A stretch of DNA of 64,000 nt, from positions 309,633 through 373,632 of the forward strand of contig NZ_SESI01000003.1 of assembly GCF_006861655.1 (NCBI RefSeq). Reading direction: 5' to 3'. The position numbers were made by a program, and so were the translations under genes. This document shows, in pieces, positions 1 through 64,000 of the stretch (positions are counted from its first letter, which is position 1; each line of letters begins with the position of its first letter). Source of the stretch: Halonotius roseus. GTDB lineage: Archaea; Halobacteriota; Halobacteria; Halobacteriales; Haloferacaceae. The notes below the pieces were generated by a model. It did no database searches. It had not been told where the DNA came from and saw only the letters and a list, made by a program, of their open reading frames with translations.

Positions 1-1
1 C

Positions 2-280
2 GAGACCAAGATCAAGGCGATCAAAACATTTGGTGATGGCAGCAAGAAGGCCGACTGGGATGTCGGGATGAGCCTCGATGCGGTCACGCTGGCCGACCAC
101 GTCGACACGGTCGTGCTGTGTACCGGCGACGGCGATTTCTCGCGGCTCTGTTCGCATCTCCGCCACGAGGGCGTCCGAGTCGAGGTAATGGCCTTCGCCT
201 CCTCGACGGCCGAGGAGCTGATCGACGCGACAGATGAGTTCACCGATCTCGCCGACAACAAAGAGCAGTTTCTCCTGTAA
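2..280 (+). CDS. NYN-domain (LabA/DUF88-like) protein, C-terminal part
   Basis: The window opens inside this gene; the reading frame is open from base 2 to the TAA at 278-280, so only about 92 C-terminal residues are seen. Two NYN/PIN-like nuclease signatures are visible: a KADWDVGMSLDAV-type segment and the acidic motif CTGDGDFSRL, both typical of LabA/DUF88 proteins, which are predicted metal-dependent RNA-processing enzymes. The alternative internal ATG at 68 would cut off the first signature, so a start upstream of the window is preferred. A small membrane protein begins 1 nt after the stop, suggesting co-transcription. Substrate unknown. Confidence 0.8.
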   Translation, partial: ETKIKAIKTFGDGSKKADWDVGMSLDAVTLADHVDTVVLCTGDGDFSRLCSHLRHEGVRVEVMAFASSTAEELIDATDEFTDLADNKEQFLL

Positions 281-281
281 G

Positions 282-449
282 ATGGCCACGAGCAAACAGA
301 TCGAGGGGCTTGCCCTGCCGTTTACGTTCGGGCTGGCGATCGGCCTCGCGCTCGGGCGGACGCTGCTCCAGAGCACGCTCGCCGGCGTCGCTATCGGGCT
401 TGTCCTGTTCGCGCTGCTGGCGTGGGTTCGAAGCCGACTGGTATCGTAG
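282..449 (+). CDS. small two-helix membrane protein
   Basis: 55 residues starting at ATG 282, one base after the stop of the NYN gene, so probably in the same transcript. After a short polar head (MATSKQIEG) there are two hydrophobic stretches (roughly residues 8-26 and 30-48) joined by a short GRTLLQS turn, ending in a basic RSRL tail. The frame is also open upstream to 234, but that part lies inside the NYN gene. I do not recognise a family; small two-helix proteins next to soluble enzymes are frequent in haloarchaea. Function unknown. Confidence 0.6.
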   Translation: MATSKQIEGLALPFTFGLAIGLALGRTLLQSTLAGVAIGLVLFALLAWVRSRLVS

Positions 450-512
450 CGATCGTCGATATCATCACCACGGACACACCCTGCTTTTGTACGACCGGCG
501 AGACATCACTGT

Positions 513-1049
513 ATGAGCGATGAGGGAGCCGGTCGGGGGGCGACGACCCCGAGCGACGGCGCGAACGACGATGACGCCAGCAATCACGACCGCGGGCTCG
601 ACGAGCTGCGGACGATCGCCGACTACCAGTTCGGGGCGGGCGCGGGCGAAGCACTGTTCCCGCCCGGCGAGGCCATCGAGATCCGCCGCTCCAGTAGCGG
701 TCGCCCACGGCAGCTTGTCGCCGACGGTGACCGATTGGTCTCCTACGGCGTCGACGGGCGATTCACCCTTGGCATCGCCGGCGGCCGGCGGCTGGCTGCT
801 GCGTTCGGTCACCCGCGCTGCCGCGTTGTCGTCGGCGACGACTCAGAGCCGTTTGTTCGGGAGGGCAAGAACGCCTTTGCTAAGTTCGTCAGCGAGGTCG
901 ACCCGGAGATCCGACCCGGCGACGAGGTGCTTGTTGTCCACGAACGCGGCGACCTGCTGGCGGTCGGCCGCGCTGAACTCTCGGCGGACGCGATGGCGGA
1001 TTTCGAGAGCGGGATGGCCGTCAAAGTACGGGAAGGCGTCGACGACTGA
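513..1049 (+). CDS. PUA-domain protein, predicted RNA-binding
   Basis: 178 residues. An acidic, low-complexity N-terminus (about residues 1-28) is followed by a compact domain. The C-terminal part, about residues 88-175, looks like a PUA domain of the archaeosine transglycosylase/pseudouridine synthase type: a CRVVVGDDSEPFVREGKNAF segment, then the strand-rich RPGDEVLVVHERGDLLAVGRA. PUA domains bind structured RNA. It converges with the presenilin-like gene, 15 bp away on the other strand. No catalytic domain is visible, so it is either a stand-alone RNA-binding protein or an accessory factor for RNA modification. Confidence 0.75.
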   Translation: MSDEGAGRGATTPSDGANDDDASNHDRGLDELRTIADYQFGAGAGEALFPPGEAIEIRRSSSGRPRQLVADGDRLVSYGVDGRFTLGIAGGRRLAAAFGHPRCRVVVGDDSEPFVREGKNAFAKFVSEVDPEIRPGDEVLVVHERGDLLAVGRAELSADAMADFESGMAVKVREGVDD

Positions 1050-1064
1050 TCAGGCTACCGCGGC

Positions 1065-2075
1065 TTAGAGTAAGCCCGTGATCCCGACCGCTTCAGCAAG
1101 CGGAATCCCGACCCACAGCGCGCCGAGCAAGTAGCCACCGATCGCACCACCGTTGAGCAAGGGCAATCCGGCATGCGGTTTGCCCTTCATAACCATGGAC
1201 ATGAGGACGAGCAGACCGGCGAGCGTGCCGACCAGCGAGAACAACGCGGGCGTGTTGAGTTCGATGAGCGGCACAGCGTACTGCGGGGCCGACGAGAAGA
1301 AGGCCGCGCTGGCGACCATCACACCCGGGATCACGGCGTCGCCGAGGCCGATAAAGAAGGCTTCACGCTCGTCGTCGCCGGGGGCGATGTCGTCGCTTGG
1401 ATCGGTGGTTGCGTCGTCTGCCTCGTCAGCCTCGTTGGCATCATTCTCGCCAGCTTCGTCGCCAACGTCGTCGTTATCGCTGTCCGCGTCGCTGCCAACA
1501 TCCTCCAACAGCGAGTACGACCACGACAGCGGGATCACCAGAATGACCGGAATCCGGAGATCCATGACGCCGTCAGCGAGATCCAGCATGTGTTCGGTCT
1601 TGTAGACGCTGATCGCGTCGTAGACCGCCAACACCGACAGCAGAACGATCGCCGGCAGCAAGCCGAAGGTGATCCCGAACAGTCCGGCCGCACCCGCACC
1701 CATCAGGACGCCAGCGGTGTCGACGACGTACCACTCGGGGTAGACCCACAGCCCAACGGAGATGCCGGCACCGAGAACTGCGGCGACGCCGGAGGGCGCA
1801 ACCGCGCTAAAGACGTACCACGAGAGCATCCCGCTGGTGGCGACGATGACGACGCGAACGACCCAGTCGAGATCGTATTTGAACGCCGCCAGGAAGAACA
1901 CCGTGGCGACTAACACCGCACCGATATAGAGCAGGCTGTTGGTCGGGTCGCTGGGATCGTCGACGGCTTGATAGCCCTGATCGAAAAACGTCTGCACCAA
2001 CGCGAGCGCGCCGAGTTGGACGAGAAGGAACAACACGACGGCGACGGCGACGCCGCGATACTCCCGGGGGAACAT
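1065..2075 (-). CDS. presenilin/signal peptide peptidase homologue (PSH), intramembrane aspartyl protease
   Basis: 336 residues, polytopic. The GxGD-protease signatures are present: a YD motif in LAVYDAISVY (residues 152-153), a GLGD motif at 243-246 in FFIGLGDAVIPG, and a PAL-like segment AGLPLLNGG near 302-310. Aspartates 153 and 246 are the predicted catalytic pair that cleaves transmembrane helices. Hydrophobic helices lie before and after a very acidic loop (about residues 192-238) that separates the two catalytic helices; that loop is longer and more acidic than family norms as I know them. Known archaeal PSH proteins have nine helices. Natural substrates in haloarchaea are not known. 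Confidence 0.93.
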   Translation of the reverse strand: MFPREYRGVAVAVVLFLLVQLGALALVQTFFDQGYQAVDDPSDPTNSLLYIGAVLVATVFFLAAFKYDLDWVVRVVIVATSGMLSWYVFSAVAPSGVAAVLGAGISVGLWVYPEWYVVDTAGVLMGAGAAGLFGITFGLLPAIVLLSVLAVYDAISVYKTEHMLDLADGVMDLRIPVILVIPLSWSYSLLEDVGSDADSDNDDVGDEAGENDANEADEADDATTDPSDDIAPGDDEREAFFIGLGDAVIPGVMVASAAFFSSAPQYAVPLIELNTPALFSLVGTLAGLLVLMSMVMKGKPHAGLPLLNGGAIGGYLLGALWVGIPLAEAVGITGLL

Positions 2076-2173
2076 GGTCGCCTTTGGACGGTGGGGGGTT
2101 TGGCCGTTGTGTTTGGCGACGGCCGTTGTCAGCGGCCGGAGAAATTAACAGACTCCAGGTTCTCGGACTACGT

Positions 2174-2323
2174 ATGACAGGCATGGAGTGGCGGTCGGAG
2201 GAGATCGAAGAGACCGTCGATACTAACGTGCCGTTCGGTGACGCACTCGCCGCGCTGGCTGTTGACACGGAGGTCGATGTCGATCCGGTGGCTGCGGTTC
2301 GTGAATCACGTGAAGAGATATGA
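2174..2323 (+). CDS. short antitoxin-like protein partnered with VapC
   Basis: 49 residues from ATG 2174 (a second ATG at 2183 is also possible). The stop overlaps the VapC start in an ATGA (2320-2323), the coupling typical of toxin-antitoxin operons. The protein is acidic (repeated E and D) and ends AAVRESREEI. No ribbon-helix-helix or AbrB fold is obvious in so short a sequence, so the antitoxin role is inferred from position and size. It is transcribed divergently from the presenilin-like gene. Confidence 0.6.
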   Translation: MTGMEWRSEEIEETVDTNVPFGDALAALAVDTEVDVDPVAAVRESREEI

Positions 2324-2712
2324 CGGTCTTCCTCGATTCGAATGTTTTTATTGCGATCGTTACCGACGATACGGATCGATCCGACGGTGCCCGCGCGCTT
2401 CTGAACACTGACCGTGAGTTCTACTCCTCGATCTACAGTCTCATGGAGATTCGGAACGTCTTGGCGACGAAATACCAGTATAACCGATCGGAGATCGAAC
2501 AGATCGAACAGACCGTCCGAGCATACGCGGAGCCAGTCTCACACAGTTCGATTCTTCTCCAGCAGGCTGACGACATTCAACAGGAAACCTACGTAACCGC
2601 GATGGACGCGCTCATGCTCGCCAGCGCGGAACACATCGACGGAACACTGGTCACGTTCGATACGGAACTGCATCGCCACGGTGCGATCCCACCGGAAGAA
2701 TTGGTCGGGTAG
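2320..2712 (+). CDS. vapC: VapC-type PIN-domain ribonuclease toxin
   Basis: 130 residues, the usual PIN-domain length. The four acidic positions of the metal site can be placed: D6 in VFLDSNVF, E43 in SLMEIRN, D96 in TAMDALMLASA and D114 in VTFDTEL. PIN toxins cleave RNA, often initiator tRNA or rRNA loops, when released from the antitoxin. The upstream 49-residue gene overlaps its start by 4 bp and is the probable antitoxin. It faces gar1 tail to tail, with 2 bp between the stops. The specific target is unknown. Confidence 0.85.
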   Translation: MTVFLDSNVFIAIVTDDTDRSDGARALLNTDREFYSSIYSLMEIRNVLATKYQYNRSEIEQIEQTVRAYAEPVSHSSILLQQADDIQQETYVTAMDALMLASAEHIDGTLVTFDTELHRHGAIPPEELVG

Positions 2713-2714
2713 TG

Positions 2715-2942
2715 CTACTCGGCGTACAGCGTCGTCCCAACCAGATCCGTCAGCGACGCCCCGTCGGTCGGTGTGATCGCCGCATACGGGCTGGCAACCG
2801 GGCCAAAGATGTCGACGATCCGGCCGACCGTCGACAGCGACTCGTCGATGACCATGCGGCCGATGTCGGGTGTCTCGTCGGTATCGAGGGCAACGATCCC
2901 GAGCCCTTGAGCGGTTTTGTCGACGGTGCCGATCCGCTGCAT
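2715..2942 (-). CDS. gar1: Gar1-like H/ACA ribonucleoprotein subunit
   Basis: 75 residues, the short archaeal form without glycine-arginine tails. The segment STVGRIVDIFGPVASPYAAI is the Gar1 hallmark (G-V/I-D-I-F-G-P-V). Gar1 binds the catalytic subunit Cbf5 in H/ACA guide particles and helps substrate loading during RNA-guided pseudouridylation of rRNA. It follows the SRP19 gene with only one base between stop and start, a pairing common in haloarchaea, so both are likely on one transcript. Confidence 0.92.
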   Translation of the reverse strand: MQRIGTVDKTAQGLGIVALDTDETPDIGRMVIDESLSTVGRIVDIFGPVASPYAAITPTDGASLTDLVGTTLYAE

Positions 2943-2943
2943 C

Positions 2944-3219
2944 TTACTCCCGGAGGACGCCGAGATACGCCCCGACGGCTTGGACGAGATCGTTTTTCGT
3001 ATCCTCCGCGCCCGTCACGAGCACGCGGCCGCGTGGCTCGAAGGCTCGGGGATACGTCTTGTCGCGTTCGATCACGGCGTCGTAGCCGATCTGCTGGACG
3101 GCGGTGGCGATCTCGTCGACATCGGGCTGGGCGACGGCGAGATCGGCCGCGACCCGCCGGCCCTCGGATCGCGTCAGGTCGGCATCGAAATACGCCGGCC
3201 AGAGTACGTTTTCGACCAT
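2944..3219 (-). CDS. srp19: signal recognition particle 19 kDa protein (SRP19)
   Basis: 91 residues from ATG 3219. A TTG six bases upstream is in frame but the ATG gives the conserved start [20 protein letters not shown], which identifies SRP19. The protein binds the tips of helices 6 and 8 of 7S RNA and promotes assembly with SRP54 for co-translational membrane targeting. A TATA-like GGTATTACC lies about 22-30 bp upstream on this strand, fitting a leaderless or nearly leaderless mRNA. Directly upstream of gar1. Confidence 0.93.
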
Positions 3220-3387
3220 ACCCAACCAAGACAGGGCCGAGGGTAATACCGTTACGACTACTCATCGGGTGTCTGACGGCGGAGTGAAAGTGGTTGTGGG
3301 ATGGTGTGTCGGCGGGACTGCATGCGATTTCGAACGGAAGACAAGGGGTGACTGCCGCGTGAGGAGACGAGTGCAACGCCGACCGTG

Positions 3388-3555
3388 TTACCGGCTCCAC
3401 AGGTAGCCCGCGACGCCGATGAGACCGAACAGCAGCGTTGCCGGCAGCCAGTAGCCGGGGTCGCGGTTGGTGCGGCGAGCGTGAACGACCACGGCGACGG
3501 CGAGCACCGCATGGGCGACGACCGTGACGGCTACCACCGGAACGAGCGGCGTCAT
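3388..3555 (-). CDS. small two-helix membrane protein
   Basis: 55 residues, ATG at 3555 to TAA at 3388-3390. The translation starts MTPLVPVVAVTVVAHAVLAV, a membrane segment (about residues 3-25), followed by a basic turn HARRTNRDPGYW, a second hydrophobic helix (about 37-53) and the end GYLWSR. The alternation is coherent and codon usage is G/C-rich at third positions, so I take it as a real gene although it is short. No family recognised. It lies alone between srp19 and the CBS gene on the same strand. Confidence 0.6.
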   Translation of the reverse strand: MTPLVPVVAVTVVAHAVLAVAVVVHARRTNRDPGYWLPATLLFGLIGVAGYLWSR

Positions 3556-3656
3556 CGATGGCCTCCAGGAACGGAACCTTGTGTGGCGGTCGATTGTGAG
3601 TGCATGGCTACTCGATAGCGATCAGGACAGTTAGCCATCCTGTTTCGCACCCGGGA

Positions 3657-4103
3657 TTACTCCTCGGAGGGCTGCCAGTCGTCGGGATCATGCAGGCCGC
3701 GTCCCTGTTCGATCGTCCGGGCTTCCTTGAGCAGGTCGCTGTGAGCGCGGATGATGTCGGTCATCGTGAGGATACCGTGAAGCTCCAGCTCCGAAACGAC
3801 CGGCAGCTTCTTGATCTCCTCGTCGACCATCCGGTTGGTGGCGGCCCGAACCGTCGCCGTCGGCTCGATCGTCACCAGCGGGTGGCTCATCGCCGCCTGC
3901 ACCGGCACCGCAGAGAAAGGTTTGTCGGCGGCGTAGCCGACCCGCAACGCGTCGGACTCGGTGACGATCCCAGTTGGGGTGCCGTCGCTCGTGATGATGA
4001 TACTCCCAACGCGGGCGTTCAGCATGCGCTTGGCGACCCGCTGCATGTCAGTCTCGATCGGGGCGGTCACGAGATCGGTCGTCATCAGCTCCCGAACGAG
4101 CAT
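3657..4103 (-). CDS. tandem CBS-domain protein
   Basis: 148 residues from ATG 4103 (start MLVRELMTTDLVTAPI). An in-frame TTG at 4130 is rejected because the ATG leaves a TATA-like TTTGTATC about 24 bp upstream, as expected for a leaderless gene. Two CBS motifs form one Bateman module: the first around GSIIITSDGTPTGIVTESD, the second around KKLPVVSELELHGILTMTD. CBS pairs bind adenosine nucleotides or SAM and act as energy or ligand sensors. No catalytic or DNA-binding domain is attached. The regulated partner is unknown. Confidence 0.9.
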   Translation of the reverse strand: MLVRELMTTDLVTAPIETDMQRVAKRMLNARVGSIIITSDGTPTGIVTESDALRVGYAADKPFSAVPVQAAMSHPLVTIEPTATVRAATNRMVDEEIKKLPVVSELELHGILTMTDIIRAHSDLLKEARTIEQGRGLHDPDDWQPSEE

Positions 4104-4198
4104 TGATTGGTATTGTGTCGCAAGATACAAAACCTATTTGCTGCCTAACCAATCTGGGTGGCTCTGACGACGGCCGGTAACACCCACACAACCGAATC

Positions 4199-4209
4199 CA
4201 TTTATTTGC
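4199..4209 (+). promoter_or_regulatory. TATA box of the acyltransferase gene
   Basis: CATTTATTTGC centred about 26 bp before ATG 4229, the spacing seen for leaderless haloarchaeal transcripts. No Shine-Dalgarno-like sequence lies before the ATG. Confidence 0.55.
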
Positions 4210-4228
4210 TCGTAGGCAACTCACGCCA

Positions 4229-5188
4229 ATGACCAAGCGACACGTGTCCCTGCCGGCCGCGGCAGCCGACGGGGTCGATCGCTTCATCGAGTCGGTGGAT
4301 GAACGGCTCTCGGGGCCGGAGGATACCTGCGAGGTTGTGACCGACGTGCTTGTCGATCTTTTCGGCGACCGAGAAGCCTACGAGGCCTGGCAGGCCGGCG
4401 AGGACGTGTCGCCGGCGACCCGCGTTCGGTTGCAGGGGTATGATCCGTGTAACACAACGCTGGAATCGGAATACTATGCCGAAAAAGACGAGGATCGCTT
4501 CGAGGAATCAAAGCATCTTCAGTGGCTCTGGCGACAGTTCGACGCGACGCCGATGGCCGACAACGTCGCCTTCGCACTGCAGTTTCGGCAGATGCTCGCA
4601 AACCACCTTTTCGATGAGTGTGGCGACAACTGCCGATTTTTCAAGGGGATCACGTTCACCTACGGCCACAACATCTCGGTCGGCGACAACGTCGTCGTCC
4701 ACGACGATGTCCACCTCGACGACCGCGGGAAGCTGACCGTCGGCGACCGCGTCTCGATCTCCGATGGCGTCCACATCTACAGCCACGATCACGATCTGGT
4801 CGATCAAACACACGTTGACAACTACCACACGATCGTCGACGACGACGCCCGCGTGACATACGACGCGATGGTGCGGGCGGGCTGTCGGGTCGGCGAGAAC
4901 GCGGTGGTCGGTGCGCGCGCGATGGTGCAGGGCGATGTGCCGGCCCACCACATCGTCGTCGGCACCCCGGCCAAAAGCGTCAAGATCAAACCCGGCTGGG
5001 AAGAGACCGCCGAGTCGATTGATGACGGCCGGCTTACTCACCGACAGTCCGAGCGGGAGATCCACCACGAGATCGACAACGAGGTCGAGATCTTCGATGA
5101 GTTCCAGCGGACGCTGTCGCCGCCGGACGCGCCACCAACGACGCCGGAGGCGGCGCAGGACGCGGATACGCCGCCGACCAGCGAGTGA
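4229..5188 (+). CDS. left-handed beta-helix (hexapeptide) acyltransferase
   Basis: 319 residues. Residues about 100-255 carry hexapeptide repeats of the maltose/galactoside O-acetyltransferase type: NISVGDNVVVHDDVHLDDRG, LTVGDRVSISDGVHIYSHDH and RVGENAVVGARAMVQGDVPA, ending in the typical VVGTPAKSVKIK. The conserved HDH segment near 190-195 would contain the catalytic histidine. The N-terminal ~95 residues and the acidic C-terminal tail are extensions beyond the core. The last bases overlap the next gene (GTGA), so the two are translationally coupled. The acyl acceptor is unknown; a sugar or nucleotide sugar is plausible given the sugar-nucleotidyltransferase further downstream. Confidence 0.85.
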   Translation: MTKRHVSLPAAAADGVDRFIESVDERLSGPEDTCEVVTDVLVDLFGDREAYEAWQAGEDVSPATRVRLQGYDPCNTTLESEYYAEKDEDRFEESKHLQWLWRQFDATPMADNVAFALQFRQMLANHLFDECGDNCRFFKGITFTYGHNISVGDNVVVHDDVHLDDRGKLTVGDRVSISDGVHIYSHDHDLVDQTHVDNYHTIVDDDARVTYDAMVRAGCRVGENAVVGARAMVQGDVPAHHIVVGTPAKSVKIKPGWEETAESIDDGRLTHRQSEREIHHEIDNEVEIFDEFQRTLSPPDAPPTTPEAAQDADTPPTSE

Positions 5189-5967
5189 GTGGCGTGGCCC
5201 GCGCGCTCGCCATCAACGTCGCCGCCAACACGAACATTCCGGGCGTACGCGGGCCGATCTACCCCGATGGCAGCTTTGTCTATCTCCCAATTCCCGAACG
5301 CGAAGCGATCGATCCGGCAGCCAGCGTTCCAACCTACGACGACCTGCTGGCCGAACTCCCGACCCTGCCATTTGAACTGCCGGCCGACAGCCGCGATAGA
5401 GCGGTGCATCTCGATCCCGAGTTCGCGGGCTATCCCTGCTGTGACTCGTTCACCTACGGCGACGAACACGGGGTCAAGGCCGGCCCGATCAGCGAGTTAG
5501 AGCCCGGCGATTCGCTGTACTTCTATGCGACGTTGACAACACACGAGCCACCCGAAGGTGTCGATCTCGACGACGCCGTCGGCTGGGTCGCCCCGGAGTG
5601 GGGCGCGTACCTGATCGGCGAGTTTCGGATCGCCGAGGTTCTCGACAGCGACGCCTGTCAGTCGTTGTCGCCGGCCGGCAGGGCGGCGTTCGCCAGCAAC
5701 GCCCACCGCAAGCGCGCCGAGTTCGACGCGAAGGTGTTGGTTCGCGGGGGCGAGGAGTCCCGACTCTTCGATCGGGCGGTTCCACTCAGTACGCCCGAAT
5801 CGGGGGCGGCAGCCAACAAGCTCGTCACCGAGTTGTCGAACGATTCCGGGAACGGCCCGTGGTGGCGACGGCAGCTGTGGTTCGACGCCGAGGCGACCGC
5901 GACGCTGCGATCGATCACGGCCGCGGGCGACGATCGCCGACCGGTCGCCGATCGGCTCGGTTCCTGA
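5185..5967 (+). CDS. Nmad3-like protein (nucleotide modification associated domain)
   Basis: 260 residues starting at GTG 5185, which overlaps the stop of the acyltransferase gene. The layout resembles the Nmad3 family: an N-terminal strand, then GPIYPDGSFVYLPIPERE (family form 'SPI-PDG-LL-LPIP'), a YDDL segment, HLDPEF near residue 74, and a later GDSLYFYATL strand. Nmad proteins are predicted from gene neighbourhoods to take part in making or protecting modified nucleotides; activity is unproven to my knowledge. I infer family membership from motif order by eye. Overlap with a hexapeptide acyltransferase suggests a shared role. Confidence 0.5.
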   Translation: MSGVARALAINVAANTNIPGVRGPIYPDGSFVYLPIPEREAIDPAASVPTYDDLLAELPTLPFELPADSRDRAVHLDPEFAGYPCCDSFTYGDEHGVKAGPISELEPGDSLYFYATLTTHEPPEGVDLDDAVGWVAPEWGAYLIGEFRIAEVLDSDACQSLSPAGRAAFASNAHRKRAEFDAKVLVRGGEESRLFDRAVPLSTPESGAAANKLVTELSNDSGNGPWWRRQLWFDAEATATLRSITAAGDDRRPVADRLGS

Positions 5968-6020
5968 GCCGAACAGCCGGCAGCGGCTGGGAGTGTTACG
6001 GCATACCATCCCAATAACAG

Positions 6021-6030
6021 AGTATAAGTC
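6021..6030 (+). promoter_or_regulatory. TATA box of the sugar nucleotidyltransferase gene
   Basis: AGTATAAGTC centred about 27 bp before the ATG at 6053, consistent with a leaderless mRNA and supporting 6053 rather than the in-frame upstream candidate at 5993. Confidence 0.6.
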
Positions 6031-6052
6031 ACCGGCGGTAGCTTGTCCGTCC

Positions 6053-7018
6053 ATGGACGCAATTGTTCTTGCCGGTGGCTACGCAACGCGAATGTGGCCG
6101 ATCACGCGGAACCGACCGAAGATGCTCTTGCCGGTCGGCGACACCACGGTGATCGACAAAACGCTCGCCCAACTCGACGACAACGATGACGTCGAGGACG
6201 TGTATATCAGCACCAACGAGCGGTTCGCCGCCGACTTCGAGAACTACGTCGACGAGCAGGGCTACGAGAAGCCCCAGCTCTCCGTTGAGGACACCAGCGA
6301 CGAGGACGAGAAGTTCGGCGTCGTCGGCGCGCTCGCCCAGCTCATCGACCGCGAAGGCCTCGACGACGACCTGCTCATCATCGCCGGCGACAACATGGTC
6401 GGCTTCGACATCGAGGACTTCGTCGACTTCTTCGGGGACAAACAGTCGCCGGTGCTGGCGGCCTACGACGTCGGCGATCTCGAACGCGCCAAATCCTACG
6501 GCCTCGTCGAACTCGACGGCGACGAGGTTATCAACTTCCAAGAGAAGCCCGATAACCCCAACACCACCCTCGCATCGATCGCCTGCTACGCGTTCCCGGC
6601 GAACGTCCTGCCGAAGTTCGACACCTACCTCGCCAACGACGAGAACCCCGACGAGCCCGGCTGGTTCCTCCAGTGGCTCCAGAACCGCCAGTCCGTCCAC
6701 GCCTTCACCTTCGAGGACGTCTGGTTCGACATCGGCGAGGCCGCCGCCTATCTCGACGCCGTCGACTGGAAGCTCGGCGGCGAGCCGAAGATTGCCGACG
6801 ATGCGACCGTCGAAAACAGCAACCTGAGCGGGTCGACTCACGTCATGTCCGGCGCAACAGTCAAGGATTCGAGAATCACGGATTCCCTCATCTTCCCCGA
6901 CGCTCACGTCGAGGACGCCGAACTGACCGACACCGTCTTCGACGAGAAGGCGACCATCAAGGGAATCGACCTCACCGACAGCCTCGTCGGCTCCTACAGC
7001 AAGCTCAGCGACGAGTAA
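6053..7018 (+). CDS. sugar-1-phosphate nucleotidyltransferase
   Basis: 321 residues from ATG 6053. The N-terminus MDAIVLAGGYATRMWPITRN is the nucleotide-binding signature of NDP-sugar pyrophosphorylases (G-G-x-A-T-R), followed by RPKMLLPVGD. Further motifs are AGDNMVGFD, where the aspartate binds metal, and a FQEKPDNP loop. A short left-handed helix-like C-terminus (about 245-315) follows. The enzyme joins a sugar 1-phosphate to an NTP, releasing pyrophosphate, to feed glycan or surface-layer glycosylation. The nucleotide and sugar cannot be told from the sequence. Confidence 0.88.
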   Translation: MDAIVLAGGYATRMWPITRNRPKMLLPVGDTTVIDKTLAQLDDNDDVEDVYISTNERFAADFENYVDEQGYEKPQLSVEDTSDEDEKFGVVGALAQLIDREGLDDDLLIIAGDNMVGFDIEDFVDFFGDKQSPVLAAYDVGDLERAKSYGLVELDGDEVINFQEKPDNPNTTLASIACYAFPANVLPKFDTYLANDENPDEPGWFLQWLQNRQSVHAFTFEDVWFDIGEAAAYLDAVDWKLGGEPKIADDATVENSNLSGSTHVMSGATVKDSRITDSLIFPDAHVEDAELTDTVFDEKATIKGIDLTDSLVGSYSKLSDE

Positions 7019-7028
7019 CGCGGCTCCC

Positions 7029-7044
7029 GTTTTTCGATTTTTTC
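7029..7044 (+). terminator. poly-T terminator after the nucleotidyltransferase gene
   Basis: Two close T runs (T5 at about 7030-7034 and T6 just after) follow the stop codon by about 12 bp. Archaeal RNA polymerase ends at such runs without needing a hairpin. Confidence 0.5.
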
Positions 7045-7110
7045 GAGGCGAGAAGCGTAGCGAGCAGAAAGAAGCGACAACCGGTGCGGCGATCGTGGTA
7101 CGAACCCGGC

Positions 7111-8262
7111 TTACAGGAAGCCGCCCTCAACGAGGCGATCGACCGCTTCGCGGAGTCGCTCTTCGCTGGCAGCGTAGGAGATTCGCGCGTAGCCGGGCGC
7201 GCCGAAAGCACTGCCCGGAACCGTGGCGACGTGAGCCTCCTGAATCGCCTCCTCACACCACGTCTGATCGTCATCGTCGACAGGGATCATCATGTAGAAC
7301 GCGCCGTCGCCGACCGGGACATCGACGCCGTGCTCGGCGAAGAGGTCGGCCAGCATATCGCGTCGCTCGCGGAACGCCTCGCGCATCTCGACGACCGAGT
7401 CGTCGGTGCGCTCCGAGAGGGCTTCGAGGCCGGCGTGTTGGACGAAGTTGACCGCACAGGAAACAGAGTGGGAGTGAAGCTTGCCGGCCTGATCGATGAG
7501 GTCTTGGGGGGCGTGGATGTAGCCGAGCCGCCAGCCGGTCATCGAAAACGCCTTCGAGAAGCCGTTGAGCGTGATTGTCCGGTCTTCCATCCCCTCAAGG
7601 GAGCCCAGCGAGGTCGGCTCGACGCCGTAGGTGATCCGCTCGTAGATCTCATCCGAGATGACGGCGAAGTCGTGTTCGACCGCGAGATCGCGGACGCCTT
7701 CGAGGGCTTCGTCGGAGTAGACCGCGCCGGTTGGGTTCGACGGCGAGTTGACGACGAGGAGTTCGGTCTCGTCGGAGACAGCGTCGGCGAGGTCGTCAAG
7801 ACCGGGTTCGAGTTGGAAGCCGTACGGCGAGAGATCAACGCGGTTGAGCGAGCCACCCGACAGTTTGACCATCGCCTCGTAGGAGACCCACGCCGGATCA
7901 AGGAGGACGACCTCGTCGCCGTCATCGATCAGCGTATTGATCGCCTCATAGAGACCCTGTTTCCCGCCGGGGGTGACGATGATCTCGTCGGCGTCGGCGT
8001 CGATCCCCTGTCCGGTGAGTTTCTCGGCGAGAGCCTCCCGGAGTTCGAGAATCCCGTTCGAGGACGTGTAGCCCGTGTGCCCGGCGTCCATCGCTTCCTT
8101 GCCGGCCTCGATGATGTTGTCGGGCGTCGGGAAGTCAGGCTCGCCGACCGAGAGATCGACGACATCGATCCCCTCGGCTTCGAGTTCACTGGAGAGGTTG
8201 CTGATCGCCAGCGTCGCGCTCGGTTCGACCCGCTGGACGCGGTCTGCGAACTCCATGTTCAT
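7111..8262 (-). CDS. class I PLP-dependent aminotransferase (aspartate aminotransferase-like)
   Basis: 383 residues. The fold-type I motifs are complete: SVGEPDFPTP near 38, the SPSNPTG loop near 173-179, ISDEIYERI with D204 facing the cofactor, and NGFSKAFSMTGWRLGY with K237 as the Schiff-base lysine, followed by the phosphate/carboxylate arginine segment. These enzymes transfer amino groups between aspartate-like donors and 2-oxoglutarate. Its start overlaps the end of ribH by 4 bp (ATGA), so the two form an operon. The exact amino acid specificity is not decidable here. Confidence 0.9.
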   Translation of the reverse strand: MNMEFADRVQRVEPSATLAISNLSSELEAEGIDVVDLSVGEPDFPTPDNIIEAGKEAMDAGHTGYTSSNGILELREALAEKLTGQGIDADADEIIVTPGGKQGLYEAINTLIDDGDEVVLLDPAWVSYEAMVKLSGGSLNRVDLSPYGFQLEPGLDDLADAVSDETELLVVNSPSNPTGAVYSDEALEGVRDLAVEHDFAVISDEIYERITYGVEPTSLGSLEGMEDRTITLNGFSKAFSMTGWRLGYIHAPQDLIDQAGKLHSHSVSCAVNFVQHAGLEALSERTDDSVVEMREAFRERRDMLADLFAEHGVDVPVGDGAFYMMIPVDDDDQTWCEEAIQEAHVATVPGSAFGAPGYARISYAASEERLREAVDRLVEGGFL

Positions 8263-8663
8263 GGTAGTACCTCGACCATGTCCACGGCGGCGTTTACCGC
8301 TTCCGCTCCCTTGTCGGCGCGCTCGCGGGCCTCCGCCCCGCTCATCCCCGGCCCGCTGACGCCGAAGGTCACCGGCGTATCCCGATCGAGGCTCACGTCG
8401 GTCAGTCCCTGTGCGGCGGCGTCGGCGATCACCTGATCGTGGTCGGTGTCACCGGTGACGATCGCGCCGATGACGGCGACAGCGTCGATGCCCTCGCGGC
8501 GGGCGAGGCGGTCGGCCGCCAGCGGCGCGTCGTAGGCTCCGGGTACTTCCAGTACATCGCTGAGTTCGGCGTCACGCTCGGCGGCCGCATCCTCGGCGGC
8601 GGCTCGCATCTCCGTGGTGACCGCGCTGTTGAATTGGGCGACCACCAGTCCCAAACTGGTCAT
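8259..8663 (-). CDS. ribH: 6,7-dimethyl-8-ribityllumazine synthase
   Basis: 134 residues, the usual archaeal length. Signatures are the N-terminal LGLVVAQFNSAVT, the substrate loop EVPGAYDAPL and GAIVTGDTDHDQVIADA, whose histidine corresponds to the catalytic base. The enzyme condenses 5-amino-6-ribitylaminouracil with dihydroxybutanone phosphate in riboflavin synthesis and normally forms pentamers or 60-mer shells. It is first in a two-gene operon with the aminotransferase. Confidence 0.92.
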   Translation of the reverse strand: MTSLGLVVAQFNSAVTTEMRAAAEDAAAERDAELSDVLEVPGAYDAPLAADRLARREGIDAVAVIGAIVTGDTDHDQVIADAAAQGLTDVSLDRDTPVTFGVSGPGMSGAEARERADKGAEAVNAAVDMVEVLP

Positions 8664-8732
8664 GGGTGAGGGTGGGTCGGTTCGGCAAAAGAACTACCGT
8701 TCGACAGCGATCGCGGGCCCTTTTGCTCGGCG

Positions 8733-9947
8733 ATGGATAGCGTCTGTGTGTCGCTCGACGCAGGCCCTGACAGTCGCCACGGCTGGCTGATCGCTACCGT
8801 CGGCGCGGTGGCGATGGTGTTCACCTTCGGGACGCCGCTCTCGTATGGCATCTTTCGGGAGCCCTTCAGCAACGCCTTCGGGATCGCGCCGGTCGCGCTG
8901 TCGACGGTGTTTTCGGTCATGTTGTTCACCTTCTTTATCGGCTCGGGAATCGTCGGCGTGCTGTCGGTACGGTGGCCCGCGCGGGCGGTGCTGCTGGCCG
9001 CGGCGGCCGCGACCGGGCTGACCGCCCCCGCGCTGTACGTCCTTGATTCGTATCTTGGCCTGCTCGTCGTCTTTGCGGTGTTAGGGTTGGCACTCGGCAC
9101 GCAGTTCGTCGTCGTCGCCTCGGTTGTCCCCCGGTGGTTCGAACGGCGACGCGGCGCGGCGACCGGGCTGATCTTCGTCGGCAACGGGCTGGGGCTGTTC
9201 GTGTTGCCGCCGATCTGGCAGATCGCCATCGCCGACTTCGGTGTCCGACAGGGGTTTCTGGCGATCATGTCGGTGACGACGCTCACATTTCTGGCCGCCG
9301 GCCTGCTGTGTCGACGCCCGCCGTGGGTCGAGGAAGCGTCGACGACGATCGGCGATCTGGTCGGCTGGGTCGGCGGGCTGGCCCGAACCCGCCAGTTCCA
9401 GTATCTCTTTGTCGGCATCGGGTTGGCCTTCGCGTGGTATCAGCTGCTGGCGGCGTTCGCCGTCGACCTCTTTGCGTCCCGCGGGCTGAGCGAGACCGCG
9501 GCGTCGACCGCCTTCGGGCTGATCGGCGGCGTGAGCATCATCTCCCGGATCGGCGGCGGCTACCTCGGCGATCGGCTGGGCTCGCGGCGGGCGTTTTTAC
9601 TCTCGCTTGGCTGTGCCACCGCCGGGCTCACGCTGCTGGCCGCGCCGTCGCCGGGGCTGTTGATCGGCAGCGTCGGCCTCATCGGTCTCGGGTTGGGTGG
9701 CTGTGCGACGCTGTACATTCCGGTGTTGCTGACGGTCTACCCGCCGGAGAAAGATACCGCCGTCATCGGCGTGTTCAACGTTGCTGCCGGGGTCGGCTCG
9801 CTGGTGATGCCGCCGCTCGGCACCGCGACCATCGCCGCCACCGACGGCTACACCGTGGCGATCCTCCTGACGGCGGTGTTGACACTGATCGCCTTCGGGC
9901 TGATCGTCGCGGGAACGGAGCGACCAGAATTAATGAAGAGAGGGTGA
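8733..9947 (+). CDS. major facilitator superfamily transporter
   Basis: 404 residues with about 12 hydrophobic helices. Two halves are visible, split by the cytoplasmic loop around RRPPWVEEASTT (about residue 195). The loop VPRWFERRRGAATGL after helix 4 and GYLGDRLGSRRAFLLSLG after helix 8 are the MFS loop signatures (G-x-x-x-D-R-x-G). The pattern resembles the oxalate/formate or monocarboxylate antiporter subgroup. Substrate unknown. It is divergent from ribH. Confidence 0.88.
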   Translation: MDSVCVSLDAGPDSRHGWLIATVGAVAMVFTFGTPLSYGIFREPFSNAFGIAPVALSTVFSVMLFTFFIGSGIVGVLSVRWPARAVLLAAAAATGLTAPALYVLDSYLGLLVVFAVLGLALGTQFVVVASVVPRWFERRRGAATGLIFVGNGLGLFVLPPIWQIAIADFGVRQGFLAIMSVTTLTFLAAGLLCRRPPWVEEASTTIGDLVGWVGGLARTRQFQYLFVGIGLAFAWYQLLAAFAVDLFASRGLSETAASTAFGLIGGVSIISRIGGGYLGDRLGSRRAFLLSLGCATAGLTLLAAPSPGLLIGSVGLIGLGLGGCATLYIPVLLTVYPPEKDTAVIGVFNVAAGVGSLVMPPLGTATIAATDGYTVAILLTAVLTLIAFGLIVAGTERPELMKRG

Positions 9948-10056
9948 ATTCATTTTATCCAAATATTATATCTAAGATAGTAGATATTTACTGTCTATTT
10001 TTGTTACGATCACTCTTTTTTAGTAACTCCTACAGATCAGTCGAGATGGAGTTCCA

Positions 10057-10473
10057 ATGAGCTTAGCATTAGCCATCACAGGAGCGGTACCGCTCCAAGA
10101 AAGTGGAGGACTACTCGGTGGTATCGGACTCATAGTAGGACTACTGCTGTTTTTCGCCGTGTTTCTCATCCCCGCAGTTGGGATGTGGAAGGCGTTTGAG
10201 AAAGCAGATAAACCCGGATGGGGAGCCTTTATTCCGTTTCTCAACATCTTTTATCTCCTCGACATCGCCGACAAACCGACGTGGTTCATCATCTTGTTTG
10301 TGATCCCTGTGATCAATTTCGTGGCAGCAGCCGTCGTCTTCATCGATGTCGCCAAAAACTTCAAAAAAGGGCCGGGGTACGGTATTGGGCTGACGATATT
10401 GCCTTTCCTGTTTTGGCCGCTGCTCGGGTTCAGCGACGCAAAATACGTCGGTGATACCTCAGCTGGTGTATAG
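10057..10473 (+). CDS. DUF5684-like membrane protein
   Basis: 138 residues with four predicted helices. The central stretch PAVGMWKAFEKADKPGWGAF, then IPFLNIFYLLDIADKPTW, is typical of the DUF5684 family, often mis-labelled signal peptidase-like; no catalytic Ser/Lys dyad is seen. The C-terminus has a KNFKKGPGYGIGLTILP repeat-like motif. The 110 bp upstream are strikingly AT-rich with short palindromes and T runs. It precedes another small membrane protein on the same strand. Function unknown. Confidence 0.75.
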   Translation: MSLALAITGAVPLQESGGLLGGIGLIVGLLLFFAVFLIPAVGMWKAFEKADKPGWGAFIPFLNIFYLLDIADKPTWFIILFVIPVINFVAAAVVFIDVAKNFKKGPGYGIGLTILPFLFWPLLGFSDAKYVGDTSAGV

Positions 10474-10572
10474 AACTACGGTGAAAGTTGCCCTCCACTG
10501 AGTTATTACCAGGTTATTTCTGAACAGTCACAAGAGCGTGGGTTTTTCCCGATGAGACGTGCGTGCTGACGT

Positions 10573-10875
10573 ATGGACACTGATTCCCTTACTGATCAGT
10601 ATTCGACTCTCGTATGGCTAGCCGCGATCCTCGTCGGATTGTTAACCCTCCCGATCGGCCTTCTCGTGCCAGCATACTTCTACATCAAGGCTGACAGAGG
10701 CGAAGGAAAATCCCAGAGCGCGCTGGAGATCTGGACGGTGATCCTCACCGGCATCCTTGGGATCGCCGCGGTCGAACTCGGCGGGCGGAAAGGAGCGAAG
10801 ATCCTCTGGGGGATCCTCGCAGCCCTGTTCGTGGTGTCGATCCTCGGTGGGATCGCGTTGTTCGCGCTGCTGTAA
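10573..10875 (+). CDS. small membrane protein
   Basis: 100 residues from ATG 10573. Helix 1 spans about residues 12-36 (LVWLAAILVGLLTLPIGLLV), followed by the polar loop YFYIKADRGEGKSQS. A second helix is at about 48-66 and a third at the C-terminus (about 76-99). An upstream ATG at 10554 runs into a stop after five codons, so it cannot be the start. No known family recognised; probably an integral membrane protein of unknown role. Confidence 0.65.
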   Translation: MDTDSLTDQYSTLVWLAAILVGLLTLPIGLLVPAYFYIKADRGEGKSQSALEIWTVILTGILGIAAVELGGRKGAKILWGILAALFVVSILGGIALFALL

Positions 10876-10955
10876 TCCGCTTCGACCAAGCAAAACACAT
10901 CCCAGCCGCGACTGAGTACACCACGGTTCCCGCAACCGAGATATCGTGTCTCGCC

Positions 10956-12101
10956 TCAGTCGCCGCCGACTGATTCCTCTGCTGTCGGTGACTCACGCTG
11001 CTCGCTGTCGTCGCTGCCAACGACATCGGCGGCAGCCCCGAACTTCGATTTGAGCCACCCGTCAACCGAGTACGGGCCAGCCCCGGTGATCAACAGCGCG
11101 GAGACCAGCCCGAACAGCGAGATGTGGGCGACGACCGGATCGTCCGGCAGCCCGAACAGCGTCGTCACGAACAGCCCGAAGGCGACAAGCGAGAACCCCC
11201 GCGTGAACGCCCCAAAGATGAACATCACGCCGACGAGGGCTTCGGTCAGCCCGGCACCGATCACCCAAAGTTCCGGCTCGACGGGGACGACGGCCGTCAG
11301 ATTGTATTTCTCGACGACTGCCAGCGATGCACCAGGCCGCAGGAGCTTCTGGCTGATCCCAAGGTAGATGAACGCAACGCCGATCCCACCCCGCAGCAGC
11401 GTCGGCACCAACGCGGTGTAGGGTTCGATCCGCTCGGCAAACGGCACCGCAACCCGGCGGTAGAAGGGATCGAAATCGGAGTAGACGGTGCGATCGTCGT
11501 CAGCCATCCGAGCGATCATCGCGTCAGCACTCGGCCGGCCACCGCCGAGTAAGGCGATCGCCAGCAAGCCAGGGATATACTCGAAGGCCAACAACAGCCC
11601 TGGCTCCGATGGCAACACGGCCAGATAGATCAGCAGGGTGCCGACGGCGACGACCCGTGTCGCCAACCCGAACAGCAGGAGAAAGCCGACGCTGATCCCG
11701 AACAGCCGGAGGGCGGTCGGATACGGCAGCTCGACAGCCGGGCTGAAGAAGTAGCCGCCGAAGCCCGCGCCGATCATCGGCATCCCCATGCTCAGCCGGA
11801 ACAGCCACGGAAGGAGATCCCTGTAGTCGTCCATGATCGCCCGAAAGGCGGCGATGTCAGCCGGAAACGGCCGGACGTAGAGATAGACGGCCAAGCCGGC
11901 GACGATGGCGAGAAAGCCGCCGAGTAACACGGCGACGATGAACGGCGTCGTCAGCGCGTCGGTCAGGAAGGCGACAACATCCTGTGGCTCGCCGCCGGGC
12001 GTGACGTACTCGATGTGGGCGGCCGCCGACCCAACAAGGAAGTGGGCGGCGACAAGGAGGGCGGTCAGGGCTCCAACCACGCGACGAAAGCGGTAGTGCA
12101 T
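10956..12101 (-). CDS. DoxX-family membrane protein with N-terminal hydrophobic leader
   Basis: 381 residues. The N-terminus (about 8-28) is a signal-like hydrophobic segment ending SAAAH. Several helices follow, among them LLFGLATRVVAVGTLLIYLA, and a C-terminal module LLRGGIGVAFIYLGISQKLL that is characteristic of DoxX/DoxD-type quinol-oxidase-associated proteins. The acidic tail (about 355-381) is soluble. A likely role is membrane redox chemistry or thiosulfate/quinone metabolism, inferred only from the family. It is on the opposite strand from both neighbours. Confidence 0.8.
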   Translation of the reverse strand: MHYRFRRVVGALTALLVAAHFLVGSAAAHIEYVTPGGEPQDVVAFLTDALTTPFIVAVLLGGFLAIVAGLAVYLYVRPFPADIAAFRAIMDDYRDLLPWLFRLSMGMPMIGAGFGGYFFSPAVELPYPTALRLFGISVGFLLLFGLATRVVAVGTLLIYLAVLPSEPGLLLAFEYIPGLLAIALLGGGRPSADAMIARMADDDRTVYSDFDPFYRRVAVPFAERIEPYTALVPTLLRGGIGVAFIYLGISQKLLRPGASLAVVEKYNLTAVVPVEPELWVIGAGLTEALVGVMFIFGAFTRGFSLVAFGLFVTTLFGLPDDPVVAHISLFGLVSALLITGAGPYSVDGWLKSKFGAAADVVGSDDSEQRESPTAEESVGGD

Positions 12102-12377
12102 ACCGTATATATGGACGTGAACCTCCTAATACCACCGGTCGAGAGCGTGGGCTACGCCGTGACTGCGCATCGATGCGTGTCGTTAGATGGATGGTTCCCG
12201 GCACGCTGGGGGGTCTCACAAGCATCGATCAGCATCGTTGGGTTCCTCTCCATCGCACAGCGTCACGACCCGTTTCGACACCACCGGAAGAGCAACCCCT
12301 CACCGACTGTCGAACCGACTCCCCTACTGACTGCCGGGACGGTGGAATTAATACTCTCGTAGTGCATACCACAGGTA

Positions 12378-12854
12378 GTGAGTGTCAATATCGAACGGCG
12401 GCGTGACGGGCCGGGTGAGACAGATCACGTCGACCGCGCGTGGCAACTCAAAGAGCGCATCCACCGCCAGGAGGGTGTTCTCAAACAGCGACGCGGCTTC
12501 TTCACCGATGCCTACCGGCGGGCGGCAACGCTGCTGTATTTCGAGGATGAGACACTCGTCGCCTTTGGCTCGGTGCGGCGTGACGGCTACATCCTGTTTT
12601 TGGCTGTCGCCCCCGAAGCTCGCGGACAGGGGTACGGCGAACGGCTGGTCGCCGAGATCGCCGAGGAGCACACAACGATCACCTGTCATGCCCGCACGAG
12701 CAACGAATCGGCGTTGGGGTTCTATCAGCATCTCGGCTTCGAGATCGACCGCCGGATCGACGGCTACTACGAGGACAACGGCGACGCCTACTATCTCAAG
12801 CTCGGCGAGCAAGACGGGATCCGCAAGCGACTCTCGGAGTTTTTGCGGCGATAG
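12378..12854 (+). CDS. GNAT-family N-acetyltransferase
   Basis: 158 residues from GTG 12378 (start MSVNIERRRDGPGE). The acetyl-CoA pyrophosphate loop is visible as LAVAPEARGQGYGERLVAEI (R/Q-x-x-G-x-G/A near residue 80), followed by the ARTSNESALGFYQHLGFE strand-helix of motif B. GNAT enzymes move an acetyl group from acetyl-CoA to an amine of a small molecule, peptide or protein. The acceptor is not predictable. It sits alone between DoxX and the ribosomal operon. Confidence 0.88.
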   Translation: MSVNIERRRDGPGETDHVDRAWQLKERIHRQEGVLKQRRGFFTDAYRRAATLLYFEDETLVAFGSVRRDGYILFLAVAPEARGQGYGERLVAEIAEEHTTITCHARTSNESALGFYQHLGFEIDRRIDGYYEDNGDAYYLKLGEQDGIRKRLSEFLRR

Positions 12855-12931
12855 GGTGGCTGTCGACCCCGTCGACACCGGGGGTTTTGCGACCGCCCAT
12901 GTGATATCCTCACGTGGGGGCGACGGAACGC

Positions 12932-12942
12932 ACCATTTATAC
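12932..12942 (+). promoter_or_regulatory. TATA box of the L21e-RpoF operon
   Basis: CCATTTATACC preceded by a purine-rich BRE-like GGAACGCA; its centre is about 34 bp from ATG 12971, giving a leader of only a few bases. Confidence 0.6.
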
Positions 12943-12970
12943 CCCGACGCGGACAACCGCCGGTACTACT

Positions 12971-13264
12971 ATGCCAAGTTCAAACGGGCCCCTCAACACG
13001 ACACGCGGCAAACTCTCAAATCCACCCCGAGAGAGCGGTACTTCCCCGCCACAGCGAGCGATCGAAGAGTTCGATGTCGGCCAAAGCGTCCATCTGACGC
13101 TCGATCCGAGCGTGCCGGAGGGTCGCTTCCACCCGCGATTTAACGGCCACACCGGGAAGGTCACCGGCACCCAGGGCAGTGCCTACACCGTGTCGATCAC
13201 CGACGGCGGCAAAGAGAAGACGATCATCGCCCGCCCGGCCCACCTGCGCGCCCAAGAGGAATGA
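12971..13264 (+). CDS. rpl21e: 50S ribosomal protein L21e
   Basis: 97 residues from ATG 12971. The start [20 protein letters not shown] and the middle segment [20 protein letters not shown] are near-invariant in haloarchaeal L21e. The open frame extends further upstream, but the TATA box and conserved start fix the ATG. L21e is an archaeal/eukaryotic large-subunit protein. Its stop overlaps the start of rpoF in an ATGA, so both are translated from one mRNA. Confidence 0.97.
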
Positions 13265-13617
13265 CGATCTTCAAGGAGAAGCTCGACGAGGAGTATATCA
13301 CCATCTCCGAGGCGAAGTCGCTCCTCAACGAGGTCGAAGACGAGCGTGCCGATGACGAGGAGCGCGACCTGCGGTATGAGCTCGCCCGCGCCATCGAACA
13401 CGTCAACCGACACGCGGTTTTGGAGGCCGAGGAGTCCCGCGAACTCGTCGACGATCTCCGTGAGCTGGATAAGGTCTCCGAGGAGATCGCCCACCGGATC
13501 GCCGACCTGCTGCCCGAGGATCGCACCGAGCTGCGGGCGATCTACGCCAACGAGCGGTTTTCGCTCGACGGCGAGGAGCTCGACGACATCCTCGACGTTG
13601 TCGCCAAATACGTCTGA
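13261..13617 (+). CDS. rpoF: RNA polymerase subunit F (Rpb4 homologue)
   Basis: 118 residues. [17 protein letters not shown] at the N-terminus and the helical C-terminal half with [17 protein letters not shown] are typical of archaeal RpoF/Rpb4. The subunit pairs with RpoE (Rpb7) to form the polymerase stalk that binds emerging RNA and aids initiation and termination. It overlaps rpl21e by 4 bp, an arrangement conserved in archaea. RpoE is not encoded nearby. Confidence 0.95.
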
Positions 13618-13655
13618 GTCACTCACCGCAGGCACCGACCGCACCGCGGAGGCGA

Positions 13656-13667
13656 TTTTTTAAATAG
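13656..13667 (+). promoter_or_regulatory. TATA box of the DUF655 gene
   Basis: TTTTTTAAATAG, about 27 bp before ATG 13689, fits a leaderless transcript; the T run may also end the upstream rpoF transcript. Confidence 0.55.
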
Positions 13668-13688
13668 CTCGTTTGCGTACGTATCGCT

Positions 13689-14285
13689 ATGTCCAACACC
13701 GAGGACGATGCTAGCGAGCCCGAGGCTTCGAGCCGCGAGGCCGTGATCGTCGATTACCTCCCCCACGGCCGGCCCGACGATACCCGCCCGCAGTACCAGA
13801 AGGCGTCGCTGGCCTACGCCCTCGAAACCGGGAGCTTCGAGCTGTTGGAGTTGACCCTCACCGAGGACGCCGACGTGAACATCGTCGACCGGATCCCCAT
13901 CGACGACGGGGCCGAGGACTCGGTGATCGAGGAGGTCACCACCATCAAGTACGACGATCTCTCGAACTCCGCGGTCTCGGAGCTCGAATACGCCATCGAA
14001 GCCATCATCGACGCCGACGAACAGCGGTTCGTCGATTTCTACAACGACGCCCAGCCGATCAGTCTCCGGCTCCACCAGCTGAATCTGCTGCCCGGGATCG
14101 GCAAAAAGCTCCGTAACAAGATCATCGATAAGCGGAAACGCCAGCCATTCGAGAGCTTCGAGGATCTCTCCGACCGCGTCGGCGGCCTCCACAACCCGAG
14201 GGAGGTGATCGCCGAACGGATCATGGAAGAGCTCCGCGATGAGGATCTGAAATACAAGATCTTCGTCCGCAACGACGACGCGTAG
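13689..14285 (+). CDS. DUF655 protein, predicted RNA-binding with helix-hairpin-helix
   Basis: 198 residues. An acidic N-terminus is followed by a DUF655 domain (about 20-190). The helix-hairpin-helix motif LNLLPGIGKKLRNKIID near residue 137 and the following ERKRQPFESFEDLSDRVG-like stretch are characteristic. The family is archaeal and conserved next to the rpl21e-rpoF-ksgA genes, suggesting a role in rRNA or ribosome biogenesis; biochemical activity is not established to my knowledge. Confidence 0.88.
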   Translation: MSNTEDDASEPEASSREAVIVDYLPHGRPDDTRPQYQKASLAYALETGSFELLELTLTEDADVNIVDRIPIDDGAEDSVIEEVTTIKYDDLSNSAVSELEYAIEAIIDADEQRFVDFYNDAQPISLRLHQLNLLPGIGKKLRNKIIDKRKRQPFESFEDLSDRVGGLHNPREVIAERIMEELRDEDLKYKIFVRNDDA

Positions 14286-14405
14286 CAGTTCCCAGCACCA
14301 ACGACAAGGACGACAGCCACGCGCCGACAACGACGACAGTCGCATACACCGCTCGCGGCGACAGCAAAACGGGACGTTTAGGCAGCCCGCAGCAAACTCT
14401 GTGGC

Positions 14406-15272
14406 ATGACTCGCTCCGAACCGCCCGGGAGCCGCGATCCCGACGCGCTGATTCGTCGGGCCGGCGACCGCGGCAACCCGGATTTCGACCAGCATTTTCT
14501 CGTCGACGACCGCGTCGTCGACCGGATTCCGGATTATCTACCGGCTGACGCCGACCGGGGTCACATCCTCGAAATCGGCGGCGGGCCGGGCGTCCTCACC
14601 GACCGGCTGCTCGCGGTCGCCGACCGCGTGACCGTTATCGAGCGCGACCCCACGTTCGCCGCCCACCTCCGCGAGGAGTTCACCGACGCCATCGACAACG
14701 ATCGGCTGACCGTCATCGAAGGCGACGCGCTTGAGGTCGATCTCCCGGCTGCGACCGCCTGCGTGTCAAATCTCCCGTACAGCGCGTCCAGCGAGATCGC
14801 GTTTCGGCTGTTGCCGCTCGGTATCCCGCTGGTGTTGATGTTCCAACAGGAGTTCGCCGAGCGGATGGTCGCCGCCGTCGGCGAGGACGACTACGGCCGG
14901 CTGTCGGTGAGTGCCCAACACTACGCCGACTGCGAGATCGTCGAATCGGTGCCGAACACCGCCTTCGATCCCCAGCCAGCCGTCCAGAGCGCGCTCGTCC
15001 GGTTGACGCCGCGCGATCCCGAGTACAGCGTCGCCGACGAGGAATTCTTCCTCCGATTCGTGAAGGCGATCTTTACCCAGCGGCGGAAAACGATCCGCAA
15101 CGCGATCCGCAACACGGCCCACATCTCCGGGCTGGACGACGCCGACGCCGTGGTTGAGGCGGCCGACAAGGAACTGCTCGGCCGGCGGGCCGGCAACGTC
15201 GCACCAGCCGAGTTCGCCGGGCTCGCACAGACAGCGGTCGACCACGGCTTCGATGCATCCGACGATGGATAA
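14406..15272 (+). CDS. ksgA: 16S rRNA dimethyladenosine transferase
   Basis: 288 residues. The SAM-binding motif is ILEIGGGPGVLTDRLL (about 49-64), the acidic ribose-binding residue is in VIERDPTFA, and the catalytic motif IV is CVSNLPYSASSEIAF (N-L-P-Y). The C-terminal domain has the AIFTQRRKTIRNAI rRNA-contact segment. KsgA dimethylates two adjacent adenosines near the 3' end of 16S rRNA during late small-subunit assembly. It is followed, with an 8-bp overlap, by a HemK-like methyltransferase. Confidence 0.95.
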   Translation: MTRSEPPGSRDPDALIRRAGDRGNPDFDQHFLVDDRVVDRIPDYLPADADRGHILEIGGGPGVLTDRLLAVADRVTVIERDPTFAAHLREEFTDAIDNDRLTVIEGDALEVDLPAATACVSNLPYSASSEIAFRLLPLGIPLVLMFQQEFAERMVAAVGEDDYGRLSVSAQHYADCEIVESVPNTAFDPQPAVQSALVRLTPRDPEYSVADEEFFLRFVKAIFTQRRKTIRNAIRNTAHISGLDDADAVVEAADKELLGRRAGNVAPAEFAGLAQTAVDHGFDASDDG

Positions 15273-15885
15273 CGTCGATAGCGACGACAACAGCGACAGC
15301 GACAACGACCGCCCGTCGCTCGCCGAGCAGCGCGGCGTCGACGGCCACGTCTACCAGCCTGCTGAGGACTCCGCGCTGCTGGCGAAGGCAGCGATTGGCG
15401 ATATGACCGCACCCGGCCGCGTCCTCGAAGTCGGCACGGGTTCGGGGTGGGTCGCCGAACAGGTCGCAAGCGAGACCGACGCCCGCGTCGTCGGCAGCGA
15501 TCTCAACCCCCACGCCTGCCGGCAGGCCCGCGAGCGCGGCGTCGAGGCCGTCCGCGCCGATCTGGTCGCGCCGTTCGCCGCTGACGGGTTCGACGCAGTG
15601 CTGTTCAATCCACCCTATCTCCCGACCGAACCGGACAATGAGTGGGACGACTGGATGGAACACGCGCTTTCGGGCGGCACCGACGGCCGCCGGCTCATCG
15701 TACCGTTCCTCGACGACGTGGGACGGGTGTTGACCGCCGATGGCGCGGTCTATCTGCTTGTCAGTAGCCTCACCGGCTACGAGATCGTCGTCGACCTCGC
15801 GGAAGAGGCCGGCTTCGAGACAGCCGAAGTTGCACAGGAGTCGTACCCATTCGAGGTGCTCTCGGTGCTGCGGCTGACACGGTGA
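15265..15885 (+). CDS. HemK/Mtq2-type protein (or RNA) methyltransferase
   Basis: 206 residues from ATG 15265; an in-frame ATG at 15253 is equally possible. The protein has a short acidic head, then VYQPAEDSALLAKAA and the SAM motif VLEVGTGSGWVAEQVA. The catalytic motif FNPPYLPTE (N-P-P-Y) marks N5-glutamine or similar methyltransferases. In archaea and eukaryotes this class (Mtq2) methylates the GGQ glutamine of release factor aRF1. The gene overlaps ksgA, so both are likely translated together. Substrate assignment is by family only. Confidence 0.85.
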   Translation: MDNVDSDDNSDSDNDRPSLAEQRGVDGHVYQPAEDSALLAKAAIGDMTAPGRVLEVGTGSGWVAEQVASETDARVVGSDLNPHACRQARERGVEAVRADLVAPFAADGFDAVLFNPPYLPTEPDNEWDDWMEHALSGGTDGRRLIVPFLDDVGRVLTADGAVYLLVSSLTGYEIVVDLAEEAGFETAEVAQESYPFEVLSVLRLTR

Positions 15886-15919
15886 GAGGCGATAAATTAC
15901 TTTCAGACATATTTTGACT

Positions 15920-15931
15920 TAGTAAATATTA
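15920..15931 (+). promoter_or_regulatory. AT-rich promoter of the methionine synthase operon
   Basis: TAGTAAATATTA lies about 33 bp before ATG 15959 within an AT-rich stretch that contrasts with the GC-rich genes around it; the likely start site leaves a leader of about 5-10 nt. Confidence 0.5.
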
Positions 15932-15958
15932 AGCAGCCGAATCACCAACTTTGAACAG

Positions 15959-16975
15959 ATGACTGAACGCGTTGCCACGACGACGGGGCTACTCCCCCTT
16001 CCCGATCCAGCCAAAGAGGAGCTCTCCGACCTCAAAGGCCACCAGAAAGGCGATCTGATCTCCGGCACCGAAAGCGAGGAGATCGCCTCCGCCTACGCCG
16101 AGTATCGCCGCGAGGTAATCGACGACCAGCAGGCTGCTGGCCTCGACCGAATCACTGAGGGGCAGCTCCGCTGGGACGACATGCTCGCCCACCCGCTGAC
16201 GACCCACGAGAACGTCGATCCCAACGGGATCGTCCGCTACTACGACAACAACAATTTCTATCGTGATCCGCAGGTTCGCGGCGACCTCGATTTCTCGGGC
16301 GATGTGGCCGAGGAACTGGAGACCGCCAGCGAGACCATCGACGACCCGGCCGCGTCGTTGCAGGCTGTCCTGCCGGGCCCGTACTCGCTGTTCGATCTCG
16401 CCACCGACGAACACTACGGCGACGACGCCGAGTTCTTCGGGGCTATCGCCGACTTCCTCGCGGGCGAAGTCGAGGCCTTCCCGGCCCACAAGACGCTCAC
16501 GCTGCACGAACCGTCGCTCGTCGAGAATCCGCCGAACGAGGATCTCGTCGAACGGCTCGCCGACGCCGTCGACACCGTCGCAAGCGAGACCGACTCCGAC
16601 GTGGTCGTTCACACCTACTTCGGCGCGCTCGATGAGACGACCTACGCGCACCTGATGGACGCCGACGTGGAGGCACTCGGCTTCGATCTCGTCGCCGGCG
16701 ACCGCGAGGACACGCTGTCGAACATCACCGAGTTCGGCACGAAGGACGCCGCCGCCCTCGGCATCGCCGACGGCCAGAACACCCTCGTCGAGTCCGCCGA
16801 CACGCTCAACGAGCGCGTCGAGTGGTTCGAGGATCAGATTCCGGTCCAGGAGTTCGACCGCCTGTATCTGTCGACCAACACGGAGCCGTTCTACCTGCCG
16901 GTGAACAAACACCTCGCCAAACTGGAGGCGATTGCCGCCGCCGCTGGCAACGTCGACCAGGAGGTGACAGCATGA
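15959..16975 (+). CDS. MetE-like protein, N-terminal-type component of methionine synthase
   Basis: 338 residues of the cobalamin-independent methionine synthase superfamily (UROD/MetE barrel). Recognisable parts are TTGLLPLPDPAKEEL, ITEGQLRWDDMLAH (where MetE holds its substrate) and PGPYSLFDLATDEHYG. The zinc-ligand set H-x-C and C is not obvious here but is present in the next gene. In haloarchaea the enzyme is split in two genes; this one overlaps its partner by 4 bp. The pair methylates homocysteine using a folate or tetrahydropterin-type donor. Confidence 0.85.
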   Translation: MTERVATTTGLLPLPDPAKEELSDLKGHQKGDLISGTESEEIASAYAEYRREVIDDQQAAGLDRITEGQLRWDDMLAHPLTTHENVDPNGIVRYYDNNNFYRDPQVRGDLDFSGDVAEELETASETIDDPAASLQAVLPGPYSLFDLATDEHYGDDAEFFGAIADFLAGEVEAFPAHKTLTLHEPSLVENPPNEDLVERLADAVDTVASETDSDVVVHTYFGALDETTYAHLMDADVEALGFDLVAGDREDTLSNITEFGTKDAAALGIADGQNTLVESADTLNERVEWFEDQIPVQEFDRLYLSTNTEPFYLPVNKHLAKLEAIAAAAGNVDQEVTA

Positions 16976-18045
16976 GCCGCCCCGCCGACAACCGCGCGCA
17001 GTTCCGCCCCGAGGATCATCCGAACGACAGTTTCCTGCTGACGACCGTCGTCGGCTCCTACCCCAAGCCGAAGTGGCTGAACCGGGCCGACGACCTTGTT
17101 GACGACCCCGACTCGAAGTTCAGTGAGGAGAACCTCAAGGAGGCCCACGACGACGCCGCCCGCGTCATCACCCACGAACACGAACGCTGTGGGCTCGACA
17201 CCGTCGTCGACGGCGAAGTCAGGAGGAATGAAATGGTGGAGTACTTCGCCGAGCGGATCGACGGCTACGAGTTCAACGGGCCGGTCAAGGTCTGGGGCCA
17301 CAACTACTTCGACAAACCCTCCGTCTCCGCGGAGGTCGCCTACGACGAACCGTGGCTCGTCGACGAGTTCGAGTTTACGAACAACGTCGCCAGCAAGCCG
17401 GTCAAGGTGCCGATCACCGGGCCCTACACCTTGGGCAACTGGGCGTTCAACGAGGCCTACGATACCGAGGAGGAACTCGTCTACGAACTCGCCGACCTCG
17501 TCAACATCGAGATCGAACGCCTCGTCGACGCCGGCGCGCAGTACATCCAGATCGACGAGCCCGCCCTTGCGACGACGCCGGACGATCACGCCATCGTCGG
17601 CGAAGCTCTCGACCGGATCGTCAGCGGGATCGACGAGGACGTGCGGATCGGGCTGCACGTCTGTTACGGCGACTACTCGCGGATCTACCCCGAACTCAAC
17701 GACTACCCAGTCGATGAGGTCGATCTCGAACTCTGCAACGGCAACTACGAGCAGATCGACGTGTTCAGCGAGCCGGAGTTCGTCCCGGATCTCGCACTCG
17801 GCGTCGTCGACGTCCACACCGCCGAGGTTGAGCCAGTCGACGAAATCAAGGAGAACATCAAACAGGGCCTGAAGATCGTGCCGCCGGAACGGCTCACGAT
17901 CAGCCCCGACTGCGGCGTGAAACTCCTCCCGCGCGATGTCGCCTACGGCAAAATGGAGAACATGGTCGAGGCGACCCGCCAGGTCGAAGCCGAACTCGAC
18001 AGCGGCGAGATCGACCTCGAAGAGCCGGTGCCGACGGCAGACTAA
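16972..18045 (+). CDS. methionine synthase, zinc-binding (MetE C-terminal-type) component
   Basis: 357 residues from ATG 16972, overlapping the previous stop. The start TTVVGSYPKPKWL is the MetE C-terminal signature. Zinc-ligand candidates are the histidine and cysteine of IGLHVCYGDYS, a glutamate in DLELCNGNYE and the cysteine of SPDCGVKLLPR, matching the His/Cys/Glu/Cys set of E. coli MetE. QIDEPALATT is another conserved block. The zinc activates homocysteine thiolate. With the upstream gene it forms the methionine synthase operon. Confidence 0.9.
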   Translation: MSRPADNRAQFRPEDHPNDSFLLTTVVGSYPKPKWLNRADDLVDDPDSKFSEENLKEAHDDAARVITHEHERCGLDTVVDGEVRRNEMVEYFAERIDGYEFNGPVKVWGHNYFDKPSVSAEVAYDEPWLVDEFEFTNNVASKPVKVPITGPYTLGNWAFNEAYDTEEELVYELADLVNIEIERLVDAGAQYIQIDEPALATTPDDHAIVGEALDRIVSGIDEDVRIGLHVCYGDYSRIYPELNDYPVDEVDLELCNGNYEQIDVFSEPEFVPDLALGVVDVHTAEVEPVDEIKENIKQGLKIVPPERLTISPDCGVKLLPRDVAYGKMENMVEATRQVEAELDSGEIDLEEPVPTAD

Positions 18046-18071
18046 TCGGTTGAATCGCGGTTTTCGTTTTC

Positions 18072-18995
18072 TTATCGAGGGTTCTCAATCCCAGTCAACG
18101 CCTCGAATACGTCGTTGCAACGCTCACCGTCTTCAGTGAATGCGTGGTACTCAAAGTCCGGATCGCCAAGATAGGTAAACATCATCCACCCGTCTGAGAA
18201 ATCACCCACGTCGTAGTAATCTTCGTCAAGCCACCGTCCGATTTCAAAGCCTTGGGTCATCCTCTCCTCCTGATACACTGCGAGCACCAAGACCACGTCG
18301 TCGTCAACTGTGTCGCGGGCAGATCCGAATTTGTTTTTGAGTTTCCTATCAATCGAGTTCGTCGTTCGCGTTCCCATTCCGAACCCGAACCCGTTTTTTA
18401 ATTTCGTCGCATAATCAGGTTTCGTGACTTCAATCCAGATATCCTGATCGTCAGCAGTGAGCCGAAGGTCAAAATCCTTCGAGTCATCGCCGTCAGAAAG
18501 TGCCGCGTTCATCGATACCTTTTCTGCACCGTACACTTCGCGCAGGTAGTATAGTAGGTACAGTTCGGCGAATACGGAATTAATTCGATCCACGTTATTC
18601 TGCCTGATTTCGTTTAACCAATCCAAGGTGGGGTCTGATTCAATGTTCACTGCGGTGAGGTGCTTGTTTATGAGTTGTAGATCCGGTCGCTTGAACTTCC
18701 CCAAGAGCTCTTCTCCGTCAATTTGGTTTTCACCAAGCAGGTCGTTGATGTTCGGGTACCCGCGTGGTGAGGGGATTAGGTGATTATGAGGATACTTCGA
18801 ATCTAACTCGCGCTCGATACCATACGCGTAGAGCGTGTATGAGTGGTCTTCGACCGTTATGGTTGGTTCGTAGGCGCCGTGTACTTCGACTACTTTGCAT
18901 CCATATCGGTGCTCGAACTCGGATTCTGGGGCGTAAATGTGGACAATGTCCCCGCAGTCGTACGGTTCGTGGGAAGGTTCAAAATCCGAGTTCAT
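18072..18995 (-). CDS. orphan protein with possible PD-(D/E)XK nuclease fold
   Basis: 307 residues, lower GC than its neighbours. I recognise no family. The middle segment has the spacing of a restriction-like nuclease: E144 in VFAELYLLYYLREVYG, D174/D176 in DSKDFDLRL and E189 in DIWIEVTKPDY, though the last motif reads E-V-T-K rather than E-x-K. The N-terminal third (1-75) looks beta-rich. It is transcribed toward the metE operon, alone, at the edge of an accessory stretch. A nuclease or DNA-binding role is a hypothesis only. Confidence 0.45.
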   Translation of the reverse strand: MNSDFEPSHEPYDCGDIVHIYAPESEFEHRYGCKVVEVHGAYEPTITVEDHSYTLYAYGIERELDSKYPHNHLIPSPRGYPNINDLLGENQIDGEELLGKFKRPDLQLINKHLTAVNIESDPTLDWLNEIRQNNVDRINSVFAELYLLYYLREVYGAEKVSMNAALSDGDDSKDFDLRLTADDQDIWIEVTKPDYATKLKNGFGFGMGTRTTNSIDRKLKNKFGSARDTVDDDVVLVLAVYQEERMTQGFEIGRWLDEDYYDVGDFSDGWMMFTYLGDPDFEYHAFTEDGERCNDVFEALTGIENPR

Positions 18996-19104
18996 TATAT
19001 CTCCGTATTCATATCCTGAGATGAAAAGTCGGTCGCAGTGATTGAGTCAGGTTCCTGGATCGGAGCACGTCGCTGCGGCGACCGACTTGCCGCTCACACA
19101 CGTT

Positions 19105-19449
19105 TCACAGCCAGTCAGTTGTGATGTACGTCACCGTCTCCATTGTCTCCCGATTAGGGAACGCCTCGATCACGCGCTGGATGATGTGGTAGCATTCGTG
19201 GGCCGGCAGTGACTGATCCGGGATGTAGAATACGCCAGCGTGTGCGTCGAGTGGCAGTTCGACAAACTCGTCGTCGCTGGTGACGATTATCCGGTGTTCT
19301 TCGACGGCGTACTGACAAATAGCGGTGTCGTCAACCCCTTCGCCCAACTCGCTCACCTCGACGACACGCTCTACGTCGTGGCCTGCCTTGTCCAGTTTCG
19401 TAGCCAGCGACGCCGCGATGTTCTCGTCGAGCAGCAACGACACCTGCAT
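19105..19449 (-). CDS. DUF5615 PIN-like toxin
   Basis: 114 residues. The start VSLLLDENIAASLATKL carries the acidic pair (D8, E9) of the DUF5615/Mut7-C PIN-like group, and RIIVTSDDEFVELPL has the second acidic cluster. These proteins form type II toxin-antitoxin pairs with DUF433 partners and are predicted RNases. The gene starts 2 bp after the stop of its DUF433 partner. Target unknown. Confidence 0.85.
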   Translation of the reverse strand: MQVSLLLDENIAASLATKLDKAGHDVERVVEVSELGEGVDDTAICQYAVEEHRIIVTSDDEFVELPLDAHAGVFYIPDQSLPAHECYHIIQRVIEAFPNRETMETVTYITTDWL

Positions 19450-19451
19450 GC

Positions 19452-19757
19452 CTACGAGTCCGGCAGATCCTCGGGTCCGGTAACGATTCTCGGGTCGTCC
19501 GCTGCGGCGTCGTGCCGCTCTCGACGGGCTTCTTCGACCGCTCGCATCTCTTCGGGATGGTCGTGATAGTACGCCAGGGCGTGATAAACTGCTGCGGCCG
19601 TGAGGTCGAACCGCTCCGCAACCGTCTGCGCGTCGAGCCCGCGCTCCTCGACCAGCGCGTGGATGTGGCTCACGGTGATTCGCCGGTCTCGAATATGGGG
19701 CTCGTCGTGGATCTCCGACTCGTCACCGGAGACGACGGTGTTCATCTGCTTCGACAT
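19452..19757 (-). CDS. DUF433 antitoxin
   Basis: 101 residues from ATG 19757; a later ATG at 19745 (MNTVVSG) is also possible. The DUF433 core reads EPHIRDRRITVSHIHALVEE, then AQTVAERFDLTAAAVYHALAYY, which is a winged-helix/homeodomain-like HTH used in antitoxins to bind their own promoter. Upstream in-frame codons reach 19844 but precede a promoter-like AT-rich region. It is paired with the DUF5615 toxin downstream. Confidence 0.82.
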   Translation of the reverse strand: MSKQMNTVVSGDESEIHDEPHIRDRRITVSHIHALVEERGLDAQTVAERFDLTAAAVYHALAYYHDHPEEMRAVEEARRERHDAAADDPRIVTGPEDLPDS

Positions 19758-19871
19758 GGTGTAGCGTACTGTTGCTGTGGCCTTCATTCTTTGCCGGTAT
19801 ATAGTCAGCTTCGGGTATGTTGTGCGGTACAGGTGGCATCGCATGACATCTTCCGCGATCAGAAGTATTAT

Positions 19872-19894
19872 TTAGCTATCATTAAATATTTACA
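19872..19894 (+). promoter_or_regulatory. AT-rich promoter block shared by both histidine kinase genes (copy 1)
   Basis: A 23-bp block (TTAGCTATCATTAAATATTT plus ACA) starting 60 bp before ATG 19932. It recurs with one mismatch before the second kinase gene, at 21129-21151. It contains the likely TATA element and the heptamer TTAGCTA. Confidence 0.6.
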
Positions 19895-19931
19895 TATACC
19901 GCTAGATTCCTGAGGTAACACAAGGATTCAG

Positions 19932-20960
19932 ATGACGAAATCATCGTTTGAATTCGACGACGAAATCGATCGGTTCTACAGTTGCTTAGAGGTCGGTGTG
20001 ACGGTTCACAATTCTCAGAACGGAGACATATACTACGCTAACGACTATGCTGAAGATGTGTACGGATACGCGAAAGACAAGCTCGATACAATAGATATCA
20101 TTGATGTAAGCTCGGATTCTCCTTCCAAATCGGAATTTATCAAACGAATACAGGCTGCGGCCCAGGGTCAATCACAACAGTTCGAATGGCAGATTCAACG
20201 ACCCTCGGGCGAGATACAGTGGATCGAAATGCGCCTCTCGCAACTCTCCGTTGAGGATCAATCGTACGTTATCGCAGTCACCCGCGACATCGATGACTAC
20301 AAGATGAAGCTCCGACATTTCCACCTTCTCAATCGTATTGTCCGCCACAATTTCCGTAACAAACTTCAGATCGTCAGTGGCCGATTCACTCAAATCGACG
20401 ACCAGTACGACGATAACCAAATTTTCGACCAAATACGACGCGCCATCGGCGAGTTAGTGAATCTGACCAGTTGGGCTAACAGACTCACCTCACTAGACGC
20501 AGAAGAAAAGAACAGGGACAGGATCAACATCCGTACCATGTTGGAAGAGGAGGTAGAAAAGTACAAGAACAGATATCCCGAGATAAACTGGACGCTTGAC
20601 AGCGAGAGTGTCTATATAAACGCGAACCCATTGCTGCAGCGGGCATTTCACGAACTCATTGATAATGCGGTGAAACACAACTCACACGAGAACTTGGACA
20701 TCACGGTTTCTGCAAGCGAAAACATCGCGGATCAACAGATCGACGTTCAGATTATCGATACAGGCCAGCCGATTCCGGACATCGAAATCACCCCGCTGTT
20801 AGGCGGCGATGAGCCTGATCAACTGAAACACGGCGAAAACGTCGGGTTGTGGGAAGTGCAAACGATCATCAATCAGCATCAGGGCATCCTCCGACTCAAG
20901 GAAAACAACCCGGAACGAAAAATAATCGAACTTACATTACCGCTGGCAGATCCTCAATAA
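19932..20960 (+). CDS. soluble PAS-type histidine kinase (tandem copy 1)
   Basis: 342 residues, no membrane helix. Residues about 15-125 form a PAS domain (EVGVTVHNSQNGDIYYANDY, ending VTRDIDDYK). The H-box is LNRIVRHNFRNKLQIVSG with H139 as phospho-acceptor. The N-box is FHELIDNAVKHNSH (N245), then DTGQPIP (G1) and KHGENVGLWEV (G2) of the ATPase domain. The short RHNFRN H-box is typical of haloarchaeal kinases. No response regulator lies nearby. About three quarters of residues match the next kinase. Codon use is less GC-rich than in the housekeeping genes. Confidence 0.88.
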   Translation: MTKSSFEFDDEIDRFYSCLEVGVTVHNSQNGDIYYANDYAEDVYGYAKDKLDTIDIIDVSSDSPSKSEFIKRIQAAAQGQSQQFEWQIQRPSGEIQWIEMRLSQLSVEDQSYVIAVTRDIDDYKMKLRHFHLLNRIVRHNFRNKLQIVSGRFTQIDDQYDDNQIFDQIRRAIGELVNLTSWANRLTSLDAEEKNRDRINIRTMLEEEVEKYKNRYPEINWTLDSESVYINANPLLQRAFHELIDNAVKHNSHENLDITVSASENIADQQIDVQIIDTGQPIPDIEITPLLGGDEPDQLKHGENVGLWEVQTIINQHQGILRLKENNPERKIIELTLPLADPQ

Positions 20961-21128
20961 TCGGCTACCCTGATCGATCCGGGTTGCTGTCGTTACGAAG
21001 AGCCGTTTTAGTACATACCACGCCCGTTAATGTCTGGATCGCAGCGCGTCGCTACCGTCGGAGCCGTGCTCCCGCAGCCACGCGCGCAGCCGGTGGCGAC
21101 TCCGGGGGTGGTCACCCCATATAGTCAG

Positions 21129-21151
21129 TTAGCTATCATTAATTATTTACA
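21129..21151 (+). promoter_or_regulatory. AT-rich promoter block shared by both histidine kinase genes (copy 2)
   Basis: Starts TTAGCTATCATTAATTATTT and ends ACA; 22 of 23 bases match the block at 19872-19894. It ends 36 bp before ATG 21188, versus 37 bp for copy 1, so promoter and gene were duplicated together. Confidence 0.6.
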
Positions 21152-21187
21152 CAGACCTCGGGTAAGTAACCCAGGATGCAGGCTCAG

Positions 21188-22216
21188 ATGACGAACTCAT
21201 CATTTGAATTTAACGACGAGGCCGACCAGTTCTACAGCAGTCTAGAGGTCGGTGTCACGGTTCACGATTCGAAGACAGGGGACATCTGCTATGCCAACGA
21301 GTACGCCGAAGACGTGTACGGATATCCGAAGGAGAAGCTCAGCACAATCGATCTCGTTGAGGTAAGCACCGATTCGCTTTCGAGATCCGGATTTATCAAA
21401 CGGATCCGTGCTGCCGCAGAGGGCCACTCCCAACAGTTTGAATGGCGGATTACACGCCCATCGGGCGAAGTCCTGTGGATCGAGATGTGCCTCTCGGAAC
21501 TCACGGTCGAGGGACAGTCGTACGTGATCGGGATCGTTCGTAATATCGACGACTACAAGATGAAGCTTCGTCATTTTCACCTCCTGAATCGGATCATCCG
21601 CCACAATTTCCGTAATAAGCTCCAAATCGTGAGTGGTGGATTTTCCCAGATAGACAGACAGTACGACGGAGCAAAGGTCTTCGATCAGATGCGACGCGCC
21701 ATCGCTGAGTTGGTCAAGCTAACGAGTTGGGTTAACAAGATCACATCACTCAACGGGGCAGAGGAAAACACAGACAGGATCAACGTCCGTACGATGTTGG
21801 AAGAAGAGGTAGACAAATACAGATCCAACTATCCTGAGATCGATTGGGAGATCAGGAGCGAAAACGTGTATATCGATGCGAACCCCTTGCTACGGAAGGC
21901 GTTTCACGAACTTATTGATAATGCGGTGAGACACAACTCCCACGAAGGGTTAGCCATCACGGTGTCTGCAAGCGAAAACATGGCCGATCAACAGATAGAT
22001 ATTCAGGTCAGTGATACGGGCCAACCGATTCCGGATATTGAGATCACACCCCTGTTAAATAGCGAGGAGCCTGATCAGCTGAAACATGGTGACAAGATCG
22101 GGTTGTGGGAAGTGCAAACAATCGTCAATCGCCATCGAGGAATGCTGAAGCTCAAAGAAAATAGCACAGAGCAAAAAGTAATTGAGATCACATTACCGCT
22201 GGCAGATCCCAAATAA
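21188..22216 (+). CDS. soluble PAS-type histidine kinase (tandem copy 2)
   Basis: 342 residues from ATG 21188, chosen because it aligns exactly with the start of copy 1 (MTNSSFEF versus MTKSSFEF); an in-frame ATG four codons upstream (21176) is less likely. The PAS domain, H-box IRHNFRNKLQIVSG (H139), N-box FHELIDNAVRHNSH, DTGQPIP and KHGDKIGLWEV are all kept, so it should be active. Differences cluster in the PAS domain (for example NSQNGDIYY versus DSKTGDICY) and in the linker, suggesting a changed signal rather than decay. Confidence 0.88.
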   Translation: MTNSSFEFNDEADQFYSSLEVGVTVHDSKTGDICYANEYAEDVYGYPKEKLSTIDLVEVSTDSLSRSGFIKRIRAAAEGHSQQFEWRITRPSGEVLWIEMCLSELTVEGQSYVIGIVRNIDDYKMKLRHFHLLNRIIRHNFRNKLQIVSGGFSQIDRQYDGAKVFDQMRRAIAELVKLTSWVNKITSLNGAEENTDRINVRTMLEEEVDKYRSNYPEIDWEIRSENVYIDANPLLRKAFHELIDNAVRHNSHEGLAITVSASENMADQQIDIQVSDTGQPIPDIEITPLLNSEEPDQLKHGDKIGLWEVQTIVNRHRGMLKLKENSTEQKVIEITLPLADPK

Positions 22217-22384
22217 ACAGGGGGAGTGGCGGATCTATCGGAGCGGCTATATTGTGCTGTTCACTAATACGTGGGTGCTCCGGCAGGGCAGCGGGATCAG
22301 CGATGAGAGAGACGCTGCGGCCATCGATCCTATATCTGTCCAAGCTAGGTGGCTTCAAGAGGCTTGAAAACACACACCCGCCCG

Positions 22385-23917
22385 ATGACAGAGTCCTCGC
22401 TGGCCGCCGCCGTCCGCGACGTACTGGCAGTCGACCCCGAGTCGTACCGGACGGACGCCGCGACCGACGCGGATTTCGTGCTGTCGGAGCTGAGCGACGG
22501 CACCTTCGACAACCACCAATCGATCCTCGGCCTCGAATACGAGTTCTACGCCGTCTCCGAGAACCGCTGGAACCCTGGCGACGACGGAGCCTACGGACTG
22601 GCCCGCGTCCCGCGCCGCCTCTTGGAGCTGATCGGCTTCGAGAAGGAACTCGGCCTCCATAACGCCGAGATGACCGCCACCCCCCAGCCGTTCAACGCCG
22701 ACGGCGTCCGCGCCATCGAATCGGAGGTTCGCAGCCAGCTCACGGCCGCCCTCGACTGTACGGCCCCCGAGGGGCTGCGACTCGTCAGCGACGGGCTGTG
22801 GACGATCCCGCCGACCGGCGAAACTGCCCGGGAGTATCTGACCGACAGCGTCGACGACGATGGCGTCCGGATCGCCACCAACATGACCGACGCCGTCCGG
22901 TATCACGCGATGGCCAACGGGAATCTCGCGGACACGTTCCGCGTTGAGGCCCCCCACGTCGATATCGCCGCCGAGACGCTGATGCCCGAGAGCCTGATTA
23001 CCTCCATTCAGCCACATTACCAGATGCAGCAGGCGATGGATCTCCCGCGGTGTTTCACCTACGCGCTCCGACTCGCCGGCCCGCTGCTCGCCCTCGGTGT
23101 CAACGCGCCGTTCTTCCCGCCGGATCTCTACGAGGAGGGTGTCGACCCCGAGACGATCCTCGCGGAGGGCTGGCACGAAAACCGGATCGCCATCTTCGAG
23201 TCGGTGCTCAACACCGCCACCGAGACCGACAAGGTGGCCTTCCCCGAGGATATCGACAGCCTGGAAACGGCGATCCACCGCGTCGTCGACGACGAAGTGA
23301 TCGTCCCGATGGATGTCGACCGCGGCGACCGGTTCCACGACAACTTCGCCACGCTGCGCCGCAAACACGGCACCTTCTGGCGGTGGGTGCGACCGGTGTT
23401 CGGCGGCCCCTCCCGATCGGCGGCCAACGCCAGAATCGAGTTCCGCCCGCTGCCCGCCCAGCCAACCGTCCGGGATTCGATGGCACTGACGGTCGCTTTC
23501 GCCGGCGCGATGGAAGGGCTCACCCGCACCGAACACCCGGTCGGCGACCTTCCGTGGGAGGCGGCCCGCGACAACTTCTACGCCGCGATGCACAACGGCC
23601 TTGAGGCCGACATCGAGTGGATTCTCGCCGACGGCACCGAGACGACCGACAGCACCGCCGCGATCACCGATTTCCTGGATCACGCCGCCGAGGGCCTGCG
23701 CGCGGTCGGCCTCGACGACGAGGCGGTCGATGCCTACCTCCAGCCGCTGATGTGGCGCGTCGACAACGAGCTGACGCCGGCGGGCTGGAAACGCGAGCAG
23801 GTGCGACAGCGACTCGACGAGGGGGCCGCCTTCGACGAGGCGATCCACGGGATGCAGCGGGAGTATATCGACAAGCAATCAGAAACGCTGATCGACGGCG
23901 ATTTCCGGGAGTGGTAG
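22385..23917 (+). CDS. glutamate-cysteine ligase-like (GCS2) protein
   Basis: 510 residues from ATG 22385. ILGLEYEFYAVSENRWNPG is the glutamate-binding signature of the GCS2 carboxylate-amine ligases, and an RIEFRPLPAQPTVRDSMAL block (about 370-390) matches the arginine/acidic substrate region. The long middle region holds the ATP-grasp-like core. Haloarchaea make gamma-glutamylcysteine as a thiol redox buffer, which this could provide; other GCS2 members make different gamma-glutamyl amides. It is monocistronic and strongly GC-biased, unlike the kinases upstream. Confidence 0.7.
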   Translation: MTESSLAAAVRDVLAVDPESYRTDAATDADFVLSELSDGTFDNHQSILGLEYEFYAVSENRWNPGDDGAYGLARVPRRLLELIGFEKELGLHNAEMTATPQPFNADGVRAIESEVRSQLTAALDCTAPEGLRLVSDGLWTIPPTGETAREYLTDSVDDDGVRIATNMTDAVRYHAMANGNLADTFRVEAPHVDIAAETLMPESLITSIQPHYQMQQAMDLPRCFTYALRLAGPLLALGVNAPFFPPDLYEEGVDPETILAEGWHENRIAIFESVLNTATETDKVAFPEDIDSLETAIHRVVDDEVIVPMDVDRGDRFHDNFATLRRKHGTFWRWVRPVFGGPSRSAANARIEFRPLPAQPTVRDSMALTVAFAGAMEGLTRTEHPVGDLPWEAARDNFYAAMHNGLEADIEWILADGTETTDSTAAITDFLDHAAEGLRAVGLDDEAVDAYLQPLMWRVDNELTPAGWKREQVRQRLDEGAAFDEAIHGMQREYIDKQSETLIDGDFREW

Positions 23918-23932
23918 CGACCGCCGACGCCG

Positions 23933-24364
23933 TCAGCCGAGCAGCGTGCGAACAGGGGCCAGCAGCCGGCCGACGATACCGCGGTTCGATTCGGGCTCCG
24001 AGAGCGTCCAGCCGGATTGCTCGGCGGCCTCAGCGACGCGCACGTACTCCCAACAAAATAGTGTGGACACCCGCATATCCGCGTCGCTCGCGCCGACGTA
24101 GACGTGGCGTGGCGTCTGTTTCGTCTCACAGAGCTCTTCGAGCAGGAACCACTTGTCGCGGCCCTCCGGCTCAAAATCCTGTCGGAGATCGTGTTCGGTG
24201 ACGATCTGCGCGATCCGGTCGGTGTCGTCGTCGATGATGCCGAGCCACCGGCTCCAGTCCTGGGCGTCCTCGAAGACCGCTGCCGGATCATCGAGTCGCT
24301 CGATGGCCGCAAGCGAAAAGGCGAGTGTGATCCCGCTTGTCTCGGTGCCGCCGTCGTCGCTCAT
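23933..24364 (-). CDS. haloarchaeal conserved hypothetical protein
   Basis: 143 residues, soluble and acidic. Motifs visible are ITLAFSLAAIERLDDPAAVF, DWSRWLGIIDDDTDRIAQIV and the DKWFLLEELCETKQTPRHVY strand. I associate this pattern with a conserved domain of unknown function in haloarchaea. The C-terminal IVGRLLAPVRTLLG is amphipathic. It is convergent with the GCS2 gene 15 bp away. No enzymatic motif seen. Confidence 0.65.
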   Translation of the reverse strand: MSDDGGTETSGITLAFSLAAIERLDDPAAVFEDAQDWSRWLGIIDDDTDRIAQIVTEHDLRQDFEPEGRDKWFLLEELCETKQTPRHVYVGASDADMRVSTLFCWEYVRVAEAAEQSGWTLSEPESNRGIVGRLLAPVRTLLG

Positions 24365-24488
24365 GTATAACTGAGATAGTCGTCAAACAGAACAGGCTAC
24401 TGGTTCCTATTTTCCAGCGATCATTGGTCTGTAGGATCAGATACGTTGACCGACGGTTGATTCTTTGATTGGTAAAAATAGAATTGCA

Positions 24489-24962
24489 TTATACTTCTAT
24501 TGGAAATATACTCATCAATTCGGGCAACATCTGAAGTGTGAATCCAACCAACATTAGACAGATTCCAACAGTTCTAATTTTTGTTTTCCCTCGGCGAATA
24601 GTACGATCTATTTTGTATCTAATCTTAATGAATAGTGGCTCTTGGATTTTCCTAGTTTCACCTTCTCCTGTGGATACTCTTAGTTTGAATAGTGCTCCTT
24701 TCCCTGTTGTGAGAGTGCCAGCATGTACATCAAGTTTGTAAACGTCCTCGGTGAGTCGATCTTCCTTATCGACCATCGAATTGATCACCTCTTTCAAGTC
24801 TGTAAATCCGCAATGATCGGTTTCTATCTCATTAGCCTCTAATTCCTCAAGTGCTCTGAGCAATCTTCCCGGTCTGTGGTACTTCTCGAAATAGACGATG
24901 CCTGGAGATGCAATAATAAATGCTCCTGAGACATAGATGATCATCCCAATAAGCTCTCTCAT
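24489..24962 (-). CDS. AT-rich membrane protein of unknown function
   Basis: 157 residues from ATG 24962; a GTG at 24977 is in frame and five codons longer. The protein has an N-terminal helix (LIGMIIYVSGAFIIASPGIV) and a C-terminal helix (VGICLMLVGFTLQMLPELM). A soluble middle contains DLKEVINSMVDKEDRLTEDV and a basic RYKIDRTIRRGKTKIR segment. The gene and its flanks (24400-25020) are strongly AT-rich compared with the chromosome, which suggests recent acquisition. No family recognised. Confidence 0.55.
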   Translation of the reverse strand: MRELIGMIIYVSGAFIIASPGIVYFEKYHRPGRLLRALEELEANEIETDHCGFTDLKEVINSMVDKEDRLTEDVYKLDVHAGTLTTGKGALFKLRVSTGEGETRKIQEPLFIKIRYKIDRTIRRGKTKIRTVGICLMLVGFTLQMLPELMSIFPIEV

Positions 24963-25051
24963 CAATTCAATGTACACTCAATCCCCAGTTCTACAAGAGT
25001 CTGACTCTATATCTTTCATTGGATCGCCCCTCAATACGTAAACAGTCTCCG

Positions 25052-25318
25052 CTATTCGCCCGAATTCACGCCCCACGAGATCCGATCCCAGAGGCGTTCA
25101 TAGCCGTAGTACGTCCCAGTTTTGACGACGTTGGCAACGAGACCGATGCTGAGGGCTTCCGCCGTGTTGCCCGTGATCGAGAACGCGACGACCACTGTAA
25201 TGATTACCATCAGCACACGGTAGCCGAGCGTCTTGGCGAGCGCGCGCGACATCCGCTGGTGCGGAGCTCGCGTAAACACGCCCTGTCCAGCCTGTCGCAG
25301 TCGATCGAAGACAGCCAT
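25052..25318 (-). CDS. DUF2061 membrane protein
   Basis: 88 residues from ATG 25318 (MAVFDRLRQAGQG). The DUF2061 signature RALAKTLGYRVLMVIITVVV, then NVVKTGTYYGYERLWDRISW, is complete. The family has two helices and often appears fused to or near APS-kinase or sulfate genes in other organisms, but here it stands alone between an AT-rich islet and the proteasome gene. Function unknown. Confidence 0.82.
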   Translation of the reverse strand: MAVFDRLRQAGQGVFTRAPHQRMSRALAKTLGYRVLMVIITVVVAFSITGNTAEALSIGLVANVVKTGTYYGYERLWDRISWGVNSGE

Positions 25319-25441
25319 TGGCGGAAACTGGCGACCGCGATCACTAAAGAATACGGTTACGCTGTGTGCGGATGCAACCGAAACCGATGGCACCGCATCG
25401 AGAGCGATACTGAACAGCAGAAAACGGATCGCGGGCGTCGC

Positions 25442-26173
25442 CTACAGCAGCTGGTCGATATCCTTGTACTTGCTGACCTCGACGCCGTCCTCGGTGACGA
25501 CGGCGACGTTGATCCCGTTGCCGGAGGCCAGATCGCGCTCGACCGCGCTCTTGATCGCGCGGGCGGCGACCGTCTCTGCTTCGTCCAGCGAGAGGTCGTC
25601 CTCGTAGTGCTGTTCGAGCACACCGAGGGCGAACTGGCTACCCGAGCCGGTGACGGTGTATTCTTCTTCGGTGGTGCCACCGAGGGCGTCGATGGAGTAG
25701 ATGTGGCTGCCCTCGCTGTCGACACCGCCGAGGATCGGGCTGACGATGAGGAACGCACCCGATCGGAGGAAGTTGCCGGTGAGCGTCGAGAGTGCCTGCA
25801 TACTCATATCCTCGCCGCGGCGGGCCTCGTAGAGCCGTACCTCGGCTTGCAGCGAGCTGATAAGGTTCTGGGCGGCCGACACCGAGCCCGCGATCGTGAG
25901 CGCGCCCGTCGGGTGGATCTCCTCGACCTTTTGGACATCTTTGCTGGAGACCATGTTGCCCAGGCTCGCTCGCATGTCGGTGGCGAGGACGACGCCGTCC
26001 TCGGTTTTGAGGCCGACCGTCGTCGTCCCGGTTTTCATGCCGGCGTCGTCAGCAGCCGACCCCTCGCGGGCGGCGTTGCCGCTGAACTCGCCGAGTTCCG
26101 GGCCGAAGACGTTGCTGTCGTCGCCGTCGAGCTGACCCAACTCACTTGCAGCATCGCGTGTCGGAGTTCGCAT
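25442..26173 (-). CDS. psmB: 20S proteasome beta subunit
   Basis: 243 residues from ATG 26173. Residues 1-49 are a propeptide; self-cleavage after G49 exposes T50 in the sequence KTGTTTVGLKTEDGVVLATD, the N-terminal nucleophile threonine. Other conserved elements are LATDMRASLG (catalytic-lysine region) and SGSQFALGVLE. Beta subunits form the inner rings of the proteolytic core that, with alpha rings and PAN ATPases, degrades proteins. No alpha subunit gene lies in the window. Confidence 0.96.
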   Translation of the reverse strand: MRTPTRDAASELGQLDGDDSNVFGPELGEFSGNAAREGSAADDAGMKTGTTTVGLKTEDGVVLATDMRASLGNMVSSKDVQKVEEIHPTGALTIAGSVSAAQNLISSLQAEVRLYEARRGEDMSMQALSTLTGNFLRSGAFLIVSPILGGVDSEGSHIYSIDALGGTTEEEYTVTGSGSQFALGVLEQHYEDDLSLDEAETVAARAIKSAVERDLASGNGINVAVVTEDGVEVSKYKDIDQLL

Positions 26174-26269
26174 TATAAGCGGTTGGGTCGGCGCGCGGAT
26201 AAATGCAACCATTCGGCAACCCTCGCCGCAACCGCCGGAAGCCATCCGGCCCCGCCGTCAACTCGGCGT

Positions 26270-26752
26270 ATGCGACGCGCCACCGCCGACGAGATGGAGT
26301 GGACGACGACCGCCAACGGCGAGACGGAGTTCAAACGCAAGCAGTTGGGCGAGGCCGCCGGCGGCGACCAACTCGGCTGTAGCCTCTATGAGCTCCCGGC
26401 CGGCAAGCGATCGTGGCCCTACCACTACCACACGGCCAACGAGGAGGCCATCTATGTGCTCGCCGGTGAGGGAACTGTCCGGTGTGACGGGGAGAAAGCC
26501 GCCATCAGCGAAGGCGACTATCTCAACTTCCCGGCCAACGCCAGCGGCGGCCATCGCGTCATCAACAACTCCGAGGGCCCGCTCCGATATCTGGCGGTCT
26601 CGACGATGGTCGAGCCCGACGTAACCGTCTACCCCGACTCCGAGAAGTTTGGCGTCTATGTCGGCTCCCCGCCCGGCGGCCGCGAGGAACGCACATTAGA
26701 GGGCTACTTCGAGCAGGATGCTGGTGTCGACTACTGGCAGGATGAGAGCTAG
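26270..26752 (+). CDS. cupin-domain protein
   Basis: 160 residues from ATG 26270. Cupin motif 1 is SWPYHYHTANEEAIYVLAGE with metal-ligand candidates H52, H54 and E58 or E59. Motif 2 is DYLNFPANASGGHRVINN with H95. The complete ligand set suggests a metal-binding cupin, often a sugar isomerase, dioxygenase or small-molecule binding protein. The longer in-frame stretch upstream is antisense to psmB and is not used. Substrate unknown. Confidence 0.85.
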   Translation: MRRATADEMEWTTTANGETEFKRKQLGEAAGGDQLGCSLYELPAGKRSWPYHYHTANEEAIYVLAGEGTVRCDGEKAAISEGDYLNFPANASGGHRVINNSEGPLRYLAVSTMVEPDVTVYPDSEKFGVYVGSPPGGREERTLEGYFEQDAGVDYWQDES

Positions 26753-26771
26753 CGGCGATGAGCGAGCAAGA

Positions 26772-26936
26772 TCAGATCGACTCGTAGGTAGCTTCCAAGC
26801 TGTCGAGCAGCGATGCGACCGGGAGCTGGAAGCCGACACGCCGGGTGGCCAGCGCGACCGGCAGCAGCACAATCCCGAGCAGCACCGTGAGCTGATACAG
26901 CGCGAACGCGGTGAACCGCGACACTGTTTCGATCAT
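26772..26936 (-). CDS. small membrane protein
   Basis: 54 residues, ATG 26936 to TGA 26772-26774. The head is MIETVSRFTAFALYQLTVLL, one hydrophobic helix spans about residues 8-30 (GIVLLPVALATRRVG), and the tail ends in an amphipathic SLLDSLEATYESI. A TATA-like CTTATATAGG lies on this strand about 25-35 bp upstream of the ATG (26962-26975), supporting expression. The pattern is one I associate with small haloarchaeal membrane proteins of unknown role. Confidence 0.65.
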   Translation of the reverse strand: MIETVSRFTAFALYQLTVLLGIVLLPVALATRRVGFQLPVASLLDSLEATYESI

Positions 26937-27020
26937 GTCCGTACTCACCCCTGGCGAGTAGCCCTATATAAGCTTTTGGAGGCGAGGGAAACGCTAATGT
27001 CGACGCAGTCATGCGTTTTT

Positions 27021-27092
27021 GGTTTGTCACCGCAAACGGAGCCGTGTGATCGACGAGCCGCCGATCACCCCGCGTAAACCGTGTGACAAACC
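27021..27092. other. nested inverted repeats (possible structured RNA or operator)
   Basis: A perfect 10-bp inverted repeat, GGTTTGTCAC (27021-27030) and GTGACAAACC (27083-27092), encloses a perfect 7-bp one, GTGATCG (27046-27052) and CGATCAC (27062-27068). The direct repeat CCGTGTGA occurs in between. It lies between two divergent genes in a 307-bp non-coding interval, about 85 bp upstream of the small membrane gene start and 150 bp upstream of the UPF0212 start. It could be a protein-binding site or a small RNA hairpin. Confidence 0.5.
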
Positions 27093-27243
27093 GGCCTGAT
27101 CGGCATAACTTATGAGAAACCAACGGCGTTCGTGCGCCTATCCAAGCGAGTGTGAGAGACCGGAGTCGGCGACCCGCGACCGCGCTGCTGTCACGGCAGG
27201 AACGAATCACAAGACACGAAACCCTCGGGCCCAAGAGGTGGGT

Positions 27244-27609
27244 ATGAGTAATTATCTCGTTGCGATGGAAGCGGCTTGGTTGGTTCGTGATGTTGAAGAT
27301 GTTGACGACGCGATCGGCGTCGCCGTCAGCTCCGCCGGCAAGCGGTTGAACGAGGCCGACAAGGAGTACGTCGACGTCGAGGTCGGCGTCACCGGCTGTC
27401 CGGCCTGCGGCGAGCCCTTCGACTCGGCGTTTATCGCCGCCGACACCGCACTCGTCGGCCTGCTGCTTGAGATCGATGTGTTCAACGCCGACAGCGTCGA
27501 ACACGCCTCCCGGATCGCCAAAAGCGAGGTCGGCGGCGCGCTGCGGGACGTGCCGCTGACCGTGATCGACGTGATCGAGGAGCCCGACGACGAGGAGCGC
27601 GAAACCTGA
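27244..27609 (+). CDS. UPF0212 (DUF555) family protein
   Basis: 121 residues from ATG 27244 (start MSNYLVAMEAAWLVRDVEDV). A CPACGEPF motif carries a C-x-x-C knuckle, preceded by VEVGVTGC, so a metal site is likely. The rest is a compact acidic domain with ALVGLLLEIDVFNADSVEHA conserved. The family is restricted to archaea and uncharacterised. The in-frame upstream codons to 27112 are not conserved in style. It ends 18 bp before a fold-back mobile element. Confidence 0.85.
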   Translation: MSNYLVAMEAAWLVRDVEDVDDAIGVAVSSAGKRLNEADKEYVDVEVGVTGCPACGEPFDSAFIAADTALVGLLLEIDVFNADSVEHASRIAKSEVGGALRDVPLTVIDVIEEPDDEERET

Positions 27610-27627
27610 TTCTCGGTCAATCGTCAC

Positions 27628-27958
27628 GGTTGTGTTCAGATAAGCCGAGGAAACTGGAACCATCTTGAAAGCCCCCGGCGTCTCGGCTCCCGGGACTCGC
27701 TGCGCTCCTCACTGCGTTCGCTGTGGTGCTTGCGTCGTCCGGGTTCGCCGAGACACCGGCCCCTTTCAGTCCCACCCGCGTCAGTGGGTCAGGCAGCTGC
27801 AGCCGGGGCGGGACTGAAAGGGGCGACGCGCTGGAGGAAGGCGGGCGACGCAAGCACTGCAGGGCCGGAGGCCCGAAGCGCGCAGCGAGCCCCCCGACTC
27901 CAGCGCGTCGGGGCTTTCAAGATGTTCTCAATCCAATCGCACTACTCTGAACTGTACC
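27628..27958. mobile_element. fold-back MITE-like element, copy 1
   Basis: 331 bp. The ends are imperfect inverted repeats: GGTTGTGTTCAGATAAG on the left and, on the other strand of the right end, GGTACAGTTCAGAGTAG. The left end contains GTGTTCAGATAAG exactly as in the IS6-type element at 44901-45597. Inside is a large imperfect inverted repeat, with CCCCTTTCAGTCCC at 27760-27773 mirrored by GGGACTGAAAGGGG at 27810-27823. Flanks match in 5 of 8 bases (ATCGTCAC / TCTGTCAC), a possible decayed target duplication. Its right end is 47 bp before the HTH-CBS gene. No coding capacity accepted. Confidence 0.7.
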
Positions 27959-28005
27959 TCTGTCACCGACGAAAGCTTTTCAATAACCTGGGGTAATAGG
28001 TCTGT

Positions 28006-28545
28006 ATGGAGCTGCCGACGCCACAGGATCTCAAGGAACGCCGCACCGCCTTGGAACTCACCCAAAGCGCGCTCGCCGAGGCCGCCGGCGTCTCACAGCC
28101 GCTGATCGCCCGCATCGAGGGTGGCGATGTCGACCCACGGCTCTCGACACTCCGGCGGATCGTCAACGCCTTAGACGAGGCCGAAGGCGAGGTCGTCCGC
28201 GCCGCCGACCTGATGAACGAGACCGTCATCAGCGTCGCCCCCGACGACGCCGTCGGCGACGCCGTCGAGACGATGGAGTCCGAAGCCTACTCCCAACTCC
28301 CGGTGTTACAGAACGGCGTTCCGGTCGGCTCGATCAGCCAACACGATGTGATCCAGGCCGGCGAGGATGTCAGCGACTACCCGGTCAGCGAGGTGATGAG
28401 CGAGTCGTTCCCGACGGTCAGCGAGGATGCCACCGTCGATGAGATCCGCAATCTCCTAGAACACTACAAGGCCGTGATGGTCACCCGCGGCGGCGAAACA
28501 GTGGGGATCATCACCGAAGCCGATATCGCCGCCCAGTTTTCCTGA
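28006..28545 (+). CDS. XRE-type HTH regulator with tandem CBS domains
   Basis: 179 residues. The N-terminal HTH (about 6-60) reads ERRTALELTQSALAEAAGVS, then QPLIARIEGGDVDPRLSTLR. Two CBS motifs follow: ADLMNETVISVAPDDAVGDA to GVPVGSISQHDV, and VMSESFPTVSEDATVDEIRN to GETVGIITEADI. Such proteins are thought to couple nucleotide or SAM sensing to transcription. The MITE-like element ends 47 bp upstream, so its upstream control region has been replaced; a TATA-like TTTCAATAACC remains between them. Confidence 0.88.
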   Translation: MELPTPQDLKERRTALELTQSALAEAAGVSQPLIARIEGGDVDPRLSTLRRIVNALDEAEGEVVRAADLMNETVISVAPDDAVGDAVETMESEAYSQLPVLQNGVPVGSISQHDVIQAGEDVSDYPVSEVMSESFPTVSEDATVDEIRNLLEHYKAVMVTRGGETVGIITEADIAAQFS

Positions 28546-28550
28546 GCCCA

Positions 28551-29693
28551 CTACTCCTCAACAACATCCCAGATGAACTCATCAGACGCATCGTCGCCCT
28601 CGGCCAGCGTCGTCGACGCAACGTCGTCAGCAGCGTCATCGATCGCAGCGTCCGTCATCGACTCTGCATCTGTGGTCGAGTCGGTTGACGGCTCCGTGGT
28701 CAACTCAGCCGACAACGCTTCGCTCGACTCGGGCGACGGCTCCGGCATCCCGAAATCGATCGACTGATCGGCACCGCCGTCGGTTTGCTGTGTCGGGCCG
28801 GGCGTCTCGACCCCGCGACCGACCTGTACCGCCGCCGGTGCCTCCGTGGGGCGATCCGCGATCGTGACGGGTGAGCCCGGCGCGTCGTCAGCAGAAACCG
28901 CCGAGCCGGTCTCGGTTGCCAACGCGGATGCGGCCCCCCGGCCGGTTGCCCAGGCAGCCGACATCCGCAGCCAAAACACGAGGACGACGCTGACGGCCAG
29001 CGTCAGCAACCCACCGATGGCAGCCAACGCCACATCGTATATCCCGGCAAGCCCCGAAACGACGAAAAGCGGCGTTACCAACAGCGGGCCGACGGTCAAC
29101 AACCCCATAGCGATCAGCCAGCCGTTGAGATAGGGCCCGGACAGCGAGACAGCCAGAATCCGGCGGGGATCGATCGCCGCCTGTACCGATCCGGTCGCAG
29201 CCAACACCGCCCGCGCAGCGGGGCGGAGATACAGGTAGACGAGCAGATAACACAGCAGGCCAAAACCGCCGATCAGGATGGCGACCGCCGCGAGCACCTG
29301 CGGAGCCCCCCCAAATCCCGGCGGATCGAGCACCGTCGCCACACCGGCTCCGGCAGCAAGACCGAGACACACCGCTGCCGGTAGGGCATACACCACCGAG
29401 ACGGCGGTCGATCGCACACCATCCCGAAGCAGTGATCCCCAGCGCACGAACGAGGGTGCCACGGGGCGATCGTCGATGCCGGCGGCGACGACGCCAACCA
29501 GATACCCCCGCACCACCAGGCTCAACAGGAAGACGATCGGGGTCACGGCGATCCCGATGCGAGGATCGACGGTCAGCAACGCGATCCAGCCGACGGCAGC
29601 GATCGCCGTCGCCCCGGTAAGCACTGTCCCGACCAGGAGCGTCCCTGTCGCATCGGCGGCACGGGACGGGACGCGGAGGGCCTCACTCAGCAT
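28551..29693 (-). CDS. DUF4013-like membrane protein with acidic C-terminal tail
   Basis: 380 residues from ATG 29693 (a GTG one codon earlier is also possible). About six helices fill residues 18-255, with a PSFVRWGSLLRDGVRSTAVS loop typical of DUF4013 proteins. The last ~125 residues (GSAVSADDAPGSPV onward) are disordered, Ser/Thr/Asp/Glu-rich. No catalytic motif is seen. It ends 5 bp from the convergent HTH-CBS gene. Role unknown; possibly membrane organisation. Confidence 0.7.
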   Translation of the reverse strand: MLSEALRVPSRAADATGTLLVGTVLTGATAIAAVGWIALLTVDPRIGIAVTPIVFLLSLVVRGYLVGVVAAGIDDRPVAPSFVRWGSLLRDGVRSTAVSVVYALPAAVCLGLAAGAGVATVLDPPGFGGAPQVLAAVAILIGGFGLLCYLLVYLYLRPAARAVLAATGSVQAAIDPRRILAVSLSGPYLNGWLIAMGLLTVGPLLVTPLFVVSGLAGIYDVALAAIGGLLTLAVSVVLVFWLRMSAAWATGRGAASALATETGSAVSADDAPGSPVTIADRPTEAPAAVQVGRGVETPGPTQQTDGGADQSIDFGMPEPSPESSEALSAELTTEPSTDSTTDAESMTDAAIDDAADDVASTTLAEGDDASDEFIWDVVEE

Positions 29694-29749
29694 CACCTAT
29701 ATCCAGAGGCTCCCGAGATTTATAGCTGCGTGTTGTGGCGACAGTGTGG

Positions 29750-31882
29750 TCAGTCGATGATCTCGCTGCCGCCGGCCGGCAGATGCTCCTGGATCAGATC
29801 GGCGCTGGCGACCGACCGGACGAAGCTCTCATCAGCAAAACGACCCTTGAGCTCGCGGTAGCAGCGTTTCGCCATATCGTTTTGGGCGTACTTGCCGGGC
29901 TGGAGTTGGAGGTGGGTCGCGGCGGCCTCGGCGACCGCGGCGGTCGGCCCGCCGACAACACGGGTCTGTGGGGTACACTGAATGCCGACCGCGAGATCGA
30001 CAGCGAGATCGTTGAAGTAGGTGCGGTCACCGCGAATCACGAAACTCCCTTTCTCGATGTACTCACCGCTTTCCGGCGTTTTCGACACCTGATCGGGCTC
30101 AACCATATACACGTCGCCCGCGTGTTGGCCGGCCTTCCAGACCGACGAGTGCGAGACGGCAAACTGTGCGGCCTGCCGAAGCGTTGATTCGGGAAAGTCG
30201 ATCTCCTTGGATGCCTCGCTCGGCCCGGTCGCTTTTAGGATCGTCACCGGGCCGCCGTGGGCTTGGGCGTGGAAGAAGCGGTCGCCGCCGCTCATATATT
30301 TCTTCACCAATTCTTCGTTCTGATCGGCGTTGCGGCCGCCGATGACGAGAAAGCCGTCGGTCGTATGGAACCACCGGAACCGCTCGTACCACCCCTCATC
30401 GCGTTTGATCGGGATCGACGACCGCGAGAGCCAGTCGGTGTCGGCGAACTCGCTGTCCGCGTCGCTGTCGTCATCGTCGTCGCTCTCGCCATCGCTGTCG
30501 CCGTCGTCGGCTTCCCACGCATCGCGGCGAGCTTTGACAGCCGCTAACTCCTCGCGGGTCTGCTCGATGGCTTCCTTCGCGCCGTCCTTCTTTTCCTCGA
30601 TGCGTTTGGCCTCCTGATACAGTTGGTCGGCATTTTTCTCGACGCCGATAGTCGCATCGAGTGTCGCCCGCGTGTCGCCGATATCGACCGTGACCGTCCC
30701 CTCCGAGCCGTCGACCCCGACGACAGCCTCGGCCGCTGGCAACCCCTCGTCGGCGGCCTCCTGTAGGGTCGCATCAATGTCGTCCCACGGGACGCCGTCC
30801 TCGCGGGCCTCTTGGATCGTGGTCAGGATCTCGTCGACACGGTCGTACTGCTCGTAGAGAGCCTCGGCTTTGGCGCGCTCGTCGGCGGCCTGTTGCTCGA
30901 AGCCTTCGATAGCGCCTTCCTGCTGGTCGATGATGCGCTGCTGTTTGGCGATCTCGGCCTCGAAATCCGGTTTGCCATCGTCTGGCTCGGAGCTATCGCT
31001 GTCGTCGTCGGAGCGGTCAAACCGGTAGAAGTAGTCGTCGACAGCAGTGGTAAAATCGTCGTAGTGTTCCTCGTCGAGCCCTGCGGCCTCGCGTTCGGCC
31101 AGGGGGAACGGCGTCACGTCAACAACGCGGTCGTCATCGAGATAGATGCGGGGCTCGAAATCGCCGGTGTCGACGCGGCTCGCCAGCTCGTCGAGGGCGT
31201 CGTAGATGGCGCGGTACTCCTCGTCGGTGGCGTCCTCGATCTGGGTTTCTTTCTCGACGCCGGCGCGGGTACAGACCTCCTCTGCGTACAGCCCGCCGAG
31301 GTTGAGCTGGGTGGCCAGCGTCCGCACCACGTCGCTGGTGGAGTCGTCCATCTCGCGGACGAACGCGTCGAAGCCGACCGACAGCGGGTCGATCCGAGAG
31401 TCGGGGTACTCGTACTGGGAGCCGGGGGCGATAGTGCGGGATTTCAGCCGGACGGTCTGGAGGCTCTGAATGACTTCGCCGGTCTCGTCGAGGGCGGCGA
31501 TGTTGCCCTCGCCGAACAGTTCGACGACGAGCGTGGTGTTGGCATCGGGGCGTTCGAACTCGAAGACGAGGATGCGGTCGAACTCGTACTGGGTGACGCC
31601 GGCGAAATCCGCGCCGCCGAGTCGGTTGCGAAGCATCTTGGCGAAGTTCGGCGGCCGGCCAGGTGCGTCAGCAACGTGGTCGGGGTCGGCCATGTGGGCG
31701 CGTTTGACCGCGCCGACTTCGAGCATGAGTTCGACCCGGCCGCGGTCGAAATCCCGCATCTTGAGCCGGAGCAGATCGTCGCCGTAGAGATACGCCTTGT
31801 CGACCTTCGCGCCCTCGTAGCGACCCATCTCGGTGACGAGGGCGGCAAGGTCGATGCTAGAAAGCTCCCGCTTGGCGTTCAT
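29750..31882 (-). CDS. rqcH: RqcH (NFACT/DUF814) ribosome rescue factor
   Basis: 710 residues. The start MNAKRELSSIDLAALVTEMG and KAYLYGDDLLRLKMRD belong to the NFACT-N domain. A helix-hairpin-helix and a long coiled coil follow (about 325-470). The NFACT-R (DUF814) domain is at about 500-600, with WYERFRWFHTTDGFLVIGGR and RFFHAQAHGGPVTILKATG. RqcH/Rqc2 proteins bind obstructed 50S subunits and add C-terminal alanine or alanine/threonine tails that mark nascent chains. An acidic linker sits between coiled coil and NFACT-R, as usual for halophiles. Confidence 0.93.
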   Translation of the reverse strand: MNAKRELSSIDLAALVTEMGRYEGAKVDKAYLYGDDLLRLKMRDFDRGRVELMLEVGAVKRAHMADPDHVADAPGRPPNFAKMLRNRLGGADFAGVTQYEFDRILVFEFERPDANTTLVVELFGEGNIAALDETGEVIQSLQTVRLKSRTIAPGSQYEYPDSRIDPLSVGFDAFVREMDDSTSDVVRTLATQLNLGGLYAEEVCTRAGVEKETQIEDATDEEYRAIYDALDELASRVDTGDFEPRIYLDDDRVVDVTPFPLAEREAAGLDEEHYDDFTTAVDDYFYRFDRSDDDSDSSEPDDGKPDFEAEIAKQQRIIDQQEGAIEGFEQQAADERAKAEALYEQYDRVDEILTTIQEAREDGVPWDDIDATLQEAADEGLPAAEAVVGVDGSEGTVTVDIGDTRATLDATIGVEKNADQLYQEAKRIEEKKDGAKEAIEQTREELAAVKARRDAWEADDGDSDGESDDDDDSDADSEFADTDWLSRSSIPIKRDEGWYERFRWFHTTDGFLVIGGRNADQNEELVKKYMSGGDRFFHAQAHGGPVTILKATGPSEASKEIDFPESTLRQAAQFAVSHSSVWKAGQHAGDVYMVEPDQVSKTPESGEYIEKGSFVIRGDRTYFNDLAVDLAVGIQCTPQTRVVGGPTAAVAEAAATHLQLQPGKYAQNDMAKRCYRELKGRFADESFVRSVASADLIQEHLPAGGSEIID

Positions 31883-31979
31883 ACAGATCCCTCACGACGA
31901 CGCGAAAAAGGGGTGTCGTTCCCGCCGCTGCGCTCAGTGCTCCGAAGGTTGTGGCGGACACCGTCTCCGGGAGATCAGC

Positions 31980-32240
31980 TCAGGCGACGAGGCGGGTGTC
32001 GGTTTCGGCGTCGGTATCGATCACCTGCCAGCCGTTGCCGCGGCAGGGGGCTTCGGTGAGCGTCACGGTCACCGTCTCACCGACCCCCAGCTCGTCGAGT
32101 GCGGCTGCGAGCCCCGAGGATGCGCAGTCGACGATCTGAAACGTCTCGTTAGCCTCAGACCGGAGAGTCATCGCGCCGTACCGGTTTAATTCGGTTGTGA
32201 CAGTCCCTGTTACCCGACGGGTGGTCTGAGAATTATTCAT
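31980..32240 (-). CDS. small haloarchaeal conserved hypothetical protein
   Basis: 86 residues from ATG 32240. It alternates strand-like segments (VTGTVTTELNRYGAMTLRSE, ETFQIVDCASSG, GETVTVTLTEAP) and ends CRGNGWQVIDTDAETDTRLV, suggesting a small beta-barrel. Cysteines at two positions might pair or bind metal. It is transcribed in the same direction as rqcH, about 100 bp upstream of it. I cannot name a function. Confidence 0.6.
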   Translation of the reverse strand: MNNSQTTRRVTGTVTTELNRYGAMTLRSEANETFQIVDCASSGLAAALDELGVGETVTVTLTEAPCRGNGWQVIDTDAETDTRLVA

Positions 32241-32407
32241 GATAGTATATTATGGTCTGGACGCAAAAAGATATCCCTGTTTGACACTCGGTGCCCACAA
32301 GCGAGATCAGACCACAGTGGTGACAGAGCGACCGCTATCAACCCAAATCAGCCGACAGGATAATCTCAGACAACCATCGACAAGCAAAACAGCCCGCGGC
32401 GAGGCGA

Positions 32408-32998
32408 TTATGAGAGCACGTAGGAGCTGCCGTCCTCCAGCTGGCCGGGAGCCTGTTTTTCCGTGACCGTTCGGCCGCCGGCCGGAGCCTCGATACTGAT
32501 CGAGACACTGTCGTCAGCCGCGAGCGTGTTTATTTCATCGATCTCTGTGAGATCCAGCTTTGCGATAATAACCTGATCCTGGTCGGAGAGTGTTGTTTCG
32601 CCATCCTCCAACCCTTGGGACTGGTTGTAGCTCAGCCCGGTGGTGGTCTCGTTGCCTGAAACGACGGTCGCAGCGTTGCTGTCGCCCATTGTGGCGATCG
32701 TGTAGGAGGTTTCGTTCATCTCAACAGCATCGGCCCCCGAGGCGAGGCGGATCTTTATTTCAAGCTCTTCGATCTCTGTCGTCCCGCCGCTCTCGTTGGC
32801 GACGCCGATAACGTCCGTGATCCGGAGAATATCGCTGACCTGCGATGTCGTCTCCTCGCCGGTCTGGGAGGCCTGCGACTGGAGCTGTCCGGCGGTCGTA
32901 ATCAACACACCGGAGGCGATCGCGGCGACGAGCACCATGGCTATGAACACAATAAGGGTTCCAATCCCGACCTGACCGCGTTCAGTATTGGTGAACAT
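32408..32998 (-). CDS. archaellin (archaeal flagellin)
   Basis: 196 residues from ATG 32998. The class III signal [20 protein letters not shown] shows the archaellin prepilin-peptidase site (RG before QVGIGT), followed by the hydrophobic helix that assembles the filament core. The globular part is Thr/Ser/Asn-rich with several N-x-S/T sequons (for example NES, NET, NQS) suitable for N-glycosylation. No other arl genes are nearby, so this is a stand-alone archaellin; it may be a minor subunit or be expressed under special conditions. The longer in-frame N-terminus is not used. Confidence 0.88.
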
Positions 32999-33065
32999 GG
33001 TGGTAAGGTTCGGTCGCCGCAGGTGATACGACACCAGTGCCTTGGTACTAACTATGCTCACGGCG

Positions 33066-33075
33066 GTATAAAACA
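33066..33075 (-). promoter_or_regulatory. TATA box of the archaellin gene
   Basis: Read on the minus strand as TGTTTTATAC, about 70 bp before ATG 32998, predicting a leader of roughly 40-45 nt, longer than for most genes here. Confidence 0.5.
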
Positions 33076-33192
33076 TTTCATGTACCTGCCAAGGATACGA
33101 TACGTTTGCGACACCGTGACACACCGGCGTTGATCAATGCGAATACCGGCGTCGATCACCATACCATCGACAGCCGGCCGGCGGCGCGTCCG

Positions 33193-35463
33193 CTACTCAA
33201 ACTGGCCGACAGCCGCGTCGATAACGGCTTCCTGTGCGGCCTCGCGTCGCCCCGAAAGGAACTCGATCCGGCCATCTCGGATCCCGCGGGCGGTCACGTC
33301 GGCCTCGGGGGCAGCCTCGGCGGCCGCATCGGCGACCGCCCGAAGATCGATCGGCTGGCTGCTCCGGAGATACAGCTCGTCCATCCCGACGCCGACCGTG
33401 AGGAACGCATCGTCGTCGCGTTCGACGTAGTGAAGCTCATCAAGGAGAAGCGTTGTCGGCGGGAAATCAAAGCGGTGGGTGTACTGATCGGTATCGAGCA
33501 CCGCAACCCCGACGCCATCCTGCTCACGGCGATCAAGGTTGGCCTGGGCGGTTTGGAGCTCATCGTCGAGCTTTTCGCGGAACTGTTCGGCGATGTGGCC
33601 GGCCAGCCCGCCGGCGTCGTCGAACAAGAGATCCGTGATCAGCTCGCGTTTGTCCTGGTAGGACTGGTAGTACGCCTCAAGGGCGATCGCCTCTCGGAGA
33701 TGTCGCACCTGCTCGGCGTCGTAGCCGGCGGCTTCGGCGGCCGCGGTGTAGGCCTCGGGGGTTTCCTCCCAGTAGCTTACGGCGGGAAGGTGCTGCATCT
33801 CCTCGCTCACGTCGGGGTTGAGCGCGGCCGCAAGCGTCGCCGCCAGCGCGCCGATCGAGAGATCAGGCGCGTCGCCGGTGACGACCTGTTCGGCAACATC
33901 GCCGACCTCGGGGTCGGCCGCGATCGCATCAAGGACGATCCGTTCGGCACCGTAAACGCCGAGCAGCCCGAGGCCGTCGACGGAATCGGCTGTCGAGCCC
34001 GCACCCACGAAACAAAACAGCGGGAGCTTCTCGTCGTGGCGATCCCGATCCTGCAGCATCTGGGTCGCGTCGTTGGTCGCATCGTCCATGTCGTAGACCG
34101 CGTTCTCCAGCGGCCGGCGGACGATGTAGTGGTATTCGGCATCGGAGCGGGCGTGTTCCTCACGGACGAGGGGCAACACAGCGCGCTCGATGGCCGCGCC
34201 GGCAACGTAGCCCGCGGCGGTCGCTGGGTGACGGATCACGACCGGCCGCGATTCCAGCACAGCCCGCCGGATCGCCTCGGCAACGTCCAGCAGCGACTCG
34301 CTCATCTCGGTGACCGTCTCGTGGTCGCCGATCGGATCGAGCTCGTCGGGCCGGGCACGGTCGGTCAGCGCGTCGGCCAGCCGATCGGTCACAGCCTCAC
34401 GATCCGACCCTTCCAGGGCGACAAGCTCCTCGGTTTCGACCTGGAGCTCGCCACGCCGCTGTTCGACCTCGCCATCGAGGCGGACGATATCGCCGACCTC
34501 GATGTCGGGGTAGGCGCGAACGCCGGCCTCGACGAACGCCGCACAGTCGACAACGCCGGTCTCATCGCGGAGCTCGAAGATCGTCGGCCCGCCGGTTTGG
34601 CGAACGCTGACGATCTCGCCCGCGAGCCGAACCGAGTCGCCGACCTTGTCAGTAAGTTCCCCGACAGTTGTGTCGGTGTCGACGGCGGCTGATTCGGAAT
34701 CCGGGCTGGCGGCATCGTCGTCGGACTCGGCAACAGCGACGGCCGCCGTACCGTTCGTCTCGGCGTCAGTGTCGGTGACTGACTCAGTGTCGGCAGTATC
34801 TGTATCAGCACCAGCGTCGTCAGCAACGGATTCAGCTTCCACGTCGTTGCTGTCGGCCTCGGTCACGGCTGCTGCATCACCGTCGGTTTCGGCTGGTGTC
34901 GGATCGTTCGTCGCCTCGATCGACGGTTCCTCGGAGGTGTCAGGTGTCGACGGTGTTTCGCTGTCAGTCGTCGGGCTGATAGGAGCATCGTCATCGCCCC
35001 CGGTCGTCGTGGAGGTGGCTGAGCCGCCGTCGGCGGTTGACTCAGCCGGTGTCGACTCCGGGTCTGGTGCCTCCGCATCGGCGTCGGGAAGGGTTTCGCC
35101 GTCGCCATCGAGGATGATCTTTCCGCGGAACTCGCGTTCGGACTGGCGGATCGATTTGGCGAGATCGATGTTGCCGTTATCCCGGACGTTGGTCACCTTG
35201 ACACAGACGGTGTCGCCGGGCTCCCAATCGAGACTGTCGAGTCGGCGATCGAGTTCGCTGCGGTGCAGCAGGCCGGTCACACCGGAGGCGATATCGACGA
35301 AGACGCCGAAGTCGGCGTAGCCGTCGACCGTTCCTGCATAGAAGCGGTTCGGAACGAGCTGCGCGGCGTTGTTGCCACGGAACTCGAAAAGGACATCTTC
35401 TTGATGGCTCTCGCAAACGTGGCCGCCGTCGACGGGCGTGCCACAGATGATACAGGTACCCAT
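33193..35463 (-). CDS. RecJ/Cdc45-like protein with zinc finger, S1 and OB domains
   Basis: 756 residues. The order is an N-terminal zinc finger (CIICGTPVDGGHVCESH, 4-20), an S1 domain (about 37-105, AGTVDGYADFGVFVDIASGV), and a long acidic linker (110-265). Then come an OB fold (about 270-350, GEIVSVRQTGGPTIFELRDE) and a DHH/RecJ-like region (about 390-756). The RecJ catalytic aspartates and DHH triad are not seen: motif I reads VVIRHPATAAGYVAGAAIER and the motif III site VLDAIAADPE. It is therefore likely non-catalytic, as in Cdc45-type members of the replisome. Haloarchaea encode several RecJ homologues. Confidence 0.75.
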   Translation of the reverse strand: MGTCIICGTPVDGGHVCESHQEDVLFEFRGNNAAQLVPNRFYAGTVDGYADFGVFVDIASGVTGLLHRSELDRRLDSLDWEPGDTVCVKVTNVRDNGNIDLAKSIRQSEREFRGKIILDGDGETLPDADAEAPDPESTPAESTADGGSATSTTTGGDDDAPISPTTDSETPSTPDTSEEPSIEATNDPTPAETDGDAAAVTEADSNDVEAESVADDAGADTDTADTESVTDTDAETNGTAAVAVAESDDDAASPDSESAAVDTDTTVGELTDKVGDSVRLAGEIVSVRQTGGPTIFELRDETGVVDCAAFVEAGVRAYPDIEVGDIVRLDGEVEQRRGELQVETEELVALEGSDREAVTDRLADALTDRARPDELDPIGDHETVTEMSESLLDVAEAIRRAVLESRPVVIRHPATAAGYVAGAAIERAVLPLVREEHARSDAEYHYIVRRPLENAVYDMDDATNDATQMLQDRDRHDEKLPLFCFVGAGSTADSVDGLGLLGVYGAERIVLDAIAADPEVGDVAEQVVTGDAPDLSIGALAATLAAALNPDVSEEMQHLPAVSYWEETPEAYTAAAEAAGYDAEQVRHLREAIALEAYYQSYQDKRELITDLLFDDAGGLAGHIAEQFREKLDDELQTAQANLDRREQDGVGVAVLDTDQYTHRFDFPPTTLLLDELHYVERDDDAFLTVGVGMDELYLRSSQPIDLRAVADAAAEAAPEADVTARGIRDGRIEFLSGRREAAQEAVIDAAVGQFE

Positions 35464-35517
35464 TTGTGCTGCAACTAGGGGGCCTCCCTTTAACGGTTGT
35501 CGAAACGCGGCTGTCAG

Positions 35518-36123
35518 CTACCCCACGACTGACGCCAGAACCCAGAGCCCACGAAATCCGATACCGAAAACCAAGGTTGCCGGAATCAGACCCGCAACAA
35601 TCGCCCGCAGGAGCGATGTCTCGTGGACAACCGCGAGCCCGAGGATCAGCAATCCGGCCCCATACAGCGTGCAGACCGCCGCCACTGCCGGCACCGGCAG
35701 CCACGCCAGCGCACAGGGCGCGGTCGCGTAGGCGACGACCTGTACCGTCTCGCTGACGCCAGCGCGATCTTTCACTGTCAGCATCAACAACACCGTCTGG
35801 ATCGCCGCCGTCAGATGCAGCCCGGCCGGGGCGGCGACGACGGCCGTCACGAGGACGACCAACACCATCGTCACCCCGGGGCTGTCGCCGAGGATCGGGA
35901 CGACCGACGTATCAAGGATCGTCTCGGGCTGGACGGCCAACAGGCCGCTCACGTAGATCACGGCGACGACGACGGCGAAGGCGAGGCCGGGAGCCTGATC
36001 GCCGGGGGCGACACCGTTCGTGAAGAACCGCCGCGGCCGAACAAGCACCTCGGCCCACGCGCGAGCGATCCCGCGAGGCCCACGACCCCGACCGTCGGCC
36101 GGCGTCTCTACCCATGTAGTCAC
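35518..36123 (-). CDS. YIP1-family membrane protein
   Basis: 201 residues starting at GTG 36123; no in-frame ATG precedes the conserved part. AEVLVRPRRFFTNGVAPGDQ is the entry signature of archaeal YIP1 proteins, followed by five hydrophobic helices and CALAWLPVPAVAAVCTLYGA. The upstream codons near the GTG read MTTWVETPADG. Function in archaea unknown; eukaryotic relatives act in vesicle traffic, which does not transfer. Convergent with nothing; the HD-domain gene starts further upstream on the same strand. Confidence 0.75.
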   Translation of the reverse strand: MTTWVETPADGRGRGPRGIARAWAEVLVRPRRFFTNGVAPGDQAPGLAFAVVVAVIYVSGLLAVQPETILDTSVVPILGDSPGVTMVLVVLVTAVVAAPAGLHLTAAIQTVLLMLTVKDRAGVSETVQVVAYATAPCALAWLPVPAVAAVCTLYGAGLLILGLAVVHETSLLRAIVAGLIPATLVFGIGFRGLWVLASVVG

Positions 36124-36182
36124 ACCTAACTGTAGGGGCTGGAGCCGGTATGATAGTTACTAGTCGGCGTCGCCTGTGCTGG

Positions 36183-37406
36183 CTACTCGAACTCGTCGAG
36201 CGTCGCATGCAGTCCCTGTCGGGATTCGGTGACAAGCCCGCCGGGGATTTCGAGCCCGAGTTCCTCAGCCGCGAGCCGGCCGACCCGTTCGGCGGCCGAC
36301 GGCGTGGTGTAGACGCCGAGTCGCCACTGGCCGCGCTGGGCGGTTCGGAGCGCGCTCACCAGCGGCGACTGCGCGCCGAGGTTCCGGATCTCGCCGTTGA
36401 CGACGACGCGCGTCGAGGACTCCCGCATCGACGGTTTTTCCGGAATTTCGATGATTACCTCACCCTCGGCAATGTCGGCGCGGTCGGCGACGGTCGCCTC
36501 CAACTCCCGGATCTCGTCGTGATCGAGCGAAAGGAGATCGTCGGGGACGTGCTGGAGTTCCGCCCAGACAGCGCGTTTGAACAGCCGGCGATCGTCGTAC
36601 CGCTCGGCGAATGCGGCGGTGGCGTCGGTCTGCCGCAACGCGACCAGCAGGTCGTGGTCGTCCATCCGTCGGAGCTCGTCGGCGTCGAGATCGGTCGTCG
36701 CCAACAGCCGCTCGCTGGCGCGGCGCAACATGGCCTTGCTGATGCGGGCGACGGGATGCATGTAGACGGTCGGATTCATCAATGCGCGCGCCAACAACAG
36801 GCTCTCGGCGGTCTGGACGTTGCCCGCCGCGAGCACCAACTCGCCGTCAACGAACGTGAGTTCGCGGAGCAGTCGCTCGGTGTCAATCGTTCCGTAGGGG
36901 ACGCCGGTGTGGTGGGCATCCCGCACGAGGTAATCCATCCGGTCGACATCGAGTTCGCCGGAGACCAGCTGGCCGAACTGGCCGTCGCCGGCGACCAGTC
37001 CGGCGATATGGCCGGGATCGAGATCGTGTTCGCGGAGGATCTCGCCGACCTCGCCCGCCGCGAGGAGTTCGTCCACGTCGTCGTGGTATTTCCCGGTCTT
37101 GCGATGGGTGAGCTCCTCGATGTTGTGGCTAAAGGGGCCGTGACCGACATCGTGGAGCAGCGCGGCCGCCCGGATGCGCTCGGCCTGCCGGCCTTCAATC
37201 CCCAGTTCGTCGAGCGCGCGGTCGGCGAGATGGTAGACGCCGAGACTGTGTTCGAAGCGGGTGTGGTTCGCTGAAGGGTAGACGAGTTGCACCGTCCCGA
37301 GCTGGCTGATGTGGCGCAGCCGTTGGACGGTCGGCGTATCGAGCAGGGCCTCGGCGACACCCGTGATCTCGATGTGGTCGTGGACGCTATCCTTGATCGT
37401 CGCCAT
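36183..37406 (-). CDS. HD-domain phosphohydrolase (dNTPase/SAMHD1-like)
   Basis: 407 residues from ATG 37406. The HD metal site is complete: H in NHTRFEHSLGVYHLADRAL, the HD of AALLHDVGHGPFSHN and the distal aspartate in DVDRMDYLVRDAHHTGVPYG. This pattern belongs to the YdhJ/SAMHD1-type group that hydrolyses dNTPs to deoxynucleosides and triphosphate. Upstream in-frame codons are antisense to psiE and were rejected. It is divergent from the PsiE-family gene. Exact substrate not proven here. Confidence 0.85.
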   Translation of the reverse strand: MATIKDSVHDHIEITGVAEALLDTPTVQRLRHISQLGTVQLVYPSANHTRFEHSLGVYHLADRALDELGIEGRQAERIRAAALLHDVGHGPFSHNIEELTHRKTGKYHDDVDELLAAGEVGEILREHDLDPGHIAGLVAGDGQFGQLVSGELDVDRMDYLVRDAHHTGVPYGTIDTERLLRELTFVDGELVLAAGNVQTAESLLLARALMNPTVYMHPVARISKAMLRRASERLLATTDLDADELRRMDDHDLLVALRQTDATAAFAERYDDRRLFKRAVWAELQHVPDDLLSLDHDEIRELEATVADRADIAEGEVIIEIPEKPSMRESSTRVVVNGEIRNLGAQSPLVSALRTAQRGQWRLGVYTTPSAAERVGRLAAEELGLEIPGGLVTESRQGLHATLDEFE

Positions 37407-37487
37407 GGGTCGGGTTTCGCTGCCAGCCCCAAAACCGTTGCCGGGTGTCAGCCACGAACTGATAGGTGTCGAGCCCCACGGAACCAC

Positions 37488-37967
37488 ATGGACGAGGAAC
37501 CGGGCGAGGTCGACGGCGGCCCGCAGTCGCGGATCGAGTCGCCCGACGACCGGGTGCTCGCCTACAGCGGCACGCTCCTGCGGTACGTCGAGGTGGTTGC
37601 CGCGCTCGTCCTCGTCGTGTTGTTCGCCATCGGCGTCTTCGATCTCGGCTTGCAGATCTTCCAGAGCGCGGCCAACGGCAGCATCACCGACCCGCTCGTC
37701 GTCGTCGGCTTCATCGACACCGCGCTGTTGCTGTTCATCATCGTCGAGGTCTACCACACCGTCATCGCCTACACGGAGGAAAGCGACACCCGGCAGATCG
37801 TCCGGCTGGTGATCTACACCGGCGTCATCGCCATGGTTCGGAAAGCGATCATCTTCCGCACCGGCGAGTACGCCGACGAGGCCGCCGCGCTCATGGCTGC
37901 CGGTGCCTACACGCTCATCATTCTCGGCTTGGCGGCGTTACTGCTCGTCGAGCGACGCACCCGCTAG
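37488..37967 (+). CDS. PsiE-family membrane protein
   Basis: 159 residues from ATG 37488. An acidic head (MDEEPGEVDGG) is followed by four helices: LRYVEVVAALVLVVLFAIGV, then the second with DTALLLFIIVEVYHTVIAYT, the third with VIYTGVIAMVRKAIIF and the last near the C-terminus ending LLVERRTR. The family is named for phosphate-starvation-inducible PsiE of E. coli; function unknown. Divergent from the HD gene with 81 bp between starts. Confidence 0.78.
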   Translation: MDEEPGEVDGGPQSRIESPDDRVLAYSGTLLRYVEVVAALVLVVLFAIGVFDLGLQIFQSAANGSITDPLVVVGFIDTALLLFIIVEVYHTVIAYTEESDTRQIVRLVIYTGVIAMVRKAIIFRTGEYADEAAALMAAGAYTLIILGLAALLLVERRTR

Positions 37968-38018
37968 CCAACCGAGGCTCGGCCACAGCGTTATCCCCGT
38001 CACGAACCTCAGAGAGGT

Positions 38019-38345
38019 ATGGCCGACACGAAACAAGGCCGCGACAAGCAGGCCCACGACGAGACCAAGCGACAACAGGAACGGGAGATACGAGACGCCC
38101 AAGCACGCGCCGACGAGACCGAACCACCACAGGCGGGCGAGCCCGAGGGCTGTTATCGGCGGAACTGCGAGGAGCCAGCAGCGTTTGTCGTCGTCGAACG
38201 CTACCAGGAAGAAACCGGTCACGGGCTCGTCGAAGCGCGAGCGGAGCTGTGTGCCGACCACGCCGCCGAGGAGCGTCCGGCGAACCTCGATGCTGCCGAT
38301 GCAGACTACATATTCCGCGTCGAGCCGCTGGCGACCGACGAGTAG
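38019..38345 (+). CDS. small zinc-ribbon-like haloarchaeal protein
   Basis: 108 residues. The first ~45 residues are a charged, coiled-coil-like helix (MADTKQGRDKQAHDETKRQQ). The rest has a metal-site pattern of C-Y-R-R-N-C near 45-50 and L-C-A-D-H near 77-81 (EPEGCYRRNCEEPAAFVVVE and RAELCADHAAEE). Function unknown. It lies between psiE and the carboxylase gene, which runs toward it. Confidence 0.7.
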   Translation: MADTKQGRDKQAHDETKRQQEREIRDAQARADETEPPQAGEPEGCYRRNCEEPAAFVVVERYQEETGHGLVEARAELCADHAAEERPANLDAADADYIFRVEPLATDE

Positions 38346-38364
38346 TCGCCGTCTCGGGGTGTGA

Positions 38365-40176
38365 TTATTCCAAGACGACCAACACGTCACCCATATCGAC
38401 GCTGTCGCCTTCCTCGACCATGATCTCGGTAACGGTACCGCCGCGTTCGGTCACCACGTCGTTTTCCATCTTCATCGCCTCCAGTACACAGACCACGTCG
38501 CCAGCGGCGATCTCGTCGCCTTCCTCGATATCGACCGAGAGGATCGTCCCCTGCATCTCGGCGGTGACGGTGTCGCCGCCCTCAACGCTGACCGCCTCGC
38601 TCTCGTCGTCGCTTTCGGCTTGTGGTGGCCGCGACATCCCGTCGTCGCTGCCGGCGTCGACCGCACCGAGGTCGATCGCGGGCGCGTCGTGTTCTTCGAG
38701 GTTGACCTCGAACCGCTTGCCGTTGACCTCGACGGTGAACTCGCGTTCGCTCGATTCGGTGTCGTCGTCCGCGTCTTCGTTCTCGCCGTCGCCGATATCG
38801 CTCGGCCCCCACTGGGAGACGGCTTCCTCGATCCGGCTGTGATCTAACTCCTCGTCGAGGTATTTCGTCGTATGCTCGCTGTTCGAGAAGGCCTCGTCGG
38901 TCAGCATGAGCCGGTGGAACGGGATGATCGTGTGGAAGCCGTCGATCTCGAACTCCGCAAGGGCGCGCTCCGAGCGGGTGAGACATTCTTCCCGATCTGA
39001 CGCCGAGACGATCAGCTTGGCGATCATCGAGTCGTAGTCGCCGCCGATCTCATCGCCCTGCCGGACGGCGTCGTCGATGCGGACGCCGATGCCGCCGGCG
39101 GGGTCGTACGTCTCAAGGGTGCCGGTCGCCGGCTCGAAATCCGCGGCGGCGTTCTCGGCGTTGATCCGGAACTCCATGGCGTGACCGTCGAACTCAACGT
39201 CGTCCTGTGTGAAATCGAGTTCCTGCCCGGCGGCGACCCGGAGCTGCCATTTGACGATATCGAGGCCGGTGATCTCCTCGGTGACGGTGTGTTCGACCTG
39301 AATCCGCGTGTTGACCTCCATGAAGTAGAACTCGCCGTCTTCAACGAGGAACTCGACGGTGCCGGCGTTGGTGTACCCCGCCGCGTCGACGCCGCGTTTG
39401 GCTGCCTCGCCGATCTCTTCGCGCAGTTCGTCGTCAAGAATCGACGACGGAGCTTCCTCGATAACCTTCTGGTGACGACGCTGCAGCGAGCAGTCACGCT
39501 CGCCGAGATGCCGGACGTTGCCGTGTTCGTCGGCGAGGATCTGGACTTCGATGTGGTGCGGTGCTTCGAGGTATTTTTCGACGTACACTGAGCTGTTATC
39601 GAAGTAGGCTTCGCCCTCGCGTTGGGCGGTTTCGAACTGCTCTTCGACCTCGTCCTCGCTGTGGACGACTTTCAGCCCGCGGCCGCCGCCGCCACCCTCC
39701 GCTTTGATGGCGACGGGATAGCCGTAGTCGTCGGCAACGGCGGTGATCTCATCAACCGAGGAGACAGGATCGGTCGTCCCGGGGACGACCGGCACGTCGG
39801 CCTCCTGCATGAGCGCACGGGCGTTCGTTTTTTCGCCGAGGGCTTCCATCGCGTCGGGGTCGGGCCCAACCCAGATGAACCCGCTGTCGACGACGTTTTG
39901 GGCGAACTCAGCGTTTTCGGCCAGAAACCCGTAGCCTGGATGGATCGCGTCCGCGCCGGCTTTCGCGGCGGCCTCCAAGACGGCCTCCTGATCGAGATAG
40001 GAGTCGGCGGCGCGTGCGGGGCCGATGTTGTAGGCCTCGTCGGCGTAGCGCACGTGGCCCGCGTGTTTGTCGGCCTCGCTGTAGACAGCCACGGTTCGGA
40101 CGCCCAACTCCTCGCAGGCGCGCATTACCCGAACCGCGATCTCACCGCGGTTGGCAACCAGAACCTTCCTGAACAT
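38365..40176 (-). CDS. pccA: acyl-CoA carboxylase alpha subunit (biotin carboxylase + BCCP)
   Basis: 603 residues from ATG 40176; earlier in-frame codons are ignored because [20 protein letters not shown] is the conserved start. Residues 1-445 are biotin carboxylase (ATP-grasp): [12 protein letters not shown] is the glycine-rich loop, and [18 protein letters not shown] and [16 protein letters not shown] are catalytic. An acidic linker leads to the C-terminal biotinyl domain with [11 protein letters not shown], whose lysine in EAMKM is biotinylated. It works with PccB. Haloarchaeal homologues serve as propionyl- and acetyl-CoA carboxylase. Confidence 0.93.
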
Positions 40177-40311
40177 TCTTGTGGCCCCATTGACCGAAGG
40201 GTCACCTGATTCTATCGGTCGATCACGAACGAACGCCCTACCGTGGCCTGCGGCATCGCTCCCACGGATCACAACGACCAGAAAAACCCACGACGCGCCG
40301 ACAGCGATCCG

Positions 40312-41223
40312 TTACCGAAGTCGATCGAGCATGGCGATCTGTTCCTCGATGCGGTCACTGATCTCCTCAGTTGAGCTATCGATCTCGTCGGCGTTGCTCG
40401 CGGTCTCATCAACCATCGAGGCGACGGTGCTCGCACTTTGGGCCTGCTGGTCGGTCGCGGCGGCGATCTCGTCGACTCCGGCTGAGACCTCGCCGACAGC
40501 GTCGGTGATCTCGTCGAGACTGGATTTCGCCTTGTTGGCGCGGTTCATCCCGGTTTCGACCTCATCGACGCTGGATTCAAGCGTGTCGACCGCACCGGCG
40601 GCGTCCTCGGTGACCCGCTGGACGGTGGCATCGATATCCTCGGCTTGTTCGCGTGACTCCTGAGCGAGGGATTTGATCTCGTCGGCGACGACCGCAAAGC
40701 CTTCGCCCTCCTCGCCGACACGGGCGGCCTCGATCGAGGCGTTGAGCGCGAGCAGGTTCGTCTGGTCGGCGATCTCGTCGATCACGTCGGCCAGTGCGGT
40801 AATCTCCTCGACGCCCTCCCGGATCGTCCGGATCTCCTCGACGGCCTCCTCGGTCGCCGACTGGATCTCGGTCATCGCCTCGACGACCTCCTGGGTCGCT
40901 GCCTCGCCCTCCTCGGCGCGATCGTCGGCTTCCTCGGCGGCGGTGGCAACCTCCTCGGCCGAGGAGGCGATCTCCTCGACGGCCGCACTGAGATCCGAGA
41001 CCTCCGCGGAGACCTCCCGCATGTTGTTCGACTGTTTGTGTGCACGATCGGAGATCTCTTCGATGCCGGCGGCAACGTCTTCGGATGCGGTGTACACATC
41101 GGCGATCGTATCGTCAAGATCGCCGCTGACGGCTGCGTCGCTGGATCCGTTGGTGTCCGCGCCAAACTCAAAGGCCCCCTCGGCATCGATATCAGGCTGG
41201 TTTGCTGTCATTGACGGATGCAT
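40312..41223 (-). CDS. soluble methyl-accepting transducer (Htr-like)
   Basis: 303 residues from ATG 41223; an ATG at 41211 is also possible. The protein is a long coiled coil. The signalling hairpin is [20 protein letters not shown], then [20 protein letters not shown], as in all MCPs. No membrane helix and no sensor domain precede it, only about 35 acidic residues. It probably listens to a partner protein or cytoplasmic signal and drives CheA. Methylation candidates are the E-rich heptads ([16 protein letters not shown]). It lies within the carboxylase gene cluster. Confidence 0.88.
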
Positions 41224-41329
41224 GTCGGCGATGGTAATATAGCTCGGGGTAATGATATCGAATCTGATAGAACTACTCCGGCGACCGCGGTACGCCTGTC
41301 GGTGTCAGAACCGATTGGTACAGTCAGCG

Positions 41330-41608
41330 TCAGAAGCGATCGGCGCGATCGGCGGCCGTCCAGTCATCAGCCGGCGTCGATGCCGGCGGCCGCTTGGCCG
41401 AAACCGCGATCCCGGAAAGCCGGCCGGCGAACCCCCATGATCGCCGGCCCGTTTCCTCGTCACCGGCTGCGGCAGCCGCGGCTGCGGCCGCAGCGGCTTC
41501 CCGGTCTCGTAGGTGGGCCGCGATGGCGACAGCGATCGCGGCGGCCTCCGCGTCGTTAGCATCGTCAAGTCCGTCGAGGGCCTCGGCATCGATGGCTGGC
41601 GGCGACAT
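41330..41608 (-). CDS. small 'acc operon' protein, probable PccX-type subunit
   Basis: 92 residues from ATG 41608, beginning 4 bp after the pccB stop. The start [20 protein letters not shown] has the E/D-A pattern of small carboxylase accessory proteins, then a run of 11 or so alanines (about residues 38-49), then [18 protein letters not shown] near the C-terminus. Haloarchaeal propionyl-CoA carboxylases have been reported to include a small third subunit; position and size fit that role. The equivalence is inferred. Confidence 0.65.
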
Positions 41609-41612
41609 GGCG

Positions 41613-43163
41613 TTAGATCGGGATGTTGCCGTGTTTTTTCGAGGGCTTGTCCTCGCGTTTCGACAGCAGCATCTCCAGGTCGTCGATCAGTCGCTGGCGT
41701 GTCTCGCCGGGTTCGATCACCGCATCGATAAAGCCGCGGTCGGCCGCCGTGTAGGGGTTGGCAAACTCCTCGCGGTATTCGTCGATCAGCTCTTGGCGGC
41801 GAGCCTCGGTGTCGTCGGCCGCGGCGAGTTCCTCGGAGTAGAGGATGTTGACCGCGCCTTTCGGCCCCATGACGGCGATCTCGGCGGTCGGCCACGCGTA
41901 GTTCACGTCGCCGCCGATGTGTTTCGAGGCCATCACGCAGTACGCGCCGCCGTAGGCCTTGCGCGTGATGACGGTGAGCAGCGGGACGGTCGCCTCGGCG
42001 TAGGCATACAGCAACTTCGCGCCGTGGCGGATAATCCCGCCGTGCTCTTGATCAGTGCCGGGCATGAAGCCGGGGACGTCCTCGAAGGTGACGATCGGGA
42101 TGTTGAACGCATCACAGAACCGGACGAACCGCGCACCCTTCTCACTGGCTTCGATATCGAGGGTGCCGGCGTTGACCCGCGGCTGGTTGGCGACGACGCC
42201 GACCGACCGACCGTCGAGGCGGGCGAAGCCGACGACGAGGTTTTTCGCAAAGTCCTCGTGCACCTCGAAAAACGAGCCCTCGTCGACAACGTCGGCGACG
42301 ACCTCGGTTGCGTCGTAGGGTTTCTTGGGTGCGTCGGGGACGATCTCGCCGGCGGTCGTGGTATCGCGGTCGGGATCATCCCAGGGGTCGACGCGTGGTG
42401 GATCTTCGACGTTGTTCTGCGGGAGGTACGACAGCAGACGAGCGATGTTGTCGAGGGCCTCCTCCTCACCGCCTTCGGCGAAGTGAGCCGCTCCCGACGT
42501 TGAGGCGTGGGTGACCGCGCCGCCGAGCTCCTCGAAGCTGACCTCCTCGCCGGTGACCGTCTCGACCACATCGGGGCCGGTAATGAACATGTGGCTGGTC
42601 TCCTTGACCATGAAGACGAAATCCGTGATCGCCGGCGAGTAGACCGCGCCGCCGGCACACGGCCCGAAGATGCCCGAGATCTGGGGGATGACACCGCTGG
42701 CGTCGACGTTGCGCTGGAAGATCTCACCGAACCCGCCAAGCGAGCCGACGCCCTCCTGGATTCTGGCACCGGCCGAATCGTTGAGCCCGACGACCGGCGC
42801 GCCGACCTCCATCGCCTTATCCATCACCTTACAGATCTTTTCGGCAAACACCTCGCCCAGCGAGCCACCAAAAACGGTGAAATCGTGGGCGAAGACGAAG
42901 ACGGTGCGGCCGTTGACCTCGCCGTAGCCGGTGACAACCCCGTCGGTGAGAAGCTGTTGTTCCTCCATCCCGAAGGTGTGGTTTCGGTGGGTGCGGAACT
43001 GGTCGAACTCATGGAAGCTGCCGTCATCAAGGAAGTATTCGATGCGCTCGCGGGCGGTCTTTTTGCCCTTGTCGTGCTGTTTGGCGATGCGGTCTTCGCC
43101 GCCGCCTTGCCGGGCCTCCTCGCGCTTGGCCCGCAGCTCCTCGATGCGGTCGTCCATCGTCAT
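41613..43163 (-). CDS. pccB: acyl-CoA carboxylase beta subunit (carboxyltransferase)
   Basis: 516 residues from ATG 43163 ([18 protein letters not shown]). Both halves of the carboxyltransferase domain are present: [20 protein letters not shown] with [20 protein letters not shown], and the second-half [20 protein letters not shown] with [20 protein letters not shown]. It moves carboxylate from biotin on PccA to acetyl- or propionyl-CoA. Gene order here is pccB, small acc protein, transducer, pccA, all on one strand. Product specificity for propionyl versus acetyl-CoA is not decidable. Confidence 0.93.
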
Positions 43164-43277
43164 CGGCGACCACCAGTCATTGCTATCTCCGACAGCGACG
43201 GGCGCAAAAAGGGTTCCGCAACCGATTGTCGGCGGCAACAAACGCTCTTATCTGGGCGTTCACACAACGGGCGAACA

Positions 43278-44606
43278 ATGGACGAACGCGCAACGTGGGC
43301 GACACGCATCGGCTTCATCCTCGCCGCGGCCGGCAGCGCGGTCGGACTGGGCAACATCTGGCGGTTTCCCTTCCTCACCGGTGAGTCGGGTGGGGCGGCG
43401 TTTCTCGTCGTCTACCTGCTGTTGGTCGTGGGCGTCGGCGTTCCGGTGTTGCTCGTCGAGTTCGTTATCGGCCGGCGATCGAACCGCAACCCGATCGGGG
43501 CCTTCGAGCGACTCGGCCACCCCGGCTGGAAGGCCGCCGGCGCGGTCGGCGCGATCGCCGCGTTCATCATCTTTTCGTACTACAGCGTCGTTGGCGGCTG
43601 GGTGATCCAGTATGTCGTCGCTAGCTTCACCGGCGGCTATGGGGCTGACGCCGAGGCGTTCTTCCTGAGTACGGCGTCCGGAACCAACGCTATCGCCTAC
43701 CACGGGCTGTTCATGGCGACGGTCGCCGGTATCGTCGCCCTCGGGATCCGCAACGGGCTCGAAAAGGCTGCTACGGTGATGGTGCCGACGGTCGTTGTCC
43801 TGCTCGTCGGGCTGGCGGGCTACGGCGCGACACTCGACGGCGCGGGAGCCGCCTACAGCTACTATCTCGCGCCGGATCTCAGCACGATCGTCGGTGACGC
43901 CGTCTCGATCCTGCCGGCAGCGGCCGGCCAAGCGTTCTACACCCTGTCGCTGGGGATGGGGATCATGATCACCTACGCCTCCTACATCGGCGAGGATCGC
44001 AATCTCCTGCAGGACGCGGGTATCATCGTCGTCCTCGATACGGCGATCGCGCTACTGGCTGGGCTGGTCGTCTTCCCGTTCCTGTTTACCCAGGGGATCG
44101 AGCCCGGCGAGGGCGGAGCCGGCTCGATCTTCATCAGCCTCGCGGGTGCGTTCCAACAGTTGCCCGGCGGGACGCTCCTCGGCGGCGTCTTTTTCCTCAT
44201 GTTGTTGGTCGCCGCGCTGACCAGCGCGTTCAGCATCTTCGAGGTCGTCGTCTCCTACGTCACCGACACCTTCGATGTCGACCGCGTGCCGACAGCCCTC
44301 GGGATGGCGGCGGTGTTGTTCGTCGTCGGGATTCCGACCGCTCTCGATCTGACCTATCTCGACGCCTACGATCTCTTTGCCAACAACATCCTCCTGATTC
44401 TCAGCGGGCTGCTGTTGTCGATCTTCATCGGCTGGGTGTACGCCGGCGAGGCGATCGAAGAGCTCGGCAAGGGCCGAACCAGCGACGGCCGGATCGAGGC
44501 GGTCTGGCTGACGACGCTGCGCTACGTGGTGCCGATCGTGCTTGCGATCACGCTCGCGCTGTCGGTGCGGGACTACATCGGCTTCCTGCAGGAATCCTTC
44601 TTCTGA
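43278..44606 (+). CDS. sodium-dependent transporter of the SNF/NSS family
   Basis: 442 residues from ATG 43278 (MDERATWATRIGFILAAAGS). The helix-1 Na+/substrate motif GSAVGLGNIWRFPFLTGESG is intact. About 11-12 helices follow, with GVGVPVLLVEFVIGRRSNRN after helix 2 and TYASYIGEDRNLLQDAG. Prokaryotic NSS members import amino acids with sodium; specificity unknown. It is divergent from pccB (115 bp between starts). The downstream intergenic space holds a repeat remnant and an insertion sequence. Confidence 0.9.
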   Translation: MDERATWATRIGFILAAAGSAVGLGNIWRFPFLTGESGGAAFLVVYLLLVVGVGVPVLLVEFVIGRRSNRNPIGAFERLGHPGWKAAGAVGAIAAFIIFSYYSVVGGWVIQYVVASFTGGYGADAEAFFLSTASGTNAIAYHGLFMATVAGIVALGIRNGLEKAATVMVPTVVVLLVGLAGYGATLDGAGAAYSYYLAPDLSTIVGDAVSILPAAAGQAFYTLSLGMGIMITYASYIGEDRNLLQDAGIIVVLDTAIALLAGLVVFPFLFTQGIEPGEGGAGSIFISLAGAFQQLPGGTLLGGVFFLMLLVAALTSAFSIFEVVVSYVTDTFDVDRVPTALGMAAVLFVVGIPTALDLTYLDAYDLFANNILLILSGLLLSIFIGWVYAGEAIEELGKGRTSDGRIEAVWLTTLRYVVPIVLAITLALSVRDYIGFLQESFF

Positions 44607-44683
44607 CGCTGACCAGTAATCCGATTTTAGAAACGAGCAGTCAAGAAAGCGGGTCGACCAGCCGATCAAACCACGGCCTGGCG

Positions 44684-44866
44684 GAATGAAAGGGCGAGGC
44701 TCTCCCGGCGAACCCGGACGACGTAAGCACCGCAGGAGTGAGCAACGCGAACGACGAGGAGCGCAGCGAGCGCGCGGTCGACCGCAGGGAGACCGCGACA
44801 CGCTCGAACGGCGAGCGAAGCGAGCCGTGAGAGTCCCGGGAGCCGAGAGAGTCGAGGGCTTTCTAC
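44684..44866. repeat. half copy of the fold-back element
   Basis: About 180 bp closely matching the right half of the element at 54237-54637. Shared pieces include AAGCACCGCAGGAGTGA, CGACGAGGAGCGCAGCGAGC, GCGGTCGACCGCAGGGAGAC and the terminal GAGTCCCGGGAG. It starts with a degenerate GAATGAAAGGGC where the complete copies have GGGACTGAAAGGGG, and lacks the left half and both termini. The IS6-type element lies 34 bp away, so the original repeat was probably truncated. It fills most of the gap after the transporter gene. Confidence 0.65.
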
Positions 44867-44900
44867 ACCGATTCTCCTGAAAAATGTGCGATCTAGTACC

Positions 44901-45597
44901 GATAGTGTTCAGATAAGCTGGTTCCATGCGAAACTAAGCGATCTGATCCAGTCGTCGGCTGTCTCTGCTGAAGCATTGCTAAAACAATTCGAGAAACAGA
45001 TAGTTCGTCGTTTTATTTCTCTGAAGACACGTTCGACGGCATTCCGATTTCCATGTTTTTCATATCTGAAATCGTAGCCCTTTCGACGACACGCAGTTTG
45101 CAACGACTGGGCTCCATCAACCAGAAACACTGCCTCGGAAACGTCGTGTTTCTCACTGACTTCAGCGAGAAACGTCTGCGCTATCATCGTGGTTCTGGTT
45201 GGTTCAAGCGTTGTGTGGAGTAATTCGTTCGTTTCAGCATCAACTGCGGCATACAGCCAGTACTGTTCGTCGTTGAGCTGGATCACGGTCTCATCAACCG
45301 CAACGTGATCCGGGTTCTTTCCAGAGGCGGGCTGTAGATCGGCCTTATGAATCCAGTTATGCACAGTTGATCGAGCACGTTTGACACCGAATATTTCAAG
45401 AACTCGAACAGTATTCGAAAGTGAAAGTCCAGACAGATGGAGCTGAATACTGAGTTTCATCAGAAACGCCGGTGTCGCTTCTCGTTCCACAAAGTCTAAC
45501 TCGATTTGGCCGATACTACCGCTGAGGCGTCCGAATTCTGGCATAGGCACTCAGAAAGCGTGACGCCTCACTTTTCAATCCTTATCTGAACACCGCC
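44901..45597. mobile_element. IS6-type insertion sequence
   Basis: 697 bp bounded by the 8-bp direct repeat CTAGTACC (44893-44900 and 45598-45605), the duplication length made by IS6-family transposases. The inverted ends are GATAGTGTTCAGATAAG and, from the other side, GGCGGTGTTCAGATAAG (14 of 17 identical). It encodes one DDE transposase whose stop codon falls inside the left terminal repeat. The intact target duplication implies recent, simple insertion. The right end is 47 bp from the start of the nnr gene. Confidence 0.88.
44909..45544 (-). CDS. IS6-family (ISH-type) transposase
   Basis: 211 residues from ATG 45544 (MPEFGRLSGSIGQIELDFVE), a GTG two codons earlier being possible. The N-terminal HTH reads GLSLSNTVRVLEIFGVKRAR. 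The DDE triad is D in NPDHVAVDETVIQL, D in WLYAAVDAETNE and E in HGNRNAVERVFREIKRR. IS6 enzymes act by replicative transposition with co-integrate formation. The length is normal for the haloarchaeal members and no frameshift is seen, so it is probably active. Confidence 0.9.
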   Translation of the reverse strand: MPEFGRLSGSIGQIELDFVEREATPAFLMKLSIQLHLSGLSLSNTVRVLEIFGVKRARSTVHNWIHKADLQPASGKNPDHVAVDETVIQLNDEQYWLYAAVDAETNELLHTTLEPTRTTMIAQTFLAEVSEKHDVSEAVFLVDGAQSLQTACRRKGYDFRYEKHGNRNAVERVFREIKRRTICFSNCFSNASAETADDWIRSLSFAWNQLI

Positions 45598-45644
45598 CTA
45601 GTACCGACCCCGACGATTAACTCCCTCGACCACCGAGCGAGGGT

Positions 45645-47087
45645 ATGCTCACCGCCGACCGCATGGCGGCCGTCGACGCGAACGCGGCGGCCCTCGGTGT
45701 CCCACGCAAGCAGTTGATGGAGTCAAGCGGCAACGCCGTCGCCCGTGTCGTCCGACAGTACGTCGATCCCGGCGACCGCGTGATCCTCGTCTGTGGTCGT
45801 GGCAACAACGGGGGCGACGCCTTCGTCGCCGCACGGTTTCTCTCCGATTACGATGTCCAAGTCGCTCTGCTCGGCCATCCGGATCGCATCGGCACCGACA
45901 TCGCCCGCGAGAACTGGGCCGCCCTCCAAGCTGCCGAGATACCAACGACAACGATCACCGATTCGACCGCCATCGGCGACCTCGATCTCTCAGGGGTCGA
46001 CTGCATCGTCGACGCGATGCTCGGCACCGGCGTTACCGGCGCGCTCCGAGAGCCGGCGGCGACAGCAGCACGGGGGATCACCGCCGCCGACACACCGGTC
46101 GTCGCCGTCGACGTTCCCTCCGGCGTCGATGCCGACACCGGGCGCGCCGCCGGCAATGCGGTCGCGGCCGATCACGTCGTCACATTCCACGACACCAAGC
46201 CCGGTCTCGACGCCCTCGATGCCGAGGTGACCGTCGCCGACATCGGGATCCCGGCAGCCGCCGAGCGGTTCGTTGGCCCGGGCGATCTCCTGGGCCGCGA
46301 TCGGGTCGCCGAGAGCCACAAGGGCGACAACGGCGAGCTGTTGGTGATCGGTGGTGGCCCCTACACCGGCGCGCCGGCGTTGGCCGGCCAGGCCGTTCTC
46401 CGAGCCGGTGCCGATCTCGTTAATGTCGCCTGCCCCGAGTCGGTCGCGCCGCAGGTACAGGGGTACAGCGAGAACCTGATCGTCCACCCCCTCGCCGGCG
46501 AGGAAGTGACACCAAGTGTGGTCGACGATCTGCTGGCACGAGCCGCCGGTGTCGACGCGGTCGTCTGTGGCCCGGGGCTCGGCGACAGCGAGTCGACACG
46601 GTCGGCGGTCGCCGCATTTCTCGACGCCTACGACGGTCGAGTCGTCGTCGACGCCGACGCCCTGAGCGTCGTCCCCGATGTCGACACCGACGCAACGTTG
46701 GTCTGTACGCCACACCAAGGCGAGTTGGTCGGGATGGGCGGGCCGAGTGCCGACGACCGCGAGCAGTTGGCCGACCAGGTTAGCGATTTCGCGGCCGAGC
46801 TCGGGCACACGGTGCTGGTGAAAGGAACCCACGACATCATCAGCGACGGTGAGACAACCCGGATCAACCGCACCGGCAACCCCGGGATGACCGTCGGCGG
46901 CACCGGCGACGTGCTGGCGGGGGTGGTCGGCGCACTTCTGGCGACCGAGGCACCACGGGCGGCCGCGTCGGTCGGTGCCTACGTGACCGGCCACGCCGGC
47001 GATCTGGCGGCCGACGCCGTCGGCGACAGCCTCGTAGCGACAGATCTACTCGACCGGCTCCCGGAGGCGTTGACAACCGATGAGTGA
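45645..47087 (+). CDS. nnr: bifunctional NAD(P)H-hydrate repair enzyme (epimerase + dehydratase)
   Basis: 480 residues. The N-terminal YjeF domain (about 1-210) with VCGRGNNGGDAFVAARFLSD and AVDVPSGVDADTG is the epimerase. The C-terminal ribokinase-like domain (about 220-475) with HKGDNGELLVIGGGPYTGAP, TPHQGEL and NPGMTVGGTGDVLAGVVGAL is the ADP- or ATP-dependent dehydratase. Together they repair hydrated NADH/NADPH. It overlaps moaC by 8 bp. The IS6 element sits 47 bp upstream, so little native promoter is left. Confidence 0.93.
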   Translation: MLTADRMAAVDANAAALGVPRKQLMESSGNAVARVVRQYVDPGDRVILVCGRGNNGGDAFVAARFLSDYDVQVALLGHPDRIGTDIARENWAALQAAEIPTTTITDSTAIGDLDLSGVDCIVDAMLGTGVTGALREPAATAARGITAADTPVVAVDVPSGVDADTGRAAGNAVAADHVVTFHDTKPGLDALDAEVTVADIGIPAAAERFVGPGDLLGRDRVAESHKGDNGELLVIGGGPYTGAPALAGQAVLRAGADLVNVACPESVAPQVQGYSENLIVHPLAGEEVTPSVVDDLLARAAGVDAVVCGPGLGDSESTRSAVAAFLDAYDGRVVVDADALSVVPDVDTDATLVCTPHQGELVGMGGPSADDREQLADQVSDFAAELGHTVLVKGTHDIISDGETTRINRTGNPGMTVGGTGDVLAGVVGALLATEAPRAAASVGAYVTGHAGDLAADAVGDSLVATDLLDRLPEALTTDE

Positions 47088-47598
47088 GCCAACAGAGGAG
47101 CCAACGCAGTCGACGACCGACGAGGCCGCCGAGCTAACCCACACCGACGACTCGGGGACAGCCCAGATGGTCGATGTCGGCGACAAACCCGACAGCGACC
47201 GCCGGGCCGTCGCCGAGGGGGCTATCCACCTCCAGCCATCGACGATCGAGGCGGTCGAAGCCAACGACATCGGGAAGGGCGACGTGCTCGCCACCGCCCG
47301 GATCGGCGCGATTCAGGCGGTCAAACACACCTGGGAGTCGATCCCGATGTGCCACCAGATCCCGATCACGAACGTCGACACCGAGTTTTCGGTCGACGAC
47401 GACCGGATCGAGCTGACCGTCGCCGTCGAGACAACGGGCAAAACCGGCTGTGAGATGGAGGCGTTGGAGGGGGTGACGACCGGCCTGAACGTCGTCTGGG
47501 ATATGTGTAAGGCCGCCGAAAAGGACGGCGACGGGGGGTATCCCGACACGCGGATCAATGGGATCTGTGTTGTCACGAAGCGAAAAGAATCAATATAG
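47080..47598 (+). CDS. moaC: cyclic pyranopterin monophosphate synthase (MoaC)
   Basis: 172 residues. The acidic head is followed by MVDVGDKPDSDRRAVAEGAI. The conserved active-site region is WESIPMCHQIPITNVDTEF, and KTGCEMEALEGVTTGLNVVW with the later DTRINGICVVTKRK. MoaC converts the GTP-derived cyclic intermediate to cPMP in molybdopterin synthesis, with a conserved Lys/His pair. Its start lies inside the nnr 3' end, so the genes are coupled. Confidence 0.95.
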   Translation: MSEPTEEPTQSTTDEAAELTHTDDSGTAQMVDVGDKPDSDRRAVAEGAIHLQPSTIEAVEANDIGKGDVLATARIGAIQAVKHTWESIPMCHQIPITNVDTEFSVDDDRIELTVAVETTGKTGCEMEALEGVTTGLNVVWDMCKAAEKDGDGGYPDTRINGICVVTKRKESI

Positions 47599-47622
47599 CG
47601 TACAGCAGTTTATTTGGCCGAG

Positions 47623-48252
47623 CTACGTCTCCGGCGACCACATCCGGTCGCGCAGCGACTCGGCAACCCCGGTGAGATGCACCTGGCCGAACAGCGCGAC
47701 CAGCAGCGCGCCCAGCGAGTTGTACAACATGTCAACGACCGTATCATCCAGCCCGTGTTGGGCCAGCGGCATCGTGAGCCCCGTTTCGGCACTGATCAGA
47801 TCAAGGGCAAACTCAAAGAGCTCCCAGATCACCCCGAAGGCCAACACCACGATGAACAGGTAGACGAACACGAACTGCGTGGGGATGTGGATCTTGTCGC
47901 TGTGGAGGTCGACCACGCGCGCGGCCGTGTAGCCGACGCCGGCGACAAGCGAGGCCGACAGCGCGTGGGTCACGCTATCCCACCACGAGAACTGCACATA
48001 GAGCCCAGCCGACCCCAGCGTATGCAGGAAGACCGCCGTCGTGATCCACAGCCCGAGCCACGGATCGAGCGACAGCTGGTAGTTCCGCCGGACGATCGCG
48101 GGCAACAGCGTCACCGCCAACCCGATTCCCCCGTTGGTGATCGCCTTCGGCTGGCCAGCATATAAACCGTATACAACGATAGCAAACAGCAGTAGCTGCA
48201 TCACAATCGTGAGTCGCCGCTGGGTCGACGGCGATGGGCGGGGCAAGATCAT
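47623..48252 (-). CDS. DUF2238/YjdF-like membrane protein
   Basis: 209 residues from ATG 48252; upstream in-frame residues are Arg-rich and antisense-like. About five to six helices, with the family segment GSAGLYVQFSWWDSVTHALS, then ASLVAGVGYT and VFVYLFIVVLAFGVIWELFE. DUF2238 proteins have no known activity. Its ATG overlaps the stop of the upstream membrane gene (48249-48252), so they form an operon and perhaps a complex. Confidence 0.75.
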   Translation of the reverse strand: MILPRPSPSTQRRLTIVMQLLLFAIVVYGLYAGQPKAITNGGIGLAVTLLPAIVRRNYQLSLDPWLGLWITTAVFLHTLGSAGLYVQFSWWDSVTHALSASLVAGVGYTAARVVDLHSDKIHIPTQFVFVYLFIVVLAFGVIWELFEFALDLISAETGLTMPLAQHGLDDTVVDMLYNSLGALLVALFGQVHLTGVAESLRDRMWSPET

Positions 48253-48884
48253 CGGCCGATCACCCGCCGAAGCACGCGCCACAGCTGGCGATCCCGGCGG
48301 CTGAAGTAGCCGTCGAACAGGATCCCGGCGACGACGCCGGCGACGGTCACATAGAGCCACTCGATCATCAGCGTCTCGTTGTCAACGAGGTAGGCGGTGC
48401 CGAGATACAGGTCGGCACTCCACCGGAAGATCGTCCACACCCCGACGACCGCAAGCGTCGTCAACACGACAAGAGCGATCGCAAACCAGTGGGTCACCGT
48501 CAGCGACGTGAACATGTGGAGTTCGACGACAACGAGCAACGCGAGCGCGGCCAGCGAGATGTAGGTCGCAACCGTGCCAACGGTGCCGCCGACGAGGCCC
48601 CGAACAAGGATCGGTAACAACGCGACGACCAACAGCTCCCAGGGCAACATGACGCGCCACTCCCGATAGGCAAGCGGCGGAAGACAGACGACAGCACCGA
48701 CGACAGCGACAAACAGGATCCACCGGTAGTCGACACTCAGGAGGCTCTCGACGAACACGACGATGAGGACGGCGACCAGGAGCCACGCGAGTACCGCGTT
48801 GCCGCGGCCATCGCGGAACAGCCGTTCGAGCGCGTCGGGGACGCTGTCGGCAATCTGCGGATCAGGCGGTTGAGGGGGCGTCAT
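48249..48884 (-). CDS. multi-pass membrane protein, partner of the DUF2238 protein
   Basis: 211 residues. A proline-rich head (MTPPQPPDPQIADSVPDALE) precedes six or so helices; the last cytoplasmic stretch is YFSRRDRQLWRVLRRVIGR. It contains charged turn YREWRVMLPWELL. I do not recognise a family. Translational coupling to the DUF2238 gene by a 4-bp overlap suggests a shared membrane function. Confidence 0.7.
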   Translation of the reverse strand: MTPPQPPDPQIADSVPDALERLFRDGRGNAVLAWLLVAVLIVVFVESLLSVDYRWILFVAVVGAVVCLPPLAYREWRVMLPWELLVVALLPILVRGLVGGTVGTVATYISLAALALLVVVELHMFTSLTVTHWFAIALVVLTTLAVVGVWTIFRWSADLYLGTAYLVDNETLMIEWLYVTVAGVVAGILFDGYFSRRDRQLWRVLRRVIGR

Positions 48885-48970
48885 GTCCAGCCAAAGCGGC
48901 GAGACGGCGATAAAGCCAGCGACGCGGGGCCAGCGACGTGTTTATTCCACGCCGACACCTCCGGAAGCCT

Positions 48971-49582
48971 ATGATGCTGCCAACCCACGCGCTGGTCGGA
49001 CTTGCGATCGGCGCGCCGCTGCTGTGGCTGGCCCCCGAGTCCGCGACCGCCGCGCTGATCGGCGGGCTCTGCGGGGGGATCTGGCCGGATCTGGATCTGT
49101 ACGTCGGCCACCGGCGGACGCTCCACTACCCGACGGGTTATTCGCTAGCGGCGATCCCAGCGGTGATCGTCGCGGCCGTTGTTGGGTCTCCGCTTGCGAT
49201 CGGGCTCGCTGTTGCTGTCGTCGCCGCCGCCGCCCACTGCCGGATGGATCGCTACGGCGGCGGCCTCGAACTCCGACCGTGGGAGAACACCTCTGAACGA
49301 GCGGTCTACGACCACGTCGCCGGCGAGTGGCGCGCGCCCAAACGGTGGGTGCGGTACGACGGCGCGCCCGAGGACGTGGGGCTCTCGCTGCTGGTCGGCC
49401 TCCCGCTTGCCGCCGTGGTACCCCAGACGTTCCGCTGGCTCGTCGTCGTCGCCATCATCGTCGCCATTGGCTACGGGCTGCTTCGGCGGTGGCTCGCCGC
49501 GCTCGCACCGGCGCTCGCCGAGTTTGTCCCCGATCCGGTCGACGAATACGTCCCTGAGCGGTATCGGCGCGACGACCAGTAG
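48971..49582 (+). CDS. YdjM-like membrane-bound metal-dependent hydrolase
   Basis: 203 residues from ATG 48971 (MMLPTHALVGLAIGAPLLWL). The early histidine in LPTHALVG and the GGLCGGIWPDLDLYVGHRRT segment (PDLD ... H) are the metal-ligand pattern of the YdjM/LexA-binding membrane hydrolase superfamily. Helices continue to about 90, then a soluble stretch RWVRYDGAPEDVG and two more helices. Family enzymes are phospholipase C-like by fold; substrate unknown. Confidence 0.78.
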   Translation: MMLPTHALVGLAIGAPLLWLAPESATAALIGGLCGGIWPDLDLYVGHRRTLHYPTGYSLAAIPAVIVAAVVGSPLAIGLAVAVVAAAAHCRMDRYGGGLELRPWENTSERAVYDHVAGEWRAPKRWVRYDGAPEDVGLSLLVGLPLAAVVPQTFRWLVVVAIIVAIGYGLLRRWLAALAPALAEFVPDPVDEYVPERYRRDDQ

Positions 49583-49647
49583 TTCGAAGTGACAAATGCG
49601 TTAGCTACTGTTCGAAACGACAAATATAATGATTAGACTTAGCTAAT
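49582..49647 (+). promoter_or_regulatory. tandem repeat region before the GDT1 gene (candidate operator)
   Basis: The 16-mers GTTCGAAGTGACAAAT (49582-49597) and GTTCGAAACGACAAAT (49610-49625) repeat at a 28-bp offset; each is followed by TTAGCTA (49601-49607 and 49639-49645), the second being inside the palindrome TTAGCTAA. The second copy covers the probable TATA (AAATATAA, ~49622-49629) and the downstream TTAGCTA falls near the expected transcription start, a classic place for repression. Confidence 0.6.
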
Positions 49648-49660
49648 TTTCGCGTACTGA

Positions 49661-50299
49661 ATGGAGTCGTTTATCAGCATCGTTGGCACCGCGTTTCTGC
49701 TGCAGCTCACCGCGCTGCCCGGCGAAAAGGGACAGCTCGTCATCGCCGGATTGGCGACACGCTACAACCCCTACATGGTCGTTGCCGGCGCGTCGACAGC
49801 CTTCGGTGGCTGGACGGTCATCGAGATTCTGCTGGGCAACGCGCTGAAGGGCGCGCTGCCGGCGGTGTATCTCGACGCCATCACCGCGGGGCTGTTTTTC
49901 ATCTTCGGGGGCTGGCTGTTGTATACGACCGTCGACAGCGTCGAGACACCAAAAGTTGCCCCCGAAGGCAGCCGGCTGGCCGCGATCCAATCACGGCTTC
50001 CGGAGCGACTCCATGGGTTTCTGCCCTCGTTTTGGTTCATGGTCTTCGGCGAGTTCGGCGACAAAACACAGTTGGTCACGATTGGGTTGGCCGTCCAGTA
50101 CGGCGCGACACCGGCGATCTGGATCGGGGAGATGTTGGCGATCATCCCGGTGAGTCTGGCGACCGCGCTGTTTTTCAGCAAAACAGCCCACCGGCTCGAC
50201 CGAACGTGGTTGCACCGGCTAGCTGCCGGAACCTTCGTGCTGTTTGGGCTCGATATCGTCGCCTCCTACACGATCGGGCGGTCGTTTCTCCCGCTGTAA
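49661..50299 (+). CDS. GDT1/UPF0016 (TMEM165-like) membrane transporter
   Basis: 212 residues with about six helices in two halves. The second half holds the canonical cation motif in FMVFGEFGDKTQLVTIGLA. The first half has ALPGEKGQLVIAGLATRYNP at the equivalent place, so the E-x-G-D-K-(T/S) motif there is altered. GDT1 proteins move Mn2+ or Ca2+ out of the cytosol, normally through both motifs. Its promoter carries duplicated palindrome-like sites, consistent with metal regulation (inferred). Confidence 0.85.
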   Translation: MESFISIVGTAFLLQLTALPGEKGQLVIAGLATRYNPYMVVAGASTAFGGWTVIEILLGNALKGALPAVYLDAITAGLFFIFGGWLLYTTVDSVETPKVAPEGSRLAAIQSRLPERLHGFLPSFWFMVFGEFGDKTQLVTIGLAVQYGATPAIWIGEMLAIIPVSLATALFFSKTAHRLDRTWLHRLAAGTFVLFGLDIVASYTIGRSFLPL

Positions 50300-50341
50300 G
50301 GGCGATCGCTGCGACACCGGCTGTCGGACGGCACAACGGCG

Positions 50342-51637
50342 TTAGGCCGATTCGACGGGGGTGAGCGCGGCCGCCTTCGATCTGGCCTGCTCGACGATCG
50401 CCGGTCGGGCATCGAACTCCAACAGCACCTGGTCGCCCTCGTAGGATTCGGTCTCGACGTGGGCGTGATCGTAGAGCCACGAAACAAAGCTCATCGTGTC
50501 ATCGGCCATCGGCACCAGCAAGCGTTCGTGTTCCCAGTCGGGGAGTTCGGCTTCGACGCGCGCCCGGAGCGTGTCGATGTTCTCGCCGGTCTTCCCCGAG
50601 ACGGTGATCGGGTTCGGCGCAAGCGCGGATAGCGCGGCCTGTTTGTCGGCCAGTTCCTCCGCCGAGAGCAGGTCGGTCTTGTTGAAGACGGTGAGAATCG
50701 GTGCCTCGTTGCGCTCGTGAAGCGTATCGTGGGAGGTGACAAGCTTCTCGCGCATCTCGGCAACCGGCTCGCTGGCGTCGACGACGAGCAACACCAGATC
50801 CGCCCGATACACCGAATCCAGCGTCGACTCGAAGGATTCGACAAGCCAGTGGGGGAGATCCGAGATGAAGCCGACAGTGTCGGTCAACAACACCTCCCGT
50901 CGCTCCAGTTCGGCCCGCCGGGTTGTCGTCCCAAGCGTCGTAAACAACATATCCTGGGATTCGGCAACCTCGTCGAGATCGGGATGTTTCTCGGCGTTTT
51001 CGTCGACATCGAGCTCGGCCGCCAGCTGGCGGAGCAGCGTCGACTTGCCGGCATTGGTGTACCCCGCGAGGGCAACCAGATCAAACCCGGAGTCACGACG
51101 CTCGGCGCGTCGCTGGGCTTCCTTCTCGGCGATCGAATCCAGCTCGTCTTTGATCGAGGCGATCTGGGATTTGATATCCTGTTCGCGGCTCTCGTCGTAC
51201 TCGCCGAGCCCCATGAACCCCGGCCGCTCGTCGCGTTTGGCAAGGCTCGCTTTTACCGACGCCCGCGGCAGCTCGTAGCGAAGCTCGGCGAGTTCGACCT
51301 GGAGTTGGGCTTTCCGGGTCTGGGCCCGCTGCCCGAAGATCGTGAGGATCAGCGTAAACCGGTCGAGCACCTCGGTCTCCTCGGGGAGGATGCGCCCGAT
51401 ATTGAACATCTGGTAGGGGCCAACCTCGTTGTCGATGATGACCGTCTCGGCGTCGGTACGGACGACCAGCTCGGCGAGCTCAGTTACCTTCCCCTCACCG
51501 AAGTGGTGGGCCGAATCCTCTTTTCTGGTCTGGGTGAGCTCGCCGACGACCTCGTAGCCGGCTGCCGCCGCGAGATCACGGAGCTCAGACAGATCAGCCG
51601 TGCCGCTGTCGACGCGCTTGGCGAGGACAGCTTTCAT
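50342..51637 (-). CDS. hflX: GTPase HflX
   Basis: 431 residues. An N-terminal HflX domain (about 1-175, with KEDSAHHFGEGKVTELAELV, then ETVIIDNEVGPYQMFNI) precedes the G domain. P-loop G1 is ALAGYTNAGKST, G3 is LLTDTVGFISDLPHWLVESF, and G4 is TVFNKTDL. HflX binds 50S subunits and splits stalled or idle ribosomes. The C-terminal domain (about 345-431) contains TESYEGDQVLLEFDARPAI. The gene is divergent from SDO1's neighbour set and lies near another ribosome factor, sdo1. Confidence 0.95.
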   Translation of the reverse strand: MKAVLAKRVDSGTADLSELRDLAAAAGYEVVGELTQTRKEDSAHHFGEGKVTELAELVVRTDAETVIIDNEVGPYQMFNIGRILPEETEVLDRFTLILTIFGQRAQTRKAQLQVELAELRYELPRASVKASLAKRDERPGFMGLGEYDESREQDIKSQIASIKDELDSIAEKEAQRRAERRDSGFDLVALAGYTNAGKSTLLRQLAAELDVDENAEKHPDLDEVAESQDMLFTTLGTTTRRAELERREVLLTDTVGFISDLPHWLVESFESTLDSVYRADLVLLVVDASEPVAEMREKLVTSHDTLHERNEAPILTVFNKTDLLSAEELADKQAALSALAPNPITVSGKTGENIDTLRARVEAELPDWEHERLLVPMADDTMSFVSWLYDHAHVETESYEGDQVLLEFDARPAIVEQARSKAAALTPVESA

Positions 51638-51753
51638 CTGGGGCCTCCACGCCGGTGGGGTACCGACCGGTCGAACCGAGGATTACTAACGGCCAGTGCG
51701 AACCACGTCCATACCGAACGATGGGCCGGAAGCATGAAGAATGGCTCGGCGGA

Positions 51754-52479
51754 TCACCGGGTTTTGATGTCGTCTTCGTCTTTGATCACCCGCGTTTCGG
51801 CCTTGCCGCTGGTGAGCTCGTTGACCATGTCGTAGAAGTCGTTCTGGAGGCCGGCGGGGAAGGTGACGACGCCGACCCACGAGCCGTCGCTTTGCCACTC
51901 CTCGCGCTCTAACTCGCCGTACTGCCGCACCTCAGCCTGGCCGCTGCCGGCGTAGTCAGCCGGGAGCTGTACCGCGATCGTTACCTCATCAAACCGGATC
52001 GGGATGACCGGGCGGAGGTCTTCGAGGGCTTCATCGACCTGCTCGGAGACGGGCTCCATCGGATCGATGCGGAAGCCGGCTTCTTCTAGGGCGCGTTCGA
52101 TCCGTTCCGGCGGGTGCGGGGCGTCATCCATCTGGGGGTTGACCGCGTTGCGCGCGATCTGGTTGATAAGCTGTTTGCGCTTCTGTTCCTGCATCTCGCG
52201 TCGCTGCTCGGCGGTGATCTGGATCTCGCCGCGCTTGATCACCTCCGGGATGATCTCCAGTGGCTCAGTGGTTCCAAACACATCCTCCAGATCGGTTTCG
52301 GCGGGCCGATCACCGCGGGAGGCGTCCTCAAACACATCCTCGGCGGCGATCACGTCCTCAAGCTCGCCGTCGAACTCGTCGCGTTTGATTTCGAGGGCGG
52401 CGTCGGGATCGATCAGTACCTCAAAGCGCGCGCCGTGGGATTCCAGCCGCGCGGTGACTGCGTCCTCAAGGGAGATCAT
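51754..52479 (-). CDS. sdo1: SDO1/SBDS ribosome maturation protein
   Basis: 241 residues. The three-domain SBDS layout is visible: domain I (about 1-95) with [20 protein letters not shown] and [20 protein letters not shown]; helical domain II (about 96-165) with [20 protein letters not shown]; domain III (about 170-241) with [23 protein letters not shown]1 works with the EF-2-like GTPase in large-subunit maturation and anti-association release. In many archaea it sits with proteasome alpha and exosome genes; that context is absent here. Confidence 0.92.
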
Positions 52480-52537
52480 ACCAAGGCGTTACGCCGCGGG
52501 TGGTAAAAACTCTCCCCGCGAGTCGGTTGCGTACCCC

Positions 52538-52720
52538 TTACTCAAGGTACGTCGCCCGGCAGTCGTCGGAACAAAAGTGGGTGTGTTCGATCTGTCCGTC
52601 CTCGACAGTCGCAACGACGCGATGGGTTGGCAGTTCGATGATACGTTCGCCGCAGACCGCACACTCGGGGGCGTCAGCCTCGTCGACGTCCTCCCCGATA
52701 TCGGATGTCGGATCGACCAT
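52538..52720 (-). CDS. small zinc-finger protein
   Basis: 60 residues. The metal pattern is C-x-x-C in ECAVCGERIIEL, followed by THRV, H-T-H-F-C-S-D-D-C near the end (EHTHFCSDDCRATYLE). This resembles the TRASH/small zinc-finger proteins widespread in haloarchaea, which act in regulation or as metal-dependent partners. It lies upstream of sdo1 on the same strand and downstream of glycerate kinase, possibly in one transcript. Confidence 0.8.
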   Translation of the reverse strand: MVDPTSDIGEDVDEADAPECAVCGERIIELPTHRVVATVEDGQIEHTHFCSDDCRATYLE

Positions 52721-52780
52721 ATCGGAACAGGTTGGCCTCGGTACGTTAAGCTGTCTACTCGTCGTGACGGATGTTGCCGG

Positions 52781-54187
52781 TTACGACGGCTCGTCGACGA
52801 CAACGACCCGCAGATCGTTGACGTTCGTCCCGGTCGACCCGGTCTCGATGCGCGCGCCGGCCGCATCGAGGGCCGCGGCCGCGTCGTTTTCGGCGAGCGC
52901 GCGCCGTCCAACCCGCGGGGCGACCGTCTCGCTGTCGACGATCCCGCCGGCAGCGTCGGTCGGGCCATCGATCCCATCGGTGTCGACAGCGGCAACGACA
53001 GTGTCGCTACCCACGTTGCCAGCGTCGCTGCTGTCGTCGACCGCGGCCGCAGCTGCAGCAAGTTCAACCGCGGCCGACAACACGAACTCCTGATTCGGGC
53101 CGCCAACTCCGTCGCCGTCGACGGTGACAGTTGTCTCGCCGCCGGAGACGACGACCGCCGGCGGCGCGAGCGGCTGTCCGCTGGCCCGGATCTCCTCGGC
53201 GATAGCGACCTGTGTTTTCGCCGCCTCGCGTGCCTCGCCCCGAACCCGCGAGGAGAGGACGAGCGGGTCGAAGCCAGCCTCGCGCGCCCGGTCGGCGGCG
53301 GCCCGAACCGCGGTCAGCCCGTCGCCGATGATCGTCGTCGTCACCGACCCAAAGATCGGGTCGCCCGGCGTCGGCGTCTCAGCGATCTCGCCGGCCGCAC
53401 CGCTGTCGAGATGAGCGGCGACCGCCGCCGGCACGTCGCAGTCGTAGCGGTCGAGCACCTCGCGGGCGTCGGCGTAGGTCGTCGGATCGCCAACGAGGGG
53501 GCCGCTGGCGATCGTCGCGGGATCGTTGCCGACGACATCGCTGATGACGAGCGAACGGATAGCGGCTGGCTGGGCCGCCGCCGCGAGCCGGCCGCCCTTG
53601 ATCGCCGAGCAGTGTTTGCGCACCGCGTTGATCTCATCGATCGTCGCACCTGACGCCAACAGCGCGTCGGTCGTCGCCTGGAGGTCGGCCAGCGAGAGTT
53701 CCCCGGCGGGGGCTGCCATGAGCGCGCTGCCGCCGCCGGTGATGACACCGAGGATCAGCGTCGACTCGTCGGCTACCTCGGCGGCGTCCAACAGCCGACG
53801 GGTACTCTCGACGCCGCGTTCGCTGGGGATCGGGTGGTCGCCAGCGAGCACCTCGATGCGGTCGGTGTCGACGGGCGCGGGATCGATACCCGCAGGCGAG
53901 GCGTCCGGTAGATCGGTGATAACGAGCCCACCGTCAACGGCGTCGCCGAGGCTCGCCTCCAGCTCCGCGGCGACGACGGCCGCGGCCTTCCCGCCGCCGA
54001 GGACGATCACCTCGTCGTAGTCAGCGAGATCGTCCGCGTCGTCGCCGATAGTCAGCGTTCCGTCAGTCAGTGACACGGCCTCACGAGTCAGTCGGGCCGG
54101 GTCGGCGGCCTCGATCCCGGCGGTGAGAGCATCGAGGGCAACCTCGTGAGCGGGGGTAGCTGGCAGGTGGTCGCGGTTCCGGATCAC
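52781..54187 (-). CDS. glycerate 2-kinase (DUF4147/MOFRL family)
   Basis: 468 residues starting at GTG 54187 (MIRNRDHLPATPAHEVALDA). The N-terminal DUF4147 part contains VIVLGGGKAAAVVAAELEA, GDHPIPSERG and LGVITGGGSALMAAP, with the GGGSA substrate loop. The C-terminal MOFRL domain carries VVSGGETTVTVDGDGVGGPN, then QEFVLSAA. It phosphorylates D-glycerate, usually at the 2-hydroxyl. The 401-bp fold-back element ends 49 bp upstream of its start, leaving a minimal promoter. Confidence 0.88.
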   Translation of the reverse strand: MIRNRDHLPATPAHEVALDALTAGIEAADPARLTREAVSLTDGTLTIGDDADDLADYDEVIVLGGGKAAAVVAAELEASLGDAVDGGLVITDLPDASPAGIDPAPVDTDRIEVLAGDHPIPSERGVESTRRLLDAAEVADESTLILGVITGGGSALMAAPAGELSLADLQATTDALLASGATIDEINAVRKHCSAIKGGRLAAAAQPAAIRSLVISDVVGNDPATIASGPLVGDPTTYADAREVLDRYDCDVPAAVAAHLDSGAAGEIAETPTPGDPIFGSVTTTIIGDGLTAVRAAADRAREAGFDPLVLSSRVRGEAREAAKTQVAIAEEIRASGQPLAPPAVVVSGGETTVTVDGDGVGGPNQEFVLSAAVELAAAAAAVDDSSDAGNVGSDTVVAAVDTDGIDGPTDAAGGIVDSETVAPRVGRRALAENDAAAALDAAGARIETGSTGTNVNDLRVVVVDEPS

Positions 54188-54236
54188 TGTCAGACAACTG
54201 TGGTGGACGGACGAAAAAACGTCGGGGCGACCACCG

Positions 54237-54637
54237 GATCGTGTTCAGAGAAGTCGGTGAAACTGGAACCATCTCGAAAGCCCCGACTCGCTGGCGTCGG
54301 GGGGCTCGCTGCGCGCTTCGGGCCTGCGGCCCTGCAGTGCTTGCGTCGCCCGCCTTCCGCCAGCGAGTCGCCCCTTTCAGTCCCGCCCGATTGCGGCTGC
54401 TTGGCCTGCCAACGGGGTGGGACTGAAAGGGGCCGGCGGCTCGGCGTGCCCGGACGATGCAAGCACCGCAGGAGTGAACAACGTGAACGACGAGGAGCGC
54501 AGCGAGCGCGCGGTCGACCGCAGGGAGACCGCGGTCGCTCGAACGGCGACCGAAGAGAGCCGTGAGAGTCCCGGGAGTCGAGACGCCGGGGGCTTTCGAG
54601 GTATTCGCAATCCAATCGCACTACTCTGAACAGTACC
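54237..54637. mobile_element. fold-back MITE-like element, copy 2 (complete)
   Basis: 401 bp with ends GATCGTGTTCAGAGAAG and, on the other strand, GGTACTGTTCAGAGTAG. The flanking 8-mers GACCACCG (54229-54236) and GACCGCCG (54638-54645) match at 7 of 8 positions, consistent with an 8-bp target duplication like that of the IS6-type element. The core palindrome is CCCCTTTCAGTCCCGCCC (54371-54388) opposite GGTGGGACTGAAAGGGG. Left segment AAACTGGAACCATC and right segment ATCCAATCGCACTACTCTGA match copy 1. No gene is accepted inside. Confidence 0.75.
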
Positions 54638-54651
54638 GACCGCCGCACCCG

Positions 54652-56079
54652 CTACTCGCTGGCCGGGTGGGCGATCTCGTGGGTCGTTAGTGTGGCCGGC
54701 TCCTCGATCGTTCGCTCCCGGCCGTCGAGCCAGCGAACCGTGAGCCGGCGAGGGGTCTGTTCGGGGGCGGTCGCCCCACCGAGGCCGAAGTGGGCGATCG
54801 GCTCCGACTGGCAGAGATAGCCGCTGCCGGCGTCGATCACGCGTCGCTGGCGGCCGTGATCGGTATCGAGGGTGACGACCGCGCCGCGGGCCGGCGCGCC
54901 GTACTGGGTCATCGGTCGGGCGCGGAGCCAGTCGTTGTCGGTCGGGGCGTCGTACAACGAGAGCGGCCGGGCGTCGCCATCGCCGTGAACAATCAGGAGC
55001 TCCAGCCGACCGTCGCCGTCGAGGTCGGCGACGACGGCACCGGTACCGCGTCCCGCCGGCTCCGAGGCCGCACCGAGCGGCCGACTCTCCCAGTCGGGTG
55101 CCGGGTGGTTCGCGGCCGTTTGGTCAGCTGTTTCGCCGCTGGATTCGGTGTCGACGATCGGTGCGAGAAGTCGGTTGGAGTCGCCACAGACGTTGACGAA
55201 CAGCTCCTGGCGGCCATCGTTGTCGAAATCCGCCGCCAGCAGCGTGCGGGCTCGTGTCGGCGCGGTGAACGCCGCCGGCGAGCGGTCGGTGAACCCTCCA
55301 TTGCTCGGCACGAAAAGATGGTTGTCAGCCTCCCAACTGGCGACCGCGATGGCGAAATTCCCGTCGCCGGTGTCGACGAGTGTCGCGCCACGGGCGTCAG
55401 CCTCGGGGGCAGCCACGCCCTGCTCGGCAGCAACATCGATAAAGTGGCCTTCGTCGTTGCGGAACAGGCGGTTCGGGCCGCCATCGACGCCGACGAACAG
55501 ATCCATGCGATCGGTGACAAGCGGGGCGGCGAGCAGCGAGCGCGCCTCACAGCTGATATCCAACCCAACCACGTCGGCCATATCGGTGATCTCGCCGTCG
55601 TCGCCGAGCTCATAACAGCGGGTCGTTGCCGCGGAGCTGGCGACAACCATCCCGTAGCGACCGGTGCCAAACCGGTCGAGGGCGGCGACCGACCGGCCGG
55701 CGGTGAGATTTCCACGGTCGGCGTTGACAGCGTGGGCGAAGGCGTCACACCAGACCTGCCGGCCCTTGTGGTCGATGCGATCGAGCAGGAGATCGGTCGT
55801 CCCACAGGAGCCGCCGGCGTCGGCGTTGTGAACGTAGAGCTCCTCCTCACCGTCGGCGTCGAGATCCGCCGCGGCGACGCCGATCGCCCGGCGGTTCCCG
55901 TCGGCGATGATCCCACAGGCGCGATCCCGCAGGCGGCCGTCGGCCCACGAGCGGAGCTGATTCGGGCAGCCGACCCCTGTGATCAGGAGAAGCGGCCCGG
56001 CGGAACCGGTGGTGACCGCCGCGCCGGCCCCGGTGATCGGCCTGTTGTCGGCGATCGCGGCCGACCGATCACGGAACAT
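54652..56079 (-). CDS. FG-GAP/VCBS repeat protein with ASPIC/UnbV C-terminus (CRTAC1-like)
   Basis: 475 residues from ATG 56079. Repeats with the calcium-binding D-x-D-x-D-G pattern occur along the chain: VAAADLDADGEEELYVHNAD, LLAADFDNDGRQELFVN and VVADLDGDGRLELLIVHGDG. The final 90 residues match ASPIC/UnbV, with GSGYLCQSEPIAHFGLGGAT. These proteins form beta-propellers and are usually secreted, but no signal peptide is seen here (start MFRDRSAAIADNRPIT). It lies upstream of nothing coupled; the CheF-like gene is upstream on the same strand. Confidence 0.82.
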   Translation of the reverse strand: MFRDRSAAIADNRPITGAGAAVTTGSAGPLLLITGVGCPNQLRSWADGRLRDRACGIIADGNRRAIGVAAADLDADGEEELYVHNADAGGSCGTTDLLLDRIDHKGRQVWCDAFAHAVNADRGNLTAGRSVAALDRFGTGRYGMVVASSAATTRCYELGDDGEITDMADVVGLDISCEARSLLAAPLVTDRMDLFVGVDGGPNRLFRNDEGHFIDVAAEQGVAAPEADARGATLVDTGDGNFAIAVASWEADNHLFVPSNGGFTDRSPAAFTAPTRARTLLAADFDNDGRQELFVNVCGDSNRLLAPIVDTESSGETADQTAANHPAPDWESRPLGAASEPAGRGTGAVVADLDGDGRLELLIVHGDGDARPLSLYDAPTDNDWLRARPMTQYGAPARGAVVTLDTDHGRQRRVIDAGSGYLCQSEPIAHFGLGGATAPEQTPRRLTVRWLDGRERTIEEPATLTTHEIAHPASE

Positions 56080-56180
56080 AGCCTGATGGAGTCGATCGGA
56101 GAATAAGAACACTCGGATCGGGCGATCGAGCGACGCAACCGCTAGTAGTGGCTGAGGACAACAGCTGCAACCGAGGGCGG

Positions 56181-56873
56181 TTACATCGTTTTGTCGTCAA
56201 CCCGTTCGTTGACAACCATGTGGCCCCGCCCGGTGAGGAAGACGCCGGTGTCGCCGGTTCGAAGCAGATCGGCGCGGCGAAGCGGCTCGAAAAGCTCGGC
56301 GATATCGTCGGCCGTCTTCGGAAGCACGGTCGCGGGATCGAACTCACGGCCGGCGGAGTAGGCGGTGACAAGGATCTCCAGCTGTTGGGTCGACAGCTCC
56401 AGCTCGGCAACAGCCTCCCGGTGCTGTCGGTAGTAGTCGGTGACAACCGTGGTGAGCCGGTCGTGGGCATCGGCATCCCAGAGGCTCAGCTTCGTCGTCA
56501 CGGCGTTGGCGGGTGGATCGATATGCCGGACAACAAGGCTCTCGACGGCCTCCCCGTTGATCTCCTGTTGGCCGTCTCTGAGATAGGTGATATCGGCGAA
56601 CCGGATCTCGAAGTCAGCGAGATCGCCGTCGGCCTCACGAACCAGCAGCGTCTCGTCGGTCATCGTCAGCCGCGCGGCGACCGCGGGGGTGTCGGTGACG
56701 CGACCACCCTTGTGTGCGGGATGGGTGACGCCGGCCGGCGCGTCGCGGATCGCGTCGGGCGTTGAGTCGTCGCTGTCGGTCGGTGTCGACCCTTCGATCA
56801 GCCGATCCCGTACCGCATCGTCGGCTTCGGCGGCATCGACGTTATCATTGTCGGCAGCGGGATCGGTGGGCAT
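56181..56873 (-). CDS. CheF-like protein (DUF439)
   Basis: 230 residues from ATG 56873. A disordered acidic head (about 1-55) precedes GGRVTDTPAVAARLTMTDET, a strand-rich region with FEIRFADITYLRDGQQEING, and the C-terminal helical domain LELSTQQLEILVTAYSAGRE, ending FLTGRGHMVVNE. The last block matches the pattern of CheF, the adaptor between the Che system and the archaellum motor. No che or arl genes lie nearby; only a lone archaellin and a transducer are elsewhere in the window. It starts 11 bp after the stop of the upstream oxidoreductase gene. Confidence 0.6.
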   Translation of the reverse strand: MPTDPAADNDNVDAAEADDAVRDRLIEGSTPTDSDDSTPDAIRDAPAGVTHPAHKGGRVTDTPAVAARLTMTDETLLVREADGDLADFEIRFADITYLRDGQQEINGEAVESLVVRHIDPPANAVTTKLSLWDADAHDRLTTVVTDYYRQHREAVAELELSTQQLEILVTAYSAGREFDPATVLPKTADDIAELFEPLRRADLLRTGDTGVFLTGRGHMVVNERVDDKTM

Positions 56874-56884
56874 GAGGGAGCCGT

Positions 56885-58156
56885 TCAGTCGTCCGCCGCG
56901 GCCGCATCCGAGCGGTCGACGACGACATCCTCGTCGGCGGGCTGGCGCGCGCTGTATTTGGCAACGAGGCCGTCGAGTTCCTCGGGGTCGTCGACGCCGG
57001 GCAGCCGCTCCTCGGCCGTGATCGACTCGGCGTCGACGCCGAGGATCTCGGCGACGTGGTCGGCGGTCGCTTCGGCCATCATGCGGTAGGTCGTCAGCTT
57101 CCCGCCAACGACGCTGGCGAAGTTGTCGACGCCCTCCTCGGCGTGGTCGAGCAGGAAAAAGCCACGCGAGATGCCGCGCTCGTTGCCCTTGCCGGAATCC
57201 TTGCTCCCGCGACCGGCCTCGTCGGGGGCGTACAGCGGCCGAACACCCCAGTAGGTGCGGGCGGCCTCGCGGCCCTCCAGGGTCGGCATCATCGCCGCAC
57301 ACTCCTCGAACATCTTCTCGATTTCCCACTGCTCTTCGTCGTACTCGTCGGGGTCGTCGACGGCGACGCTCGTGGTTCCGAGGACGACCTGCGTCTTGTG
57401 TGGGATGACGATGTCGCCGTCGTCGGGCTCCCGACAGCGGTTGAGCACAGGCCCGAGACCCTCGTAGTCGACGCCGACCATCACGCCCTTCGTGGGTTTC
57501 ATCTCGACATCGACGCCGGCCATGGCGGCGCACTCGCCGGCCCACGCGCCCGTGGCGTTGACGACGTACTCGGGTTGGATCGTCTCGTTGGCCTTGCCGC
57601 CGACCTCGACGGTGGCGATCTCGCCGTCGGCGACGCTCATTCCTTCTACGGGCGCGTGCGTAAGTACGCGCGCGCCATGGTCGGCCGCGCTCTGGGCGTT
57701 AGCCGCGACCAGCCGCGAGGGGTAGATCACACCGTCGGGGACAACCATCGCCCGCTCAACCGAGTCGCTCAACTCGGGCACGCGCTCGCGGGCCTCGTCG
57801 CCGTCGATCACCTCGGCGTCGATGCCGTGCTCGCGGCAGCCCGCAAGCTTGGCGTCAAAGTAGTCGGGGTCGTCGTCCGCGAGTTGGACGAAGATCCCGC
57901 CCGTATCGCCGATCGCGTGGCCGGCAATGTCCCGCAAGATCTCGTTTTCCGCGATACATTCGGCCGCGCCCTCGGGGTCGGCCTCGGCGTAGCGCGCGCC
58001 GCTGTGCAGCAGGCCGTGGGAGCGGCCGGAGGTGCCGCTGCCGAGTCCGCCGCGGTCGACGAGCGTCACGTCGACGCCGCGGGCTGCGAGGTCGCGTGCG
58101 GTTCCGACGCCTGTGCCGCCGCCGCCGATCACGAGAACTGTTGTGCTGTGTGTCAT
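56885..58156 (-). CDS. GlpA-like FAD-dependent dehydrogenase lacking the iron-sulfur domain
   Basis: 423 residues. The N-terminus VLVIGGGGTGVGTARDLAAR is the FAD dinucleotide motif, with GTSGRSHGLLHSGARYAEAD next. The catalytic arms VLGTTSVAVDDPDEYDEEQW and YWGVRPLYAPDEAGR align with GlpA of the operon at 61755. It stops after GGKLTTYRMMAEATADHVAE plus an acidic tail; the C-terminal cysteine-rich [2Fe-2S] domain of GlpA is absent. It could be a glycerol-3-phosphate or related hydroxy-acid dehydrogenase working with another electron acceptor. Confidence 0.82.
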   Translation of the reverse strand: MTHSTTVLVIGGGGTGVGTARDLAARGVDVTLVDRGGLGSGTSGRSHGLLHSGARYAEADPEGAAECIAENEILRDIAGHAIGDTGGIFVQLADDDPDYFDAKLAGCREHGIDAEVIDGDEARERVPELSDSVERAMVVPDGVIYPSRLVAANAQSAADHGARVLTHAPVEGMSVADGEIATVEVGGKANETIQPEYVVNATGAWAGECAAMAGVDVEMKPTKGVMVGVDYEGLGPVLNRCREPDDGDIVIPHKTQVVLGTTSVAVDDPDEYDEEQWEIEKMFEECAAMMPTLEGREAARTYWGVRPLYAPDEAGRGSKDSGKGNERGISRGFFLLDHAEEGVDNFASVVGGKLTTYRMMAEATADHVAEILGVDAESITAEERLPGVDDPEELDGLVAKYSARQPADEDVVVDRSDAAAADD

Positions 58157-58387
58157 AGGATGACTCCGGAGGGACGGGTCGCCGTCTGCGCACGAAAACC
58201 GGAGATGATATGTGTACGGTTCCCACGGGCAAAAACCTGTCTCGGTCGGTGGCGGCGAGCGGTCAGTGGCGATGAAAATAACCGCCTTCGCTAACTGAGC
58301 GAAACAACAATCAGATTATCGAGGTTTTACTGGTTGACGTGCAAGATAGAAGGTACGAATCACCCAGTGGCTATACTATATACAATT

Positions 58388-58921
58388 TCACCGAAACTCA
58401 CGAACGTCGTCAACACATACTTTCCAAAAGTCCATCCAGACATCCTTGTCCCAATGACGGTGTGTGTTGCTTAGCAGGTAGTAATCAATTCCAAAGTAGT
58501 CCCAATCAAGCGATAATCCCTCCAGCCTGCGCCTATCGTTCTTGTGTCCACTGGCTTGTGAATGGGTGATTTCCTTATTTTCCATATGGCGGTAGAACCA
58601 TGTTGCTGCATTTTTACCAACAAATGCAATGCGTTTTGCTCCATGTGTCTCAACACGCTCTACCAGAGTTTCGACACCCTCCCGTACTTGATGAGGTTCT
58701 ATGTCGCTATCTTTGGGAACTCGGTAACTACTTGGATCGACGATCTCGGTAAGGTAAATTCCGTACTCGCGTCCAAGTCTGCGATATTCTGGCGGATCTA
58801 ACTGAGTATCGGTGATTCCCGCTTCTTCGAGGGTACCCCAAAAGCGATTATTGTGGTAAATATAGTACGCATCTTGTTGCTTGCTTTTTGAACTTCCGCA
58901 GACGAATGTGTGGTGCTTCAT
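58388..58921 (-). CDS. MUG-like uracil-DNA glycosylase superfamily protein, altered motifs
   Basis: 177 residues from ATG 58921; a TTG further upstream is less likely. The stretch NNRFWGTLEEAGITDTQLDP, then YRRLGREYGIYLTEIVDP, matches the fold of mismatch uracil-DNA glycosylase (MUG: NRFW, EAG, LT-LVD). The active-site motif A (GINPG in MUG) reads VCGSSKSKQ, and motif B (NPSG) reads LLSNTHRHW, so the chemistry may differ. The gene and its flanks (58320-59100) are AT-rich. It is inserted between glpC and the glpA-like gene. Confidence 0.65.
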   Translation of the reverse strand: MKHHTFVCGSSKSKQQDAYYIYHNNRFWGTLEEAGITDTQLDPPEYRRLGREYGIYLTEIVDPSSYRVPKDSDIEPHQVREGVETLVERVETHGAKRIAFVGKNAATWFYRHMENKEITHSQASGHKNDRRRLEGLSLDWDYFGIDYYLLSNTHRHWDKDVWMDFWKVCVDDVREFR

Positions 58922-59107
58922 GTTTAGTTGTTTCAATCCACAATCATAAATCCATACTGATGGAACGGTTAATGAGAAGTTGAGAATTCATCTTCTGGTT
59001 GCCTCACCACCCACCAAAATCTGATAGCAAGATAAATGCTCTACATCTCGCACAGCAGTTCGCAATAGAACTCTGGGAAGACTATTTCACTATCCTCGGT
59101 AGGAGAC

Positions 59108-59113
59108 AAAAAA
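59108..59113 (-). terminator. poly-T terminator after glpABC
   Basis: Six T residues on the minus strand (AAAAAA on plus) about 43 bp after the glpC stop, read as TGGTTTTTTGTCTCC; a plausible archaeal intrinsic terminator. Confidence 0.5.
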
Positions 59114-59155
59114 CCAGCAACGACAACGAAAACAGAACGGATGGATGAGCGGTCG

Positions 59156-60460
59156 TTAGACCAGTGCTTCTTCGAGCAGCTCCAGGGGGTGGCGGATCTC
59201 GTAGCCAGTCCCGTGGTTCATCTGCATCGCACAGGTCGGACACTCGGTCATCCCCACGTCGCCCTCCGCGTGTTCCATATGATCGAACATCTCCGCGCCG
59301 ATCTTCATCGAGGTCTCGTACTTCTCGGACTTCCAGCCGTAGGTGCCCGAGATCCCTGAACAGGACTCGCCAACGTCCTCGATGGTCGCGCCATCGAGGT
59401 CGCGGAAGAGTTCGACCGCCTGCCGGTCGAGCCCCTGGTTGCGGGCGTGACACGGCGCGTGGTAGGCAAACGCCTGCGGGTCGACCTCGCTTTCCTGGAT
59501 CGCCTGGCCGAGATCCTCGTTGACACGCAGGAACTCAAGAGCTTCCCACGTGTGCTCGGAGAGTTCTTCGATCCCTTCGATGTCGAACAGTTCAGGATAC
59601 TCCTGGCGGAGTGCCATCGAACAGGACGTACAGGAAGCGATGACCTCCGCGCCGTTGTCGATGGCCTCGCCGAGCTCACGAACGTTGACCTCGGCCTCAC
59701 GGCGGGCGTCTTTCAGCATCCCGTTAGCAAACATCGGCGTGCCGGAACACTGCTGTTTCGGGACGAGGACTTCGTAGCCGAACTCCTCGAAGACACGCAC
59801 CATCGCCTTGCCGACCTCGACGGTGTTGTAGTTGGAGTAACAGCCGTGGAAGTACGCGACCTGTTTGTCCGGATTGCTGACTTTCGAGCCGCCCCGCTTT
59901 TTCCACCACTGCCGGAAGGTTTCGGTGGCGAACTCCGGCACGTCCCGTTCGCTCGGGATGCCCATGATCTTCTCGCCGAGGACGCTCGTGATCCCGAGGC
60001 CCATCACGAAGTTGGCCAGGCGTGGCACCTTGCTGCCGATGGTAGCCATCGTCCGGTAGTTCGAGAGCATCCGGTTGCGGAGATACTCCATCGAGAGCTT
60101 GTCCATGTGCTCCTCGACGTACTCCCCGCGGGCGGTGTTGTGCATCTGGCTCAGCGGGACGCTCGACGGACAGGCGTCGTCACACCGCATACAGTTCGAA
60201 CACGAGAGGATCGAGTCGTCGATGTCGACATCCTCGTGGCGTTTCAGCCGCCACTGTTCCGGCCCTTGGAACTTCGGTCCGGGGAAATTCTCGTTGACCT
60301 CGGCGACCGGACAGGAGGTGTCACAGCTGGTGCATTTGTAACAGTTGTCGGCTCCCGGCCGGAGATCCATATCCTCGCTGGACGGGAACACATCGACCGG
60401 CTCAAACTCATCTACCGCCGTCGTGGCATCAAAATCACTGGGTTGTTGTGCGTCGCTCAT
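59156..60460 (-). CDS. glpC: anaerobic glycerol-3-phosphate dehydrogenase subunit C
   Basis: 434 residues. Two 4Fe-4S clusters are encoded near the N-terminus: NCYKCTSCDTSCPVAEV and SCSNCMRCDDACPSSVP. The C-terminal half carries two CCG-like cysteine-rich domains: YFHGCYSNYNTVEVGKAMVR with SCTSCSMALRQEYPELF, and HAPCHARNQGLDRQAVELF with GMTECPTCAMQMNHGTGYEI. GlpC passes electrons from GlpAB to the membrane quinone. It overlaps glpB by 4 bp (60457-60460). Confidence 0.94.
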   Translation of the reverse strand: MSDAQQPSDFDATTAVDEFEPVDVFPSSEDMDLRPGADNCYKCTSCDTSCPVAEVNENFPGPKFQGPEQWRLKRHEDVDIDDSILSCSNCMRCDDACPSSVPLSQMHNTARGEYVEEHMDKLSMEYLRNRMLSNYRTMATIGSKVPRLANFVMGLGITSVLGEKIMGIPSERDVPEFATETFRQWWKKRGGSKVSNPDKQVAYFHGCYSNYNTVEVGKAMVRVFEEFGYEVLVPKQQCSGTPMFANGMLKDARREAEVNVRELGEAIDNGAEVIASCTSCSMALRQEYPELFDIEGIEELSEHTWEALEFLRVNEDLGQAIQESEVDPQAFAYHAPCHARNQGLDRQAVELFRDLDGATIEDVGESCSGISGTYGWKSEKYETSMKIGAEMFDHMEHAEGDVGMTECPTCAMQMNHGTGYEIRHPLELLEEALV

Positions 60461-61755
60461 TGACTCACCTCTCGTTTCGCAGCTCGTTCACGCGCTCGTT
60501 GCCCCGCAACCGCGGCGGTCGTCAGCGAGATCCCGCTTTGGGATTTCTCGGCGACCGGATCCGTCCCGCCGACGACGCCGCCAGCCGCCCGGAGATTGCT
60601 GAACTCCGGGGAGCCGTCGGCGTCCAGCGGGCGCATCCCCTCGTCGATCCGGACGCCAAAGTGGGCAAACGGCTGGTTGCCAAAGGCTTCCTCGTCGAAC
60701 CAGTCATACCGGTCGTCGGAATGCGGGATATGACAGTCAAAGATCGGCTCCTCGACGGTGCCGTCACGGTCGGAGTCGATACCCTTGCCGACGAGCCCGC
60801 CGGTGGCGAGAATGAACTCCTCGGCGTGGTACGGCACCTCTCGGCCCTTGCTGTCGACGATGACCGCCTCGATCTCGTCGCCGTCGGCCTCGTAGTCGAT
60901 GACCGGGTTGCCCGCCGAGATGTGGATCCCGGCGTCGTCGACGGCCTCTTTCAGCCGGTCGGCCAGCCGCATCCCGGGGAAGCTCGGCGGCCCCATCGGG
61001 ATCTCGAAGACATCGACGCCGAGCTCGCGTTCGAGATCGGCCCGCACGTCGGCCGCGTGGTCGTCGCCGAGGAAGGCCGGGAAGCCGACGCGCTCGGCGT
61101 CACCGATGTGGGGTTTCACCGACTCGGCGAGGGCCTCACGGGCACCCATCGTTTTCCCCTCGTACTCGACATCCTCGTCGTTGTCAAGCCGCTTGGCGAA
61201 CCGGGTTACTCGGGAGTCGTTGGCGTACGTTCCGGGGAAGTTGAGCTCGACGCCGTCGACAGCGAACGGCACGTCGGCAGCCGCAAGATGATCGGCCAAC
61301 ATGTCGGCGTTGTACTCGGTAAGCTCCTCGAAGCCGACGACCAGCATATCGCGGCTGTCGCTGGCGAGGCCGGCCGCGGCCGCGTCGGGATACCGGGCGG
61401 TCGGTTTGATCGCGCCGCCGAACGTCGGCAGCAACGCGTTGGTGTCGGTGTGGTCGCCCTGATAGGTGTCGCCGACCGCCTCGTCGAAGCGGGCGAGCCC
61501 ATCGCGGATCGCCGCCTCGCCGGCGATCGAGTAGGGGTGATCGTCCGGCAGTTCGCTGATCGCGGCGAAGGGGTCGGCGACCGGCTCTTCTTCGTCGAGA
61601 TAGCCGAGCACGTCGATCAGGCCGCTGGCGTGTCGCAGCGTGGACTTTTTGTGGGTGATGAGTCGCACCGATGCGTCGCTGTCGGCCGCTTCGAGGGCGG
61701 CCATCGAGCCGGCGAGGCCGCCGCCGATGACGATCACATCCTCGCGGATTGCCAT
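60457..61755 (-). CDS. glpB: anaerobic glycerol-3-phosphate dehydrogenase subunit B
   Basis: 432 residues. The FAD motif is VIVIGGGLAGSMAALEAADS. ASGLIDVLGYLDEEEPVADP and GPPSFPGMRLADRLKEAVDD are conserved, and the C-terminal FHFGVRIDEGMRPLD-like segment reads FAHFGVRIDEGMRPLDADGS. GlpB is the second flavoprotein of the GlpABC complex that oxidises glycerol 3-phosphate to dihydroxyacetone phosphate. It overlaps glpA by one base (shared A of TGATG), showing tight coupling. Confidence 0.92.
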   Translation of the reverse strand: MAIREDVIVIGGGLAGSMAALEAADSDASVRLITHKKSTLRHASGLIDVLGYLDEEEPVADPFAAISELPDDHPYSIAGEAAIRDGLARFDEAVGDTYQGDHTDTNALLPTFGGAIKPTARYPDAAAAGLASDSRDMLVVGFEELTEYNADMLADHLAAADVPFAVDGVELNFPGTYANDSRVTRFAKRLDNDEDVEYEGKTMGAREALAESVKPHIGDAERVGFPAFLGDDHAADVRADLERELGVDVFEIPMGPPSFPGMRLADRLKEAVDDAGIHISAGNPVIDYEADGDEIEAVIVDSKGREVPYHAEEFILATGGLVGKGIDSDRDGTVEEPIFDCHIPHSDDRYDWFDEEAFGNQPFAHFGVRIDEGMRPLDADGSPEFSNLRAAGGVVGGTDPVAEKSQSGISLTTAAVAGQRARERAAKREVSQ

Positions 61756-63500
61756 CAGTCGCCTCCCCGCCGGCCGCCGTCGGTTGCTGCCGTCTCCGCC
61801 GTTCCGTCGCTCGGTGATGCCCCAACACCGGTGTCGAAGGCGGTGAAGTCGCTGATGACGGTGTCGGTCGTCGCGGCATCCTTATCGCGGTTCATCGTGG
61901 TGCCGTGCAGCGAGTATTTGAGGGCGGCCTGTGAGAGCTGGCGGCCCCACATCGCGTGGCGTTCGCCCTTCCAGCGTTCCTGGTAGAGCTCGTCCCACGC
62001 GTCGTAGGCCGTCTCCTCGTCGTACTCGTCGTAGAGCTCGGCGGCCATCCGGTGACAACAGAACGCGCCCTGACAGTTACCCATTGACGCACGCGTGCGA
62101 AGGCGCACGGCGTTGAGATCTGAGCCGGATCCCTCGATTCCATCTTGTACCTCTGCGCGCGTGACGGCCTCGCACTCACAGACGACCGGGTTCGGGCCGT
62201 CGTAGTCGAGTACCTCGTCGGTGCGGGAGCCGAGCCGCTGGGCACTGCGGCGGCCGATCGGCGAGCGGATGCCGAACTCGTCCATGTAGTCCCGCAGCAC
62301 CGAGAAGTCCTCGCTGCCGGGCAGCGGCACCTCGTCGGTGCGGCACTCGGCGTCGACGCCGAGCTTGTCGCAGACGTGATCGGAGATATCCTCGCCCATC
62401 ATCCGGTAGGTCGTGAACTTCCCGCCGACGATGGAGGTGAAGTTCTCGACACTGTCGCGGTCGGAGTGATCGAGCAGGAAGAAGTCCCGCGTGATGTCGG
62501 TCGAATCGCTCGTGCCGGTTCCCGGCGGCTCGTAGAGCGGCCGAACGCCCCAGAAGGAGCGGATCGTGCGGGCCTCCTCGATGATCGGCACCAGCTCTTT
62601 GAGCGTGTCGATCATCAGGTCGACCTCCCACTGCTCTTCGGGGTAGTCCTCGGGGTCGTCGACCTCGACATCTGTGGTGCCGAGGATGCAGGTCGTCTCG
62701 TGGGGGACGACGATGTCGGCGTCACCCTTCGGCTTACAGCGGTTGACGACGGTGTCGACCTGGCGGGTGTTCATGATCGTCATGACGCCTTTGCCGGGGC
62801 GAACCTCGATCTCCTTTTCGAGGCCGGCCATCTCACCGATCTGTCCGGCCCACGCGCCGGTGGCGTTGACGACGTAGTCGCCGCGGATCTCCTCGCGGGT
62901 GCCGGGCTCGCGGTGGACGCGCTTGCCGGGGCCCGATTCGTGTTCGACTTCGACGCCGACAACTTCGTCGCCCTCTTTGAGGACATCCACCACGGGCGCG
63001 TGTGTCTCGATGCGCGCGCCGTGTTCCTCCGCGCTGGCGGCGTTGGCCACACAGAGCCGGAAGGGGTCGACCGCGCCATCCGGCACCCGAATGGCCTTGT
63101 CGATATCCTTGGCGAGGTAGGGCTCCTCTTTGCGGGCCTCCTCGGCCGACAGTACCTCGACCGGGATGTCGCACTCCTTGCAGCCCTCCAGTTTCTTCTG
63201 GAAGTACTCCTCGGAGTCCTCCGGGCGTTTGACGAACAGCCCGCCGGTTTCCTCAACACAGTGGCTGGCGATATCCCGCAGAATCCGGTTTTCGATCATA
63301 CACTCCTTCGCGCTGGCCTGGTCAGCAACCGCGTACCGGCCACCGCTGTGGAGGAGGCCGTGCATCCGCCCTGTCGTTCCGTGGGTGAGATTCCCTTGTT
63401 CGACGAGCGTGACCTCGACGCCGCGCATCGCGAGGTCGCGCGCGATGCCGCACCCGGTCGAGCCGCCGCCGATGACGATGACATGTGGTTTGCTACTCAT
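61755..63500 (-). CDS. glpA: anaerobic glycerol-3-phosphate dehydrogenase subunit A
   Basis: 581 residues. The FAD motif is [20 protein letters not shown], with [20 protein letters not shown]. Substrate-site blocks [20 protein letters not shown] and [13 protein letters not shown] follow. The C-terminal BFD-like [2Fe-2S] domain (about 420-480) has [16 protein letters not shown] and [12 protein letters not shown]. GlpA is the catalytic flavosubunit; electrons go on to GlpB/GlpC. A TATA-like TAAACTAAAG about 30-39 bp before ATG 63500 fits a leaderless mRNA. It is first in glpABC, divergent from glpK. Confidence 0.94.
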
Positions 63501-63671
63501 CCGTTCAATTTCCGTTTGAACTATAATGACTTTAGTTTACCCCCTAACGATGACACCCGTCAATGAATCTGGAGGAAACACCGGCGTCTGACGTTCTGTT
63601 CATGCATGTGAGTCTCTCGCAAACTACCCGAAGCAGCGGGGAACTATAGTCAAGTTTGGGCACGGGAGTAA

Positions 63672-63780
63672 CATTTATCACGTTCTTCCATAGTGTTTAC
63701 CCGTGGTGGTGGAACCGGTCGTAAAGAACGGTTCGCCGCCGACGGGGGAACGGCCCCCACAAGGAGTGTGGTGAATACAC
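63672..63780 (+). promoter_or_regulatory. glpK promoter and structured leader
   Basis: A TATA-like CATTTATC at 63672-63679 predicts a start near 63703 and a leader of about 78 nt, unusually long for this genome. The leader contains two perfect hairpins: GAACCG (63712-63717)/CGGTTC (63729-63734) and GGGGG (63744-63748)/CCCCC (63754-63758), then GGAGTGTGGTGAATACAC before ATG 63781; the GGTG, about 8 nt before the ATG, is complementary to the 16S rRNA 3' end. Confidence 0.5.
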
Positions 63781-64000
63781 ATGTCAGAAACATACGTTGG
63801 TTCAATTGACCAAGGGACGACTGGAACTCGTTTCATGGTCTTTGACCATGACGGGAACGTCGTATCGCAAGCTTACGAAAAACACGAACAGATCTATCCG
63901 GAGCCCGGCTGGGTCGAGCACGACCCGATGGAAATCTGGGAGAACACGAAGCTCGTCATCAACGAGGCTCTCGACAAGGAAGGCCTCGACGCTGACCAGC
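63781..64000 (+). CDS. glpK: glycerol kinase, N-terminal part
   Basis: The first 73 codons are in the window. The start [20 protein letters not shown] and the following [19 protein letters not shown] are the FGGY-family phosphate loop and N-terminal motif of glycerol kinase. The enzyme phosphorylates glycerol with ATP to glycerol 3-phosphate, the substrate of GlpABC encoded divergently. The gene is cut by the window end; the rest of the protein cannot be judged. Confidence 0.95.

Follow-up and report, generated by a model that had tools for sequence, protein, structure and literature searches.

In haloarchaea, IS6-family insertion sequences and MITEs with the same ends mostly lie in one register at the upstream edge of BRE/TATA, probably through target choice by the transposase

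Introduction

Inverted ends of the GGnnnTG type are named for the IS6 family in the available text of one source (PMC6807381). The insertion sequence (IS) described here resembles the archaeal clade A of that family (PMC7986276, PMC6807381) in its transposase family, its length of ∼700 bp, its GG-starting inverted ends and its 8-bp duplications. In the available portions of those two sources a promoter register is not mentioned, and the effects on expression given there are those of bacterial hybrid promoters in which the element supplies the -35 box, whereas the elements reported here stay outside BRE/TATA. Among MITEs, those of Haloquadratum walsbyi (PMC3119063) are likewise haloarchaeal and non-coding, and have their ends and duplication length in common with a transposon that supplies the enzyme; the targeting reported in the available text of that source is of other mobile elements, and a promoter register was not found in it. 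A fixed distance to genes is described for the Dictyostelium element TRE5-A, for which 80.2% of mapped integrations fell within 47 ± 3 bp of tRNA genes and whose ORF1 protein contacts TBP in vitro, according to the accessible part of the source (PMC5391098).

The window, by which we mean the whole 64,000-nucleotide stretch of the Halonotius roseus genome analysed here, contains one IS and two MITEs, each located just upstream of a gene. The original prediction held that such elements select targets at the upstream edge of core promoters.

Materials and Methods

Copies in the genome of the window (G000; haloarchaeal, 2.56 Mb) were sought using the 331-bp MITE, the IS and end patterns, and their flanks were then retrieved. 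A loose single-end score returned 4311 candidates and was useless; paired ends were used instead. A codon model was used for gene calling and gave 483 genes over 521 kb, and a BRE/TATA weight matrix was trained on 276 element-distant promoters of the same stretches.

The sample from relatives comprised 102 IS copies, of which 42 were picked by hand (20 from genome G017, a few with stops) and 60 were taken in order of E-value, the latter excluding copies with stops, most partial copies, and those near contig ends or already in the sample. Five copies without ends found and 28 with duplications below 7/8 were excluded from counts.

Results

The following features were located at the three sites (positions are those of the window):

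27620..27627 and 27959-27966, flanking 8 bp of the 331-bp MITE: left ATCGTCAC, right TCTGTCAC, 5/8 alike
27628..27958, no strand assigned, 331-bp MITE (family F1) with IS6-type ends and a fold-back interior; further copies in the genome
27970..27983, plus strand, BRE/TATA match of the HTH-CBS gene; offset 11 from the edge, score 9.3
28006..28545, plus strand, HTH-CBS gene; ATG at 28006, 47 bp from the element edge
44893..44900 and 45598-45605, target duplication of the window IS, CTAGTACC, 8/8
44901..45597, no strand assigned, IS6-family insertion sequence of 697 bp, by transposase profile and ends
44909..45544, minus strand, IS6 transposase P0001, 211 aa; NF033587 at 189.1 bits (cut-off 125), PF13610
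45609..45622, plus strand, BRE/TATA match of nnr; offset 11, score 3.2 (under the threshold of 4)
45645..47087, plus strand, nnr (NAD(P)H-hydrate epimerase/dehydratase); ATG at 45645, 47 bp from the IS edge
52781..54187, minus strand, glycerate 2-kinase-like gene (DUF4147/MOFRL); GTG at 54187, 49 bp from the element edge
54213..54226, minus strand, BRE/TATA match of the glycerate kinase gene; offset 10, score 9.3
54229..54236 (GACCACCG) and 54638-54645 (GACCGCCG), target duplication of the 401-bp MITE, GACCRCCG, 7/8
54237..54637, no strand assigned, 401-bp MITE (family F1), by its ends

The IS was assigned to the IS6 family by its transposase, and its inverted ends are of the GGnnnTG type (right GGCGGTGTTCAG; left GATAGTGTTCAG, with one change) and its perfect duplication has the 8 bp of that family. 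The two shorter elements have the same ends and duplication length, their duplications being 5/8 and 7/8 alike, and a protein search of the window's genome found no IS6 match at either position. The original description of one IS6-type and two fold-back elements was therefore borne out as one IS and two MITEs, as was a 6-bp outer extension of their shared ends: the ends of all three fit GGTNNTGTTCAGAKWAG with small variations. On the strength of these ends we infer that the two MITEs were moved in trans by an IS transposase. Apart from the window IS, one long IS6 copy was found in this genome (C2:96805-97501); its transposase is broken over two frames and has a stop, so that intact enzyme for the MITEs may come from the window IS alone.

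A fold-back core (GGGACTGAAAGGGGC-like) is common to both MITE interiors (27760-27825 and 54370-54440) and recurs many times in the genus. An old fold-back copy, similar to MITE family F3, adjoins the left end of the window IS (44626-44898), and most of it is also present in the relative G001, which is without the IS; this promoter edge may have been struck twice. Elsewhere in the genome, a copy at C2:386043-386275 has two left ends in tandem, 15 bp apart, which would fit insertion of one copy into the end of a second.

The predicted distances from element to start codon (47 bp for the 331-bp MITE, 47 bp for the IS and 49 bp for the 401-bp MITE) were correct. A doubt raised with them, that the start codons might be wrong, is eased for nnr and the HTH-CBS gene, whose ATG starts are backed by conservation in relatives, and the GTG start of the glycerate kinase gene is based on the gene call and protein families.

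The genome yielded a catalogue of 49 copies: 31 have both ends, a further 15 are old copies of MITE family F3 (∼218 bp), and 3 are single-ended. Drawn from searches with a single MITE, the IS and end patterns, the catalogue is not exhaustive; the old fold-back copy adjoining the window IS, for one, escaped it. For the single-ended and old copies the edge positions are approximate, and copies at C2:433906 and C3:122823 were omitted since their ends could not be placed. An outward start codon was found 44–56 bp from the edge in 29/49 copies (paired 20/31, old 9/15, single-ended 0/3), compared with 5.6–6.7% expected at random intergenic or harmless points, and 45–51 bp from the edge in 25/49, compared with 3.1–3.7% (binomial P about 1e-21 to 1e-25). 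The peak in distance that the original prediction called for across all copies is thus present. Four copies lie between divergent genes at 48–54 bp from both starts (C1:661899-662239, C2:641828-642044, C2:437651-438046 and C1:786423-786640).

Compact intergenic space accounts for part of this peak. Conditioned on the intergenic regions struck, for the 38/49 copies with usable neighbours, a start at 44–56 bp was observed in 26 versus 14.4 expected (paired copies, 19/26 versus 9.7), an excess of only about twofold. In regions of at least 120 bp the signal was weak (5/16 versus 2.4, P 0.07; paired 4/10 versus 1.5, P 0.03).

The register to the promoter box is a sharper and far stronger test than the distance to the start codon. 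Anchored on the element edge, AT content peaks at 15–16, 20–23 and 39 bp (65/98 edges, those facing a start), and this profile repeats that of the 276 control promoters, with peaks at -34, -29 to -26 and -11/-10; the two sets of positions place the first base outside the edge at about -49. The 8 duplicated bases sit just upstream of BRE and abut it on the promoter side, so the core promoter stays whole. The best matrix match exceeded 4 at 58/98 edges, in 35 of these 58 at offset 9–13. At a threshold of 3, matches at offset 9–13 were found in 27/31 paired copies and 36/49 of all copies, the 13/49 without one being mostly old or decayed; at a threshold of 4 the counts were 25/31 and 34/49, versus 0–4 and 0–6 in shifted windows. 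The box motif starts 10–12 bp outside the edge, most often 11, which in many genes is ∼46–50 bp from edge to start codon.

For the paired copies, the 27/31 in register compare with an expectation of 5.6 when other harmless positions of those intergenic regions are taken and of 1.9 over all positions within 150 bp, and none of 200,000 simulations was as high. Pure chance was ruled out as the source of the spacing by these tests and those on start distance. Where the start gap is longer (three genes, at 94, 127 and 138 bp), the box retains its offset from the edge, and a copy at C1:164062-164278, with its edge 49 bp away from where a tRNA-Ser gene begins (5′ end), has a box scoring 11.9 at offset 11. 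The start codon was therefore dropped as the anchor in favor of BRE/TATA. Of the original prediction, the offset just upstream of BRE/TATA stands, and the spacing is refined in that its fixed point is the box, not the start codon. No comparable single-offset peak was seen when flanks were read in the reverse sense, and there was no obvious motif in the duplicated 8 bp at 41 sites, which had been picked by BRE/TATA score such that only positions outside the motif are informative.

The register was also observed in relatives. Ends were found for 97/102 sampled copies, 69 of which had duplications of at least 7/8 (64 perfect), from 27 genomes, 19 genera and 8 families. The best match exceeded 4 at offset 9–13 in 41/69 (exactly 11 at 30 edges; 0–5 in other 5-bp windows), and these 41 come from 20 genomes, 15 genera and 7 families. 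A match above 3 at offset 10–12 was present in 55/69 and absent in 14/69, versus 0–7 in other 3-bp windows, and the mean matrix score was +4.3 at offset 11 compared with -7.1 (sd 0.8) elsewhere. In a test against expectation, 54/68 copies were in register versus 3.8 expected, and displacing the insertion point by a single base lowered the count at exactly offset 11 from 48 to 18 or 12 (n=68; one of the 69 copies was without flank). From named genomes, 17 copies with ends found (43 loci, 22 tried) included 14 in register, among them 7/7 with perfect duplications, two of which have the same flank. Four distant haloarchaeal IS6 copies (L169–L172; 36–38% identical) with perfect 8-bp duplications had no box at 10–12 (4/4), and the trait may therefore belong to one clade. 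Both the genome of the window and its relatives thus have the fixed, sharp promoter distance of elements targeted to promoter complexes, and the genome-wide and cross-genus data favor the proposed selection of targets at the upstream core-promoter edge.

All three sites are free of the element in some relative. At nnr, G001 has no IS; its target carries a few changes, and the promoter is in place. G003, a relative of the same genus, is without the 401-bp element and has a single target copy (GACCGCCG) with the promoter in place. Five relatives are without the MITE at the HTH-CBS gene; there a conserved block starts near the promoter-side edge and the sequence upstream of it varies. The promoters were thus already present and preceded the elements.

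Discussion

Haloarchaeal IS6 insertion sequences, and the MITEs sharing their ends, lie mostly in one register at the upstream edge of BRE/TATA, for which we regard target choice by the transposase, with predicted docking on TBP-TFB, as the probable cause. The transposition complex would be guided by promoter-bound TBP-TFB, reading the protein complex instead of naked DNA, and the site would be chosen as the element inserts, not sorted out by selection afterwards. Insertion at the upstream edge would leave the 8 duplicated bases on the promoter side and displace the sequence further upstream. Sparing the core promoter is likely a safe-site strategy in a gene-dense genome, and it is plausible that the elements have replaced the upstream regulatory sequence of the genes.

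It is possible, if on balance unlikely, that the transposase, unaided by host factors, itself reads the BRE/TATA sequence or how readily it bends, as a DNA motif is indeed matched at fixed spacing. Consistent with such direct reading, copy L190 splits a purD-like gene into a part with GARS_A (just under cut-off) and a part with GARS_C, and yet a box-like sequence scoring 5.4 is present at offset 11, where there is no known promoter. Equal-scoring look-alikes are used less, however. Away from elements there are 1553 intergenic BRE/TATA-like matches, of which 255 are at a called promoter, and after matching for score 26/37 element-adjacent matches are at called promoters versus 9.0 expected; this excess favors occupied promoters over naked sequence, although neither number is sharp, given missed genes and RNA promoters. 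The preference for called promoters is an indirect pointer to a putative contact of the transposase with TBP/TFB.

Random insertion followed by purifying selection that spares genes and core promoters, with compact intergenic regions placing the survivors near -48, has a small probability in our estimation. In its support, only 2/69 copies in relatives (L190 and L300) passed the coding test on both sides, and compactness alone yields 14.4 of the 26 start-codon matches (n=38). The second of these copies splits an acyl-CoA dehydrogenase gene and has no box (score 1.0). Selection of this kind does not readily produce a box register about fivefold above other harmless positions of the same regions (27/31 versus 5.6), nor one that is sharp to one base and present in copies with perfect duplications. 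IS4/5-type (PF01609) copies from two of the same genomes had no best match at offset 9–13 (0/12; Fisher P 8e-5 versus 41/69). This set comprises the 12 of 27 loci that belong to multi-copy groups, without the 15 singletons, and within it L218 and L229 have doubtful ends and L241 looks truncated. The box-like sequence of L190 inside a gene also speaks against survival as the cause, but one case could be chance.

Retention of the elements as insulators or upstream regulators is very improbable. Old, decayed copies do keep the spacing (9/15 at 44–56 bp), as this would have it, but the interiors are unrelated (the IS and two MITE families), the promoter is present in element-free relatives, and either end may face the promoter: 36 tnp-5′ versus 20 tnp-3′ ends (a weak preference, P 0.044), and 8 and 6 for the ends of F1 MITEs. 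Insertion into open, nucleosome-poor promoter DNA generally, equally remote in our view, would place elements upstream of promoters as observed, but predicts a zone tens of bases wide and is already hard to keep against a one-base register.

Target choice at the promoter would account for the many IS6 MITEs that haloarchaeal genomes carry despite their gene density. It suggests that IS6-type elements can sever genes from upstream regulatory DNA, and old insertions could be used as promoter markers, for example for genes with leaders and for RNA genes. An earlier report of an IS register to BRE/TATA was not found in the open-access literature searched; a near one-base register of this kind would, as far as that search shows, constitute undescribed promoter-guided integration in a prokaryote.

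With somewhat less assurance, we lean toward the broader proposal that archaeal IS6 transposases tether to promoter-bound TBP-TFB and place insertions at the upstream edge of that platform with a precision of one base, on the kind of platform and at the ∼47 bp known from eukaryotic RNA polymerase III-targeted retrotransposons, and that the insertions record sites of initiation complexes. Based on the accessible parts of the sources, TRE5-A is similar to the window elements in its position ∼47 bp upstream of the gene, and differs in being a non-LTR retrotransposon at RNA polymerase III genes, whereas here a DDE DNA transposon occurs at ordinary archaeal promoters and contact with TBP is only presumed (PMC5391098). 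Yeast Ty3 is guided by a platform of TBP and the TFIIB-like Brf1, a relative of archaeal TBP-TFB, yet goes into RNA polymerase III genes at their start site, while the haloarchaeal elements lie ∼48 bp upstream (PMC5911963). If true, the proposal would provide a parallel to Ty3 and TRE5-A on an archaeal TBP/TFIIB-type platform, and transposon docking could therefore be studied with purified archaeal proteins.
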